DNA of 64,000 bases from Halichondria panicea. Taxonomy: Eukaryota > Porifera > Demospongiae > Suberitida > Halichondriidae. The notes under the pieces were generated by a model that saw only the letters and a list, made by a program, of their open reading frames with translations, did not search any database and was not told where the DNA came from. The DNA is taken from NCBI RefSeq assembly GCF_963675165.1, contig NC_087384.1, positions 1,758,501 to 1,822,500 of the forward strand. The letters run 5' to 3'. The position numbers and the translations under genes were made by a program. Every line of letters starts with the position of its first letter. Position 1 is the first letter of the stretch. Of the stretch, positions 1 to 64,000 are shown piece by piece.

Positions 1-129
1 TATATAGAGCAGTACGTTCCACACCTCTTTCCCTCTTTCTTTGTCATCCCCTCAAGGCTTTGTTGTCATAATGGCTATAATTATTCTGTACATTGGTGGT
101 TTGTTATGAATCTTCATATAGCGGGATGG

Positions 130-151
130 GTGTGTGTGTGTGTGTGTGTGT
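130..151. repeat. (GT)n microsatellite
   Basis: A run of about eleven GT dinucleotides in the intron just before the first death-domain exon. The matching intron of the duplicate gene (around 7.99 kb) lacks it, so it expanded after the duplication. Confidence 0.9.
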
Positions 152-178
152 TATCTCTCCTTTCATTCTATACTGTAG

Positions 179-1081
179 GATCACCTGCTCAACCAGTGAG
201 TACAGCTCTTCAACAGTTGATGGACAACTGTCAGCTCAGTGTTACCCAAATCAACCGTGGAATCCAACAAAAAGACATACCATTTTTGGCTGCATATTTC
301 GATATTGTTGAGCTCTATGTCGATGTGATGGAATTATCTCCTGGCGAGCAAAATGATGTCAGCAAAAAGGCAAATACTCATGTAGCTATGATCGAGTGCT
401 TGAAAATCTGGAAAAGAAGGAAGCTCTCACAAGCGACATTCAGGGTCCTTCTGGAGATGTTAGTAAAGCTGAAGAAAGAGGCGATTGCTGCTCAAGTCTG
501 TCAGTACTTGAAGGTGAGCGTTTGTCTGTGTATGTCAGGCTACTCTTATAATATGCCCATAGTCTTACTGTGCATTCACTGTATGTGTGTCTATAGCCCC
601 TACTATTACTAACAGGTATTTTGCTGACAAACTGCTCACTGTATTGCCTCGTCCCCAGGCCGAGTTGTTTCTAAAATAACGCTAGGTGGCCAACTAGACC
701 TGGTAAAGTTGTATTATGGGCGTGTCTATAGCAATAGTAAACTGTTGTTGTAAAACATGCCGTACACATGTATGTCTATTTTAATCACTACTGTGGGCTT
801 TTGATGCTCATTGAAGCTGCAGTCTTAGCTTTCTTGTAGCTAATATTAAAATTATAAGGTGTTAAGAGATTTTTGAGATTACAGCAGCTTTTATGGAGAA
901 TATCCACATTATTGAATCTGAAACCACGCCCATATACAATCTTTACCAGGCTTAGTTGGCGACCTAGCGTTACTTTAGGGACAACTCGGCCTGGGGACGA
1001 GGCTATTCACTATACTGATCTTGTATGATTAGCCAGCCACTCACTAACTCTTTTTATTGCCTCCATGCATAGGAGCTGTGA
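179..1081 (+). CDS. Death-domain protein, last two exons only (gene cut by the window edge)
   Basis: Exons 179-513 and 1073-1081 form the C-terminus of a death-domain protein. The first exon follows a ctgtag acceptor in phase 1 and ends at a GTGAGC donor. The last exon adds only Glu-Leu-stop. The roughly 110 encoded residues have the death-fold helical pattern: an early helix with LQQLMDNC, then ECLKIWKRR, then ATFRVLLEMLVKL and a final AAQVCQYLKEL. Death domains are homotypic interaction modules in immune and cell-death signalling. The exon, the intron before it and the 3' UTR all resemble those of the complete gene ending at 8637, so the lost 5' part probably encoded ankyrin, ZU5 and UPA domains too. 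The only intron inside the window carries an inverted-repeat transposon. Confidence 0.8.
644..1005. mobile_element. Inverted-repeat MITE with 9-bp target duplication (Mutator-like)
   Basis: A 362-bp element whose ~80-bp ends are inverted copies: the left end starts TTGCCTCGTCCCCAGGCCGA and the right end closes with GGGGACGAGGCTA. It is flanked by ctcactgta and ttcactata, 7 of 9 matching, which fits a decayed 9-bp target duplication. The end sequence resembles the 56-bp element at 10830, and the TAGCCTC start is shared with the element at 1225. Nine-base duplications are typical of Mutator-like transposons. It lies in the last intron of the death-domain gene and carries no ORF. Confidence 0.8.
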
Positions 1082-1224
1082 GGAGGTGCACATAATACAG
1101 CACTCTGGTCCATGGACTGTAGAGATGCCTGAACAGAACCCTCAGATCAGCTTTATCCCCAAAGTGTAGTTATTATTGTCCTGCACATTGTGTTTTGTAA
1201 TTATTGTGTGTGTTGAACTTTTGT

Positions 1225-1952
1225 AGCCTCCTTCGCAGCCTCTCCTTTTTCTGTTCTTTGTCACAGAAGAGAAAATTGGAGGAACAAAGAAAGAAAGAAG
1301 GAAGCAACTAAGAAAAAGGAGAGCCTGCCTTGCTAAGTCGCGTGATCCCCTACTGACGTAGACAAATTTTAACGAGCGTGGGCGAGAGAAAACCTCAATA
1401 ACTGTCCTCCCACACAGTACTTGGAGCGTATTTACCAGGAACATAATCTGTTATGAACAGTACAGTACAGTGCAGTAGAGTCAGCCTTCGTGAGACCTTT
1501 AGTCAGTAGAGGAAGTATGAAAGACTAGAGTAGAGTAGACTATACTGCTGTAATAATTATATCTACTAATCAAGTGGGTCTGTTCTGAACTCAGGAAAAA
1601 AAACTGAGCTAAATAGTCTCTTTAGTCTTTACTAGGTAAGCCCTCGTCTACGATGTCTCCACGCTTGATTCTGGCTTACTATCTACGATGCTAACAGCTT
1701 TTATTTAGAGTTTGCAATGCGTAGGCATGCTGTAGCTTTTTGCTCTGTCAGGCTCCGCCCAGCTAGTGATTGCCCACGTTCATTTTCACTTGTCTACCAC
1801 TCGTCTACCGTCACGCGACTTAGCAAGGCAGGCTCTCCTTTTTCTTAGTCTCTTCCTTCTTTCTTTCTTTGTTCCTCCAATTCGTCCCGTATTTTATCTT
1901 ATTGAACTACAGTGACAAAGAACAGAAAAAGGAGAGGCTGCTAAGGAGGCTA
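1225..1952. mobile_element. Long-TIR MITE with perfect 9-bp target duplication (Mutator-like)
   Basis: A 728-bp element starting TAGCCTCC and ending GGAGGCTA, flanked on both sides by GAACTTTTG (1216-1224 and 1953-1961). The inverted ends run for roughly 170 bp. For example, gagcctgccttgctaagtcg near 1320 is mirrored near 1820. The perfect 9-bp duplication and TAGCCTC ends place it with the elements at 644 and 10830. It is non-coding and sits in the 3' flank of the first death-domain gene. Confidence 0.9.
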
Positions 1953-2487
1953 GAACTTTTGTTGTTTCTGATTATTATGAGCTAGCACTCCATTATGACC
2001 TAATAATTGATGGTATAGCAATAAACTGTTGCTACAACAGTACCAGCCGATAACATAAGAACTGCATGAGATACAATGTAGAGGTTAGTCCTTTAAACTA
2101 CATTCATATACAGCAATGATTTGTGCTGGCAATGCAAGTCTCTGCTGTGTTGGCACATATGAATATCTGGACCACTTGTGAATATTAGGATAAGGAAGAA
2201 AAATATCTGGAGGGTATTCTGCCGTTGGCAATTATTTACGGAATTAATATAATGGTGCTATCCGGTAACCAGATGGTCCAGTTCCCTTTATCCGATCACT
2301 GTCCACACCATGACAATGCATTGTTATTATTATGTGATCACACCTTCCTTACTAGTTCTGCTAACTGTTTACTGCATTCATAATTATAGTTATCATGTGC
2401 ATACTAGCTGTTAACATGTTTGCTAGCTTGCTTTCATTGTGGCTAATTTATCCCTAGCTTAATGCAATGTCAGTCTTCCTCTATAAC

Positions 2488-2660
2488 TAGCCATAACTCG
2501 AGAAAGAAGCTTTAGTTTAATTGCTAATCCACGAATAAGAGAACGTGGCTAGAAGCCTATAGAAGCTGTTAGGTTTCGTCGCATTACAACCGTATACATG
2601 TACACACACAGTCAGCTTTACCGTATCCCTCGTGCGGCTACACCTCGAGGCATAATTATA
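2488..2660 (-). repeat. Dispersed repeat, CCGCACGAGG family
   Basis: About 170 bp that recurs in opposite orientation at 29985-30185. The shared blocks include the CTCGAGTTATGGCTA end, the GCTTCTA...CCACGTTCTCTT middle and the GCCGCACGAGGGATACGGTA end. There is no coding potential. It is probably a non-autonomous mobile element; its boundaries are approximate. Confidence 0.7.
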
Positions 2661-2852
2661 GCTACCAAATAACTCAATATCTTGTGTAAATACCGTTACG
2701 CTCTCTCTCAAATTGCCACAGTTATTGGAGGTAATTCCGGACTAAAATATTGCTATTTTTCCCCCAATGAGTGCATGACAGACAGCTGTATGTGTTTGTT
2801 AGCACCATGCATGTATACCAAATGTACCACAATCGTACATTACTGTATATTG

Positions 2853-3059
2853 TATAGCGCGAAATTTTCAGGGTCTTAATTTTCGCTGATTTCGTGGGTT
2901 AGCAATCCTACACGAAATTAAGTCCACGAACACATCATTTGCTATAAAATACAAATTTATAAAGGCGTGGCAGTCATTCCCCAAACATTGTGCAACGAAC
3001 TTATTTCAGAGGCCATTCCACGAAATGTAAGTGTGTGCTTCGAAAATTTCGCACTATAC
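2853..3059. mobile_element. MITE with TATAGCGCGAAATTTTC-type ends
   Basis: About 205 bp with inverted ends: tatagcgcgaaattttc on the left and gaaaatttcgcactata on the right. It contains the sub-motifs 'ccacgaaa' and 'ggccattccacgaaatg' found in relatives at 6261, 58096 and 58421. The TATA edges would suit a TA-targeting (Tc1/mariner-like) element, but the superfamily is not certain. Confidence 0.75.
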
Positions 3060-3945
3060 GGTATGTAGTTGATTGAACACACCCCCTCATAGGTTGCATT
3101 GCATGTACAATCAACATGTATGTGTATTGTTTGCTTGAAAATTGATTATTTGAGACGTAGCTCAATGGTTTGGCAAATTATTCTTGAGGGGCCTAATATT
3201 ATTTGAAGATTATACAGCATGGCTTTGCACTTGTGTTAGCAGGAATAGGAAGGATGAGTATGAAACAGAGTCAAATACATGCACTCATGCACGGGGGGCT
3301 CGAGGTGAGCTATGTACCAGTATGTACTTTTTGCAGTCAAACCGTATATACATAATGTAAATCAACCACTACATTTTTTGTGCCCAGTGGGACCACATTG
3401 ACATGATCATAAATTATGCACGTTTACACTATAATTATTCTACACACGTGTGGTCAGAACAATGTCATAATAATTATAGCTATAATTATACTAAATCTTA
3501 TAACTATATATACTTATGACGATATACGTGTCATGGCGCTATTATTATTTATGTTTGTCATTGTCATTGAAAAAAAATTATGCTGTCTGAAAAAAACGTT
3601 GATGAAAGTGACATGTATGCACCAATCCTTGTAACCACACTTCATGCCGTGAAGAACATAATTATAAATAAACACAAACAAAATGAACAAAAGCAAAGTT
3701 TCAAAAGAGCCATGAATGTTTTATGAATTCATGTTTGAATATCTTTTCAGCGTCATCTTTATTCGAAGTGAACATCTTTCTCTTTGGAGATTTGCTCAGT
3801 TTTTCCTTCCTAGCTGGGGAGTCTTGCTCCAGTCTCTGATAGAGGTTCTGATGTACTATTTCAGCCATGTCACTCTGTAGGTGTATAAGCAAACCTTGTA
3901 ACCCAACAAAGTAACTACATGCATGATAAGAGTGCTAAATACAGC

Positions 3946-4152
3946 ACCGTATATAGCAGGTAATTTTCGTGGGGTAAAAATTTGAACAGCAGTGATTTTC
4001 GTGAATAAAAAATGTCTTGTTTTCTTCATTATACGTGCACTGCATTGCATGTGTTCTGGTAAACTATGCCTATAGGTTTTCGTTGAGGTCAGCTTGCCCA
4101 CGAAAATAACGAATATTTTACCCACGAATTACCCGCTACAATTTTTACGGTA
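3946..4152. mobile_element. MITE with ACCGTA...TACGGTA ends
   Basis: About 205 bp. Inverted ends are accgtatatagcaggtaatt and its near mirror ending in ttttacggta. The inner sequence ggtaattttcgtggggtaaa is seen again as a solo piece at 9020-9090. It is non-coding, and lies between the duplicated death-domain genes. Confidence 0.75.
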
Positions 4153-4229
4153 TAAATATAATTATATTATGCCTCGGTCTGCATGCAGCAATGCAAAAAT
4201 GTTCATCACGATATAATGTTTGTTATCGT

Positions 4230-4483
4230 CAAGGGCATACGAAGAGAAGAGGGCATACAACTCACAATGTATACTGTGTATGCGTCGTATTATTGATGAG
4301 TTAGCAGGATATGCTATATTTAGCTGTGATTAAGATTTAGCCAACTGCCCACTAGTGAACAGAGTAAAGAGTATAAAGTGCGTGCACGTGCAATAAATTC
4401 TTCACTATTCTTAGACATAAACTCCCTCCATTTATAATACGATAGATTGTTGTTGCACGCCCTCTTCTTTTCATACGCCCTTG
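4230..4483. mobile_element. MITE with CAAGGGC ends
   Basis: About 250 bp with inverted ends caagggcatacgaagagaag and cttttcatacgcccttg, followed inward by gagggc/gccctc. The same ends occur at 46195 and 63722, and the 63722 copy has a perfect 7-bp target duplication. No ORF. Confidence 0.75.
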
Positions 4484-4854
4484 CTATTGCTAATAGCCTG
4501 CATGTAGTTTTATGTTATATACCTCCACCGAGGCGTCAGTACCTGCTGTGCTTTCATTCTGATAATGCCGTTTACACTACTTTAACCCCCCCCCCCCCCA
4601 TAGACATAATTATAGCAACTATATAGCTGTGACAACATTGCATGTAACCGTAGTGTAGGGCCAAGTGTCGTTTCCTAGTTGCATGCAACAACCGCTATAA
4701 TTAATCATGTGCTCGTACTGGCCTCATAATTAATATATCAGACAGTACAGTTAAGTAGAAGGATTGTGAAATATGCGAGAGACAGCCTCATAGCATTATT
4801 TGCGTCCATATGAACTGTTTTTACTCTGTGGAATCAATTTTTGTCTTATTCCAG

Positions 4855-7800
4855 TTATAAAAATGAATAATGGCCTGACTCCCTTCCACACTGCTTGCTT
4901 CGGTGGACACAAAGATGTGATACAGTACATGGTGGAGAGAGCCCACTGTGACACCAGTGAGTGTGATGACCCTGTTAGTAATAGCGTATTAGTCACATGA
5001 CTGGTTTGCATTATCCTTTACAAATAAGATACACATTTTTTAGGCCGTAGCAACAGCAACAGTGGAGTATAATTATTTATATGTTGGTTATAGTATCACT
5101 GACCTTATGTGCAGTTGTAACTGATGCTAGAGGCAGGACTCCACTTGACTTGGCAATACAGGAGGGTCACACTGAAACCATTGAATATCTTCAGTCTCTT
5201 GGGGCACCATCTGCTGCTCCCAGTCAGAGCACCGACCCTCCAGTAGACCAGCAGCCTCAAGGTACATATATACAGTTAGTGGTATAGAGCAGGCAGTGCC
5301 GTAGTGTATGCTACATGCGTGCATGAATACAATCATATATACATACTCTACATGCATGCACTGTGTTTATTGTGCATCACTCTTCTGCATGGTTTCTTTA
5401 TTATGTCACATGACTTTATCCTATTTCCTGCATACATGATCAGTATACTATGATGTACAGTACTGTTTTTACTCTGTGCAGGGTTGTTGAACAAGCTACA
5501 ATCACCCGCTATTCAACAGTCAGAGCACACATCTCGAACAGTAAACGTGATTAATACTCTACAGAAGTTTATGGGCATCACTCGTAAAAAAACTAAACAA
5601 TTGTTTTCTCGGAGAAGCAAAGAAAGTAAGTTAGGCCACTCCAAGTGACACTCTGGTTTCTGGTCCTGAAGTTTTTCTAATTGCATGCGGGCGGGCGGCT
5701 TTTCTCATTATGTCATTATCAATTTCACCTTATGAATCTCATTATTTTGCAAATGAATATCATTATCACACTATTTTGTACCACATGGACCATTCTGCGC
5801 ATGCGTAGTAGAAATAATGAGATAGAAATCCAATAATGAGATAGAAATCCAAGAATAAAATCTGATGCGGGCGGTGGACCAGAAACCAGAGTATCACTTG
5901 GAGTGGCCTTATGTACATGACTGTTTGCATGTATTATGTACTTTAATGTGTGGTGCTCCACGCGTGCTTGACTGCAAGAACATTTACTAGTTAGAAAAGG
6001 TAACGATGTATGTTCAGTTAGGGTACTGCTATAATATCAACACAGAAAAGGAGTACCTCAAAAACAAGAGTGATCATATCCTGGCCGAGCGTGAAGGACT
6101 GCTACCTCTAGGGAGTAAGGAACTGTACGTGTCACATAATTATGATATGAACCCAACTTAGGTTATCAAGATGTTATATTGTCTCCTCATCTACCAACTG
6201 GAAACATAAGTCAACCGCAAGAATCCAAACACAGTTTCGGTGAGTGTATATACCTTTACTGTATAGCACAACATTTTCGAGGCACTTATATTTTGTGGAA
6301 TGGCCTCTAAAGCACGTTGAATAAATTCTGTGAGTTGACTGCTTACCGGAAGCATTCTCAGGCTACGCTTTTAATCTTTGCACGTTATAGCAGATAATTC
6401 TAATGTTCGTGTACGAGTGCTAACCCACGAAAACAGTAAGCCCCTCGAAAATTGTGCGCTATAGTAGAACCTCGCTAATGCAAAGAGCCGGATATATGAC
6501 ATTTCAATTACATGAAGTTTCGGATTATCATTAATTGATTATGAATATCATTAAAGAAGATGGTATTATGATAATACTGTGGCCAGAAGGGAAGCTGCTA
6601 GCTAGAAAAGTCTTTTATATCTCAACTTCTCTCCAATAAATTAGTACCCTAAAAACATCTGAAAAACGCTAAAATTACTACCCGTCTATAATAGTAACCT
6701 GAGGTATGTGTATTGCCTTTCAGAATGACTGCTTTTTGCATGTGCACTCTATTTTTCCTTTCCTCCGCTCAGATTTCCCTGGTGTTGAAGCTGTAGCCCA
6801 CACTCACGTGATTGTCACCAACTCATCCCAAACCTTCGTCTGGGATGGCCATGGGTTCAAACTTCACATACCTCAGGACTCTCTGCCAGCTGGTGTTGAC
6901 CAATGTCGACTAGACATCATGGCCAGTGTAGCTGGACGTTACCAGTTTCCCGACAATCTCCAGTTGGTCAGCGGTGTATTCTGGTTGCGTCCTCATCCCC
7001 CGGATCCATTCCAGAAGCTGCTGACAGTCGAAATACAGCACTGTGCGAAGATGACCGGCTCCACCAAGCTCTCATTTGTAAAAGCACTTTGCTCCCAAGA
7101 GAGTCAGCCCTACACATTCAAGCAGCTCGAAAGACGTGGCTCGTTCGCTGATCAGACATCGTACGGTTCACTGGAACTGTCTCAGTTCAGTGGACTGGCG
7201 GTGACAGGAGAGGATGTGGAGAGAGAGTACACTGCCAGCCTCTTCTACCTTGGCTCAGAGCTGCATAGCAGGGAAATACATTTCGTTGTTAGCTGGAATG
7301 ATGAGATTCATAGAACAGTAAGTGACAACATTTTCACATGCAACAGTTGCCTATATATATATATATGCTGCACAGCGTGTAAGTGAAGAGTACTCCTCTA
7401 AAGAAGCAATTCTCGGAGTGAATCATTTTGTTGAGTTTGAGGAGGACAGAATAACACTGGATATTCCTAAGGATGGTGCTGAAGTCAGTGGAGGGTGGAA
7501 AATAACGCCGATGTTTCATCCTACGGTATTTAAATGTGTATACATGTACTGATAGTACGATAGTACAATATCTCCATAGGTAATGAAGAAGCATGTTGAT
7601 CAGTTCAAACCTGGACAGTCAATTCCGCACTGCCACTTAAATGCTGAGCTGACAAGCAACGATGAGATGTCTCCTCCCAAGCTGTTCCACCAAGTCAACC
7701 TAGTGGGTGCAAAGGATCCCTTCAAATTCATCACTCTTATTCTGGACCCCCAACGAACTCTTCCAGGTCAGAACCAACCATCATGCATGTTTTGTGTGAT

Positions 7801-8637
7801 ACCCTTCATTAAAAAATTCTCAGTTTATTGTTTGTGTGCCGAAGGAAGGTGTATATATGTGAGGTTCACTTTCCTATACGGACTTGCCAGTAAGCAGTCC
7901 CACACCTCCCTCGCTCATTATTTGTCATCCCCTAAAGTCTTTGTTGTCATGACTATATGTGTGCATTGGTGGTTTTGTTGTTAGTGTTTATGCACATAGC
8001 AGTATATATACTGTATTATCTGACCTGTCATTCCAGCTGTCGGATCATCTGCTCAACCAGTGAGTACAGCTCTTCAACAGCTGATGGACAAATGTCCGCT
8101 CACTTCTGCCCAAGTCAACAGGCAAGTCCAGCAAGAAGACGTATCATATTTAGCTCCCTGTTTTGACAATGTGGAGCTCTATGTCGATGCTATGAAATTA
8201 AACCCTGGAGAACAAAGTGATGTCCAGTTGAAAAAGAGTAACCGCCTAGCTATGATCGAGTGTTTGAAAATCTGGAGAGGAAAACAGCGCTCACAAGCGA
8301 CATTCAGGGCCCTTCTGGAGATGTTAGTAAAACTGAGAAAAGGGGAGATTGCTGACCTAGTCTGTCAGTACTTGAAAGTGAGTGTTTGTGTGTACCCCTT
8401 ATCGTAGTGTCACTAAACCTTCGTCTTACGCATGCTGGGAAGTTATGCTCAGTATAATTATAGGTGCATGTGTGTGCGCACTCTATGTGTGTCCCCCCTA
8501 TACTGGTGTTTCATTGTCAAACTGAAAACTGTACGTCCTACACCCACCATGCAGTCATTGATATAAGGTTACTGAACTGTGATTAGCCACCCACCCACTA
8601 ACTCATTCTTTATTGCCTCCATGCACAGGAGCTGTGA
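4855..8637 (+). CDS. Ankyrin-ZU5-UPA-Death protein (5' end undetermined)
   Basis: Ten exons join in frame: 4855-4956, 5115-5261, 5482-5625, 6046-6114, 6162-6239, 6773-7317, 7376-7525, 7580-7766, 8037-8377, 8629-8637. After the two bases left over from an earlier exon they give 590 codons including the stop. Two ankyrin repeats come first (GLTPFHTACFGGHKDVIQYM; GRTPLDLAIQEGHTETIEYL). A charged linker follows, then a ZU5 domain in the 545-bp exon (FVWDGHGFKLHIPQDSLPAG; LVSGVFWLRPHP), a UPA-like region in exons 7-8, and a death domain with Glu-Leu at the end. In UNC5, PIDD and ankyrins the ZU5-UPA-Death unit acts as a switch that holds or releases the death domain. The protein probably works as a cytosolic adaptor; its partners are unknown. 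The first visible exon follows a ttattccag acceptor, so more N-terminal exons are expected. Confidence 0.85.
5634..5908. mobile_element. Harbinger-like MITE in intron 3 of the ankyrin-ZU5-Death gene
   Basis: A 275-bp element with 33-bp inverted ends (ggccactccaagtgacactc on the left, mirrored on the right) flanked by TTA on both sides. A 3-bp TTA/TAA duplication and a GGCC start are typical of PIF/Harbinger. An internal direct repeat, aatgagatagaaatcc, appears twice near 5815-5850. The intron still looks spliceable. Confidence 0.85.
6261..6466. mobile_element. MITE with TATAGCRC-type ends in intron 5
   Basis: About 205 bp with ends gtatagcacaacattttcg and cgaaaattgtgcgctatag. It belongs to the same family as 2853 but in opposite orientation. 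It is directly followed (6467-6700) by a fragment starting tagaacctcgctaatg that matches the left half of the element at 52442. Confidence 0.75.
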
Positions 8638-8759
8638 GAAGGTGCACGTAATACAGCACTCCATATCGACTGTAGATATGTCAGAACAGAACCCTTAGAT
8701 TAGCTTTATCCCTAATGTGTGGTTATTATTGTGTACGTGTGTTTTGTACATTGCGTGTT

Positions 8760-9080
8760 TAAAATGAATTATAAAAACTGTTCGATATCCCATAATTATG
8801 TGCAACGAACCAAGTTGAAAAAGCTTCTTATTGGATTTCCCTCACGGTGCCATTCAGAGCAGTATATATATATACTGTCACTAATACCACAGCACTGTCG
8901 GTACCACACACTGCATTGTCTCACAAAACTGCAGCGCACACATGCACTCGTGTTTGCATGATCAATTAATGTCTCTTGTTGCTTCTTACTACTGTGCTCC
9001 TGCTACTGTATTATAATTATAGCGGGTAATTTTTGTGGGGTAAAAATATTCATTATTTTCGTGGGCAAGCTGACCTCCAC
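8760..9080. other. Intergenic, no gene seen
   Basis: The sequence downstream of the ankyrin-ZU5-Death gene holds only half of an ACCGTA-type MITE (9020-9090, ggtaatttttgtggggtaaa). No exon is evident. Confidence 0.5.
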
Positions 9081-9385
9081 GAAATTTTAACAAGAGAAAG
9101 CTTTCTTGTCCGGAGCAGTATATACAATGTAAGTGTGGATAGTCATGCATGCTCTAACACATGCATGAATGGATGTTCATGCATATAGATAGAAGAGGAA
9201 GGGGATTGGAAACGAATCACGTGTGCCGAACACTCCTTGTCTGCCGGAAGCATAGATCGAAGAGTGAAGTGATCACTATACTTATACTTCCTCAAAATAA
9301 AAATTGTGTTCCAGCCAGCTGATTTCGAGTATATGGCTTTCTAGTTCTCAAGAATGGCTTTCTAGCTCAGGTCTACATTTGCACT

Positions 9386-9688
9386 GTACAATGGAAAGTA
9401 GTGCTCCGGCTCCATTTCAGAGTAAGTGATGTTGAACTGTTTGTTAATAATAAATAATAATTAATTACTTTCCACTTACTTTCTTTCCTTTTCATGTAAA
9501 TGCAGGTAGGTTTAAGGAAGCTTTTAAGACTGTTTTGACAGAGAGTACATAGATTCAAAGCTTCATCACCAGAGGAAGCAGTTGCCCTCAACACAGCTTC
9601 TGCGTTGATAGTTTCGTTGGAGGATTCTGAACATAGTGTGATGGTTCGGGCTTTTACTGTGAAATTCTACTCAGAATTGAAGTCCTGA
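9386..9688 (+). pseudogene. Degenerate coding traces near the left end of the foldback element
   Basis: On the + strand, a start with MESSAPAPFQ is followed by a gtaagt donor. After a gcag acceptor near 9505 come RFKEAFKTVLTE and then, one frame over, FKASSPEEAVALNTASALIV and SVMVRAFTVKFYSELKS before a stop at about 9688. The protein-like composition across a frameshift suggests a decayed exon of an element-encoded protein. I do not recognise the family. Confidence 0.35.
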
Positions 9689-9894
9689 CACTCTGCAGCA
9701 TCATTTAATTATCATGCACAGTTAAATTTATAGAATTGAACAATTATTTATCACAGTTAAGAATTGAACATGTGAATGTGATTGAACATGTGAACAATTG
9801 ATTTCTCTATACAATAATTATTATGCTTGTGCCTTCTTTTGGGAATGGGTTATTCTCATCACCTAGCTGCAATGGTCGTCTTCTATTGTCTTTC

Positions 9895-10075
9895 AGCAGT
9901 TGCCTCTAACTGTTGCACATGTGCTGTTGATCACCCGAAGAGCCTGTGTGTTCTTAGCAAATTCACTAACATTCGGGTTCTCGTTGGATTTACCCCTCTG
10001 TCTTTGTTGGCCAATTTAACGGGGTCCTGGCACAACCTGCTGCTGATGACTCCAGGTATTGTGAACAGATATCTA
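9895..10075 (-). pseudogene. P-superfamily transposase C-terminal remnant
   Basis: Read on the minus strand, two adjoining frames give QDPVK and then GQQRQRGKSNENP, FAKNTQALRVINS and RGNC. The run DP..(FF)GQQRQRG....NP..., NTQALRV.NS and a closing VRGNC is a pattern I associate with the C-terminal RNase-H-like end of THAP/P-element-type transposases. A small deletion just before GQQRQRG puts the two halves in different frames, and no longer ORF surrounds them, so it is a relic. It lies between the left end and the left arm, where an ancestral transposase gene would be expected. Recognition is from motif memory, not a search. Confidence 0.55.
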
Positions 10076-10829
10076 ACCATCTCCACAACAGACCTCACTG
10101 CAGGTATTATTATAAAAGTATAGTGTGGGCAATAATCAGTATAGCATGCTTATACCAGTAATCCTAAATTCATTCTTTTGTGAATGACGATTCAAAATTT
10201 TCACGGCATTTCTGTAAGTGCAAACAAAGACAATGCAAAACTTCAAATACTCCTCTAACAGTATAATTATTAGCAGAATATATTCAACTAGCCCTTTTTA
10301 GAGATGAAAAAAGGAGACAAAAAACACTCCTGAAATACTTCATTTATTGATATAGTATGAAAGTTTCACTTGTATCATTCAAAAAGTAATACTTACGCAA
10401 AGCACTAGGACCCAAGTATACAGTTTGACACAAGTACAAACTGCAAATCAGCTTTACATATGACATAATTTTGACTATCACCTTACCCTACAAAACTGGC
10501 CTATTATTCTGCTTCAACTCTACTGAAGTGAGTTTCTAACTTACCAGGTATGAATACAGTTAAGCCACGGACATCTGGCCTAACCCAGAAGTCTAAGTTA
10601 GAGAGGTATTACACTTTCCAGATTGTGGCAATGGACTCTGATGAATGGACCAACGGTAGATTACGTCATGAGGAGGCTGAGAGCCTGCAGGGTGGGTGGG
10701 GCTCACACAAGCCCCATGCGCATGTAGGACCAGAAAGCCAGAAATCAGAAAAGGCGGAAGTGAAAGGTAAATGAGTGGGCGTAGCAGGGCACTGCATTCC
10801 AAGGTTAACCCTTGATTTTGCACAGAGAT

Positions 10830-10885
10830 TAGCCTCGATTCCAGGCCGATTAAAACGTATTTTAATCGGCCTTGAATCGAGGCTA
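10830..10885. mobile_element. 56-bp micro-MITE with 9-bp target duplication
   Basis: A near-perfect hairpin starting TAGCCTCGATTCCAGGCCGA and ending with AATCGAGGCTA, flanked by CACAGAGAT on both sides (10821-10829, 10886-10894). The mirrored right arm has the uninterrupted sequence near 18950-18968 (gagcatatctcagtgcaaaa), which is the empty site. It arrived after the two arms formed and belongs with the Mutator-like elements at 644 and 1225. Confidence 0.9.
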
Positions 10886-11189
10886 CACAGAGATATGCTC
10901 TTGCCTGATCACTCTACTAGTCTATGTGTAAGTAAGTAGAAAGCTGGCCAACCTAGTTTTAAGTTTTGTCTGCAGTATAGACTTGATATAATAGCTAGCT
11001 ACTTGCACATGTCTGCAGTAGACTCTAACTATAGCTACATGCACAATGACTGAATTAATTATGTCTGTACACTGAGCCTGAGCTAGATTTAGTATGAATT
11101 TAACATTATCATTTTTAATTCAGCCAGTCACCTAACTCCTACTTATACTCCCCAATTTATTGTCCAGAGGTTATTTGGCTCTATACTGA

Positions 11190-13580
11190 AACACGCCGAG
11201 CCACTTTTCTGACTTTTTGAGAGCCATGACGGGAACTGGAATAATTTTGTTCAATCCTGGTCTATATACAAGCAATTAAGTATATCAGCCAATAAGTTAT
11301 GTTGATATACTCAATCGACTGGAACTTGCTGAGCAACTTTTCTGACTTTCCGAGAGCAGTGGTTCATTAACGGGAACCCAGAAAAATAACATATTCAGTG
11401 CTGGTCTATAGACATGCATTCAGATATCAGCCAGTATGTTGATATAATACTCAAGTTTACACTTCTGAGGTTACTTCAATCGACTGGAACTTGCTGAGCA
11501 ACTTTTCTGACTTTCCGAGAACAGTGGTTCGTTAACGGGAACCCTGAAAAATAATATCAGTATTCAGTGCTGGTCTAGACATGCATGCAGATATCAGCCA
11601 GTATATGTTGATATATACTCTTTTGAGATTACTTGAATCGACTGGAACTTGCTGAGCAACTTTTCTGACTTCCAAGAGCAGTGGTTCGTTAACGGGAACC
11701 CTGAAAAATAACATATTCAGTGCTGGTCTATAGACATGCATGCAGATATCAGCCAGTATGTTGATATATACTCAATTCTGAGGTTACTTTAATCGACTGG
11801 AACTTGCTGAGCAACTTTTCTGACTTTCCGAGAGCTGTGGTTCGTTAACGGGAACCCTGAAAAATAATATATTCAGTGCTGGTCTAGACATGCATGCAGA
11901 TATCAGCCAGTATATTGATATATACTCAAGTTTACAATTCTGAGGTTACTTTAATCGACTGGAACTTGCTAAGCAACTTTTCTGACTTTCCAAGAGCAGT
12001 GGTTCGTTAACGGGAATCCAGAAAAATAACATATTCAGTGCTGGTCTAGACATGCATGTAGATATCAGCCAGTATGTTGATATATACTCAATTCTGAGGT
12101 TACTTTAATCGACTGGAACTTGCTGAGCAACTTTTCTGACTTTCCGAGAGCAGTGGTTCGTTAACGGGAACCCAGAAAAATAACATATTCAGTGCTGGTC
12201 TAGACATGCATGCAGATATCAGCCAGTATATGTTGATATAATAATTATACTCTTTTGAGGTTACTTTAATCGACTGGAACTTGCTGAGAAACTTTTCTGA
12301 CTTTCCGAGAGCAGTGGTTCGTTAACGGGAACCCTGAAAAATAATATATTCAGTGCTGGCCTAGACATGCATGCAGATATCAGCCAGTATGTTGATATAT
12401 ACTCAATTCTGAGGTTACTTTAATCGACTGGAACTTGCTGAGCAACTTTTCTGACTTTCCGAGAAGAGTGGTTCGTTAACGGAAACCCTGAAAAATAATA
12501 TAATTATTCAGTGTTGGTCTAGACATGCATGCAGATATCAGCCAGTATGTTGATATATACTCTTCTGAGGTTACTTAATCGACTGAAACTTGCTGAGAAA
12601 TTTTTCTGACTTTCCGAGAGCTGTGGTTTGTTAACGGGAACCCTGAAAATCAGTGCTGATCTAGACATGCATGCAAATATCAGCCAGTATAATTAGTTGA
12701 TATAAGGCTTAATATACAATTCTGAGGTTACTTTAATCGACTGGAACGACTTTCCGAGAGCAGTGGTTCGTTAACGGTAACCCTGAAAAATTATATATTC
12801 AGTGCTAGTCTAGATATATGCATGCAGATATATCAGCCAGTATGTTGATATATATACTCAAGTTTACAATTCTGAGGTTACTTTAATCGACTGGAACTTG
12901 CTGAGGAACTTTTCTAACTTTCCGAGAGCTGTGGTTCGTTAACGGGAACCCTGAAAAATAATATAATGTAGACATGTATGCAGGTATCAGCCAGTATGTT
13001 GATATATACTCTTCTGAGGTTACTTTAATTAATCGACCGGAACTTGCTGAGAAACTTTTTGACTTTCTGAGAGCTGTGGTTCGTTAACGGAAACCCAGAA
13101 AACATATTTAGTGCTGGTCTTACAAGCAGGTAGCAGCCAAATTGAATACATTGATACACTCTTCTGAGGTTACTTTAATCGACTGGAACTTGCTGAGAAA
13201 CTTTTCTGACTTTCCGAGAGCTGTGAACGGGAACCCTGAAAAATAACATATATTCAGTGCTGGTCATGCAGATATCAGCCAGTATATAATTATATGTTGA
13301 TATATACTCAAGTTTACAATTCTGAGGTTAATTTAATCGACTGCATGGAACTTGAGAAACTTTCTGACTTTCCGAGAGGTGTGGTTCGTTAACGGAAACC
13401 CAGAAAATATATTTAATGCTGCATGGTCTTATACATGCAGGTATATAGCAGCCAATACGTTGATACACTCTTCTGCATGAGGTTATACTTTATAGAGTCT
13501 ACGTATTATAGTCTGTACACTTTAATTGACTGCATGGAACTTCCTGAGCAACTTTTCAGACTTTCCATGAGTTCAACGGT
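11190..13580 (+). repeat. Tandem array of a ~157-bp unit, left arm (about 15 copies)
   Basis: The unit contains aatcgactggaacttgctga, ctttccgagagcagtggttc, gttaacgggaaccctgaaaa, attcagtgctggtctagaca and gatatcagccagtatgttga. Spacing between copies of gactggaac is about 145-165 bp. Copies differ by small indels (for example missing ttgctgagcaac near 12740) and grow more divergent toward 13.0-13.6 kb, the inner side. Confidence 0.95.
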
Positions 13581-15125
13581 AATTCATATAAAAAGCATTT
13601 CTCGGACAAGCAATGCAGGCAGTTAGTCATTCCATACTTTCAGGTATTGTCAACTAGAACGACTTATGACGTTCCATGGGCAGTAATTCATGACTCTCAA
13701 ATATTGATTACAATTTCACTATGCAAGATTATTATTCAAGGCTCAGTGCCAATAAGATATAAGCCTTTTGAGTAAGTTCATGACAAATCGAAGGTCAAAA
13801 TCATAATTATAGAGAAACTATATTGAGTTCTGACTAGAGATTGAATCAAAGTGTACAGACTATAATATGTAGACTCTATACTATATAATTTTATTTGGCT
13901 GGGCTAGCTGATGTCTTGCATGGTGTGTACCTGGTTTGTTGCATGACTATCTATATATAGTCTGTTGTCAGCAGTAATTACTATAGGTTTTGCTTAATAG
14001 ATGTAGTATATATACTGTGTATTGTCTTGATCTTTACATTAATTTGATAGGTGCAGACTAGATTCTATACCAGGATCCAACACAGTATACATGCACAAAC
14101 AGTCCTGGCAGTGTATATATAATTATACGTAGTCTATATGCACCAGTCCTATATACAATAGATTTATAGGTATATAGATGAGCAGTGACGATGAAGTAGG
14201 CAGTGATGATGCTGCGATTGAAAGACAGTTATGAGAGAGAGTGAGGAAAACTCACTGGATAAATACAGGCGTATATATAGTTACAACATAAACTATATTG
14301 CAAGTAGATGATAATCGCTATAGTTAAGCTTGTAGATTGTACACCATCGTCTCTAGATGTATATGTCCTATAGCTGTAATGCAAGGCCTATATATATATA
14401 GGCGATAGGAAAATGGGAGTGAGGCTGAAGCCCCCCATGCATGCAGGGCTATTTACAAGTGATTTTGATGCATCCAAAGCACTTCCTGACACAGTAATTT
14501 CCATACATTATGTTGTTTACATTTTATAGAAGGTAAGCATAATTATGTCCCTACCTACCAACGATCAGAGCGCCCCAATAAAAAAGACTTACTATTGTCA
14601 ATATACACATACCGTGACAATTAATCTGTCAGTACGTAAAATTAATATGTTATAATTTTTTACACCATAAATACACCAAGCCACAGGTGTTTCAACCATT
14701 GACGAAGAGTCTGTCGTCTGATTCGTCCAACCAGAAAAAAAGTACAATCATACTTTTCCAGGAAAACAAAGCGACGACCAAGAATTGAAATTCATTTTGC
14801 TGCAAATTCTATAATTATTACGATAGATCAAATTAAGGGAGACGACGAAAGAAAGAGATTCCATGAAGTGTTCTGGCATTAGCGAAGATGAGGTGCAAAA
14901 TCAATACTTCTCGACTCAATAATAATTATAATGCATGGACTATCCCGTAGACATACAAAGCAAAATAATAATACAACGTACATACCAGACAGGCTTTAAT
15001 ATGGGGTGTTAAATGTTGTGTTGTTGAAACTTATCCAACTGATAGCCTCCCTTCACATATACAGGGCAATATTCTAGATTTATTTTAACAGATACACCGG
15101 AGAGGGTATAGTGGATCAACCAATC

Positions 15126-15939
15126 AATAATAATTAATTGTACTATAGGTATATAATCGACTTTGGAACAAAGAATTTGTTCGTGTACGGATTCCCTCGT
15201 CTTCTCTGATTATTCAATTTAGAGGTGATGATATAAGGGGATGGCTTGGAAAGTTGTGACAGACAGACAGACATCACTAATATGATGCCGCTGAGTGTAA
15301 AACACATGTATATAATTGTATTGGATAAACACATAACATATATAGACAGATTGTTAACGCTATAGCTATATAGTTCTGGTAAGTTCTTATATGCATGCAG
15401 TTCACGATACATCTGTTACAAGGGCATGCATAGGTATAGTGGATTTAGAGAACAGATTTTTGGGGTTGGCTGCTATAGAGTTTGTGCTATAGGTTTGTGT
15501 CATAATCAATTTTAGGATCAGGGATTGGTTTTGTAATTGCAGTTCTTCTAGTTTGCATAGCTTGATAGTAGCGTTTCCTTTTCAGAGAGTGAATCCAAGT
15601 TTTTAATGCTATGTCTTATTCCTTGGTGAACCAGTTAAGGACGCTGTTGTGGCCGTTGGTATACATGTCTGTATAATAGATGATGTTATGTCTGTTTTTA
15701 GTTCTATATAATTATAACCAGGCAGTTTTCACATTTTGGGAGGCTTGGGGAAATGATTGGGTAGAATTCCATTATTAAAATCATATTGCTGAAGTTATAG
15801 CTTGAATTGTAAAAAAAAAGAAGTTATTTGTGGATCGAATAGGCGGCTTATAATTATATATAGTTGGCTGTGAGAGAGAATAAAACTAAGAAGTGGTCGG
15901 AGTATATAGTTCTTGCATATTATATATAATTATAATAAG
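15126..15939. other. Central spacer of the palindrome
   Basis: About 0.8 kb of single-copy, AT-rich sequence between the arms. I see no coding exon and no transposase motif. A short run of agacagacagac lies near 15262. Confidence 0.6.
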
Positions 15940-17514
15940 GATTGGTTGATCCACTATACCCTCTCCGGTGTATCTGTTAAAATAAATCTAGAATATTGCC
16001 CTGTATAATTTTTTTTGTGAAGGAGGCTATCAGTTGAATAAGTTTCAACGACACAACATTTAACAGCCCCATATTAAAGCCTAGCTGTCTGGTATGTACG
16101 TTGTATTATTATCTTGCTTTGTATGTCTACGGGATAGTCCATGCATAATTATATATGCTCATTATAATTATTATTGAGTCGAGAAGTAATGATTTTGCAC
16201 CTCATCTTCGCTAATGCCAGAACACTTCATGGAATCTCTTTCTTTCCTTGTCTCCCTTCGATCTATCGTAATAAATTATAGAATTTGCAGCAAAATGAAC
16301 TTTAATTATGGGTTGTCGCTTTGTTTTCCTGGAAAAGTATGATTGTACTTTTTTCTGGTTGAGCGAATCAGACGACAGACTTTTCGTCAATGGTTAAAAC
16401 ACCTGTGGCTTGGTGTTGGTGTATTTATGGTGTAAAAAATTAATTTTACGATTAATTGTCACGGTATGTGTATATTGACAGTAGTAAGTCTTTTTTATTG
16501 GGGCGCTCCGATCTTTGGTAGGGATATAATTATGCTTGCCTTCTATAAAATGTAAACAACAGAAATTACTGTGTCAGGAAGTGCTTTGGATGCATCAAAA
16601 TCACTTGTAAATAGCCCTGCATGCATGGGGGGCTTCAGCCTCACTCCCATTTTCCTATCGCCTATATATATATAGGCCTTGCATTACAGCTATATAGGAC
16701 ATATACATCTAGAGACGATGGTGTACAATCTACAAGCTTAACTATAGCGATTATTATCTACTTGCAATATAGTTTATGTTGTAACTATATATATATATAC
16801 GCCTGTATATTTTTTATCCAGTGAGTTTTCTTCACTCTCTCTCATAACTGTCTTTCAATCGCAGCATCATCACTGCCTACTTCATCGTCACTGCTCATCT
16901 ATATACCTATAAATTTATTGTATATAGGACTGGTGTAGACTATACGTATATACACTGCCGGGACTTAACTATAATGAGGATTGTTAGTGTATACTGTGTT
17001 GGATCCTGGTATAGAATCTAGTCTGCACCTATCAAATTAATGTAAAGATCAAGACAATACACAGTATACTATACATCTATTAAGCAAAACCTATAGTAAT
17101 TACTGCTGACAACAGACTATATATAATTATATAGATAGTCATGCAACAAACCAGGTACACACCATGCAAGACATCAGCTAGCCCAGCCAAATAAAATTAT
17201 ATAGTATAGAGTCTACGTATATAGTCTGTACACTTTGATTCAATCTCTAGTCAGAACTCAATATAGTTTCTCTATATAATTATGATTGGACCTTCGATCT
17301 GTCACGAACTTACTCAAAAGGCTTATATCTTGGCACTGAGCCTTGAATAATAATCTTGCATAGTGAAATTGTAATCAATATTTGAGAGTCACGAATTACT
17401 GCCCACGGAACGTCATAAGTCGTTCTAGTTGACAATACCTGAAGGTATGAATGGACTAACTGCCTGCATTACTTGTCCGAGAAATACTTTTTATATGAAT
17501 TACCGTTGAACTCA

Positions 17515-18670
17515 TGGAAAGTCTGAAAAGTTGCTCAGGAAGTTCCATGCAGTCAATTAAAGGAGCCTCATAAGTGTAAACTTAGGTATATCAACATAAT
17601 TATTGGCTGATATACCTGCTTGTGTAAGACCAGCATTGAATATATTTTCAGGGTTTCCGTTTACGAATCACAGCTCTCGGAAAGTCAGAAAAATTTTTCA
17701 GCAAGTTCCCAGTCGATTAAAGTAACCTCAGAAGAGTGTATCAACGTATTCAATATGGCTGCTACCTGCTTGTAAGACCAGCACTAAATATATGTTCTGG
17801 GTTTCCGTTAACGAACCACAGCTCTCGGAAAGTCAAAAAAGTTCCTCAGCAAGTTCCAGTCGATTAAAGTAACCTCAGAATTATAAACTTGAGTATAATT
17901 ATATCAACATACTGGCTGATAATATCTGCATGCATGTATAGACCAGCATGTACTGAATATGTTATTTTTCAGGGTTCCCGTTAACGAACCACAGCTCTCG
18001 GAAAGTCAGAAAAGTTTCTCAGCAAGTTCCAGTCGATTAAAGTAACCTCAGAATTGTAAACTTGAGTATATATCAACATACTGGCTGATATCTGCATGCA
18101 TGTCTAGACCAACACTGAATATGTTATTTTTCTGGATTCCCGTTAACGAACCACTGCTCTCGGAAAGTCAGAAAAGTTGCTTAGCAAGTTCCAGTCGATT
18201 AAAGTAACCTCAGAATTGTAAACTTGAGTATATATCAACATACTGGCTGATATTTACATGTATGTCTAGACCAGCACTGAATATGTTATTTTCAGGGTTC
18301 CCGTTAACGAACCACTGCTCTCGGAAAGTCAGAAAAGTTGCTCAGCAAGTTCCAGTCGATTAAAATAACCTCAGAATTGTAAACTTGAGTATAATAATAT
18401 CAACATACTGGCTGATATCTGCCTGCATGTCTAGACCAGCACTGAATATATTATTTTTCAGGGTTCCTTAACGAACCACTGCTCTCGGAAAATCAAAAAA
18501 GTTTCTCAGCAAGTTCCAGTCGTAACTTGAGTACATCAACATAACTTATTGGCTGATATACTTAATTGCTTGTATTATAGACCAGGATTGAACATAATTA
18601 TTCCAGTTCCCGTTCTATAATCATGCATGGCTCTCATAAAGTCAGAAAAGTGGCTCGGCGTGTTTCAGTA
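17515..18670 (-). repeat. Tandem array of the ~157-bp unit, right arm (about 8 copies)
   Basis: Inverted copies of the left-arm unit (agcaagttccagtcgattaa, gaaccactgctctcggaaag, ctgatatctgcatgcatgtc). Only about half as many copies are present as on the left, so the array has expanded or contracted since the arms were last homogenised. Confidence 0.95.
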
Positions 18671-19279
18671 TAGAGCCAAATAACCTCTGGACAATAAATT
18701 GGGAAGTATAAGTAGGAGTTAGGTGACTGGCTGAATTAAAAATGATATAATCATACTAAACTTGTCTAGCTCAGTGTACAGACCTAATTAATTCATTGTG
18801 CATGTAGCTATAGCTAGAGTCTACTGCAGACATGTGCAAGTAGCTAGCTATTATATCAAGTCTATACTGCAGACAATGGAGAGTCTTTTTAAAACTAGGC
18901 TGGCCAGCTTTCTACTTACTTACATAGACTAGTAGAGTGATCAGGCAAGAGCATATCTCAGTGCAAAATCAAGGGTTAACCTTGGAATGCATTGCCCTGC
19001 TACGCCCACTCATTTACCTTTCACTTCCGCCTTTTCCGATTTCTGGCTTCATGCGCAGTATGCACACAGTAGTACAGCATGCAGTAGTACAGTACAGAGC
19101 TATATAGACGCTCAAGTATCCCTGCAGCATGTCTAGATCTACTGTTGATTGAAGCATAGATAGTAGAAGAAGTAAAGGAGTAGTCTCTCGAAACATGTCT
19201 GTCGATTCATTCCTCTACTATAATTATAGTCTATCTGAAGCAACAATTTAAGAAAGGTATGGAACAGCTGGTCCAGGTC

Positions 19280-20160
19280 TCCTTGGTGTCCTTTCACTCC
19301 CTACACAAAGTACAAGCGTTTAAACATTCTCGGTATGGCTCCGTTGGTATCAAGTAAACCTGAAAATCCATTAAACTTCCTATTTCAGTGGGTGGACCAA
19401 CGGGCTGGACAACAAGCAAGAAAATAGTTTACTTACTTTGTATACATTCTTTTTTATAGCCGTATCCGAGCTCATTTAAAAGCTTGGTGTCTTCGTTGGC
19501 ATCAGGAAAACCTGCTCGTTGGTCCATACAGGAGGCTGTTTCTGGAAACTAGGTGGACCAACGGCCTGGACGACAAGTAAACAAATACTCCGGTAGTTCA
19601 CGCACTTTGAATGCATTCTGTGTTCCCCAGGTTGGTGTGATTATGAGCTCATTTCAAAGCTTGGTGTCTCCATTGGCATCATTATAAACTGGAAATCCTG
19701 CTTGTTGGTCTATGAGGTTTCCTGTTTCTGGAAACTGGATGGACCAACGGCCTGGACAACAAGTAAAAAAATAGTTCGCACACTTCGAATGTATTCTTTT
19801 TAATGTGTTCCCCAGGTTGGTGTGATTATGACCTCATTTCAAAGCTTAGTGTCTTCGTTGGCATCATTATAAACTGGAAATCCTGCTTGTTGGTCTATGA
19901 GGTTTCCTGTTTTTGGAAATTAGGTGGACCAACGGCCTGGACGACAAGTAAGAAAATAGTTCACGCAGCTTGAGCATTCTTTTAATGTGTTCCTGCATAT
20001 TTGGTGTCAGAGCTTAGTGGCTCTCCGTTGGCATCATGCAGTTATACTAAAAAACCTGGACGTTGGCCCATAACCTTTTCTGTTTTTGGAAACTGGGTGG
20101 ACCAACGGCCTGGACGACACTGACAGGTAAGAAAATAGTTCATGCAGCTTAGCTTGCATT
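19280..20160 (+). repeat. Second tandem array, ~175-bp unit, right arm only (5 copies)
   Basis: The unit includes tggaccaacggcctggacga followed by caagtaagaaaatagttc, and later ttggcatcattataaactgg with ctgtttctggaaactgg. Copies begin near 19385, 19551, 19737, 19923 and 20094. The phrase ggaccaacgg also occurs once at the outer end of each arm (near 10649 and, inverted, 20327), so the array may have grown from the arm tip. Confidence 0.9.
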
Positions 20161-20527
20161 CATTCTTTTATAGGTGCATGCATGGGTATCAGCTCATTTC
20201 AAATGCTGCATGCATGGTGGCTTTGTTGGAAACTCGAAAACCTGTTCCCTGCATGGTCTATCAGAATATCATATCCACCCACCCTGCAGGCTCTCAGCCT
20301 CCTCATGACGTAATCTACCGTTGGTCCATTCATCAGAGTCGATTGTAAACAATCTGGAAAGTGTAATAACTCACTCTCTAACAACGTCTGCAAGAACTGA
20401 GTCAGAGAAAATCTTTGTTACAATCCCGCCAGAAGGTGATTACGTAACAAGACAAGGAGTGTTTCAACGGATATCATTGAAACTGTCGTTCGTTTCCAAT
20501 CCCTCCCTTTTCTATCTATGGTTCATG

Positions 20528-20655
20528 CATGTGTTCACAGATCACGTCCAGTTCATCAGCAAAACTCTGACCAATGCATGCACCATGCAGAAGGCCCACT
20601 CGTTAATGCAGAATGATGCCAGGCTCAAAGATAGTTACTCCAAGCTCTGATGTTG
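20528..20655 (+). pseudogene. Unrecognised + strand gene family, copy 1 (split by the foldback element)
   Basis: Directly right of the foldback element, after an acag acceptor, lies a DHVQFISKTL exon related to DHFQLISNIL at 21076, and DDARLK-like sequence follows. Left of the element (9080-9174) are traces of the preceding exon and intron: agaaag...ctttcttg, then ggatagtcatgc. The intact order of these pieces is visible near 26120-26230. So the transposon landed in the intron before the DH-L-ISK exon. The function is unknown and this copy is disrupted. Confidence 0.5.
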
Positions 20656-22261
20656 AAGAATATTCTGGAAATTGCTCTGTGTAGCATAATTTCATGTATA
20701 GCAAAACCTGAAGGTATAAAAAGCTACTTCTGGTAGCTAGGTTGGAAGGGTAGAAACTTCTACACGTGTGATAATTGTCCATATTAATTGCATGGTGGCC
20801 AAAAGATATGCTAATTCTGTGACAGGTTATATACATGCATATACGGCACATGCAGTTTAATGTAGATAAGTTCCTAATTTATTTGTTGCTAGGCTAATGA
20901 TAATTATGTTAAAAATATTCGTTTTTCGGCTGATTCCAGAATAAATTATAATGCTTGTCATTTTTGTCATTTTTCTTCAGAGGCAAAGGCTACCGCAAAT
21001 GGCATCACTATTGTACACCGAGAAAGATTTTGGCATATTTTCTAAGTTTTATTCAGTAATGGGTGTTGCATTGGTCCCAGATCACTTCCAATTGATTAGC
21101 AACATTCTGCCTCGACAGTTGAAACTGACCAACCAGAAGACCCCGGTTATGGTTGATGTCGAAACAAATGAAGATAATTATAGATATTGAAGAAAATGTT
21201 GGCGTGCCAAATGACCCTGAACACCTGTTAAATAGTCTAAGCAGCACCTTCTGGATTCTAGGAAAATATGGTTCGAGGCTGAGAGGGAAGTAGAGGAGCT
21301 CGTGAAGAAAACAAACGTCTCAGAAAAGAAATTAAGTGTATAGGTTCTATTGTAAAATGATCACCACTCCATCGATACTCATAGTGCATGTGTTGTGTCA
21401 TGTAATCTCGATCTCCCATGCATACCTACTTGTATACGTATAGCAATTGTTTGTTTATGTGAAGGATTGTACAATCTGCATCAGCTAGTGCAGTATTCAA
21501 TTTATGTGTTTATAATCTTCTACTGGGCCATGGTCGTCAAATTGTTGTTGCTTGTTCAAAGCTTTTTTCTCTTACGATTAGTACCAAGTCCACGTGGCTT
21601 CTTCCGAGAGAAAGTCCCTTCCCAAATGAATCCTGGGTATCTAGTATTGGCTACAGCACAAACAAAGGACGTAATGACTGCTGTACACCTGAGAAAGATT
21701 TTAGCAGCTTGTTTGGAGAAATGTCCTAGCAGTACAACTATGTGAGACTAGATCTATATAAATATAAATAAGTGTGAATAGTCACCCTCTTACAGATATT
21801 ATGTTAGTGGGTGTTGCTTACAGATCACCTCCAATTGATCATGACCAACCATGCAAAAGATGCCTCGAAACTGAGAGGAACGTTGAGGAGCTGAGTGAAG
21901 AAAACAAACGTCTCAGAAAAGAAATAAAGTGTGTAGGTTCTATTTATATTGTGAACGATCACGATTCCATCAAAAGTTTTTAAAATTTTAGTTCAAATAC
22001 CTATTTAACTGTCAAATGGAGATATGCGTAAAATGAACATTATTGTTCACTTTCTTATTCATCCATATGGTCCATTCAGTATTCAACTTGTGTGTAAGTT
22101 TACCTATATAAGTCAGCTGGCATTCAGTTGCATGCCTGTTCAAAACTTTTCGTATAGATTCTAGCGATTAGTACCGGGTCGATGTGGTTGCCATTGCCTG
22201 AAGCATGATAGGTTCTTTGACGGTTCTTTAATTCCAAGCTCTAAAGAGATTGTTGTAGACT

Positions 22262-22771
22262 TACCGTGCAGCGGGAAATTTTCATGAGGTGCAACATTTC
22301 GCGTTTTTCGGAGGCAGACAGAAAACGAGAAAATTAAAAGATAAACTCTTACGCACCGGTATTTCACATTCTTGTGGGTGTGGTTTCCTCAGTGGCGTAG
22401 GCAGAGGGGGGCTGACGGGGCTAGAGCCCCCCCCCCTTGTGCTTCATCAACTCCAACTCAGCTTGAATTACCTTGATCTGTCAATCTATTCTGCACTCTA
22501 CTGCATGCGTAGCTACTAGAATGATGTCATTCAATGGAAATGTGGGCAGGGCCATGTACTGCGCATGCTTACTGCTGATGAAAAGTGATGACCAGGTAAA
22601 ATTCCAAGCTATTCGCGCCTGCTCTGGTCCTGCTCAAGCCCTGCCCTTCCCAAAATCCTGGCTATGCGCCTATGCCACTGTTCCTGGCATTGAAATGCGA
22701 ATATTAGAACCCACGAAAATTTATGCTGAGGGCTTTGGAGCCAAATAGCGAACAATTCCCGCTGTACGGTA
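22262..22771. mobile_element. ACCGTA-type MITE with a nested insertion
   Basis: Outer ends accgtgcagcgggaaatttt and aattcccgctgtacggta match the ACCGTA/TACGGTA family. The middle is split by another element at 22390-22680, so the host MITE is the older one. Confidence 0.65.
22390..22680. mobile_element. hAT-like MITE nested in an older MITE
   Basis: Inverted ends CAGTGGCGTAGG and CCTATGCCACTG, the form common for animal hAT elements. About 290 bp, non-coding, with a long C run near 22430. A clean 8-bp target duplication was not evident; TTCCT occurs on both sides. Confidence 0.6.
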
Positions 22772-23239
22772 TTATGAACCGAATGTATGAATCTACTTTA
22801 TAAGGTTTTTTTTGTAGCTCCAGAAAACACAGACATTTTCAGGTGTGATAGACTACAATTGTCCAAATTGGTGACCTAAAGATGTGGTGTTTTCCTTATT
22901 GACAGGTCAGGACTCAGAAGCACACGTATTACTAAGCACTGTGATAAACAAATATATATCACACCTACGGAGATATGCGCCCGGTACTGCATGTGGTTAC
23001 TCCAATTAAGGAGCAGGCTTTAAGATCAATACTTGTTCCCACGTAGGAGGAGAATGAAGTAGGAAAAAGACTGAAGGAACCGAAGGAAATCGTGACCCAC
23101 ACCCTGAGGCAGTCAAGCAAGGTATGTGTGTTGGTGGGTAGGTTAGGGTGGTATGTGGTCAGTGATGATATTCAAGAGACGGGCGGTCTGAGAACAGTGT
23201 TCTGTGCAGACTGTCTCTAATTTTGAGACCATTATTTAT

Positions 23240-24000
23240 TAGCATGCAGTAACTTTCTTTGGTGTCTGTTGCTTTTAAGATGTTCTGTGACAGGTGCCTT
23301 TAGAGGGAATTTTGTCACAGAGATCTAGATTCAAGTAATCATACTGTAGTGCTAGAAATAATACAAGCATAAAGCTATTTGGTTACGGAGCCTTAGAAGA
23401 AATTTTGGCGTTTGAATGCCAGGAAACAACACCCACCAAGAGCTTTGCATGTGAAATACCGGTGCGTGGGAGTTTACCCCAGTTTTAATTTTCACATTAG
23501 GTGCTCTACCCTCGAAAAGCGCAAAAATTTCCTGCTGTACGGTATCAGAAAATCCTTTAATTGGATCATCAGTAGGGCTTGGTAATATTTGGAATAATAA
23601 GGGAGACTTTTAGCATAATTGAGAATAATAGGGCACTAAACTAGCATAATTTGACCCTCAGAGTCTGGTATAAACCTAATTTCACTTGGTTCATGTAGCT
23701 AGGCATCTTTACAATAGACCTGTACTGTAAGCACTATATAGCCACTATAGGCAGGCATGCACTGACTTTGCCCTCTGACCTAGAATAGCTCTTAGAGTGC
23801 AACTCTGCTATATCTTGCTGGTTTTGTAGCCATTGTGGGACTTTAGCTTTCTGTATTGCTACAGTCAATACAAACAAATAAATTGTCTTTAAAATAATGG
23901 GTCACCAAACTGGAATTATAATAGGCTGACTTTTTTTTGAAAAGAATGATAGGCAAAAGAAGCATAATTTGTCAAGACCTATAATCATCAGATCTCTAGA
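23240..24000. other. Non-coding spacer
   Basis: No exon recognised. It holds a partial MITE end near 23510-23543 (cgcaaaaatttcctgctgta, then cggta) and AT-rich unique sequence. Confidence 0.5.
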
Positions 24001-26760
24001 CCTATACGTATGTAGGTGTCCTAGTTAAATAGTGACCTTGTCGAATAGTGAGGTGTTTTCTGTGAGTCTTTTTGATCCATAATTATTCTGGCCTATTTCT
24101 AGCGATAGTATCCGAGGGGCTGGGGTGGTGAATTGGTGAATGTAGAGGGGTCCCTATTTGAACAGTGGGTGTGTTCTCTCTCAAATACCCATCAGTTTAC
24201 AGTGCATCATTGCTCACAGATTACCTCCAGTTATCAGCAACACTTCGCCTCGGCTGTTGAACTGACCAACCAAAAGATCTGATTTGATTTCGAAACAACA
24301 GAAGACCTGTTGAATTATCGAGTTCTGGATTCTAAGAAAAGAAGTCTCGAGGCTGAGAGGAAATTTAAGGAGCTCAGTGAAGAAAACAGAAATGTTTATT
24401 ATGACGAAACGATTCAAATGATCACAACTCAGATATGAGATGTCGAAGTGTAAAACATTTTGTTAACTTTCTTGTTTGTATCCTATTCATCTCATCCACT
24501 GTGCATTCAGTATTCCACTTGTGTGTATAGTGTTTACGTATTTGCTAAGGAGATATGTTTGAATTTGTAATTTGTACTTCCATCATTATACATAATGGCT
24601 ATCAAGTGAGTCTTGTTGTTGCCTCTTCAAAGCGTTTTATAATAATAATAATAATAATAATAATCGATGCTTAACAGTATGACTTTACATTTACACAAGG
24701 TGAATAGATTGTTGTGCGTCAGAAATTAAACATACTGACAGGAAGTTCCTAGAAGGAACACCTGACTAAATCTACATAAAATGTATACATAATTATACAG
24801 TTATACAGACCAACAGGGACAGACTAGGTGATAAGTGCAAATTCTTGATTGATCAAAGCGTTCTAGAAAACTGTCCCAGAAATGTTTGTAGAGTTGATTC
24901 TTGATAGTTGACATCGAGTGAGAGAGATCTATAAAAGGGAGGGTGTTCCAGAGTCTGACCAATCTTTTGAAGTTAAAGTGTCTTGTTGTGTTTGAGCGAT
25001 GATGACCTTTATGAACTAGCTTGTGATTAGACGATAGTCTTGTGTTGCTGGTAGAGAATGATATGAACTCAGTAATGTTGAAGTTGTCTACTGGTTTTTG
25101 GAGACACCTGACGGCGAATATGACATCTTGCAACTCTAGCCAGTTCATTAGTGGTAAAAGGTCCAGTTTAATGAGGCGACTTTTGTAGTCGAGAATATCA
25201 GATCTACATGTAAGGTTCAGAATAAACTTTGAAGATCTTCTCTGGATTTGTTCCACTTTTGTGATGGCCTTGTGTGTCTGTGGTCTCCACAGTTGCGAAC
25301 AAAATGTTAAATTAGATCTAACAAGCGTAGACTAGTATAAAGTGTTCTTTTTGTGTGGAGATCATGAGAGCATGCATTGAGTGTTTCTTTTAATAAGGTA
25401 CAAACAGCTGTACTGTAGGCCTTCGAACATAGGTTGTTGATATGTTGGTCCCAGGAGAGACTATTCTGGATGGTCACTCCCAGGTCTTTGTGAGAGTCTC
25501 TTGTTAAGATTAGCTTTGAGTCCAAATTGTATAGCGAGTCATGAATGGTTTTACCAAAGTGGAAGTAGACACATTAGTGTGTAGACACATTAGTGTGACG
25601 ATTAGTACCAGGTCCACATGGCTTTGACATGTACAGGAATGCAATGATGCAAATACTAGATCTAGTTCTTTCAAGCTCCAAGTACGAGTGATGGAGGAAT
25701 ATTCTAGCTGTAACAGCTCTTAGTAACATTCACGTATTGTAAATCCAACAAGTAGAAGTTTATTCTATATTCTGACTATGGCCTAGATAGAATCAGAAGC
25801 TAATAATACTGATTACTTCCATCATCATGCTTGCTTCACTGATGAATAATATTACTGTGATACCTTCCTCTATTATCTATGATATCACCTTAGTAAATTT
25901 CAGCTTCTAGCTACAGAACTGATTATTTTTTACAGATTTGAAGAGTACAAGCAGCAGAGAAATCTATTTGCAATAATATTATTGTCCATGTTGCATTGCA
26001 CATTGGTGCAAAAGATGTAGCGGTTTTCCCGTATACATACCTAACAGTATTCTAAACTTCTGTTAGTCTGGATTTTTTAGGGGTCAACGGTGGTATCCCT
26101 GCTAGCTGTAAATCGGAGAAAGATTTTGTCATCTTTCTTGGAGAAATATTCTGAGCTGAACGGATAGTCACGCTATATTAAACATAACAATTAGAGATTA
26201 ATGTGTGTTGCATCATTCTCACAGATCACCTCCAGTTGATCAGCAAACTCTGCCTTGAGAGTTGAAACTGACGATACCCTTTTATGTCGAAACAAGAAAC
26301 AATTGAAGAATCTCCAAAATAATGAAGAAAATGTACGTTGCATCAAGTGACCCCAACGACCTATTGTATGATGATATCTGCAGCACGTTCTGGATTCTAG
26401 GAAAATATGACTCGAGGCTGGGAGGAAAATTGAGGAGCTGAGTTACGTCTCACTACAAGAGGATATGCATCAATATATCGTCCGCTACTGTGCATGGTTA
26501 CTCTGAGGACAAGCATAAGATTCAATGGTTGTTCCCACGCAAGAGGAGGATAAAGTGAGGAAAAGAACTGATTGAGGGAGTGGAAGAAAATGGTGACCCT
26601 CGCCTTGAGGCAGCACCTCACCAAGCAAGGTGTGTGTGGGTGTGTCGGAAAGAAGTGTGTGTGGTCAGTGATGATATTTAATAGACGGGCGGTCTGAGAA
26701 GTGTTCTGTGCAGACTGTCTCTAATTCTGAGACCATTACCAGTAACTTTCTGTGGTGTCG
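24000..26760 (+). pseudogene. Unrecognised + strand gene family, copy 4 (degenerate, LINE-interrupted)
   Basis: The family pieces recur: the DYLQ...LTNQK block with stops (24220-24290), a coiled-coil remnant (24330-24395), then, after a retrotransposon insertion, agtaccaggtccacatggct (about 25606). The segment RRKILSSFLEKYSELN follows at about 26120, then acagatcacctccagttgat (26222), FWILGKY (about 26390) and VPTQEEDKVRK (about 26545), and the same gacgggcggtctgagaa tail (26690). Frames are repeatedly broken. The tail shows this is a segmental duplicate of 21-23.2 kb. Confidence 0.5.
24641..25560 (-). mobile_element. 5'-truncated non-LTR retrotransposon (reverse transcriptase C-terminal part)
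   Basis: Minus-strand frames encode the tail region of a LINE polymerase. Around 25500 there is KDLGVTIQNSLSWDQHI, then FCSQLWRPQTHK, VEQIQRRSSKFIL near 25250, and a C-terminal ending near 24801. A frameshift near 25315 separates the two ORFs. The 3' end abuts a short (ATT)n tract at 24641-24663, as expected for clades with simple-repeat tails. The fingers/palm core and endonuclease are missing, so it is a dead 5' truncation. It sits inside copy 4 of the unrecognised + strand family. Confidence 0.85.
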
Positions 26761-26823
26761 ATTCTGCCGCTTTTTAGAATGTTCTGCCACTGTGCATGGT
26801 GTTTGTACTGTTGTCACAGGGGT

Positions 26824-27213
26824 TCAAACTTTAGTAGGCCCAATGTCTACATGATGTTGATTATCTACCCTCTGTAGGCTATCTTGTGGTTGGTTCCTCC
26901 GGGGTGAAGATGTATCTATGGACCAAGTCTGTTCTGAGGGGGAGGGGTGATTGTCACAAGTATTTGTTCTACAGTATCGAGAGCCATTGATACATGGAAA
27001 CCACACCTGGTCTGGCCTGCACCAACAGGTGCGTCTTCTGTGGTAATATTTCTCGTCTCCCAGGTGCTGTGACCTATAGTTATAAGGAGGTTGGTTTTTG
27101 CCATCTCTCACTATAGTCTGATTAATATACCTTAATTCTCTGTAGTGAATTTGGAAAGTAAGTTTCGTGAATTCAAAATGACTCCCCCTCTCCCCCAGGA
27201 ATTGTTTCCCCAC
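26824..27213 (-). CDS. Hypothetical cysteine-rich ORF, 129 codons, doubtful
   Basis: An uninterrupted minus-strand frame with a cysteine-rich centre (CWCRPDQVWFPCINGSRYC). No splice context, homologue or second copy supports it. The neighbouring 27170-27395 block is duplicated at 44030-44315, but the duplicate starts after most of this ORF. It may be a chance frame. Confidence 0.2.
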   Translation of the reverse strand: MGKQFLGERGSHFEFTKLTFQIHYRELRYINQTIVRDGKNQPPYNYRSQHLGDEKYYHRRRTCWCRPDQVWFPCINGSRYCRTNTCDNHPSPSEQTWSIDTSSPRRNQPQDSLQRVDNQHHVDIGPTKV

Positions 27214-27458
27214 ATATCCTCCCCCCCAATTAACGCTCCATGCACTCCCCCCATGCAGGCACTATACCAACCCAGTGGGCACGGAGTGGTGTTGGAAGAT
27301 GGACGATGCGGATAAAAAAACTCACTACCAAAATGGTCAAACAAATTAAAGGTCAGGTTAACATGCACTAACTGACTGTACGGCTAATGTCAACATACAC
27401 AATACAAAAAGGTGCTTTGTTATAGCTAAGTCTGTGCTCGGTGGTTTAAAAACGTAAT

Positions 27459-29764
27459 TTAGGCTTGTATCTGTTCAATAGTTTTGGTCAAATCGACAGA
27501 CTCAATTTTTCCAACCAGCTGCGTCCAATTGCCGTCTCCCTGCTCGTAGTACGAGTGTGAGGTGTAGGTGCTGCCTCCGATTATGCCTGTGTTGTGGAGG
27601 TTGTTGGCCGGGTTGGCAGGGTCAACGATACGGGGGAGCCTGGCTGGAAACAAGTCTGGGTAGTCCCCTGGTTTGTAGTAGTCAACCCAATAGATACTGT
27701 GTGCATGCATAGATTGGAAAATACCTTGTGAAAGAAACGTTTGACACTGAAATTCTGCATGTGTTGACTTTAGTCATTTGTCTAAGCAAAATAATGTGAT
27801 TATGTTAGTTTTCACAATTCGCTAACACATATAGTGCGTGTGGCTAGTTTTAGACTCAACGTACTCCGCTGTTAGGTGAGATTTCACTATCTGCTTCAAA
27901 GTGGCTGTTGTTCTGTAGAAACGGAAGCTAATAATTATTTGTACACAAGGGAGTTCCCCTACCGTTGCTCAATAGTTCCACCATAGTGCTGTTTCAATGC
28001 CAGCTCATAAGCTCTAAGCACCACAATTGAGATGAGATAACTCTTTGGCCTTCCAGTACATAGCTTCCCCTCAGGCCATTCTTTGTTCCTCCACGCCTTA
28101 GCACGGCGAATAAGTTCTTTAGCCTGTAGGATTTTAAGTATACAAATTGAAACGCATGCCCTAGCTACTGTATACATGTGTGTCAGATTCGTGACATTGT
28201 ACATGTGTATACTCACTTTATCATCCTGCTTTTCAATAAATGCAACCTGCCATTTTGAAGCATTCACTGAGAATCTAATGTGCATGGTATAGTGTTACAA
28301 CTCAACACTTGTTGTGTTGTTATTGTGTGTTTAGCTTACCGAAATAATTGGGCAGGTTTTGCTCCGTCTTGTTTGGCTTTCCTCAGGTAGTCATAGAGAT
28401 CTGCTGGATTCTCCCATTTTGGGCTGACCAAGACGTCAACGTCTATCGATAGCTCTCGATCTTGCTGGTCATATGTCTTGTATTTCAGTGACACAGACAT
28501 TTTTAGTGGTGTTTGAAGCATGACACTCCGTAGACCTCCCAAAAAGCTTCGCAGTTTGTGTAGAGGCGTACGATATCCTTCACTCAGGACAGTGTCTGGA
28601 TCCACACCTGTATAATTAAGTGTACTTGAGTCTCATTAATTAAAGTAAGCCCCCTTCCGCTATTTGAGGTTTCCTATAATTATGTATAGCGAGGTTTGTT
28701 ATGTAATGATTATGTGTAGAGTATCGACATTTTATCTCAGCATATGTATTTGCTGCACGAAAAATATTGTTTGTAGGGCAGCCAAGTGAGTAACTTACTC
28801 TCTGAGTAGACCACTAGGTCCACATCGAAGTTGCCTGGAATGGCTGTGTACTGACCAAGGGAGCCAGCCTTGAGCACCTGGACTCTGTTCAGGCCATGTC
28901 TATGATGCTAGTGAATATATGTGTTCATGCTAGTTACCATAATTATATACATGTAGTAAATGTGACACAGATATGTTCCCACCCTGGTCGTGGTGATTAG
29001 TACAAACATAGATTGAAGAGTTAGAGGGATAGGAAACGGTTTGTATCTCGAGTAACATCCGCGCTACGCTGCGGTTTAATCGAGGCCATCACAACAATAT
29101 CTATTTCTACACCCAGTGCATAATAAACTACAAGTAACTGTGCTTAGTCCGTGCAACTCACTTATATTTCTAGGTCTATACCTATTGTAGTAGTCATAAC
29201 CAGCACGCTTACACGTTACATGTTCCAATAGCTCTAAAACAGCCTTGGGAACATATAACTTTATTGGAAAGTCTCTTTTTACTGGGTGTGGTCAGTCATT
29301 AGCAAGTACTATACACGTGGCTCATGGACTATAGGGGTGTTATAAGTTGCTGAAAGAGATGATGTCTCGAGGAAACACAGCTTTGGGTACCCGGCAAAAA
29401 TGTGCTTAATAGCCTCGTTCATAGGGCGTAATGCGGATAATTTTCGTGGCTCCACTGCAGATTCAATGTAAAATCATCACGTGCACCACTCCGTTTCCTA
29501 TCCCTCTAACTCTTCAATCTATGGTACAAACTACCTCGATAAAATTGCTCTAGACAAAAATAACCACCTCTTATAGGCACAGTTTTACCACATAATACTA
29601 ATATGCTAAACCACAGGCAATTTGTGTGATTGGAATTAGCCACCACCTGGGCACATCAGTGGCACTGATATCGACTATCGATCCTGACTTACTTTTATTT
29701 CTCTTGCAAGCTCATCCACAACTCTCATAGCATCATCAAATGTGATGTCCTTGTTCCTTGCCAT
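27459..29764 (-). CDS. 2'-5'-oligoadenylate synthetase-like gene, array locus 1 (intact)
   Basis: Seven exons, 5' to 3': 29764-29693, 28907-28799, 28607-28340, 28274-28217, 28123-27963, 27912-27865, 27696-27459; 317 codons plus stop. Exon 2 carries the nucleotidyltransferase core, GSLGQYTAIPGNFDVDLVVY, with the Gly-Ser loop and the first two metal-binding Asp residues. Exon 3 supplies the third (IDVDVLVSP). Exon 5 is the helical segment AKELIRRAKAWRN, and exon 7 has the OAS signature DPANPANN. OAS enzymes polymerise ATP into 2'-5' oligoadenylate, classically when bound to double-stranded RNA, and the product activates RNase L in vertebrates; the sponge effector is not shown here. The start ATG at 29764 opens an exon 1 like those of neighbours. 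Intron 1 holds the 517-bp P-like MITE. Confidence 0.9.
29007..29523. mobile_element. P-like MITE with 7-bp target duplication, in intron 1 of OAS locus 1
   Basis: A 517-bp element. Ends CATAGATTGAAGAGTTAGAG and its mirror extend to about 35 bp (through ggataggaaacgg). The target duplication is GTACAAA (29000-29006, 29524-29530). The CATAGAT start, the GGAAACG motif and the 7-bp duplication match the large foldback element at 9182 and the MITE at 53426. Confidence 0.9.
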
Positions 29765-29984
29765 CTTCTCTCTCTTTTTCTTTTCACTGGTCAACTTCTA
29801 TATACCAGTCAGCTGTTATATAGGTTAGTCAATGGTTGTGGGTTTCCCCATTTTCCTACGAACAGTATTCATATTTGGCTAATATTAGAATGATTAATCA
29901 TGAGGATGACGTGCTAATTTTGTAGACAAGCCAAGAATAGTCACATGATGATGAAACCTACTTCATGTAATAATTATGCCTCGA

Positions 29985-30185
29985 GGCGTAGCCGCACGAG
30001 GGATACGGTAATGCTGACTGTGTGTGTGTGTGTCTGTGTGTCTGTTCCAGCTGTAACTGCTCAACGGTTGCAATGCGACAAAAACTAACAGCTTCTATAG
30101 GCTTCTAGCCACGTTCTCTTGGATTTTGATTCGTGGATTTGCAAACTAAAGCTTCTTTCTCGAGTTATGGCTAGTTTGACTCACA
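29985..30185 (+). repeat. Dispersed repeat, CCGCACGAGG family (second copy)
   Basis: Matches 2488-2660 in opposite orientation: gcctcgaggcgtagccgcac, acagcttctataggcttcta, ctttctcgagttatggctag. A (GT)n tract near 30015 differs between copies. Boundaries are approximate. Confidence 0.75.
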
Positions 30186-31330
30186 TTGAAGGCTGTTGCA
30201 GTCTCTTCAGAATCTTTCATAGCATCATCTGTCCGCACAAACTTTCTATTCAACATATGAGTTAGCCTTGCACTAAAGCGCTAGCTTTTTGTTAGCTACA
30301 ATACTCAGAAAATATCTGTTAAAACAGCTAGCTAGCAGTAGCCATTTGTGAAATTGATCTCTTTGGACACACCCTTTAATTATTCCTGTGTATGTAATGC
30401 GCATGCGCGCTCATTCCCCACGTGTGAGAAAATAATAATATCCAAGATCCAGATCCAGATCCTCCTGGCAGAATCATCTTTGTCTTGAAGGCCTGGTAAG
30501 CCACAAAACACTACCATATAACAATATAGATAACAATATGCATGTACACAGGTCTTTTCTTCTTAGATATTATATACACTGAACTACAGATCTTGGAAGA
30601 ATCAATTTTTTTCTTTCTTGAGGTCCTAGTAAGCCACATAATACAACAATAGATGCATGTAAATAAGTCTTTTCTTCTCAGTGACTTTATATAGATAAGC
30701 TAACTTTAATATAAAATTCATTATAGAAACTAATATAACACTCTAATACTTTTCAGCGAAAGCAAAAACATGGCGAGAGGCATTAGCACAGCGCCAGCTT
30801 GAACACTAGTTATGTACATGTACCTACGGTGTACTTCATTGTACAGATGTCACTTGATTATGTGTTTGTGTGGGTGTGTGCATGCATGGGAGGTTTTATA
30901 GTATACTTGGAATTTGGGTTGTTTGTTTGAACTGCTACTATGACTTGCAGAAAATATTTTCATGGAAAATTTGATGCAGATGAATTTACTACCAGTATTC
31001 ATGGCTTTGTGGAGGCATACAATGAATAACGAACTATGGTAGTAGGGCACAGCTATCCTTTGATGTATATAGGGGCTTTATTTGCCAATATGCCATGTCA
31101 TTCTGGTACTTACTGTGTCGCCTTCCGTGTACGTAAAATTGTGCATGGTAGTATACAATAAATCACGTTTGCTTTACGAATGTACATTTTACATTCGGTT
31201 TTATCATTTACACAAATTTGTCTCTGAAGCTATTATAACTAGGCAACTAGTCTTACATTACAATGTATATATACACACCTGATACTCTAAGCACACAGGT
31301 TAATGTTTTGTAGTTCCAAGTCATGCTTGG
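30186..31330. other. Intergenic between OAS loci 1 and 2, no gene seen
   Basis: AT-rich sequence with short open frames lacking splice or homology support. A weak direct repeat, ataagtcttttcttctcag-like, recurs around 30550 and 30665. Confidence 0.5.
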
Positions 31331-32756
31331 CTACACTAGACGCTGTAGCAGGTCCACTGAGTGTATGTTCTCTACCAGCTCAGACCACCCGTCGCCTCTC
31401 TGACCACGACTCTTGGCGACGCCCGTGTCATACAGATTATTGGCTGGGTTGGCCGGGTCAACGATACGCGGCAGTGAAGTTGGGAAGAGGTTGGGACCAG
31501 AGGGCATACCTCCACCCACGCTATAAAACTTCTCCCAGTAGATACTGTATGCAATGCAATCATACATGAGATAAATTAATACGTACCATATATTGCTGAC
31601 TTACTCTATGCCGTGGCGGTTAAGGAGGAGATTCTTCAGCTCATCCATTGTGCTATAGTGTGTATATACATATCATTTGTGTAGTTTAAAGTGTTTTTAG
31701 CTTACGCTTCGGCGATCCTCCTTGTGTTGGAAGTTCCCATTCTCTTTGTGGCCTTCTCGTAGGCGTTGAGTACGAGTAAAGAGATGAGGTAGGACTTGGG
31801 CTTGTTGGACAGCTTCCTTTCGGACCAGAGCTTGTTACGCCAAGCCTTTGCACGCTTGATAAGCTCCTTCACCTGTAGCTCAGTGTAATTGTCGATCATG
31901 CCTTAGGCTATACAGTACCTGGTTAGGTTGTTGCTCAAAGAACTCCACCTGCCATTTAGCTGCACACACAGAGTACCTGCACACGTACAGCAATATCTAA
32001 AAACTGCAGCCCCACCTTTGTATGCGTGGAATGGCCATGTATTTGCAATTGCAATGTAATTTGTCCGTTTAAATTACCTGCTATATATACTGTTAACTGT
32101 ACTCACTCGTATCTTTCTTCTTTTGGGACACCTCGGAGGAAGTCGTAAAAGTCGTGTTGGTTGTTCCAGTACGGACTAACCAGGAGGTCAACATCGATAA
32201 TGTCGTCAAACTTAAACTGGACGGAAAACTTGGTCCGTTTGGTTATCACGACTTTGGGCTGTCTTTCGAGAAACGTCTCCAGCTGATCTAGCCACTTACC
32301 AAATCCCTTGTACCGCATCGTATGCGTATCAACATCTGAATTGAAATTGTGTGTAGCTATAAGCGACACAAAACTTGCAACTCTTCACAAACTTGTCACA
32401 AGATATTTGCGACCAAAACGCAATGCTTATCATACCATAGCTAATTCAGGTAACTCTGTTTTGGCCTACCTGGTGAGTAAATGACCAGGTCGAGGTCAAA
32501 GTCCCCCGGGACGGCTGTTCCATGCCCTAGAGAGCCTGCTTTTACCACTTCACCGATGGCAATTGGTTGGTTATCCTTTGTACGTACATCATGTACAAAG
32601 AGTATTAATAGTAGGTCATACTATTTCCAAGTACTTGATACAACTTGTGGTTTAGGTTTAGTATGAATTTTATTATGTATTTACCTTGAGTAGCATAGCA
32701 ATCTCGTTAACTGCCTCTTTAGCTCTTCTGTGGTTTAAAATGTCCGGGTGAGCCAT
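31331..32756 (-). CDS. 2'-5'-oligoadenylate synthetase-like gene, array locus 2 (intact)
   Basis: Exons 32756-32685, 32575-32470, 32335-32107, 31976-31919, 31872-31706, 31652-31605, 31544-31331; 297 codons. Exon 2 reads VVKAGSLGHGTAVPGDFDLD, a canonical Gly-Ser loop and Asp-x-Asp. Exon 3 has IDVDLLVSP for the third Asp. Exon 5 contains VKELIKRAKAWRN and KSYLISLLVLNAYE. Exon 7 has WEKFYSV and RIVDPANPANNLYDTG. Intron phases 0-1-2-0-2-2 match every intact array member. It is the closest relative of the fragment at 44.3 kb, which looks like a partial copy of exons 3-4 of this gene. With its 5'-to-3' order compact (1.4 kb) and all catalytic residues kept, it should encode an active enzyme. Confidence 0.92.
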
Positions 32757-33294
32757 TCTGTATCTCTATCCTGTCACTGTTATTTGAAGGTCTGTGTGTG
32801 GCACTGATTGTAGCCTCACTTTATAACCCTAGCTGTCTCTGCGCTGACAACATCCTTTGATGTAGGGCTTTACCCTCCACCAAATGTGTCATGTCATTCT
32901 CAGGCAACTCCCGGGTACACAGACTAAACTGAGGGGAAAACGTTATCTATAGCCAGCTGGCAATACTACGTCATGGTTGTACTGTACTATATATACTTTC
33001 TGGGTAGTCTAACGTTAGTACATGTACATGTTATGTATATAGTTGCTGACTTTTAATTATATAGATGAATATAACTTCTGTGAACTCATGGTCACATTAT
33101 GTCCTACTTGGAACTTGAGATGTTAGAATGACTTGTTTATGATTTTCAGGAGAATAATATGATGTATTGTCTCGATCACCATGGTAACTGCCTATAGTCT
33201 TATGTTCCTTATAATAGTACATGTATACTAATTAAGTGCAACGAGATGTGTATGTCTATGATCAATACCTGCATCGTGCCGTTAGGATTTTGTC

Positions 33295-33760
33295 CGTTTG
33301 TTTCCCATTCAGACACGTCCCGTCGTTGCGGGTGGACACCTGATTTAAGAAGAGTATTTGATGTTAAATGTACGTACATTAAAGGTTTGATGTATAATTA
33401 TGATACTGTGAGTAAAGCAAAAATTATATGTATTCGTACAGTTGTGCAGTTATAACATTAGTCCATTAGTACTACAAATTGTAAACTGCTTAATGCCCTT
33501 TATTGCATGCATCGTCATTATTCCTTCGTGTCATGAGGCTTGGTGAGAATGCAACACATCATAATTCCCCTGGACTGCGGCCACTGATCCTCCGAGAATA
33601 ACCTCGGAAATATAATTATTATAGTTATTCCGATTCTGCTCTACTGAGATTGCCTTAAATGCTTCTTCGATAAAAATTAATTATGTTAATGTTACTGATT
33701 TTAGTATATACATGGATGCTCCACTTTTGCCGCCAAATAGTGCCATTTTGTTTGGATGTG
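33295..33760 (-). pseudogene. OAS remnant: exons 1-2 and the start of exon 3 of a locus-10-like gene
   Basis: Sequence 33538-33650 matches exon 2 of the intact gene at 48.8 kb (cttggtgagaatgcaac, cccctggactgcgg, cactgatcctccgagaa) but lacks two short stretches, including part of the catalytic loop. 33697-33755 matches its exon 1 (catgctccacttttgc-like), and 33300-33345 matches the exon-3 acceptor side. Exons 4-7 are absent. It is the dead counterpart of the 48.8-kb gene in the duplicated block that runs on into locus 4. Confidence 0.75.
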
Positions 33761-34019
33761 TTAGAACTATAGAATGCTTTGTAGATAGTCAGGACCACCG
33801 CTCTCTTATAAGATGGTCACGTGAACTAATGAAAATCACACATTACCTGAGAAATATGCTATAATAATAATTATGGGTAAACAAAAAAGGCATTTCACTC
33901 ATTCTTGGAAGTGTTTTGCTATCTTAATAACAATTTATGCTTGTACTTATAAAATTATACCCTTAAAAGAATGATTCAAATTTTTGTACAAAGCAAATAA
34001 TATACACAAGGATGAATGA

Positions 34020-35868
34020 TCAAAAGTCAACAGTCAGATCTAAGTTATGGATCTCTCTGAGAAACAACTGCCATCTCTTGGGAAACGAATCTTTCTTCTG
34101 TGGCTCAATTTGACAGACCCCATGTTTGTAGAGGTTCTTGTAAGGGTTGGATGGGTCGATGATGCGTGGCTTCTCGGGTAGGTAGTGACCGTACTTCTCC
34201 ATAATCACAGGGTTCTCCCCGGGGACGTGAATGCTGTATTGATAGAGAGTAGTTGTGTGTCTGTATTAGGTTTTTGGTACTTCCTTTAATGGCTACTGCA
34301 TTGCAATGTTTTTGCGGCCTGACACGTGTTTAGGGTATGAAATGTTGTACAAATTCATGACTGTATATACCGTATATATGTATAGAGGGTATAATTATTT
34401 CGAGGGTATAAATGTTCGTGGTTTTCGCGGATTAAGCATGTACCGCGAACATTTATAACCCTGAATTTAATATCGCATGCATGCATGCTGCAAAAGGCTG
34501 CTATTCCACGAAAATGAACGCAAAAATTTATACCCTCGAAATATACCCGCTATACGGTACAGTATATACATACCATAATGTTGTACCACAATGTTTTACT
34601 GTACATAGTGGTAAAATAATGGTAAAGCAAATCACTCTAGGTCTTGATTTATAGCAATACTCTCGACCAGCTTCTTGATATCCTTGGTCATCCTATATAA
34701 GCGAGAGAAGCAAGTGGATGCAAACTTTTCCCAAATCAATAGCCCACCCACCATTTTGCCAGTTCTTCTAGTGATTCTGCCTGTGCTAACTCAGCAGGTG
34801 CATGTTCGTAGGATATCAGTACGAGCATAGACAGTAGGTAGGATTTAGGGCAGCCGTTTTTCTGCTTGTCCCATGTTCTGTTTCTCCATGCCTTGAATCT
34901 TTTTATAAGTGTTTTTACCTGTTAATAAATCATGTGACATACTGTAGATATCGTAAATATTTCGTACTTGTTGTGGTTGTGATTTTACTAGCATTGTCTG
35001 ATACTTGAACAGTCCACAGCAAAACCTGACTTTGTGTGTGCATAATTAGAGAGAGTAATATCATAGAACGATAAGAGACAAGAAGGTTACGCACAAATTC
35101 CTCCTCTTTGGATGCATTCCTTTGAGGTAGTCGTACAAATCCTCCAAGTTTTGTTTCTTCCATTGAGGACTGAGTTGTAAATCAATGTTCAGGTTAGAGG
35201 TCTCGAAACGCCAGCCGTGGTACAACCTCTCAATGTTCTTTATGTCAGTAATGGAGTGCCTTAGGCACTTGATTGTTCTGCCCAGTATGAATTTGTACTG
35301 TTCCTCAGATACCTCTTTCGTGCTCGGATGCAGACCTGTATAGTAAGATACCATAACGCATAAGATAACATAATTATGTATAATCATGTAAGTATTTTTA
35401 GTTTTTGAATTTGAGATTGAACATAATTATTATAATTTTTTTATATGCACAATAATTATGTTTCAGTCTGTGTGAGCCTTTGTAGGACTTGTAGGGTTAG
35501 CATGAATTTAGGCTAATGCACAACATGAATTAATATAGCTCATTTGCTCTCATGAACTGTAGTATAGTGTATGCATAGTGTGTTTGTACTTGGTGAATAG
35601 ATGCATAGATCAACATCAAAGTGTGCAGGCAGACTTGTCTCTTGCCCCAGGGACCCTCCAAGGTATACTTCAGATATGCTTATGCCCAGAGTAGACTCCT
35701 AGAGCAGAAAAACACAGTGCACATGGCATATCTAGAGTTCCAAATGAAGATCACCTTCTTTTTTAGTATGCTTCTAACCCTCTTCACAAATGCTGTGACA
35801 TCTTTGAGTGGAGTCCTCACTCTACTAGCTTTGCTCATGGGTACTGCCAGAGCCAGTGCCATTGTCAC
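34020..35868 (-). CDS. 2'-5'-oligoadenylate synthetase-like gene, array locus 4, divergent lineage (intact)
   Basis: Exons 35868-35755, 35698-35590, 35335-35095, 35025-34968, 34918-34752, 34692-34636, 34233-34020; 319 codons, with the array's common intron phases. It belongs to a divergent lineage. The loop reads YLGGSLGQETSLPAHFDVDL, the third Asp lies in NIDLQLSPQW, exon 4 has FCCGLFKYQ instead of FSVNASKWQ, and exon 7 begins VPGENPVIMEKY before RIIDPSNPYKNLYKHG. All three metal-binding Asp positions remain, so activity is plausible. Exon 1 is longer than elsewhere; an in-frame Met eleven codons in could be the true start. Intron 6 contains an ACCGTA MITE. A near-complete but broken copy lies at 49.4-51.85 kb. 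Confidence 0.88.
34369..34559. mobile_element. ACCGTA-type MITE in intron 6 of OAS locus 4
   Basis: About 190 bp. Ends accgtatatatgtatagagg and its mirror closing in acccgctatacggta, with inner cgagggtataaatgttcgtg mirrored by atttataccctcg. Non-coding. Confidence 0.75.
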
Positions 35869-35879
35869 ATGGCCTTGTG

Positions 35880-36800
35880 TATACTATGTATAGTAAGCTA
35901 GCTAGCTAGCTTGATCCCTTCCTTGTTTATGGATGTTTGGTTGAGGACATTTACCTAATAAATAATGTTGCTGTTTGCTTATCAAGTTGATGCTGCATAA
36001 AAAAAAACTTTTGCCTCAGCCTCTAGTCTTGCTCTATTCATCTAGTTCATGTAGCTAATCATGCATGCTCTCACATTTTTGGCCTAATAGGTACGTTTTT
36101 TCGTATGTTTGAGCTTCAATCTATCAATCGGCAGCAAAATATAAATTTCCCCGACATTTTCCCTCTCCCTTAGCCATTTCCCCTATTTCACTCGAATACA
36201 CATCATTATTGTTTGATTATATATATGCTTGTAGTGACACACATTTTCACTTAACTCAAGCTTTCCTATATATAGAATCAGCCTCGGTTATACTGTATCC
36301 AGTAGCAACGTCAACCACGTCTCTTTTAGGAGACCTATCAGAAGTAATTGCTTAATTATAATTATAGTGCTCATAAACAATGCATGCATGGTGCCCTGGC
36401 CCAACGAGCCTCTACAAATATCTCAGATGCCTTTATACATGTCCTATATAATATATACTTTCTTTTGAAATGCCTCATGTGTATACACGATGATGATTAT
36501 TGTGTATAATAATAAATACTCATATAATGGCCTCTATAAACAGTCCTTGTTTAGGATGCCAGATACGTGCTTAACTATCTCCCTATATACATGTAGCTTG
36601 TCCTATTGGTCTTCTTTTGTGTCTTGCCATGTTATTCTAAATATTGTATGTCTGGCTACGGAGAGGAGAGTCCCTTAATTTGTTGCAAAATACTTTTTGT
36701 TATTTTTGGTCACACATGCATGCATGGAAACTCTATAAGTTAACAATGTGCTACTATAGTCCTGTGTATGTAAGTACTAAAGTTAGTCAGCTCTCTTGAA
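35880..36800. other. Intergenic between OAS loci 4 and 5, no gene seen
   Basis: AT-rich, no exon or clear inverted-repeat element recognised. It should contain the promoter of locus 4 (minus strand, upstream of 35868), but no convincing TATA or initiator could be assigned. Confidence 0.45.
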
Positions 36801-36805
36801 CGGTC

Positions 36806-39253
36806 TTAACGTGTGATCTCCTCCACACTCTTCTCAAGGTCAAAGTGTTTCACTTTGTCCACAAACTGGCTCCAGTCCCCATCCCCACGCTCGTAGTCAC
36901 ATGGCCTTTTCTTGGGTGGGTACGGCCCAATGCCAGACTGGTAGACATTGTTAGCTGGATTGGCCGGGTCGACCAGGCGTGGAGTGGACGAAGGAAAGAG
37001 GGTGGGGTAGTCTCTAGCGTTGTAGTAGTTCTCCCAGTAAATGCTGGAAAATTAGCATGCATGCAGACTCGGTTGTATACAGTTGTATATCATGCACATG
37101 CGTGTGCGCAGCAAAAACATGCACATGCACTCTGGGTTACTTACTTCATTGTCCTGTGGTTGCGGACAATTTCCTTCAGTTTTTGTGTTGTGCTGTGTGG
37201 AGTGTCAAATATTAACTTTTATTGCTTTTTAATAAGTGCTGACATCAGCGTTTTACATTCAAATTGCACAGGAAGCGACTCATCACTGACTGTGCAGATA
37301 TTTTTCCATATTGCACACCCGGAAGTATTATTGCACACTTGTTATTGCACACTAGGAAGTGATTCTTATTTGGAATAAAACGTTTTCAGCAGTGAGAGAA
37401 CAAGAAAAACATAGTTTACACACTTATAATTATGCATTGCAATGTTCATCAGTCTCTTTTCTTGTTTTCTGATGCTCTGTATCACTTCTGTGCTCTTTTT
37501 GCAGTGAAGCTGAGGGTCAGGAGGTTGTCAGTGTTCATATTTAACGCATCAAACAGGCATCAGTGTTGGAAGTGGGTGCTTTGAGCGGAGTATTGCACAT
37601 GTAGAAGTGTACTGCACCACCATATAAGCCTGTTCAGGCTTGTATAAAGTCGTTTTGGCTTCAAAAACGGTTGTCACACTTTTCTTCAGTTATAGCGGTG
37701 CATGTTTCCTCTTCTGATACACTGGAGCATGATAGAAAGCAAGCACATGCTTTTTATCCTTCAGAACTATCCATTTTCAAAACGGGTTGCTGGTTGTCAA
37801 CGTTTTTCTTGTCTTTTTTCTTGTCTGTTCTCTACAAAATCTTTAAGTAGCCTTCTGCAAGCTCTCTTGGTGTTCTAGAGTCTTATTTCTTTGTCTTTCT
37901 AGCTGTTTTCTTTCAACTTCAACTGGGAGAAATCAATTTTGTTGCTACGCATTCTTCTGGTTGATAAAGCAACCGCATGTTGCGCATGCGCAGATTCAAC
38001 CTGCATTTTGGTTGCCAAGCAATAAATGCATTATCCCATGGATACTGATGATTATCACTCGTCCGTGCCTAGTAACTGTCACTCGTGCCTTGCAGGCACT
38101 CGTGCAGTTACTGGCACAGACTCGTGATAATCTTCAGTATCCATAGGATAATATCATAGTATATATATTATTGTAATTTTACGTACCTTTTGGCAGTACC
38201 AGAGGAAGTCTTGTATGCGTGAAGTACCAGCAGAGTGAGCAAGTAGGAACTTGGTCGACCTCGGCCTCCCTTGCTCTTTTGCCATAGCTGGTTCCTCCAT
38301 GCTTTAGCTCGTATGATTAGCTGCTTCACCTTATGTTTGTTTGTGTGACAATCTATTAGGTATTTACTGAACGTAATGTGTTGGTGAACTCACAGATGAA
38401 TCTTGCTCCTTCATGAAAGCAACTTGCCACTTGGATGCATTCACACTGAACCTGCAGAAACCATACATGCAGTGATTTCGATTTACTCAAAGAGAGCATT
38501 CGTGCTTTCATTATATAGTCAGCATAAAGCATGCATGCATGTGAAGTAATGCGTGTAGCTTACTTATGCCTGGCTTCAGCATCGTTAGGCACCCTATCTC
38601 GTAGGAATTCAAAGAGCTCTCGTGGATGTTTGGGTTGTCCCCCCCACCAGACAGGGCTGACTAGGAGGTCCACATCGATGTAGCCCTCATATTGAAACTG
38701 AACAGCGTATCTAGTCAGATTGATGTTAGTGACGATTCCTGCCCTGAAGACTCTGCCATCTGTTATGAAAGCCCTTATTTTCTCTAAGTAGCTTTTGTAT
38801 CCGTTTCTGTTCACTGTATCTCTGTTCACATCTGCATGTTCAAATTGCATTCAGTAATTATTATTTATTAAATGATGTAAAGACAAGCATATAGCTAGTC
38901 CTGTATATATATACTCACCGCTAGAGTAGAGCACCAGGTCAATGTCGAAGTGTTCAGGCACAGCCGTCCCATGTCCCATAGAGCCAGCCTTAACAATCTC
39001 ATTCACTCTAATACTGGGGCTTTGTGTGTACTTTGAAAGGTTTGTCTGAATTGAAAATTCTATAGATAACTTGTGATATAATTATATATAGCTTTGTCAC
39101 AGTACTGAATAGCTAGTATATATATGTAGGGGTATTAATATTTATATAGGGTAGAGTTACAGTGGCGCATGGGTCGAGTACCTGTAATCTTAGGACTAGT
39201 TCTCCAATTGCTTTCTCAGCTTCAGTATGATTTGGGGCACGAGAGGCTGCCAT
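36806..39253 (-). CDS. 2'-5'-oligoadenylate synthetase-like gene, array locus 5 (intact)
   Basis: Exons 39253-39182, 39045-38919, 38831-38564, 38451-38394, 38329-38187, 37192-37145, 37043-36806; 317 codons. Exon 2 has VKAGSMGHGTAVPEHFDIDL, exon 3 YIDVDLLVSPVWWGG, exon 4 RFSVNASKWQVAFMKEQD, exon 5 VKQLIIRAKAWRNQLW, and exon 7 WENYYNARDYPTLF plus RLVDPANPANNVYQSG. The three catalytic Asp residues and Gly-Ser loop are intact. It is the living member of a subgroup whose other copies, at 56.8 and 61.5 kb, are broken. Intron 5 is unusually long (about 1 kb) because it contains the 37826-38150 repeat and its terminal hairpin. Confidence 0.92.
37826..38150 (+). repeat. Dispersed repeat ending in a ~113-bp hairpin, copy in OAS locus 5 intron
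   Basis: Recurs at 47101-47440 in the same orientation (tagccttctgcaagctctc, gcgcatgcgcaga, acctgcattttggttgc). The 3' part (38036-38148) is a near-perfect palindrome: atactgatgattatcactcg mirrored by cgtgataatcttcagtatcc around tgccttgcaggca. Confidence 0.85.
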
Positions 39254-39585
39254 GTTGGTATGTATATAGCTTTCAGCTAAAATGAAGTTAGAAATCCAAA
39301 GTATATAGGTACGTATACACATTGGAGGTCCTAGCTCTTTTATAGTTGTAATAATTGAGTTTCTCCGGAACTGTATTTCTATAGTAGGAGTGAATATTGT
39401 GGTATGTCATGAATTTTGTATAATTATGTGTGTAGTGTATACATTAATTGGTTGCTTATAGTTCCTGGAATATTAGACTCAAGAGTCTGCATTTATTATT
39501 GCAATTTTATTGATGGTAGCAAACATGAACATGTATATATAGCTGCAATGAACAGCTAGTAAATGTGCTTGTAAGGCTAAATGAC

Positions 39586-40115
39586 CTATGTGAGGTTCAT
39601 CACAAGATTAAGTGTTTCTATTCTCTTTGCAAATATCTCCCATCGTTCTTTAATGTCCTTTCCCCCGCTCGGTTTTACTTCCCCGAGGCCTTGTCGGTAC
39701 AAGTTTGTGAATGGGTTGGCAGGATCGAGGAGGCATGGCCGGTCTGGGAGGATGTCACAGTACTTCTCCATTATTAAGGGGTTCTCCCCAGGGACTATAA
39801 GGCTGTGATATGTATGTAATAATTTTTATTATACGTAATATTTATGTATACTGAGAGTGAACTTACTCCAAGCTGGCGTCAGGTAAAATATCTTCTTTAA
39901 CTTCAGATCATTTGTCATCCTGTATATACGTGATAATTATGGTCAATAATTCATTTTTCTCTAGCCAGTCCAGACTGCTCACCATTCTGCCAATTCTAGT
40001 AGTTTTGCTTGTTCAACACAGACTCTGAGCCACTGTCGTATGAGATTACAACAAGGAATATAGATTTTGGGCGATGCACCACTTGGTGTACTCGCAAGTG
40101 GTTTTAATGCAATTT
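39586..40115 (-). pseudogene. OAS-like pseudogene, 3' half only (array locus 6)
   Basis: Exon 7 (39802-39586) is open and resembles the divergent lineage: VPGENPLIMEKY, LLDPANPFTNLYRQG. Exon 6 (39919-39867) is 53 bp instead of 57, which breaks the reading frame relative to exon 7. Only the 3' half of exon 5 is visible (ending at 39983, LLELAEW, with GASPKIYIPCCNLI in place of PKSYLLS). No exons 1-4 lie upstream before locus 7, so the enzyme core is gone. Sequence near 40625-40700 resembles that upstream of locus 14 (about 61080-61140), perhaps the old 5' flank. Confidence 0.8.
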
Positions 40116-40842
40116 CCAATTGTCTGCGAGTACAGATTTTTTCGATTTTACTCTCATGCATTTGCAGAAGTAACATAAATTAATACTCGCGACAATAATG
40201 TCACCTTATAGTATTTTATGGTCAGTGTTATAGTTATCAGTTTAGGGTAAATTTGGTATGTATTCCTGACAATATCAAAGGATAGCACTAAATGCACGTG
40301 TGGTTGTACTGCATGGTCCACAACATTGCTGCTTTTCATGTGCTGTTATACTTTTATCAGTAACGTAGTGTGCGCGTATATATATAAGTGCACTGCACTC
40401 TAATGGCAATGGGATTGATTGTAAACGTATAGAGGCACGTAAAATTGGTTGTTTTCTCTGATGTGTATAATTTGACTGCCCCCCCCTCAGCTTTAATGAC
40501 TATAAAGAAACACATGTCATGTTATAGCTATAGATATAGCTACAGAATGCATCTTTTAGTTTATAGTTCATCCATTTAAATTTAAGGTAGTTACTGAAAT
40601 GCCTCCAGCTCGCACTCACTAGCACCTTCATGCTTAGCAACTTTTGTACTGAGATGATTCCCATGAAAAGTTCCTTCAGAATATTAATTGTTTTGAGGTT
40701 AACCATCATGAACATGACAAACATTATAGTATTAATTCCTAGTAAAGTTTTCAGTTGCCAGTTTCTAGTACTACATGCATGAACTGCTAACCATTAGCTA
40801 ATGATCAGTATTACACCTATACATGCATGCTCATTTAAGACT

Positions 40843-42233
40843 TTAATATTCCACAGCTTTTGTGAGATCGATAGTGTCAATGTTAGTGACCAGCTGTGTC
40901 CAGTTCCCATTTATTCCAGTTTTATACACGTTGTTCGTAGGGTTTGCCGGATCGAGAATTCTTGGTTCTCTTTCACTTGGTATATATAGTCGTGGATAGA
41001 GAGTAGATACACTATAAGTGTAGTACCTCTTCCAGTGCATACTGTAGTTTATGTTATTGTGGTTATCAGTGTCAATCTTATATTCATCTGACTTACTTAA
41101 CAGTTGTGTGATCCCTAACAATCTTCTTTAGCTCAACTTTTGTCCTGCGTGCATGGTTGGGTAGATACACACAATTGTGTTATAAACTAAAATTCTGCTT
41201 TACTGAACTTACTCTCTAGCAATTAATGAGGTGCTTGATGTGCTGACACCACGCCCTCGTGCATTTTCGTATGCCTTCAATACGAGAAGAGAGATGAGAT
41301 AAGATGTTGGTTTTCCCACATTACTGTGTGACCATGTTTTGTTCCTCCAAGCCTTAGCACGCTTGATAAACTCTTTAGCCTGCATGCATGCATGTCATAC
41401 GGTTATGTGTATGTCTTAGAATAATTATTGTTTGCTTACCTGACTTGGAACCTCACTGAAAAATTGCACCTGCCACTTCGAGGCATTCACTGAGAAACTG
41501 AAACAGATTCATGTATGGCATTATGACATGCAGTGTATAGCTATATATTACTGTACTCACTCGAAAAGGTGTTCTCGGTCAACATCTTGGAGAAACGTCC
41601 AGAGTGCATCTAGATTTGGCCAGTTTGGGCTAACCAGCAGATCCACTTCAATTCCATAGTAGTAGAAATTCACTGCATGTGGTTTGGTTTTGCTGAGTGT
41701 CACCCCCGGCACACTGCCTAAGAAGATCCTCAGTTTGTCTAAATACTTCCCATAGCCCGTGTCTATACCTCCAGAAGTTGTGCGCTGTCTTTTTGCCCTG
41801 GTGTTTTTTATTTCTCTTGCATCTACATCTACAAAAATACGTGGGAAATGCATGCATGGGCCAGCTTTTAGCTAAATAATAATTTATTGTATACATATAT
41901 TTTATAATTGTTTTCCTATTAAACACTCTCAATGCCGGCTTATAAATACCTGAAGAGTAGATGACTAAGTCCAAGTCAAACTTTCCTGGAACTGCAGTGC
42001 CATGTCCCAGAGAGCCAGCCTTGATCACCTCATTCACAGTTAGGCCGATATCTCCATGCTATATACGTATATGATAGTAATATAAACATTTAAGCATGTT
42101 CACTTACAATTATACAGTTGAGTCATGCAGGTAGACTCATGTATAGATCTATTACCTGGAATTCAGTGACAAGTTTGTCTACTTTAACTTTTGCTTCCTC
42201 TATAGTGAGTACTTTAGTCACTTTATGAGCCAT
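40843..42233 (-). CDS. 2'-5'-oligoadenylate synthetase-like gene, array locus 7 (intact)
   Basis: Exons 42233-42156, 42058-41950, 41828-41561, 41497-41440, 41379-41213, 41144-41097, 41041-40843; 308 codons. Exon 2: VIKAGSLGHGTAVPGKFDLD. Exon 3 has a basic insert before the conserved GYGKYLDKLRIFL and gives the third Asp as IEVDLLVSPNW. Exon 4: FSVNASKWQVQFF. Exon 5: AKEFIKRAKAWRNKTW and TSYLISLLVLKAYE. Exon 7 is short, with RILDPANPTNNVYKTG. The start ATG at 42233 gives MAHKVTKVL, like the MAHP start of locus 2. Phases agree with the array pattern and all catalytic residues are kept. Confidence 0.92.
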
Positions 42234-42429
42234 TTCAGATATGCTATGATATAGAAAGATCTATGTATGCAGGCTCCAAGTCTTTATAAAATACAAACTG
42301 TTGAGGCCATGCAGTTAGGGGGTAGTACCTAATTTTAGAAGTGACATCATACTAGCATCATTATATAACATTTGTACTTAATGAATATTGGTGTTGGTGT
42401 AAATCACAAGCCAGACAAATCAGATTATG

Positions 42430-43990
42430 AATAAATGCTCACAGATCACCTCCAATTGATTAACAAACTCTGTCTCGACAGTTGAAACTGACCAACCAGA
42501 AGACCCCATGCATCGTTGATGTCGAAACGACTGAAAAGCTTCAAATGAATCTGATGAAGATAATGTTAGTATACCAAGTGCATGAACCAGAAAACCTAGC
42601 TGTTGAATGGTCTATAGAGCAGCTAGCACCTTCTGGGTTATAGAACATAATATTATGCCTCAAAGTTGATAGGAAAGTGAAGAGTTGAGTGAAGAAAAAA
42701 ATTGTGAAACGATCACGACTCCATCAATAGTGTTTTAAATTTTAGTTCCTCGTATATACCAACTGTATGAGATGTGTGAACTGAATACGTATTGTTCACT
42801 TTCTTATTCATCTATGATGCATTCAGTATTCAACTTGTGTGTATTTTTACTACTACTAGGGATAGGCAGGGTATATCAAGCTTTTTCCTGTGGCAATTAG
42901 TATACCATGCAGGTCCATGTTGCTTCGAGATGCATGCATCCATTGCCTGAAGCAAGCTAGATGATGATGCCAGGCTCAAATAATATATAGTTAAGTTCTT
43001 CCATGGTTCTTGATGTTGTAAGAGACATGTGAACCCTCAAGGTATATATATATTTAGCTACAAGCTAATAATAGTTTTGTAGGTCCGGGAAACACAGACG
43101 TTTTCAGGTGTGATAGACCAATCTGGAAGCCAAAGTATGTGGTATTTTCCCCATTGACAGGTATATAGTCAGAAGCACACATGCAGGCTATAAGTATAGA
43201 CTCTTGTTAATCTATCTATCCTTGAGACAATGCAGCTTGGCCAGAATAGCGAGGTGTCCGCATTTCAGAAAATAGCCGCGGCTAAAAAACGAACCTACCT
43301 CACTAATTGTGCAGTTCTGTCTCAAGGATAATTGCTCTCTATTTTATCTGCCAAACCACACCCAAAACGTCATATCTGGCCGTAATAAACATTGAAGACT
43401 TAGTTTTTGTGGAAGCCCATGCAGTATACAGAATAGCAAGTGGCTGCATTCAGGGCGAGTTTTGTGCAGTAAACATCTATACCGTATTACTAGCATATTT
43501 TGCTGGTGAAAAACCTTTGCGAATGAGCTAAATCAGCAGAAAAGTTGATCCTTTGCGATCTAACTATTGCGTCTGGCAAGGATCATGTGTAAATACTAGT
43601 AATAATTTAGGTTTTGCGGATTTTTTTTATTGCGAATTGATCAACCATCGCAAAGTTTGTAAATGTTGCTCGCAAAACATTCTAGTAATACGGTATAGCT
43701 AGCAATCCGTCCTGAACCAAATGGCCGATATTATCGAGGTGGCCGCCGTGCTTTAGAGAGCTGGAATAGCAAGAGTCTACTGTATAATTATGATATACCA
43801 CACCTACAAGGAGGATATACGCACCCATAAATGATATCGTCTGGTACTATGGTTACTCTGAAGACAAGCATACATGTTGTACGAATCAATGGTTGTTCCC
43901 ACGCAGGAGAAGGATGAAGTGAGGAAAGAACTGAGGGAGCTGAGGTAAACGGTGATTTTCATTCTGAGGCAATACCTCACTAAGCATGGT
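42430..43990 (+). pseudogene. Unrecognised + strand gene family, copy 5, inside the OAS array (degenerate)
   Basis: The family's blocks recur: acagatcacctccaattgat and ctgaccaaccagaagacccc (42441-42500), a broken coiled-coil block (about 42660-42700), attgcctgaagcaagc (42950), the ENTDVFRCDR segment followed by PKYVVFSPLTG (about 43090-43165), and VPTQEKDEVRKELRELR (about 43890-43945). Stops interrupt most of it. It runs opposite to the surrounding OAS genes and is interrupted by the transposon at 43192-43783. Its presence suggests that a segment spanning the 23-27-kb region and an OAS gene was once copied here. Confidence 0.55.
43192..43783. mobile_element. Inverted-repeat element with a nested MITE
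   Basis: The ends (tatagactcttgttaatc on the left; ggaatagcaagagtctactg on the right) are inverted copies. A second inverted-repeat element sits inside at 43482-43695, with ends accgtattactagcatattt and ttctagtaatacggt. Both are non-coding; the inner one is younger. Confidence 0.65.
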
Positions 43991-44029
43991 GTGTGTGTGT
44001 GTGATTAGGTTGGCTTTTACCATACAAAT

Positions 44030-44315
44030 TCTCTGCAGCTGACTTAGCAAGTAAATTCAAAACTACCTCCCCCTTCCCACGTGCACGTATGCTTATTATT
44101 TCCCCACATACTCACTCCACCCCCCCACTTAACACTCCACTCCCCCAGGCACCATACCAGCACAACAGTGGGCATGGTGTGACGTTGAAAGATGGACGAT
44201 GCAGATACCATTCTAAAAGGAGCTCTGGACAATCACTATTAGATAGTCAAACAGTTCAAAGGTCAGATTAACAATACACTCAGTCGCCGATTGTACGGCT
44301 AATGTCAACATACAT
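44030..44315 (+). repeat. Segment duplicated from, or with, 27170-27395
   Basis: Shared blocks: tttccccacata, the C-rich run, caggcaccataccagcac versus caggcactataccaaccc, gaaagatggacgatgc, and tgtacggctaatgtcaacat. One + strand frame is open in both copies around SGHGV.LEDGRC or the closely similar SGHGVTLKDGRC, so part may be an exon of the unrecognised + strand family. Each copy lies just 3' of an OAS gene or fragment. Confidence 0.65.
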
Positions 44316-44334
44316 CGTACCGTCCTGATTTGGT

Positions 44335-44745
44335 TGTTGCTCAAAGAATTTCACCTGCCATTTAGCAGCGCACACAGAGTATATTTGTACACGCACACAT
44401 TAGAGTTTAGACTATCGCAAATTATGGAGAGCGGCAGCCCCATCTTATAGTTACATTGATAGACCGTGCATTTTACAATTGTCAAATATTTAATTTCTCC
44501 TTTAAAAGTTACCTACAATACTGTACGTATATATACATTCAACTTATTCGTATCTTTCTTCTTTTGGGACACCTTGAGGAAGCCGTAAACATGGTTGTTC
44601 CAGTATACGGACTAACAAAGAGGTCAACGTCGATAATGTCGTCAAACTTAAATTGGACAGAAAACTTGGTCTGTTTGGTTATCGCGACTTTGGGCTGTCT
44701 TTCGAGAAACGTCTGTAGCTGATCTAGCCACTTACCAAATCCCTA
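44335..44745 (-). pseudogene. OAS-like fragment, exons 3 and 4 only (array locus 8)
   Basis: 44549-44743 is nearly identical to exon 3 of locus 2 (gtatctttcttcttttggga, gtcgataatgtcgtcaaact, ctttgggctgtctttcgaga). It has lost several bases near 44583-44600 and has substitutions such as a changed catalytic-strand neighbour. 44335-44385 matches exon 4. No exons 1, 2, 5, 6 or 7 surround it. It is a recent partial duplicate of locus 2 with a broken frame. Confidence 0.8.
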
Positions 44746-45117
44746 CAAACATAATATTATCATATACTCTTGGCAATATTTAGACAATGTTGTGGATAAT
44801 ATTTTCGTGGTATACTGATTGCACTGCAGGTAAAGGTAGTCAAGGTCGCTTCATTTGTGGGTAAAATATTCGTGGTCAGAGCTTCAACCACAAAACCACA
44901 AATATTTTGTCCCCTGAAAATTACCATATACAGTACCTAATTTTAGAAGTGACATCATGTGTACTATAGTGCTATAGAAAATTTAAAATGCCTGTGTTTA
45001 TACCAAATGAATATTGGTATTGGTATCACAAGTCACAAAAATCAAAGTGCATGCTATAATTATAGCAAGAGGATTCGTGTCTCTTGCAAGTTTTAATTCT
45101 CTTCTCCAAGGATCTTC

Positions 45118-46832
45118 TCATGCAACGTCTTTGGTGAGGTCAGTGGTGTTCACTTTCTTCGCGAATGTCTGCCATCCTTTGTCTTTCCTCCGACCAGACA
45201 TACCACTGACGTACACATTGTTGGCAGGGTTGGCGGGGGCAATCAGCCACCACGGAGCAGGAAGGAGGCAGGCAGGCATATTTAATTCTAATGGCAACCA
45301 AACTCTTGTCTCTAGGTTCATCCAATTCACTGCATGGATGCACAAAAGGTATAGTGTCACAGCCATTGCACGTATATATATTACAGTAAAAACTTACTCC
45401 CAGTCATAAAGTTGTCCTAATCTTTTCACGATACTTATAAACGTTTTGGTCACCCTGTTGTTATATAGAATGTAAAGCAGGAATGATAAATTAAGATGAT
45501 AATTACTTGGTGGCATAAGATTTCAATTTATTGCCTTTTTCTGTCTCTGGTACTTCATAGTACGCCTTGATAACTAGCATGGAAATCAGGTATGAGTTAG
45601 GTCTTTGAAGTACCTGGTCATCACGGTCCTCGGGCCATGTTTAAATGTCTCTCCATGCTTTTTCCCTCTGAATTAGGATGTGTATCTACATGTATATAAA
45701 AGAAACATTATTGACAATCACAATAGACTAACTCTTACTTTCTGACAACTCTGTGATCATTGTCAACTTTCCGTATATATACTGTGTCTGGAGTTTGATG
45801 ACACCAGGGAAGAGGCTTTATATAGGTATAGGTGCATATAGAGCTTCAGGATATAAATTAATATCTCAGCTGCTTCTTCTCCCAAGAATCCTGTGCCGAA
45901 ATCAAATCAATAAGCTTTTTAGTACATGTAGATGTATCCTTCCAGAATGGAAAAAGCATTAAAGTCACTCTGATACTCTCCATACAATTGTCCTTGGTGG
46001 GGGCATGAAGTTAAAAATGAGCTCTGTGCATGTATGTTTTCTTTTCCGTTTTCTTTATTTCAATGCGTTGATAGTTGTCTTTAAGTTTTTCTTTGATGTG
46101 TTTGTTGATTTCTTCCAGCTTCTCAGGATAGCCGTTGTTAGCAAGATAATCTTCAGTTGTAAAACCTGTAGATATTTTGTAATTATAGTAATAGCAAGGG
46201 CGTATAAAAAAAGAGAGGGCGTGCAAGTGACTATCTATAGTACACGGTGGTGAGCAGAATTCAAAAATCGTGGGCGGACGAATGTGAAAATAAAAATTTC
46301 TACCTTTATCATAAATTATTTGTGCACATTCATTTGCCCATGGACAATTTGAATTCTGCTGTTTTGCTGTTGCATATACCCTCTTTAATTTATTCGCCCT
46401 TGATAATATTATCTCTGTATTATAGTAAGCATAATCTGTCACAAAGCTGAATATAATATTTCGTAAATTTTGATATAATTATAGTTGGCTTGCCTGTAAC
46501 GATTATGTATACTTACTCTCTAAGAAGAGAACCAAATCAATGTTAAAATTTCCAGGCACTGTGGTTGCTTGCTTCAGAGACCCATTTCCATACACCTCGT
46601 TAGTTTTTATATCTAACTTTTTTTGAAATTCCCCTTTCTGCAAAAAATAATAATATTGAAGCTGATTTAGTACAAAGAAACTGGTCAGATTTCAGCTTAC
46701 ATCTTGTAGTATGTCCACTACTTGTTTCACCACGTATGACCGGGCATCTTTTATCGTAACCTCCTTTGTATCTTCAGCCCCCGCCTTTATCTCGAGCACC
46801 TTTTCATTTTTTTTTTGATAGAAGGGTCTCAT
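45118..46832 (-). pseudogene. Divergent OAS-like pseudogene with a lost catalytic Asp (array locus 9)
   Basis: Exon 1 (46832-46701) encodes a long lysine-rich N-terminus. Exon 2 (about 46640-46518) reads NGSLKQATTVPGNFNIDLVL: the loop is kept, but the first metal-binding Asp is Asn. Exon 3 starts well (TTEDYLANNGYPEKLEEI) but runs into a stop at about 46011 before the third-Asp strand, which I cannot find. Exon 5 (about 45670-45505) has an in-frame stop after AWRDI, and exon 7 (PANPANNVYVSGM) is one base out of phase with exon 6. A CAAGGGC MITE (46195-46405) sits in intron 2. At least two inactivating changes and the Asp-to-Asn change point to a gene that lost catalysis and then decayed. Confidence 0.75.
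46195..46405. mobile_element. CAAGGGC-type MITE in the locus 9 pseudogene
   Basis: Ends caagggcgtataaaaaaaga and its mirror closing in tattcgcccttg; the inner sequence agcagaattcaaa is mirrored by tttgaattctgct. Same family as 4230 and 63722. Confidence 0.8.
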
Positions 46833-47100
46833 TTTTTTATAGAAAGGCCTCACTTCCTTTCTCTATTTTATCCCACCATTCCTTCTTTTCCCTTTCTGAA
46901 AAATACAAACTTGGTAGCATCTAGGTCTTAGATTTGAAACTAGCCAGCATATAATTATTGAACAGTGTATTTCTGATAGGGACTGTTTGGTTGGTGAATA
47001 AAATATATAAATGCATAGTGAATAAAATATAAATTCTGACTTTCTAAAGTAATAGTCGCAATGAATTTACTTTATATTTCTGATACAGTAAAGTATAACT

Positions 47101-47440
47101 TCTCTACAAATCTTTTAGTACGTAGCCTTCTGCAAGCTCTCCTGGTGTTCTATAGAGTCTTATTTCTTTGTCTTTTAGCTAGCCGTCTTCTTTCTCTTAA
47201 ACTCGTCTTCAACTGGGAGAAACTCTATTTTGTTGCTATATACACATCCTTCAGGTTGATAAAGCAATCGCATGTCGCGCATGCGCAGATTTAACCTGCA
47301 TTTTGGTTGCTAAGCATTATCCCATGGATACTGATGATTATCACTCGTCCGTGCCTATAGTAACTGTCACTCGTGCCTTGCAGGCACTCGTGCAGTTACT
47401 GGCACAGACTCGTGATAATCTTCGGTATCCATAGGTAATA
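47101..47440 (+). repeat. Dispersed repeat ending in a ~113-bp hairpin, second copy
   Basis: Matches 37826-38150 throughout, including the terminal palindrome (47325-47436). It lies between loci 9 and 10. Confidence 0.85.
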
Positions 47441-47657
47441 TCAAAGCACTTGGGGGTGGCGAGTGTTCAATTATTAATTATGTACTAATAATTGTCATAA
47501 TGTTTACACAATACCACAACACTATTAATTTACTAATAACACAGTAGAATAAAAGTATTATAGTATCTTCTCTTTTTCATTAAAGTGTATCCCTTTTAAA
47601 ATGTACTGTAAATGATACACGCTTATAGTATGTTGTTCATATAAGTATGCCACTAGG

Positions 47658-49145
47658 CTACACGACATTCATCACCAGGTTGAGGCTTGCGATCTGTCTT
47701 GCAAATATGTCCCATCGTTTCTCACACGAGTCGCTCTTTTGAGGCTCAATCTGACAGAGACCCTGTTTGTAGAAGTTCTTGAAGGGGTTGGCCGGGTCAA
47801 TGATGCGTGGCTTGTCAGGAAGGCAGTGACTATACTTTCTCATAATCACTTGGTTCTCCCCGGGAACATGGAGGCTATAGGGATTGTCATGGTAATACTA
47901 TATAGCTGTATAGGACTCTGATTTCGACTTACTCCAGGTTTGGGTCCATTCGAATATGTTGCACAAGTTCCTGTATATCTCTTGCCACCCTGTACAATGT
48001 ATTATTCAATAGTTTAGTAAGAGTTTTAGTATATATTATACGGAGCTTAGAGTTTAATTACCATTTTGCAAGGGTTTTCAATGGAGTTGCATCACTGAGT
48101 AGATGCTGTGGAGCTCGATGATAGGAGATGAGCACAAGAATGCTAAGAAAGAAAGACTTTGGGCATCCATTGACTTTTCCATCCCAAACGGAGTCTCTCC
48201 ACACTTTGATTCTTTTGATAAGTATCTTTGCCTGCAGGTAGATTAATTATTAATTGTTGCTATAGACAATATATACATGCACCTAGTATATACTTTAATA
48301 TAGTTACCCTTCTCGGCTGGCCCTCCATTAAGGAGTTTTTGTACTTGGCTGTTCCACAAGAAAACCTGTACGTATATAATGCATTCATATATAATAGCTT
48401 TAGGTATAATTATAGCTATATACAAGATTCTCCTGTCCGGATGCATGTCTCTCATGTAGGAATACATGTCTTCCAGGTTAGGGTCCTCCCATTGAGGGCT
48501 GATCTGCAAATCAACTTGCAAGTAGTTAGCAGTAAAGCGCCAGCCATGAAATTGCTTCTCCATTTCTTGGGGTACATATCTCCCAGTTAGGTGCTCTAGA
48601 AGGTATATCTTGAGTTTGGCTAGTATTGTGCTGTACCCATCTTCAGACACTTTCCCTTGTTTTGGGTGAAGACCTGATTTAAGAAGACTAATTGAACACA
48701 ACTTTGTGTTAAATATATGGATGTATGTCTGATTTAAAAATGTGATGCTATGCATGTACATAGAATAATTATAGTTATTATGTGATATGTACGTGCATGT
48801 GTTCTAGTTTGTTGTGCTGTTGTAATATCAGTCACTGACTTGGTGAGAATGCAACCAAATCCACATCATAGTTCCCCTGGACTGCGGTTCCATAAGCCAC
48901 TGATCCTCCGAGAACAACCTCAGAAATAGTTATTCCGATTCTGCTCTGCACGGCTTGCTACACATTTGGAAATTGCTTATAGGGTACGCTATATTTGACA
49001 ACATTTTTTTTTTTTTGACAAATTTGGCAAACCTCACCTGATTTGCCAAATCGCCAAAAACACTTGCATATAATAATTATTATACGGTAGTTGATCTTAC
49101 CGATCTTAGTACATGCTCCACTTTTGCTGCCAGTTCTAGTGCCAT
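47658..49145 (-). CDS. 2'-5'-oligoadenylate synthetase-like gene, array locus 10, divergent lineage (intact)
   Basis: Exons 49145-49101, 48945-48840, 48673-48424, 48365-48308, 48231-48062, 47989-47933, 47874-47658; 300 codons in the common 0-1-2-0-2-2 phase pattern. Exon 2 reads LGGSVAYGTAVQGNYDVDLV, with the loop and both Asp residues. Exon 3 ends with LQVDLQISPQWEDPNLEDMY, carrying the third Asp. Exon 5 has AKILIKRIKVWRDSVW and CPKSFFLSILVLISY. Exon 7 has VPGENQVIMRKY and RIIDPANPFKNFYKQG. Exon 1 is the shortest of the set (15 codons, MALELAAKVEHVLRS), so the enzyme may lack part of the N-terminal helix. It is the live counterpart of the remnant at 33.3-33.76 kb. Confidence 0.9.
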
Positions 49146-49435
49146 TTCGTTTGGTGTTGTGTTAGAACTATTATATAGGATGCTTTGTGCATAGATAGTC
49201 AGGACCATTACTCTTATAGTACTGATTATGGGTGTGTACGTTGCTCTAATGAAAATCATGCATGCATTGTGCACGTTACCTGAGAAATATGAATAACGTT
49301 GTCTGCAGTAAACAAAAAAGATAGAATAATCATTCATTCTTGGAACTTTTGTTTTATTGAGTCAGCAGGTCACCCTTAATCTTGTTCTTGTAAATGTTAT
49401 AAATGTACACAGGGTCCAAGAGAAAAATGATTAGA

Positions 49436-51850
49436 AGTCAACAGTTAGATGTATAATTATAAGATGGATCTTTCTGAGAAACAGCTGCCATCTCTTGGGA
49501 AACGAGTCTCTCTTTTGTGGCTCAATCTGACAGACGCCATGCATGTTTGTAGAGGTTCTTGTACGGGTTATAGACAGGTCAATGATCATGGCTTCTCGTG
49601 TACGTACCGGCTGTACTTATATCCATGGTTTTCCCCAGGGACGTGAATGCTGTATTGATAGAGCGTTGTAGCTATATTGTGTGTGTCTGTATACACAATT
49701 ATTTGGATGTAGATGTATATACAATTATGTGAGGATTTCGATCTCTAAACGTATCACTGAGTTTTTGGTGCTCCTTGCCTGTATAATGAAGGAATTAAGA
49801 AGTGCATATTAGCTACTTAGCTAATGCAATTGTAATCTTTGTTGTCTATAGCTAGTATACGTTATGTGTTTATTATGGTACATACACATTGTTGTACGTT
49901 TATAGCAATACTCTTCATCAGCTTCTTGATATCCTTGGTCATAATTCTATAAGCAATTAAGTGAAAAGAATTCTGCATGTCCATAGTATCAATAGCAGAC
50001 CATCCACCATTTTTCCAGTTCCTAATTTCCCTGATTCTGTGCGGGCTAACTCAACCGGTGCATATATATTGCACTGTATAATATTATACATAAGTAAATG
50101 CATTGGTAAAGCAACTCACTCTATATAAGTCTTGATTTTTAGCAATATTCTTCACCAGCTTCTTGATATCCCTTAAGAGAAAAACGTGCATGGAAAGTTT
50201 TCTAAATTAATAGCCCACCCACCATTTTGCCAGTTCTTCTAGTGATTCTGCCTGTGCTAACTCAACAGGTGCATGTTTGTAGGATATATCAGTGCGAGCA
50301 TATTATACAAAAGGTAGAATTTAGGGTAACCATTTTTCTGCTTGTCCCATGTTCTGTTTCTCCATGCCTTAAATCTTTTTATGAGCGTTTTCACCTGTAA
50401 ATAAATATCATATGACATGCTGTATATATACGAAGTAATAATTTCGTACTTGTTGTGGTCTTATACCTGAATAGTCCGCAGCAAAACCTGACTTCATGTG
50501 TGTATAGTAGAGGAAGTATAATATCATATACAACAATAGAAATAGGAGACGTGCACATTTTCCTGCTCTTTGATTGCATTCCTTTGAGATAGCTGTACAA
50601 ATCCTCTAAATTTTGTTTCTTTCATTAAAGACTGAGTCGTAAATCAATGTTCAGGTTAGAGGTTTCGAAACGCCAGCCGTGGTACAACCTCTCAATGTTC
50701 TGTATGTCTGTAATAGAGTGCCTTATAGGCACTTGATTGTTCTGCCTAGTAATATAAATTTGTACTGCATGCGTGCGCTCCTCAGATACCTCCTTCCTGC
50801 TCGGATGCAGACCTGTATAGAAAGATGCCAAAATGCATAAGATATAGAGCACTGCAGTGCTAACCCTCGGCTGATGACATAAATAATAAAGATCTATACC
50901 AACCAAAATAGTGTTGTACAATAAATGCTGGTTAAGCAGCAAATATTACAGGAGCTAGAGGCATGCTGAAACTTTTGAGAATAGAGTTTTAGTAGTGTAT
51001 CATACGCCGTACGAGACATTCATTGTGGACTAGGATCACATGCAGCAAAGTTAGGAAAAAAGCCTGGAGTTTTAGATATAATTATGGGGCTATAGTTATA
51101 ATGTTTTGAGGCTAAAAAAGCAACAAACCACAATTCTAGCTTTCTACTTAGGGACCCCAGACTTCCATTATTTCTAAGGATCCCTAGCTTCAGCTGAAAA
51201 TACGTACCTCGAATGTATAGTGTAGCTATAGCTAGCCAACTAATGAGCAAGTTAGATTTTGCTCACTTTTATTCGACAACGAACCACCTTTAAAACCAAT
51301 AACTTGTTATAATTATGTGAAGGCTATTCATGCACGCTGTAAACCCACCGCTATGGTATCCAGGTGAGCAGGCTCAGAAATTACAAACAGATAAACCAAC
51401 GAACTACTATACTCGCTGTGGCCGCAGTATGGGCTTGGGTAATAACAAAGTATATAGTACATGTACAATTATAGATTAACAATATTCTCAGTCTGTGTGT
51501 GAGCCTTTGTAGGGTTAGCATGGATATATACGCTAATGCACAACGTGATTATAGCATAAATGCTGCATTTGTTCTCAGTGTAGCTCGTACTTGGTGAATA
51601 TAGATGCATAGATCAACAAAATGTGCAGGCAGACTTGTCTCTTGCCCCAGGGACCCTCCAAGGTATACTTCAGATTTGCTTATGTCCAGAGTAGACTGCT
51701 AGAGCAGAAAAACAGTGCACTCTGTCTTTTCACAAATGCTGTTACATCTTTGATTGGAGCCCTCACTCTACTAGCTTTGCTCATAGGTGCTGTTTCTCAT
51801 ATAGGTACTGCCAGAGTCAGTGACATTGTCACATGGCCTTGTGTAGTGCA
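49436..51850 (-). pseudogene. OAS-like pseudogene, broken copy of locus 4 (array locus 11)
   Basis: All seven exons of locus 4 can be traced: exon 7 at 49436-49652 (several indels), exon 6 at about 49895-49947 and again at 50119-50170, exon 5 at 50220-50395 with a partial second copy near 50008-50060. Exons 4, 3, 2 and 1 follow near 50455-50495, 50560-50815, 51594-51697 and 51720-51845. In exon 3 the conserved SPQW is replaced by a Leu and then a stop, and an insertion precedes RHSITDIQNIERL. In exon 2 three bases are missing, so one Asp of the Asp-x-Asp pair is gone. The doubled exons 5-6 suggest a small internal tandem duplication. It cannot make a full enzyme. Confidence 0.85.
50845..51425. 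repeat. Repeat in intron 2 of OAS locus 11
   Basis: Shared with 54482-54835: gagcactgcagtgctaaccc, tagctagccaac, ttttgctcacttttat, ccaggtgagcaggctcagaa. The same intron of locus 4 is only about 250 bp and lacks it. It has no coding potential. Confidence 0.7.
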
Positions 51851-52109
51851 TGCATGTGTATTGCTTTAGCTAGCTGTAGCTGTTGATCTTAGTTATGGAT
51901 GTCTGGTTAATGACCTTTACCTAATGTGTTTATTGCATAAAGTAATAACATTTAAATAACGTCTTGCTCTATAATAATTATAATTTTCACACATCCAGTT
52001 TTATGTAGCTATTATGTAGCTAAGTAAGATCTTTCACCATGCTCAGTTTTCATACGAATTTTGGCTCGATAGATCTATGATTCCGGGGTATAATTATATT
52101 ATGTTGGAA
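51851..52109. other. Spacer upstream of locus 11, nothing recognised
   Basis: AT-rich and non-coding; no repeat could be assigned. Confidence 0.4.
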
Positions 52110-52303
52110 CAGGGTGTCGTACAGGGGGAAAGGGGGGTACCCCCCCTTTTTTGCATTCAGGTACTAGTTGTATGACTGAGTGTCCATAGCTGGCAATTTT
52201 ACATATAGGGTATTAAAATAACAGTTGGCCTTTTTTTAGCAAAATGTTCTGGTTACTTTTCTTATTTCCCCCTCTACACTTCAAAATCCTATATGACACC
52301 CTG
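52110..52303. mobile_element. Short inverted-repeat element, CAGGGTGTCGTAC ends
   Basis: About 195 bp between cagggtgtcgtac and tatgacaccctg, with a G/C homopolymer block (ggggggtacccccc) near 52134-52146. The superfamily is uncertain. Confidence 0.5.
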
Positions 52304-52441
52304 TGGAAACTTCAATCTATCACAGCTTCACCGCTATGGCAGCCCATATAGATAGTTAACTTCATCAGTTGTCAATTAATTATGTATAATATGGCCATGT
52401 CTTTTTATTGAGTTTTTTGGTAACTGCATAATCAGTACATG

Positions 52442-52809
52442 CAGTAGAACCTCACTAATCAGAATAGAGCCGGACCAGAGCCTATATCCGAATACATGAA
52501 ATTTCTGGATTAACGGTAATTGATTATGAATATCAGTAACAAAATAATGCATATGTACTGTGGCCAGAAGGGAAGCTGCTAGCTATATAGTCTTTTATCT
52601 CAACTTTCTCTCCAATTCAGTGAGTCTTGTGAGCTCTCCGGCTCTTCGTTTTCTTTGCAGTGACCAATGTTTTGAGCAGTTCTGATTCAGCAAAGCAAGT
52701 TAGATTGTGCATGCGCAGTAGTCTATTTTACTGACAGCCCCTCCTCTTTCAGTTTGCCAGATTTGAGAGGTTTCAGACTAAAAAGGTCCGGATTAGCGAG
52801 GTTCTACTG
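52442..52809. mobile_element. pogo/Tigger-like MITE, CAGTAGAACCTC ends
   Basis: Ends cagtagaacctcactaatc and gattagcgaggttctactg are inverted copies, with gccggacc and ggtccgg just inside. The middle matches the fragment at 6467-6700 (ggccagaagggaagctgcta). CAGTA-type ends suit the pogo group. Only the right flank shows the expected TA. Confidence 0.7.
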
Positions 52810-53425
52810 TATTGTGCATGGTATCTATCATACTGTTATAGTTCACTCTGGATTTGTGTGTGCATGTGCATTGCTTATAGTTTTTGGATTATGTTAGGCT
52901 GTCAATAAGTATAGTATGGTTAATAGTGTAATATAGGATTAATAAGCAATGTCAAGGCTTCTAGAGTCGTAGCCGAGTGCTATTAACCTTGCCATGCAGT
53001 GCTTGTTGAGTACTTATTGCACGAGTACCATACTATTGATTTCTAATCGTTTATGATGAAGTTCTCTGCAGTTTTCTTAATATTCAGCCGTGGCCGTTAT
53101 TCAAAACATTACGTTGTCATTGACAGCGTGTATAATTACTCAACAGGTAATTGCACGCTGATTATATAGTCGTCAGATCTCAGTAGGTTAAGGATGGGAC
53201 CAGCAATTATTGCTGAATCAGCTAAAACGCAGCCACGCCCACGATTTTTAATATGTTTTGTGTGTAAAAAATTACTTATCTTTTTTAGTTCTAATTCCGG
53301 AGGTATAAACCTTCCTTTCAGCTCGAAATTTTTAGTGTAGTAGGTAGTTCAAAGGTTTGTGCAGACTATTCAATCGGGAGGTCCCAGTCCTGAACCTACC
53401 TGAGATAGTAAACATCATATTATAC

Positions 53426-53954
53426 CATAGATAAAAGAGAGAAATGGATTGGAAACGGATGACGTGTTCCCATAAGCTGCATATAAAATACATACACTGA
53501 GCTAAGATACAGCTGTGTTTCGCTCCCTATCCCCAGGAAAACTACTTCTACGGCTGTTTTGGAAAATTCAGACCTTTCCAAGTCTCCCTATAACTTCAAT
53601 TCAATGTCCCTTTATATATACTAGGTATCATTTGGAAATATTACAAGAACTTTTTTGGGATTGCTAAGAAGTAGCTAGAGGTACAGAAACATTGCTTTCA
53701 CTACTTAGGAAGGTTCTGTACCAATAACACCTATAATACAGCTATATAAATAAGTAGTGTACTGTGTGTCATATATAGCCTCAAGTAGTAAAAGTTTAGC
53801 AGGATTCTCACACTGACAGTAAGACAATCAGTTGTCTCTTTTTTGGCCATTTTTTTTAAATGTACAGTTGGCGGCCTCGATTAAACCCAGGGCAAAACAC
53901 GGATAGTTTTCGAGGCGCTAAATGTTTCCTATCCATTTCTCTCTTTTATCTATG
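53426..53954. mobile_element. P-like MITE with 7-bp target duplication
   Basis: A 529-bp element. Ends CATAGATAAAAGAGAGAAAT and its mirror, continuing with GGATTGGAAACGG on the left. The target duplication is ATTATAC (53419-53425, 53955-53961). It has the same end signature and duplication length as the elements at 9182 and 29007. Confidence 0.9.
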
Positions 53955-54072
53955 ATTATACAGTAGAGTGCCTTTATAGCCTAGAGTAAATATGTTCTCT
54001 CACTTGTTGGTGTAAATTTATTTACTTTGCATGCATATATACGTCGATAGAATGCATGCAATTATAACTTAC

Positions 54073-55199
54073 AACTTTCTTGTGCTTGGGTTCATCTTCA
54101 TATATTTGTACATATCCTCTAGATTTTCCCATTTTGGGCTCAGTGATAAATCCACTTGGAAGTGCCAACATTGGAAACGTCGACCATGGTTTCCACACAG
54201 TTCCTCAGGGTCCTTTATTTTGTAGTGATTAATTTTGTCAAGTGCCTTTGGAGACAGCGAATGATCTGTTCCATACCATCTTTATACGTCTGTTCTGTTA
54301 CTGTCTGCTTTATTGGATGTAGACCTATCATAATTATACAGTGTATAAGGACTAGAACTCTGAACTGTGAACGTATTCTGTATGCATTATTGCTCTGAGC
54401 ATACACTGCTCGTTATATTGAGTTATGTAATCTGCCACCTGTTGATAGCGCTAAAGTTAATTTACCAAGCTATTACATACAATCAGAGCACTGAAGTGCT
54501 AACCCTCGGCTGTTGACATGAATAAATAGATCTATAAAAACTATAGGAATGCATGGTTCAGTAATAAAGAAGCCACAAACTATTTTAATAGAGACTGCAT
54601 GGTAAAGGATCACTTCAGCTGCAAATATGTAGTTCTAGCTCGAATAAAGATCGCGTGTAGAGCTAGCCAACGTGTAATGCTTAGCTTTTGCTCACTTTTA
54701 TAAGCATTACCATCGAAATCTGCCACAATAACTTGTTGTGTGAGGGCTATCCATGCAGCGCTATGGCATCCAGATAAGCAGACTCAGAAATTACAAACAG
54801 ACAAACAAACCAAACGACTACTATACTCGTGGCCGCCTACGCGCGCCTCGGGGAATAATTATTTGAAGGTATAATATTTGTACGTAAGATGTTTCCTATA
54901 ACTGTCTATATAAGACTAATTACTTGGTGGGAATATAAACTCTCTTAAGACTTTATACTACTTACTTAGTGAGAAGACAGTAAGGTCTATGTCAAAATGC
55001 CCAGGTAATGCTGTACCATGAGCCACTGATCCTCCAACAACAACATCTGATATGTCAATGTCTATTTCTTTCTTCTTAGATGCCTGTGTGATGTCAATTA
55101 ATTTAGTAAGCCACTGATAACAGATTCCAGTTGGAAAGTTTGTTGACTTACTTTTATCAGTGTAGTTCTAACTTTGTTGCTTAACAGGAAGGTTTCCAT
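54073..55199 (-). pseudogene. OAS-like pseudogene, exons 1-3 only, divergent lineage (array locus 12)
   Basis: Exon 1 (55199-55152) encodes METFLLSNKVRTTLIK, and exon 2 (55083-54966) reads VGGSVAHGTALPGHFDIDLT with loop and Asp pair intact. Exon 3 (54324-54073) is 252 bp, where 3n+1 is needed. A frameshift near 54245 separates HPIKQTVTEQTYKDGMEQI from the downstream QVDLSLSPKWENLEDMY. No exons 4-7 follow; a MITE and unrelated sequence lie there instead. The ATG of exon 1 falls inside the end repeat of the transposon at 55184-56687, so the present start may be borrowed from it. Intron 2 carries the 54482-54835 repeat shared with locus 11. Confidence 0.8.
54482..54835. repeat. Repeat in intron 2 of OAS locus 12
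   Basis: Second copy of the 50845-51425 repeat, shorter by internal deletions, in the homologous intron. Confidence 0.7.
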
Positions 55200-56687
55200 A
55201 TGCTGACTTGGCACTTTCGAATTATGATCGCCCTCTATATACTTTCTTGTGCTATAACCCTTTCCCGTTCAGCCGCACACAATCTGGAAAATCTGGAACA
55301 GTTCCATCACTTTAGTTTGCATCTGAGCCCAACCCACCAAATTAGCTTGATGTTATCTCCGCCCCCAATGAAGTGGCCGTGGGTCAATGGCTGTGCACAA
55401 ACTAACCATCGATTTTATGCCTTGCTGCTGCCTCGATGGAAGTATGTGTGGCCTTTATAAAAGCTGCACTCTGGTCAACTAAGCTGCTTAGCAAGCATGT
55501 AGACTATTGTAGAGCTTGTGTCCACTTGTGAAGTGCCTGTGTACACAAATGGCTTGCTGCTTCCTCTTCGAAAATATTCTATGGCTACCAAGATAGTCCA
55601 GAGGGTCTACCAATGGATACTACTCAGTCCTACATGCTGTATAGCTTGTTTTAAACCTTTTTTTTTTTTAAGTGTTCTAATTGAACAGCTCAGCAGAACT
55701 TCAAAGGATAATCGCATTCATGATACTATCCAATCTGCCACAGAATCCAATATCATGCAACATTCACAAGTTGATAGCACACTCCCTCCCAGATTGTTGT
55801 TGTAAAATTTACAACAATTTGACCGGTAAAGGGCTATCAGGAGCACAGGCCCTCTGGAGTGCCCCTGGTGCTATCAAGAGCCTTATAAATTTATTGTATG
55901 TAAGCCAATCCTATTAAATACATCATGGCTGAGTTAGTGGTTCATAATTATGGTTTCAGTGTTGATCATCTTGCATGTTGGAGGAGGCATGCATAAACAT
56001 TTGAAACACATGCTTTGCTTCCAAGTTTCATTGATTACCACAGTCATGGTACAGAGACTATATTAATGCACATTTGATGTAAACTTGTAACAGAAATTAT
56101 GTTCAGGGAAGTGAAGTGAAAAGTTATCATGTATAGTGAGGCTGCATGCATGTATCCCACGTTTCTTCCTCTGGAAACTCTCAGCTGAAAAGTGATAATT
56201 GTTATTAGAATAAAAAAAAGCTGCTTACTTTTTTATTGAGATGCATCACTGGCAGCCATAGCCCTTCTGTCCAGCCCTATATATAGCGATAGAAAAAGAC
56301 ATTCGGCTATAGGATAGTCATACCACGCTCCAAACAGGTATAAACCAAGAAGATGCTCACGAATTCATGCTGGCAATTCTTGACATAATCAACAGCCATG
56401 CACCTACATACAGTACAGTACTATACCTGTAGTTGTATAGAAGCAGGTATTGTAATAATCAGACTGAGGTTCCTCCTTTTTATATACCTTTTACCTTCTT
56501 ACAAGTAGATGAGTCTAGTCCACAGTAGTGTATATGCATGAGTCTAGTCTCTGGAAGAATCATTGACATGAGCTCTGCCTCACTAGGACTACTAGCTAGC
56601 TGAATTTAAAATTGCATATAGAGTGCTGAGTCAGCAACAAATAGTGTCAATATTCGTTGAGTCAGCATATGGAAACCTTCCTGTTAT
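55184..56687. mobile_element. 1.5-kb transposon with exact ~26-bp inverted ends
   Basis: aacaggaaggtttccatatg, then ctgac, at the left end is repeated as its exact reverse complement at 56662-56687. The interior is richer in G/C and open frames than its surroundings: a frame at 55200-55460, a TATA-like ggcctttataaaagctgc at about 55451, and frames at 55518-55805 and 55681-55917. I recognise no transposase. No clean target duplication was seen. The left end overlaps exon 1 of OAS locus 12. Confidence 0.7.
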
Positions 56688-56784
56688 TATCGCCTTTCCG
56701 TTAAAGCATCAGCGAAACAACATATTACTATACATTTATATAGTCTTGTCTGTGTAAGTACTAAGTTATTCAGCTTTCTCAGTC

Positions 56785-57831
56785 TTAAGGTGTGATATTA
56801 TCCACACTCTTCTCGAGATCAAAGTATTTCACTTCAATCACGAATTCACTCCAGCCACGCTCGTTTTCACTTGACTCTTTGTTGGGTGGGTACGTACCAA
56901 TGCTAGACAGGTAGACATTGTTGGCTGGATTGGCCGGGTCGACCAGGCGTGGAGTGGACGAGGGAAAGAGGGTGGGTTACTAGTCTCTAGCTTTGTAGTA
57001 GTCTTCCCAATAGATGCTGCATGTGTATACAAATTATTTGAGATTAATTAAACTTACTCCATTCTGCTGTGATTCCGAACAATTTTTTTCAGCTCTTCAG
57101 TGGTACTGCATATGTTATTGATATTTAATTGGTTATTTTAATTTTACCTCTTAGCTTCATTGTGTCCACGATAGCCATAAGTTTTTGCTGGTTTTCATAG
57201 GCTCGAAGCACCAACAAGGAGATTAGAAAGGAACTAGGGCTTCTTCGTCCTATGCTACTTTTAGGCAATAGGCGATTCGCGATCCTCCATGCTTTAGCCC
57301 GGGCTATGTATTCTTTGACCTGCATGTATAATTATATATATACGCAGGATTATTGGTGAATTCACAGAAGCAGAATACAAAAGTTAACACAAGCACAATT
57401 ATGTATACGGAAATTTGTTTTAGCTATATATATACGTATATAATTATTATACCTTCTGATTTTGCTTTTTCATGAACTCCACTTGCCATTTGGAAGCGTT
57501 CACACTAAATCTGTGCATGCAATTCAGGTAATCGCTATTGTATACTTTATCACAACTAACCTGTGCATGACTTCCAGGTCGTGGTTTGGCACTCTATATC
57601 TCGAAGGAACCGAAAAAATGTTGTCGGATCACTTGGATTATCACTCCACCAAACTGGACTGATCAGGAGATCCACGTCGATGTAGCCCTTGTACTTAAAC
57701 TGCACAGCATATCTTGGTTTGTAATTGGGATCTATATAAATGGTATCTGTTCCAAACACCTGTCGATTATTGCTTCCAGCTGTCTCATGTATTGCTGATA
57801 TCCGTCAGTTTGATAATATCTTCGCTTACAT
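56785..57831 (-). pseudogene. OAS-like pseudogene, exons 3-7 (array locus 13)
   Basis: A relative of locus 5. Exon 3 (57831 to about 57560) keeps YIDVDLLISPVWW but has a one-base loss before it and a two-base gain after it. Exon 4 (57453-57512, FSVNASKWQVEFMKKQ) is open. Exon 5 (57319-57148) lacks seven bases present in locus 15 and so leaves the wrong phase. Exon 6 (57105-57058) looks normal. Exon 7 starts WEDYYKARD and then meets a stop. Exons 1-2 are absent; the space upstream holds two MITEs. Confidence 0.85.
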
Positions 57832-58095
57832 CTGCGTGTGTATAATTATATATAATTTGTTATCGGACACCTATATATGTACCGTACTCTACCGAGATAT
57901 GCCCACGTTGGTATACATATATATATACAGCGTTGCTTTTATATACAGTAACTCTATAGCTATGAGTATAGTGGGTAATTTTGTCATCAAAATGCTCGTT
58001 CGTACAGCTCAGAATGGTGGCGCATTAATAATTTTTGCTGTGTTAATTTTAGAATGATGTTCTAATTTCCACCATACGAATAACATATAATTATC

Positions 58096-58332
58096 TTCCG
58101 TATATAACGCACCATTTTCGAGGGGCTTAATTTTCGCTGTTTTTGTGGGTCAGTATATATAGTCTTACGTAATTCCACGAAAATTGTTCTTTAATTAGAA
58201 GTACATCTGCTATAACGTGCAAATATTAAAGGCGTGGCTTCCAGTAAGCAGTCAACCCACAGACATTATGCAACGAATGCTTTTAGAGGCCATTCCACGA
58301 AATGTAAGTGCCTCGAAAATTTCGCGCTATGT
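58096..58332. mobile_element. MITE, TATAACGC/GCGCTATG ends
   Basis: About 235 bp. The left end ataacgcaccattttcgagg is mirrored by cctcgaaaatttcgcgctat. Same family as 2853, sharing ggccattccacgaaatgtaa. Confidence 0.75.
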
Positions 58333-58420
58333 CTATTTTCACCCCCAAATATGTTTTTGAGAGCTATATATAGATTTCCTAGGTGATAGGGATTCAAGGT
58401 GCATGTCCCTATATAATTAT

Positions 58421-58588
58421 ACCGTAATAGCGCGCAATTTTTAAGGCACTTAACTTTCGTGGAAGGGTCTCTAAAAGCATTTCATAAATTTCATGCTGTT
58501 CAAATTACGTTGTGTCTTCCGTTCACTAAGCATTTCGTGGACCTACGAAACTGATTAAGCCCCACGAAAATGTACTGTTGCGCTAGAG
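58421..58588. mobile_element. MITE, ACCGTAATAGCGC ends
   Basis: About 168 bp next to the previous element. Left end accgtaatagcgcgcaattt; right end cccacgaaaatgtactgttg, then cgctagagta (decayed). A small perfect palindrome, aactcattaattaatgagtt, follows at about 58604. Confidence 0.6.
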
Positions 58589-58765
58589 TAAACGACCGAA
58601 CAACTCATTAATTAATGAGTTGTTGTTTCACATAGATCGCTTGGAATCAAACTGACATTCCAAACTGACGTAAACAACTCATGTATATATACCTGATGTC
58701 ACAGTTAATATAGTGGTTTTCTGGATTTATCATTTATATAGCTAAAGAGTTATAATGATTACACT

Positions 58766-60884
58766 CTATATGTCCACAGTAAGGTCGATGGTCTCAATCT
58801 TCCTCTTTATCTCAGACCAGTTCCCCTCCCCATCATCATGTGACCTGTCACCGGTACGTGTAGTGGTAAACCCGGTGTCAAACAGGTTGTTGGTAGGGTT
58901 GGCTGGGTCCAGGAGGCGAGGGGTTTTTGGGGTGTCATGTAGGATTATGTTATCAGTTGCTCCCACAATGTAGTAGTCGTCCCAATGAATACTGTAGATC
59001 AATGTGTGTATACTTGTGTTTTGTGTAACATGCAGATATACTCATACGGTATTGCATGATTATATACTTCTACAATGTATAGACTGACTTACTCTTGTTT
59101 ATCTTCCCTAAGAACGAGGTCTTTAAGCTCATATGAGGTCCTATAGCATGGAATAAATATAATTATGGTATGCGTGAATATAGATGTAACGGTACCATGA
59201 TGTGATAACTGTATATACGTACCTTTCAGCCATATCACGAAAGATTAGATTTCCAAATTTCTCCTTTGCACGCTGATAAGCTTTTAAAACGAGCAAAGAA
59301 AGAAAGTAAGACTTTGGCTTCTTCTGTCCTGGGTAAACGTTTGGCCATTGTTTGTTCCTCCATGCCTTAGCACGCTGAATAAGCACTTTGACCTATACCA
59401 TCGTGGTATATACATGAACAATGTATATAGATGAACTGCAATGTATACGTATCCCTTACCTCATTGTCTTGCTTCTGCATAAACTGCACCTGCCATTTGG
59501 AGGCTCCTATTGAGAACCTGCGTGTAATTGGCATGCATGCATGCTTTGTTTCTATACACATGACATGTACGATAGTACAGTGCCTGTAACCTAGAATACC
59601 ACAAATGTGTGAGTAGTTGTACTTAAGTGTATCTTGAGATTGGAAGATTTCTAAGAAATGATGCTGATACCATTGTGTAGGTGAATGAATAAGCTACAAA
59701 CATATTCAGTGGAAAATCATTTAGGTGAAAACGGGATGATTGTAAAAAATGTATGTAACATCAATTATCTATGGAAGTAAAGTGTTTCTGGAAAAATTGC
59801 TTCTACCAAAAGATAGACAATTTATTAACAATACATGTGTAAAAACCTTAGACCTTAGCCGAAAACTTTACTTGAAATCTCTCCCTAAGCGAAAAGGCAC
59901 CCAAAAACACACATAATGGAGTATGAAACAGCGTGTGTACTTATGTAAACGATTTTAATCTATGCATAATTATGTTAGCTCAACTATCCACTGATGTTTT
60001 TCCAGAGTTCCAGACCTTAGCCGACAACCGTTAGTGTTTTTCCTCCCTAAGCTTTTGCTCACTATAACAATTTGTTGCTGTTGTAAAAGCAACCATGCAC
60101 ATACCCACCACTTTAGATTGCCATGGAGTTGAAGCTCAAGCATTCACCTACACTTTGGTATCATCAAAATTTCTTATAAAATTAATGTTTTAATGTCAAG
60201 ATATGTACCAAAATTCACGAATGTGTGGTATTCTACTCTCTAGGTTACAGGCACTGTATAGTGTGCATGCAGTCCTGTTCTTGAATTTTAACTCACGAGT
60301 AGCGCTTTTGAACCGGGATCTTGTCCAAGAACAGGCTCAGCTGGGAGACGCTGTCCCACCAAGGGGTCACCAGCATGTCCACGTCAATGAGGTCCTTGTA
60401 CCGAAACTGGACAGAGTGAGGTGTCCTATTCTTAAATTGCACATCGCTGTTTTTTTTCAAGAATTTCTCAAGTTTCTCTAGCCAGTGGCCATAGCCTTGC
60501 TCAAGAACTTTGTGTGGATCTAGGTCTGTCAAAAATTTGAGGAGTTAGCTGCCTACGAAATCCTCATGTAGACTATATAGACTAAAAATGTTCTTACTAT
60601 TATTCTGTGTTTAGCAGGTGCCCACCTCTTGAGTAGATGACCATGTCCAGATCAAAGTCTCCAGGAACTGCAGTTCCTTGTCCCAGAGAGCCAGCTCTGA
60701 TGACTTCACTGATAGTAATTGGCTGTTGGTCCTGTCATGTAAAGCAGATAATAGTGAATTTTGCACATTACCTGTTGCTCTATAGTACTTTTAGGAGGGT
60801 AGCCAACTCATCTGTTGCTTCTCTAGCAGCCTTGTGAGTGAGTAGCTCATTGCTGTGGGGAGGGTGGCAATTCCTAAAGTCCAT
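58766..60884 (-). CDS. 2'-5'-oligoadenylate synthetase-like gene, array locus 14 (intact)
   Basis: Exons 60884-60789, 60731-60626, 60525-60297, 59517-59460, 59392-59223, 59140-59093, 58991-58766; 310 codons, with phases as in the rest of the array. Exon 2: VIRAGSLGQGTAVPGDFDLD. Exon 3: HSVQFRYKDLIDVDMLVTPW, with the third Asp. Exon 4: FSIGASKWQVQFMQKQDNE. Exon 5: VKVLIQRAKAWRNKQW and KSYFLSLLVLKAYQ. Exon 7: WDDYYIV and RLLDPANPTNNLFDTG. Exon 1 is longer than usual; the ATG at 60884 gives MDFRNC, and the following EATDELATLLK aligns with exon 1 of locus 2. Intron 3 is about 0.8 kb of unique sequence. Confidence 0.92.
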
Positions 60885-61467
60885 TTGTTATGTTCTTATT
60901 TCTATCTCTAATTGGGTGTATGTGTGTGTTTGTTTTCTTTTGTAGTAAACTAAAGTACTGTTTACAGATTAGTCAGCAAAGGGCAAAGGGACTGTCCCAG
61001 GGAAAGTCCATTATAGGCTCATTAATTGATGCTCCCAACAGCTGCACCCACGTCTTGCACCATCATCATGCTTAGAGCTGATTCCCATGAAAAAGTCCCT
61101 TAAGAATATTCATTGTTTTGAGAAAAGTAATAATCCATCAATGAATAAAGGATAAGGCTATATTCCTACTAAATTTGTCAGTTGTTAATTTTCTAGAATT
61201 AAGACAATGCTTGCACTGCTAATGAGTATACCCGACTGAATTGCCTCAGGGTATAGGTGAATATAATTATAGTAAAAGGTCAGCAAACGAATTTAACAAT
61301 CAACTAATACGTTTAACAATCAAATAATACTTTAAGCATCGTGCAGCTATCAGCGAAACAAGTTACTATAATAATACACTACTACACTATAATATTGTGT
61401 GCTGCATGCTATATAGTCTTAATTGTCTGTTTAAGTTACTAAAGTTAGTCAGCTCTCTTAAACGGTC

Positions 61468-63048
61468 TTAACGTGTGATCTCCTCCACACTCTTCTCAAG
61501 GTCAAAGTATTCCACTTTGTCCACAAACTGACTCCAGTCCTGCTCGTTTTCACTTGGCCTTTTGTTGGGTGGGTACGTACCAATGCCAGACAGGTAGACA
61601 TTGTTAGCTGGATTGGTCGGGTCGACCAGGCGTGGAGTGGACGAGGGAAAGAGGGTGGGGTAGTCTCTATATAGCTTTGTAGTAGTCTTCCCAATAGATG
61701 CTGCATGTGTATACAAATACTATATAATTATAATAATAGTTAATTAAACATACTCCATTCTGCTGTGATTCCGAACAAGTTTCTTCAACTCTTCAGTGAT
61801 ACTGCATAATTATAAGTTTAATGAAATAATACATGCATGGTGATTAATTTTACCTTCTAGCTTCATTGTGTCCACGGTAGCCATAAGTTTGGCTCGACTG
61901 CTGGTTTTCATAGGCTCGAAGCACCAACAAGGATATTAGAAAGGAACTAGGGCTTCTTCGTCCTACTCTACTTTTAGGCAATAGGCGATTCCTCCATGCT
62001 TTAGCCCGGACTATGTACACCTTGACCTATAAAATATCATACACGCAAGATTCTGATGACTCAAACAGAACGCATGGAGTTCCTGCAGTGTACGATATAA
62101 GCGTTATAAAATTATAGGCATGCATGCAACACAAAGCATGGCATGCACATTAAAAATTAAAAATTCATTGTTATGTAATAGTACCTTCTGATCTTTTTTT
62201 CTAAACTCCACTTGCCACTTGGAAGCGTTCATGCACACTAAATCTGTGCATGACTTCCAGGTTGTGTCTTGGCACACTATCTCGAAGGAACCGAAAAAAC
62301 ATTGTCGGATCGTTTGGATAATCACTCCACCAAACTGGACTGATCAAGAGATCCACGTCGATGTAGCTCTTGTACTTGAACTGCACAGCATATCTTGTTA
62401 TGTTGGGCTCTGTAATGACCCCTGCTCCAAACACCTATCGATTGCTAATGAAAGCTTCTAGCCGTCGTATGTGTTGGTCATATCCATCAGTTATGATAGT
62501 ATCTCCGCTCACATCTGCATAACATGCATGTGTTATTCATGCACTTAAGCCACAACTATAATATATATGGGTGCGTGCATAGTGTATGCTTTTGATGATC
62601 ATGTCTATAATTATATATAGTTTCGCCTCAAATTTTTTAAGCTAGATTTATAGGTGTATAGGGATTCCAGGTGCCCCTCTGAGTTAGCACTTCAACGTCG
62701 CATGTGATATAGGCCCAGTGAATGGGCAGGTGTTGCATACTCTATATACAGCTACATGTACATGCATGCATGCATGCACGCAGGTTTGCTTGCCGTGAGA
62801 GTAGAGCACCAGGTCGATGTCAAAGCTTCCAGGTACAATTGTTCCATGTCCCATAGAGCCAGCTTTTACGATCTCGCTCACTCTAATTTTTGGATGAGTA
62901 TAGCTTGACAAATTAAGCTGCATTTTGAACATATTATATAATTATACAGATTTCTGCATGCATATCTCATTATTACCTGTAGAGTAGACACCAACTCCCT
63001 AATGGCTGCTTCAGCCTCAGCATGTGTAGGTTTCCTAAAGTAGGCCAT
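61468..63048 (-). pseudogene. OAS-like pseudogene, seven exons with several breaks (array locus 15)
   Basis: A relative of locus 5. Exon 1 (63048-62977, MAYFRKPTHAEAEAAIRELV) and exon 2 (VKAGSMGHGTIVPGSFDIDL) are intact, but exon 2 ends at GCAAGC, a GC-type donor where locus 5 has GTGAGT. Exon 3 (about 62515-62258) keeps YIDVDLLISPVWW but has an in-frame TAG before VFGAG. Exon 4 has a four-base insertion after FSV. Exon 5 (62026-61854) and exon 6 (61801-61754) look sound. Exon 7 has a four-base TATA insertion after WEDYYKA that brings in a stop; the rest of the exon stays open in the shifted frame to 61468, so decay looks recent. Confidence 0.88.
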
Positions 63049-63721
63049 CTTGAACTTATAAATTTCTGTCTGAGACTGCTGCCTAATTTGTTAATTGCTA
63101 ACAGTTGCTCTCTTTTATATTAGTTTCATAGATTCCAAGATTCTAGAAGGTTCTCTGTAATGGTGACTATTGTGGTCTATGTTGTATAATTATCAGGTTT
63201 TAGGGGTATATTCCTGAAAATAATCAGTTCTAGTAATCTCTCTTTCCTGTGCAGTACTCAGTACATGTAATACAAAGGCCAAGATCATTATCTACTACAA
63301 GGGCCAATAAACTGCTTGTGGCATGAATTGCCATGTAATAACTAATTTGTTGCCTTGAAAACCATTTTCTGATATATATAGAAACCAGCATAGAGACCAC
63401 TTGCTGCATATAGATGTGAAAAAAAAAGTAATTTGGTAGTTTTTGTTCTGTTTTTGGTGGCTGGATTTACAATAATTATATAAACAGTGGTTTGCAGAAC
63501 AGTTGTCATATTATACTCAGAGTAGCAGTAGGCGGTGACTTTTACAAGGTTACTTTGCCCCAGTGCAACATGTCCCTGGTTAAAACATGTGCAATTCAAG
63601 TAACCCACGTGCTGGGTTACAACAACAGATAAAAGTATACACATTTAAAACAAGTAGAAATACTAAGCTACAGGTTGTTGTAACCAGCCATATAGGTTCT
63701 TTTAAGCATATTTGGTAATGG
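63049..63721. other. Sequence upstream of locus 15, no gene seen
   Basis: The promoter of locus 15, if it ever worked, would lie here. I see no confident element, and the open frames are short and unsupported. Confidence 0.45.
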
Positions 63722-63946
63722 CAAGGGCGTATAAAAGAAGAGAGGGCATGCATGCAACTCCATATGAGCAGAGTTCAAACGTGGGCAGATGAATGTGCAT
63801 GACTGGCATGAAATGCGAAATTTCTATTTTTAGCACTTCATGCAAATTAATGCACACATTCCTCTGCCCACGTTTGAACTCTGCTAGCTACGTGTACTAA
63901 TATAGTGGAGTTGCATGCTCTCTCTTCAATCTTTTATACGCCCTTG
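63722..63946. mobile_element. CAAGGGC-type MITE with 7-bp target duplication
   Basis: 225 bp with ends caagggcgtataaaagaaga and cttttatacgcccttg, and an inner mirrored pair gcagagttcaaacgtgggca. Flanked by GTAATGG on both sides (63715-63721, 63947-63953). Confidence 0.85.
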
Positions 63947-64000
63947 GTAATGGGTCGTAGCAACTTCCCATAGGTAGAAACATCCAGCTATATGTAGGTT

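Follow-up and report, generated by a model that had tools for sequence, protein, structure and literature searches.

An array of OAS-like genes on the minus strand

The window analysed here is a stretch of 64,000 nucleotides from the sponge Halichondria panicea. All tblastn matches between its positions 27459 and 63048 lie on the minus strand, where splice models resolve seven intact genes of the oligoadenylate synthetase (OAS) kind: A, B, C, D, F, I and N. As the initial annotation proposed, and as the splice models bear out, all seven share seven exons and the phase series 0-1-2-0-2-2; in the models, their introns are GT-AG. The alignment likewise confirms that each keeps the Gly-Ser loop and the three metal-binding Asp positions, that is, the DxD pair and a third Asp.

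Gene A (27459..29764, 317 codons) is composed of exons 29764-29693, 28907-28799, 28607-28340, 28274-28217, 28123-27963, 27912-27865 and 27696-27459; its exon 1 was chosen among mechanically listed open ATG...GT stretches for its similarity to exon 1 of the other genes. It is followed by gene B (31331..32756, 297 codons; tblastn and splice model), gene C of the GGS subgroup (34020..35862, 317 codons), gene D with an intron 5 of 994 bases (36806..39253, 317 codons), gene F (40843..42233, 308 codons; tblastn and splice model), gene I (47658..49208, 325 codons from the first ATG) and gene N (58766..60884, 310 codons). The lower end of the 297-319 codons first given for these genes stands and the upper end does not, a difference for which the ATG chosen for gene I could alone be responsible.

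Splice models give about seven broken loci on the same strand. Locus E (39592..39801) retains only the last exon, found by tblastn, and locus G (44325..44742) retains exons 3 and 4, which are B-like by exon matches. Locus H (45124..46616) groups separate exon-2-, exon-5- and exon-7-like pieces as one. A C-like pseudogene, J (49434..51826), has 10 frameshifts and 3 stops in its model, which also joins to it the exons 1-2 at 51591-51826. Locus L (54072..55184) is reduced to exons 1-3, and its type has an intact copy in another block; M (56791..57997) is a D/O-like pseudogene with 5 frameshifts in its model. Locus O (61471..63048) carries 2 frameshifts and 1 stop in its model, and its type, which has six exons with exons 3 and 4 fused, is intact in two other blocks. 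A further lone exon-2-like relic lies in the interval between B and C (33555..33611, minus strand, exon match). Of the eight broken loci described initially, the eighth may correspond to exons 1-2 of J or to one of the H pieces.

The array of OAS-family genes is real: chance is excluded by the match of gene B protein to locus F (1.7e-38, tblastn) and by a PDB profile search that reaches OAS2 at 9.1e-34. Genome-wide E-values of 1e-47 to 1e-57 take in the query's own exons and were left out as proof. The array runs on rightward past 63048, with a fragment at C8:1826059-1826376 and then an intact eighth gene, P, within 10 kb.

The window also holds the 3' part of an ankyrin-ZU5-Death gene (5051..8407), on the plus strand and thus opposite to the OAS genes, which has been duplicated along with the OAS blocks. 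Its Ank match is over the cut-off and its ZU5 and Death matches are just below theirs; the ZU5 and Death ORFs gave no convincing match against the PDB.

One block of a larger cluster

The initial annotation described a large local expansion, and its extent far exceeds the view from the window. The array is one block in a cluster of about 0.94 Mb, whose two arms, C8:1.62-1.83 Mb and C8:2.07-2.56 Mb, are inverted relative to each other; among the matches listed, no exon match falls outside C8:1.62-2.56 Mb except for a small group on C5. We modelled 63 loci of ten types, 35 of them intact, a count that depends on a single assembly, in which the right end of the cluster meets a gap. The intact set comprises 34 loci by the strict rule plus L3. 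Three copies are not counted as intact: L4, unmarked in the aligner and frameshifted on inspection; C7, whose last exon is interrupted; and F6, free of frameshifts and stops, for which a first exon was not found. For the kinds E, G, H, J and M, the modelled loci include no intact copy. The nine blocks differ in content, and types intact in some are broken in others, which together with the proportion of intact loci bears out the suggestion of birth and death. The early-branching animal of the initial annotation is plausible in view of the compact introns, the genome size of 131 Mb, the ankyrin-ZU5-Death genes and acceptor-pocket changes resembling those reported for sponges.

Old types and recent copies

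The ten paralogue types are 24-65% identical, so that they differ by 35-76% of residues, while a few per cent separate same-type copies on C8; a single recent expansion was rejected on these grounds. Types cluster by position rather than by block, and their order, from A to P, is collinear. Among intact copies, pooled pN/pS is 0.29 for A, 0.10 for B, 0.43 for C, 0.18 for D, 0.23 for N and 0.18 for P; it is 0.29 for F, on two differences, and 1.1 for O, on five differences only. These substitution patterns point mainly to purifying selection within types. Because sets with broken copies (0.22-0.44) overlap the intact ones, a low ratio alone does not prove that each copy is in use.

Could the cluster be a mostly neutral tandem repeat, whose blocks are multiplied by unequal exchange with the genes carried along and their number unselected? 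Exchange between blocks is evident, the 63 models include 28 broken or incomplete loci, a further 32 exon relics lie in 19 groups, and I is intact in only one of its four modelled copies. We nevertheless consider this reading fairly unlikely, with pN/pS well under 1 for most types and P intact at eight of its ten loci, the remaining two being partial.

A second alternative is that the assembly is inflated, with uncollapsed haplotypes or several individuals on one scaffold, and that the cluster is really smaller, such as a single arm. From the centre outward, the arms do show a similar series of blocks (W/4, 3/5 and 2/7, where W is the window block); B7 and B8, as well as D2 and D7, are at zero coding differences; a copy at 2523530-2525234 matches the ankyrin-ZU5-Death stretch of the window at about 100% identity; and a gap of 200 N (C8:2560384) closes the right arm, 3 kb after the last copy of P. 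However, two alleles cannot account for nine blocks that differ in content, and the closest relative changes along the window block: its A-B part is 99.2% identical to block 8, and its part running from F across E into D is 99.7% identical to block 4. For the 7 kb left flank, the 40 candidates scored out of 3919 include no second copy, only a dispersed repeat of about 310 bases. The centre between the arms has other genes, seven 10 kb pieces of it are without N, and the window with a further 9.9 kb is gap-free. Inflation thus appears unlikely; a simple haplotype misjoin as the origin of the inverted arms is not favoured by the mosaic copies, the left flank and the content of the centre, and is kept as a rival.

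Family membership and active site

A profile search had been named as a check that could remove these proteins from the OAS family, and it places them within it. In addition to OAS2, the search retrieved OAS1 at 1.8e-22 and 2.2e-22, and the top seven of ten PDB matches (E up to 10) are OAS proteins; there is no cGAS chain among them, which speaks against a cGLR/Mab21 assignment. Pfam OAS1_C and NTP_transf_2 were each found in six of the seven members (E up to 1), one member being without a match to OAS1_C. The best OAS1_C match is 3.8e-14, and member A passes the cut-off with 31.4 bits against 19.9. Searched against the whole genome, OAS1_C gave no match; 14 control genomes gave none as well, and the genome-wide test was therefore set aside. 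The miss is probably due to the splitting of the domain by introns.

That the proteins belong instead to a different branch of the CD-NTases, whether CBASS-type cyclases or cGAS-like receptors, is highly improbable: NCBIfam CBASS_cyclase_a matches at 1.4e-18, the PADLOC cyclase model PDLC00808 matches all seven members, E. coli CdnC is reached at 6.2e-6 in the PDB profile search and the OAS1 Q229 position is Ser in all ten types, but member A scores 67 bits, far under the curated equivalog cut-off of 200, OAS lead the PDB matches, and one pattern-limited scan each over prokaryotic genomes and over viral contigs yielded no confirmed relative. A bacterial or viral origin was rejected on these two scans, within their limited reach.

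In the alignment, the Gly-Ser motif and the DxD pair are conserved in all ten types. The third carboxylate is Asp in nine of them and Glu in P, with its register read by eye, since MAFFT and HMMER place this site two residues off. All eight intact P copies have the Glu, and judged by this position P may not be a normal enzyme. K213 is kept as well.

The positions of OAS1 K66 and R195, which we take to be dsRNA contacts in vertebrates, are without Lys or Arg in all ten types: K66 is replaced by His in five, and the other positions vary. The K60 row of the alignment table, which is shifted by one, was left out of the comparison. The description of the family as nucleic-acid-sensing is thus not supported as it was stated. 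Sponge OAS are described as dsRNA-independent in PMC6307210, which also reports changes in them at the acceptor-pocket positions T187 and T190 of the pig enzyme. Here, these positions are changed in nine of the ten types and both kept in L, and at the Q193 position type I has K and type L has H. Such divergence of the acceptor pocket probably reflects a diverged product or trigger.

KEN-RNase receptor genes between the arms

Between the two OAS arms lies a tandem array of genes combining leucine-rich repeats (LRR), a transmembrane segment, a kinase and a KEN RNase domain; one of them is at C8:1960813-1963020. The KEN matches found in the genome are confined to these centre genes and one split gene, probably IRE1. 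Two of three complete centre frames match Pkinase (1e-41 and 5.9e-39) and Ribonuc_2-5A (3.1e-12 and 5.2e-18, both above cut-off). The N-terminus shows leucine-rich repeats, a signal-like segment and a transmembrane segment; Pfam detected in its place neither ankyrin repeats of the RNase L kind nor an IRE1 lumenal sensor domain, for which no match was listed. Residues 277-670 of a centre gene align with IRE1 at 1.1e-43, and no RNase L chain is among its best 60 PDB matches. The R-x4-H motif, described in PMC3710099, is kept.

In IRE1 and RNase L, as in the centre genes, a kinase is followed by a KEN RNase domain. The centre genes differ from RNase L, with its ankyrin repeats, and from IRE1, with its sensor domain, in their LRR N-terminus and single open frames. 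RNase domains of the KEN kind are activated by OAS enzymes in mammals, and the N-terminal ankyrin repeats of RNase L bind 2-5A. OAS and KEN RNases may form a linked 2-5A-type system. Its fuller version, an ancestral-type system in which OAS products (or an LRR ligand) would activate the KEN RNases, with the ankyrin-ZU5-Death proteins maybe as co-receptors, we hold to be distinctly unlikely. The centre KEN RNases would in that system be LRR receptors of the cell surface or endomembranes with kinase-RNase tails. If true, it would represent a 2-5A/RNase pathway outside the RNase L lineage, in a group said to be without RNase L. The presence of KEN-RNase receptors between the arms makes the targets of sponge 2',5'-oligonucleotides directly testable.

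Discussion

We propose that the array very probably belongs, as one block, to a cluster of genuine OAS-family nucleotidyltransferase genes that grew by segmental duplication. Whole blocks were copied repeatedly and recently, in two arms of opposite orientation, and intact and broken copies are now mixed differently in each block. Sequence passes between blocks, and most of the types that have several intact copies are subject to purifying selection. The intact genes would encode enzymes that polymerise ATP, and perhaps other nucleotides, into 2',5'- and 3',5'-linked oligonucleotides. By analogy with the activity published for other sponge OAS, this would proceed without the dsRNA requirement of the vertebrate enzymes. 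Their large number would probably serve both the dosage and the diversity of a second messenger acting in defence or stress.

The proteins resemble vertebrate OAS1, OAS2 and OAS3 in their near-whole-protein profile match, Gly-Ser loop, DxD pair, third carboxylate and K213. They differ as single units of about 300 residues encoded by seven exons, with Ser for Gln229, no Lys or Arg at K66 and R195, and a changed acceptor-pocket Thr in nine of the ten types. Changed acceptor-pocket residues are shared with the OAS of Geodia, Tedania, Amphimedon and Lubomirskia as presented in PMC6307210. By the title of a 2011 paper cited there, Geodia barretti has both expressed OAS genes and pseudogenes.

The roughly 35 intact OAS genes, which fall into ten old types, have been reshuffled by block duplication and are mostly under purifying selection; they constitute a natural enzyme series for mapping trigger and product specificity. 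The rodent OAS cluster is a tandem arrangement as well, and the two are alike in their growth by duplication and divergence. In comparison with the twelve members given for rodents in PMC6307210, the sponge cluster has about three times as many intact genes, repeated inverted blocks and a linked ankyrin-ZU5-Death gene; against the 1-12 OAS genes per species stated in the same source, we count 35 intact among 63 modelled loci in one genome. Corals and bivalves provide a similarly large invertebrate radiation of an enzyme making nucleotide second messengers, in the cGAS-like rather than the OAS branch: PMC9980059 gives over 200 cGLR in some bivalves and 42 in Stylophora. The sponge cluster suggests that OAS genes, too, are capable of a radiation like that of the cGAS-like genes in those animals.

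OAS-like genes in the window

OAS-like exons, located through open frames and tblastn, are confined to the minus strand between 27.46 and 63.05 kb of the window. We spliced four genes by hand, then ran a protein-to-genome aligner allowing introns, frameshifts and stops locus by locus. Complete models were obtained for seven genes: A (27459-29764, 317 aa), B (31331-32756, 297 aa), C (34020-35862, 317 aa), D (36806-39253, 317 aa), F (40843-42233, 308 aa), I (47658-49208, 325 aa) and N (58766-60884, 310 aa). All seven have seven exons, GT-AG introns and phases 0-1-2-0-2-2. The broken loci are E, G, H, J, L, M and O; a lone minus-strand exon (33555-33611) falls outside the modelled loci. The initial annotation had the intact genes, their strand, exon number and phases right; its eight broken loci become seven and its 297-319 codons become 297-325. 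The additional broken locus may correspond to exons near 51.6 kb, countable separately but joined in the present model to J as its exons 1-2. On the same strand, two open frames at 24801-25573 resemble by eye the end of a LINE reverse transcriptase; Pfam gives nothing for them at E up to 0.1.

Searched against solved structures, a profile of the seven window proteins matches OAS2 best (9.1e-34), bearing out the family proposed initially, followed by OAS1 (1.8e-22 to 1.3e-21), OASL (8.8e-15), OAS3 (6.6e-9) and E. coli CdnC (6.2e-6); cGAS is absent at E up to 10. Pfam OAS1_C, NTP_transf_2 and SMODS each match six of the seven members (E up to 1). The bacterial cyclase model PADLOC PDLC00808 matches all seven and NCBIfam CBASS_cyclase_a six (member A scores 67 bits against a cut-off of 200). 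Judged by sequence, the cluster genes are members of the known OAS family.

Extent and structure of the cluster

The window corresponds to C8:1758501-1822500 in a genome that comprises 131,455,214 bases in 39 contigs. Protein queries, with part of the candidates scored, gave at least 154 (B), 134 (I), 137 (D), 147 (N), 136 (A) and 126 (P) exon matches. All matches listed fall on contig C8 at 1.621-2.558 Mb or in a small group on contig C5 (3.144-3.154 Mb). On C8 they form two arms, on the minus strand in the left one (1.62-1.83 Mb) and on the plus strand in the right one (2.07-2.56 Mb). From the matched intervals we modelled 63 loci, 34 of them complete by a strict rule; L3, a copy of type L, joined them once its first exon was found, giving 35 (A 4, B 5, C 3, D 5, F 2, I 1, L 1, N 4, O 2, P 8). 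The remaining 28 are either incomplete, F6 for want of a recognised first exon only, or interrupted by frameshifts or stops; 32 further exon places in 19 groups lie outside the modelled loci. The C5 group (C5:3143981-3154421, minus strand) consists of an intact A-like gene, separated from the intact C8 copies by a dS of about 0.25, a broken F-like gene and a C-like fragment.

Both arms consist of collinear blocks that differ in which genes are missing or broken, with an extra N copy in block 5. A type P gene stands at the start of each array; the one just right of the window (L001:6600-9400, or C8:1829100-1831900, minus strand) is complete, with 320 aa. The window copies of types L and O are broken, but intact copies of both exist in other blocks. 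Type O (e.g. C8:2327000-2328501) has lost the third, phase-2 intron, retained between exons 3 and 4 in the other intact types, leaving phases 0-1-0-2-2.

Block duplication, selection and copy number

The types are 24-65% identical and form old branches in a tree of 36 rows (30 distinct), where copies from different blocks cluster by type; its deep forks are poorly supported, and the branch to pig OAS1 is very long. The C8 blocks themselves differ at 0.4-5% of aligned bases, gaps apart, and the closest partner shifts along the window block: the A-B part matches block 8 at 99.2% identity and block 7 at 99.0%, the part running from F across E into D matches block 4 at 99.7%, and the C-B stretch matches block 4 at 97.5%. 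Such a pattern is the expected trace of repeated block duplication with exchange between copies.

Intact copies give pooled pN/pS values of 0.29 (A), 0.10 (B), 0.43 (C), 0.18 (D), 0.23 (N) and 0.18 (P), with 0.29 for F on two differences and 1.10 for O on five. When broken copies are included, the values are 0.22 (A), 0.44 (I) and 0.38 (O), which makes the intact-versus-broken contrast weak. The coding models are real and, for the most part, conserved; nothing in these comparisons points to pervasive positive selection within types.

Because the two arms are alike block by block, counted from the centre outward, alternative haplotypes may have inflated the copy number in part. No second copy of the left flank was found among the 40 candidates scored out of 3919. 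Neither the window nor the modelled blocks contain any N; in the pieces checked, N occurs only as a 200-base gap (C8:2560384-2560583) and a long run from 2561315, both just past the last P copy, and the right end of the cluster is unseen. What can safely be claimed at a minimum is that the window and its right neighbour carry eight intact genes in about 46 kb of unbroken sequence.

Residues of the active site and RNA-contact positions

Residues were compared among ten types (A, B, C, D, F, I, L, N, O and P), all of which share the Gly-Ser loop and DxD without change. At the third carboxylate nine types have Asp, whereas P has Glu in all eight intact copies; MAFFT and HMMER set this motif two residues off the OAS1 Asp, and the conserved Asp of strand I-D-V-D-L was taken as its counterpart. 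The loop and metal-binding Asp residues that had been ascribed to the intact window genes are kept in all seven. The OAS1 Lys213 position is Lys in all ten types, the Gln229 position Ser in all ten.

Positions K66 and R195, which we take to be dsRNA contacts of OAS1, carry neither Lys nor Arg in any type (K66 is His in five); the K204 position is Lys or Arg in five. This pattern agrees with the published dsRNA independence of sponge OAS, which produces both 2-5A and 3-5A (PMC6307210). Among the acceptor-pocket residues named in the same source (T187, T190 and Q193), the two threonines are replaced in nine types and both kept in L; types I and L have another residue at Q193.

Genes linked to the OAS blocks

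Towards its left end the window has ankyrin-ZU5-Death genes at 15-529 and 5051-8407, on the plus strand and so opposite to OAS; the second stretch is the 3' end of such a gene, whose upstream ankyrin exons are in piece L039. Pfam scores Ank above its cut-off (22.5 bits), ZU5 (17.6 bits) and Death (19.8 bits) slightly below theirs. Matches of 75-100% identity adjoin the OAS blocks of either arm, their orientation mirrored between the arms; these genes were duplicated along with the blocks. Genome-wide there are at least 47 matches (40 of 125 candidates scored), also elsewhere on C8 and on C3, C14, C16, C17 and C22. Contig C14 has many stretches related to these genes. Right of the window, a 5 kb stretch that includes ankyrin exons has at least 167 matches, in many places between blocks. 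A large open frame marks the inner ends of both arms in inverted copies (91-98%), L040:7595-9883 (+) and L046:5665-7878 (-); the former has a weak COR-A match and, by eye, a P-loop-like start, and downstream of the latter lies a Death-like domain (20.1 bits, cut-off 22.6).

KEN RNase receptor genes between the arms

Seven 10 kb pieces of the centre were read to test for an assembly gap between the arms. One of them contains long single open frames in which leucine-rich repeats and a transmembrane segment are combined with a protein kinase and Ribonuc_2-5A (KEN). Such genes form a tandem array at C8:1960650-1978250 (L047, L048, L044) of three complete and two apparently broken copies, with no further copy among the genome matches listed. 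The complete copies (736, 675 and 682 codons) each show an N-terminal and one internal hydropathy segment, and all keep R-x4-H, the catalytic motif according to PMC3710099, the residue after Arg being Asn in two and Asp in one. Pfam finds kinase (1e-41) and KEN (3.1e-12) in one copy and KEN (5.2e-18) in a second. The kinase-KEN part aligns along its length to IRE1 (1.1e-43), and no RNase L chain is among its best 60 structure matches.

A KEN profile matches seven places genome-wide (all eight candidates scored): four at C8:1960.8-1976.5 kb and three on C3 that resemble exons of one gene, probably IRE1. The control for this search is uninformative, since none of 14 control genomes gave a match. 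A protein search adds the fifth C8 copy, apparently broken, at 1963.6-1965.5 kb; among the matches listed, that search has only two others, both weak and to the kinase region, on C12 and C2 (63 of 303 candidates scored). The chance of a single array landing in this 0.94 Mb is about 0.7% (0.94/131.5); the idea behind this estimate was formed after seeing the data, and 94-129 kb with other genes separate the KEN genes from the nearest OAS gene. The other genes between them include pieces of a guanylate-binding protein gene (L042:3140-3664, 1.6e-23) and a phospholipase C gene (L043:1739-2395, PI-PLC-X 1.1e-10).

Comparison with published repertoires

Sponge OAS gene structure and Geodia pseudogenes were reportedly described in papers of 2008 and 2011. 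No LRR-TM-kinase-KEN protein appeared among the papers listed in our literature searches, which is no proof of absence from print; the KEN table row in PMC3710099 gives fusions to kinase, ankyrin, CCCH, UBI and BRCT, LRR not being included in that row. Species are reported to have 1-12 OAS genes (PMC6307210), and cGLR radiations in bivalves reach over 200 (PMC9980059). Relative to this cited literature, the scale of the cluster, its block structure, the P type and the neighbouring KEN receptors are new.
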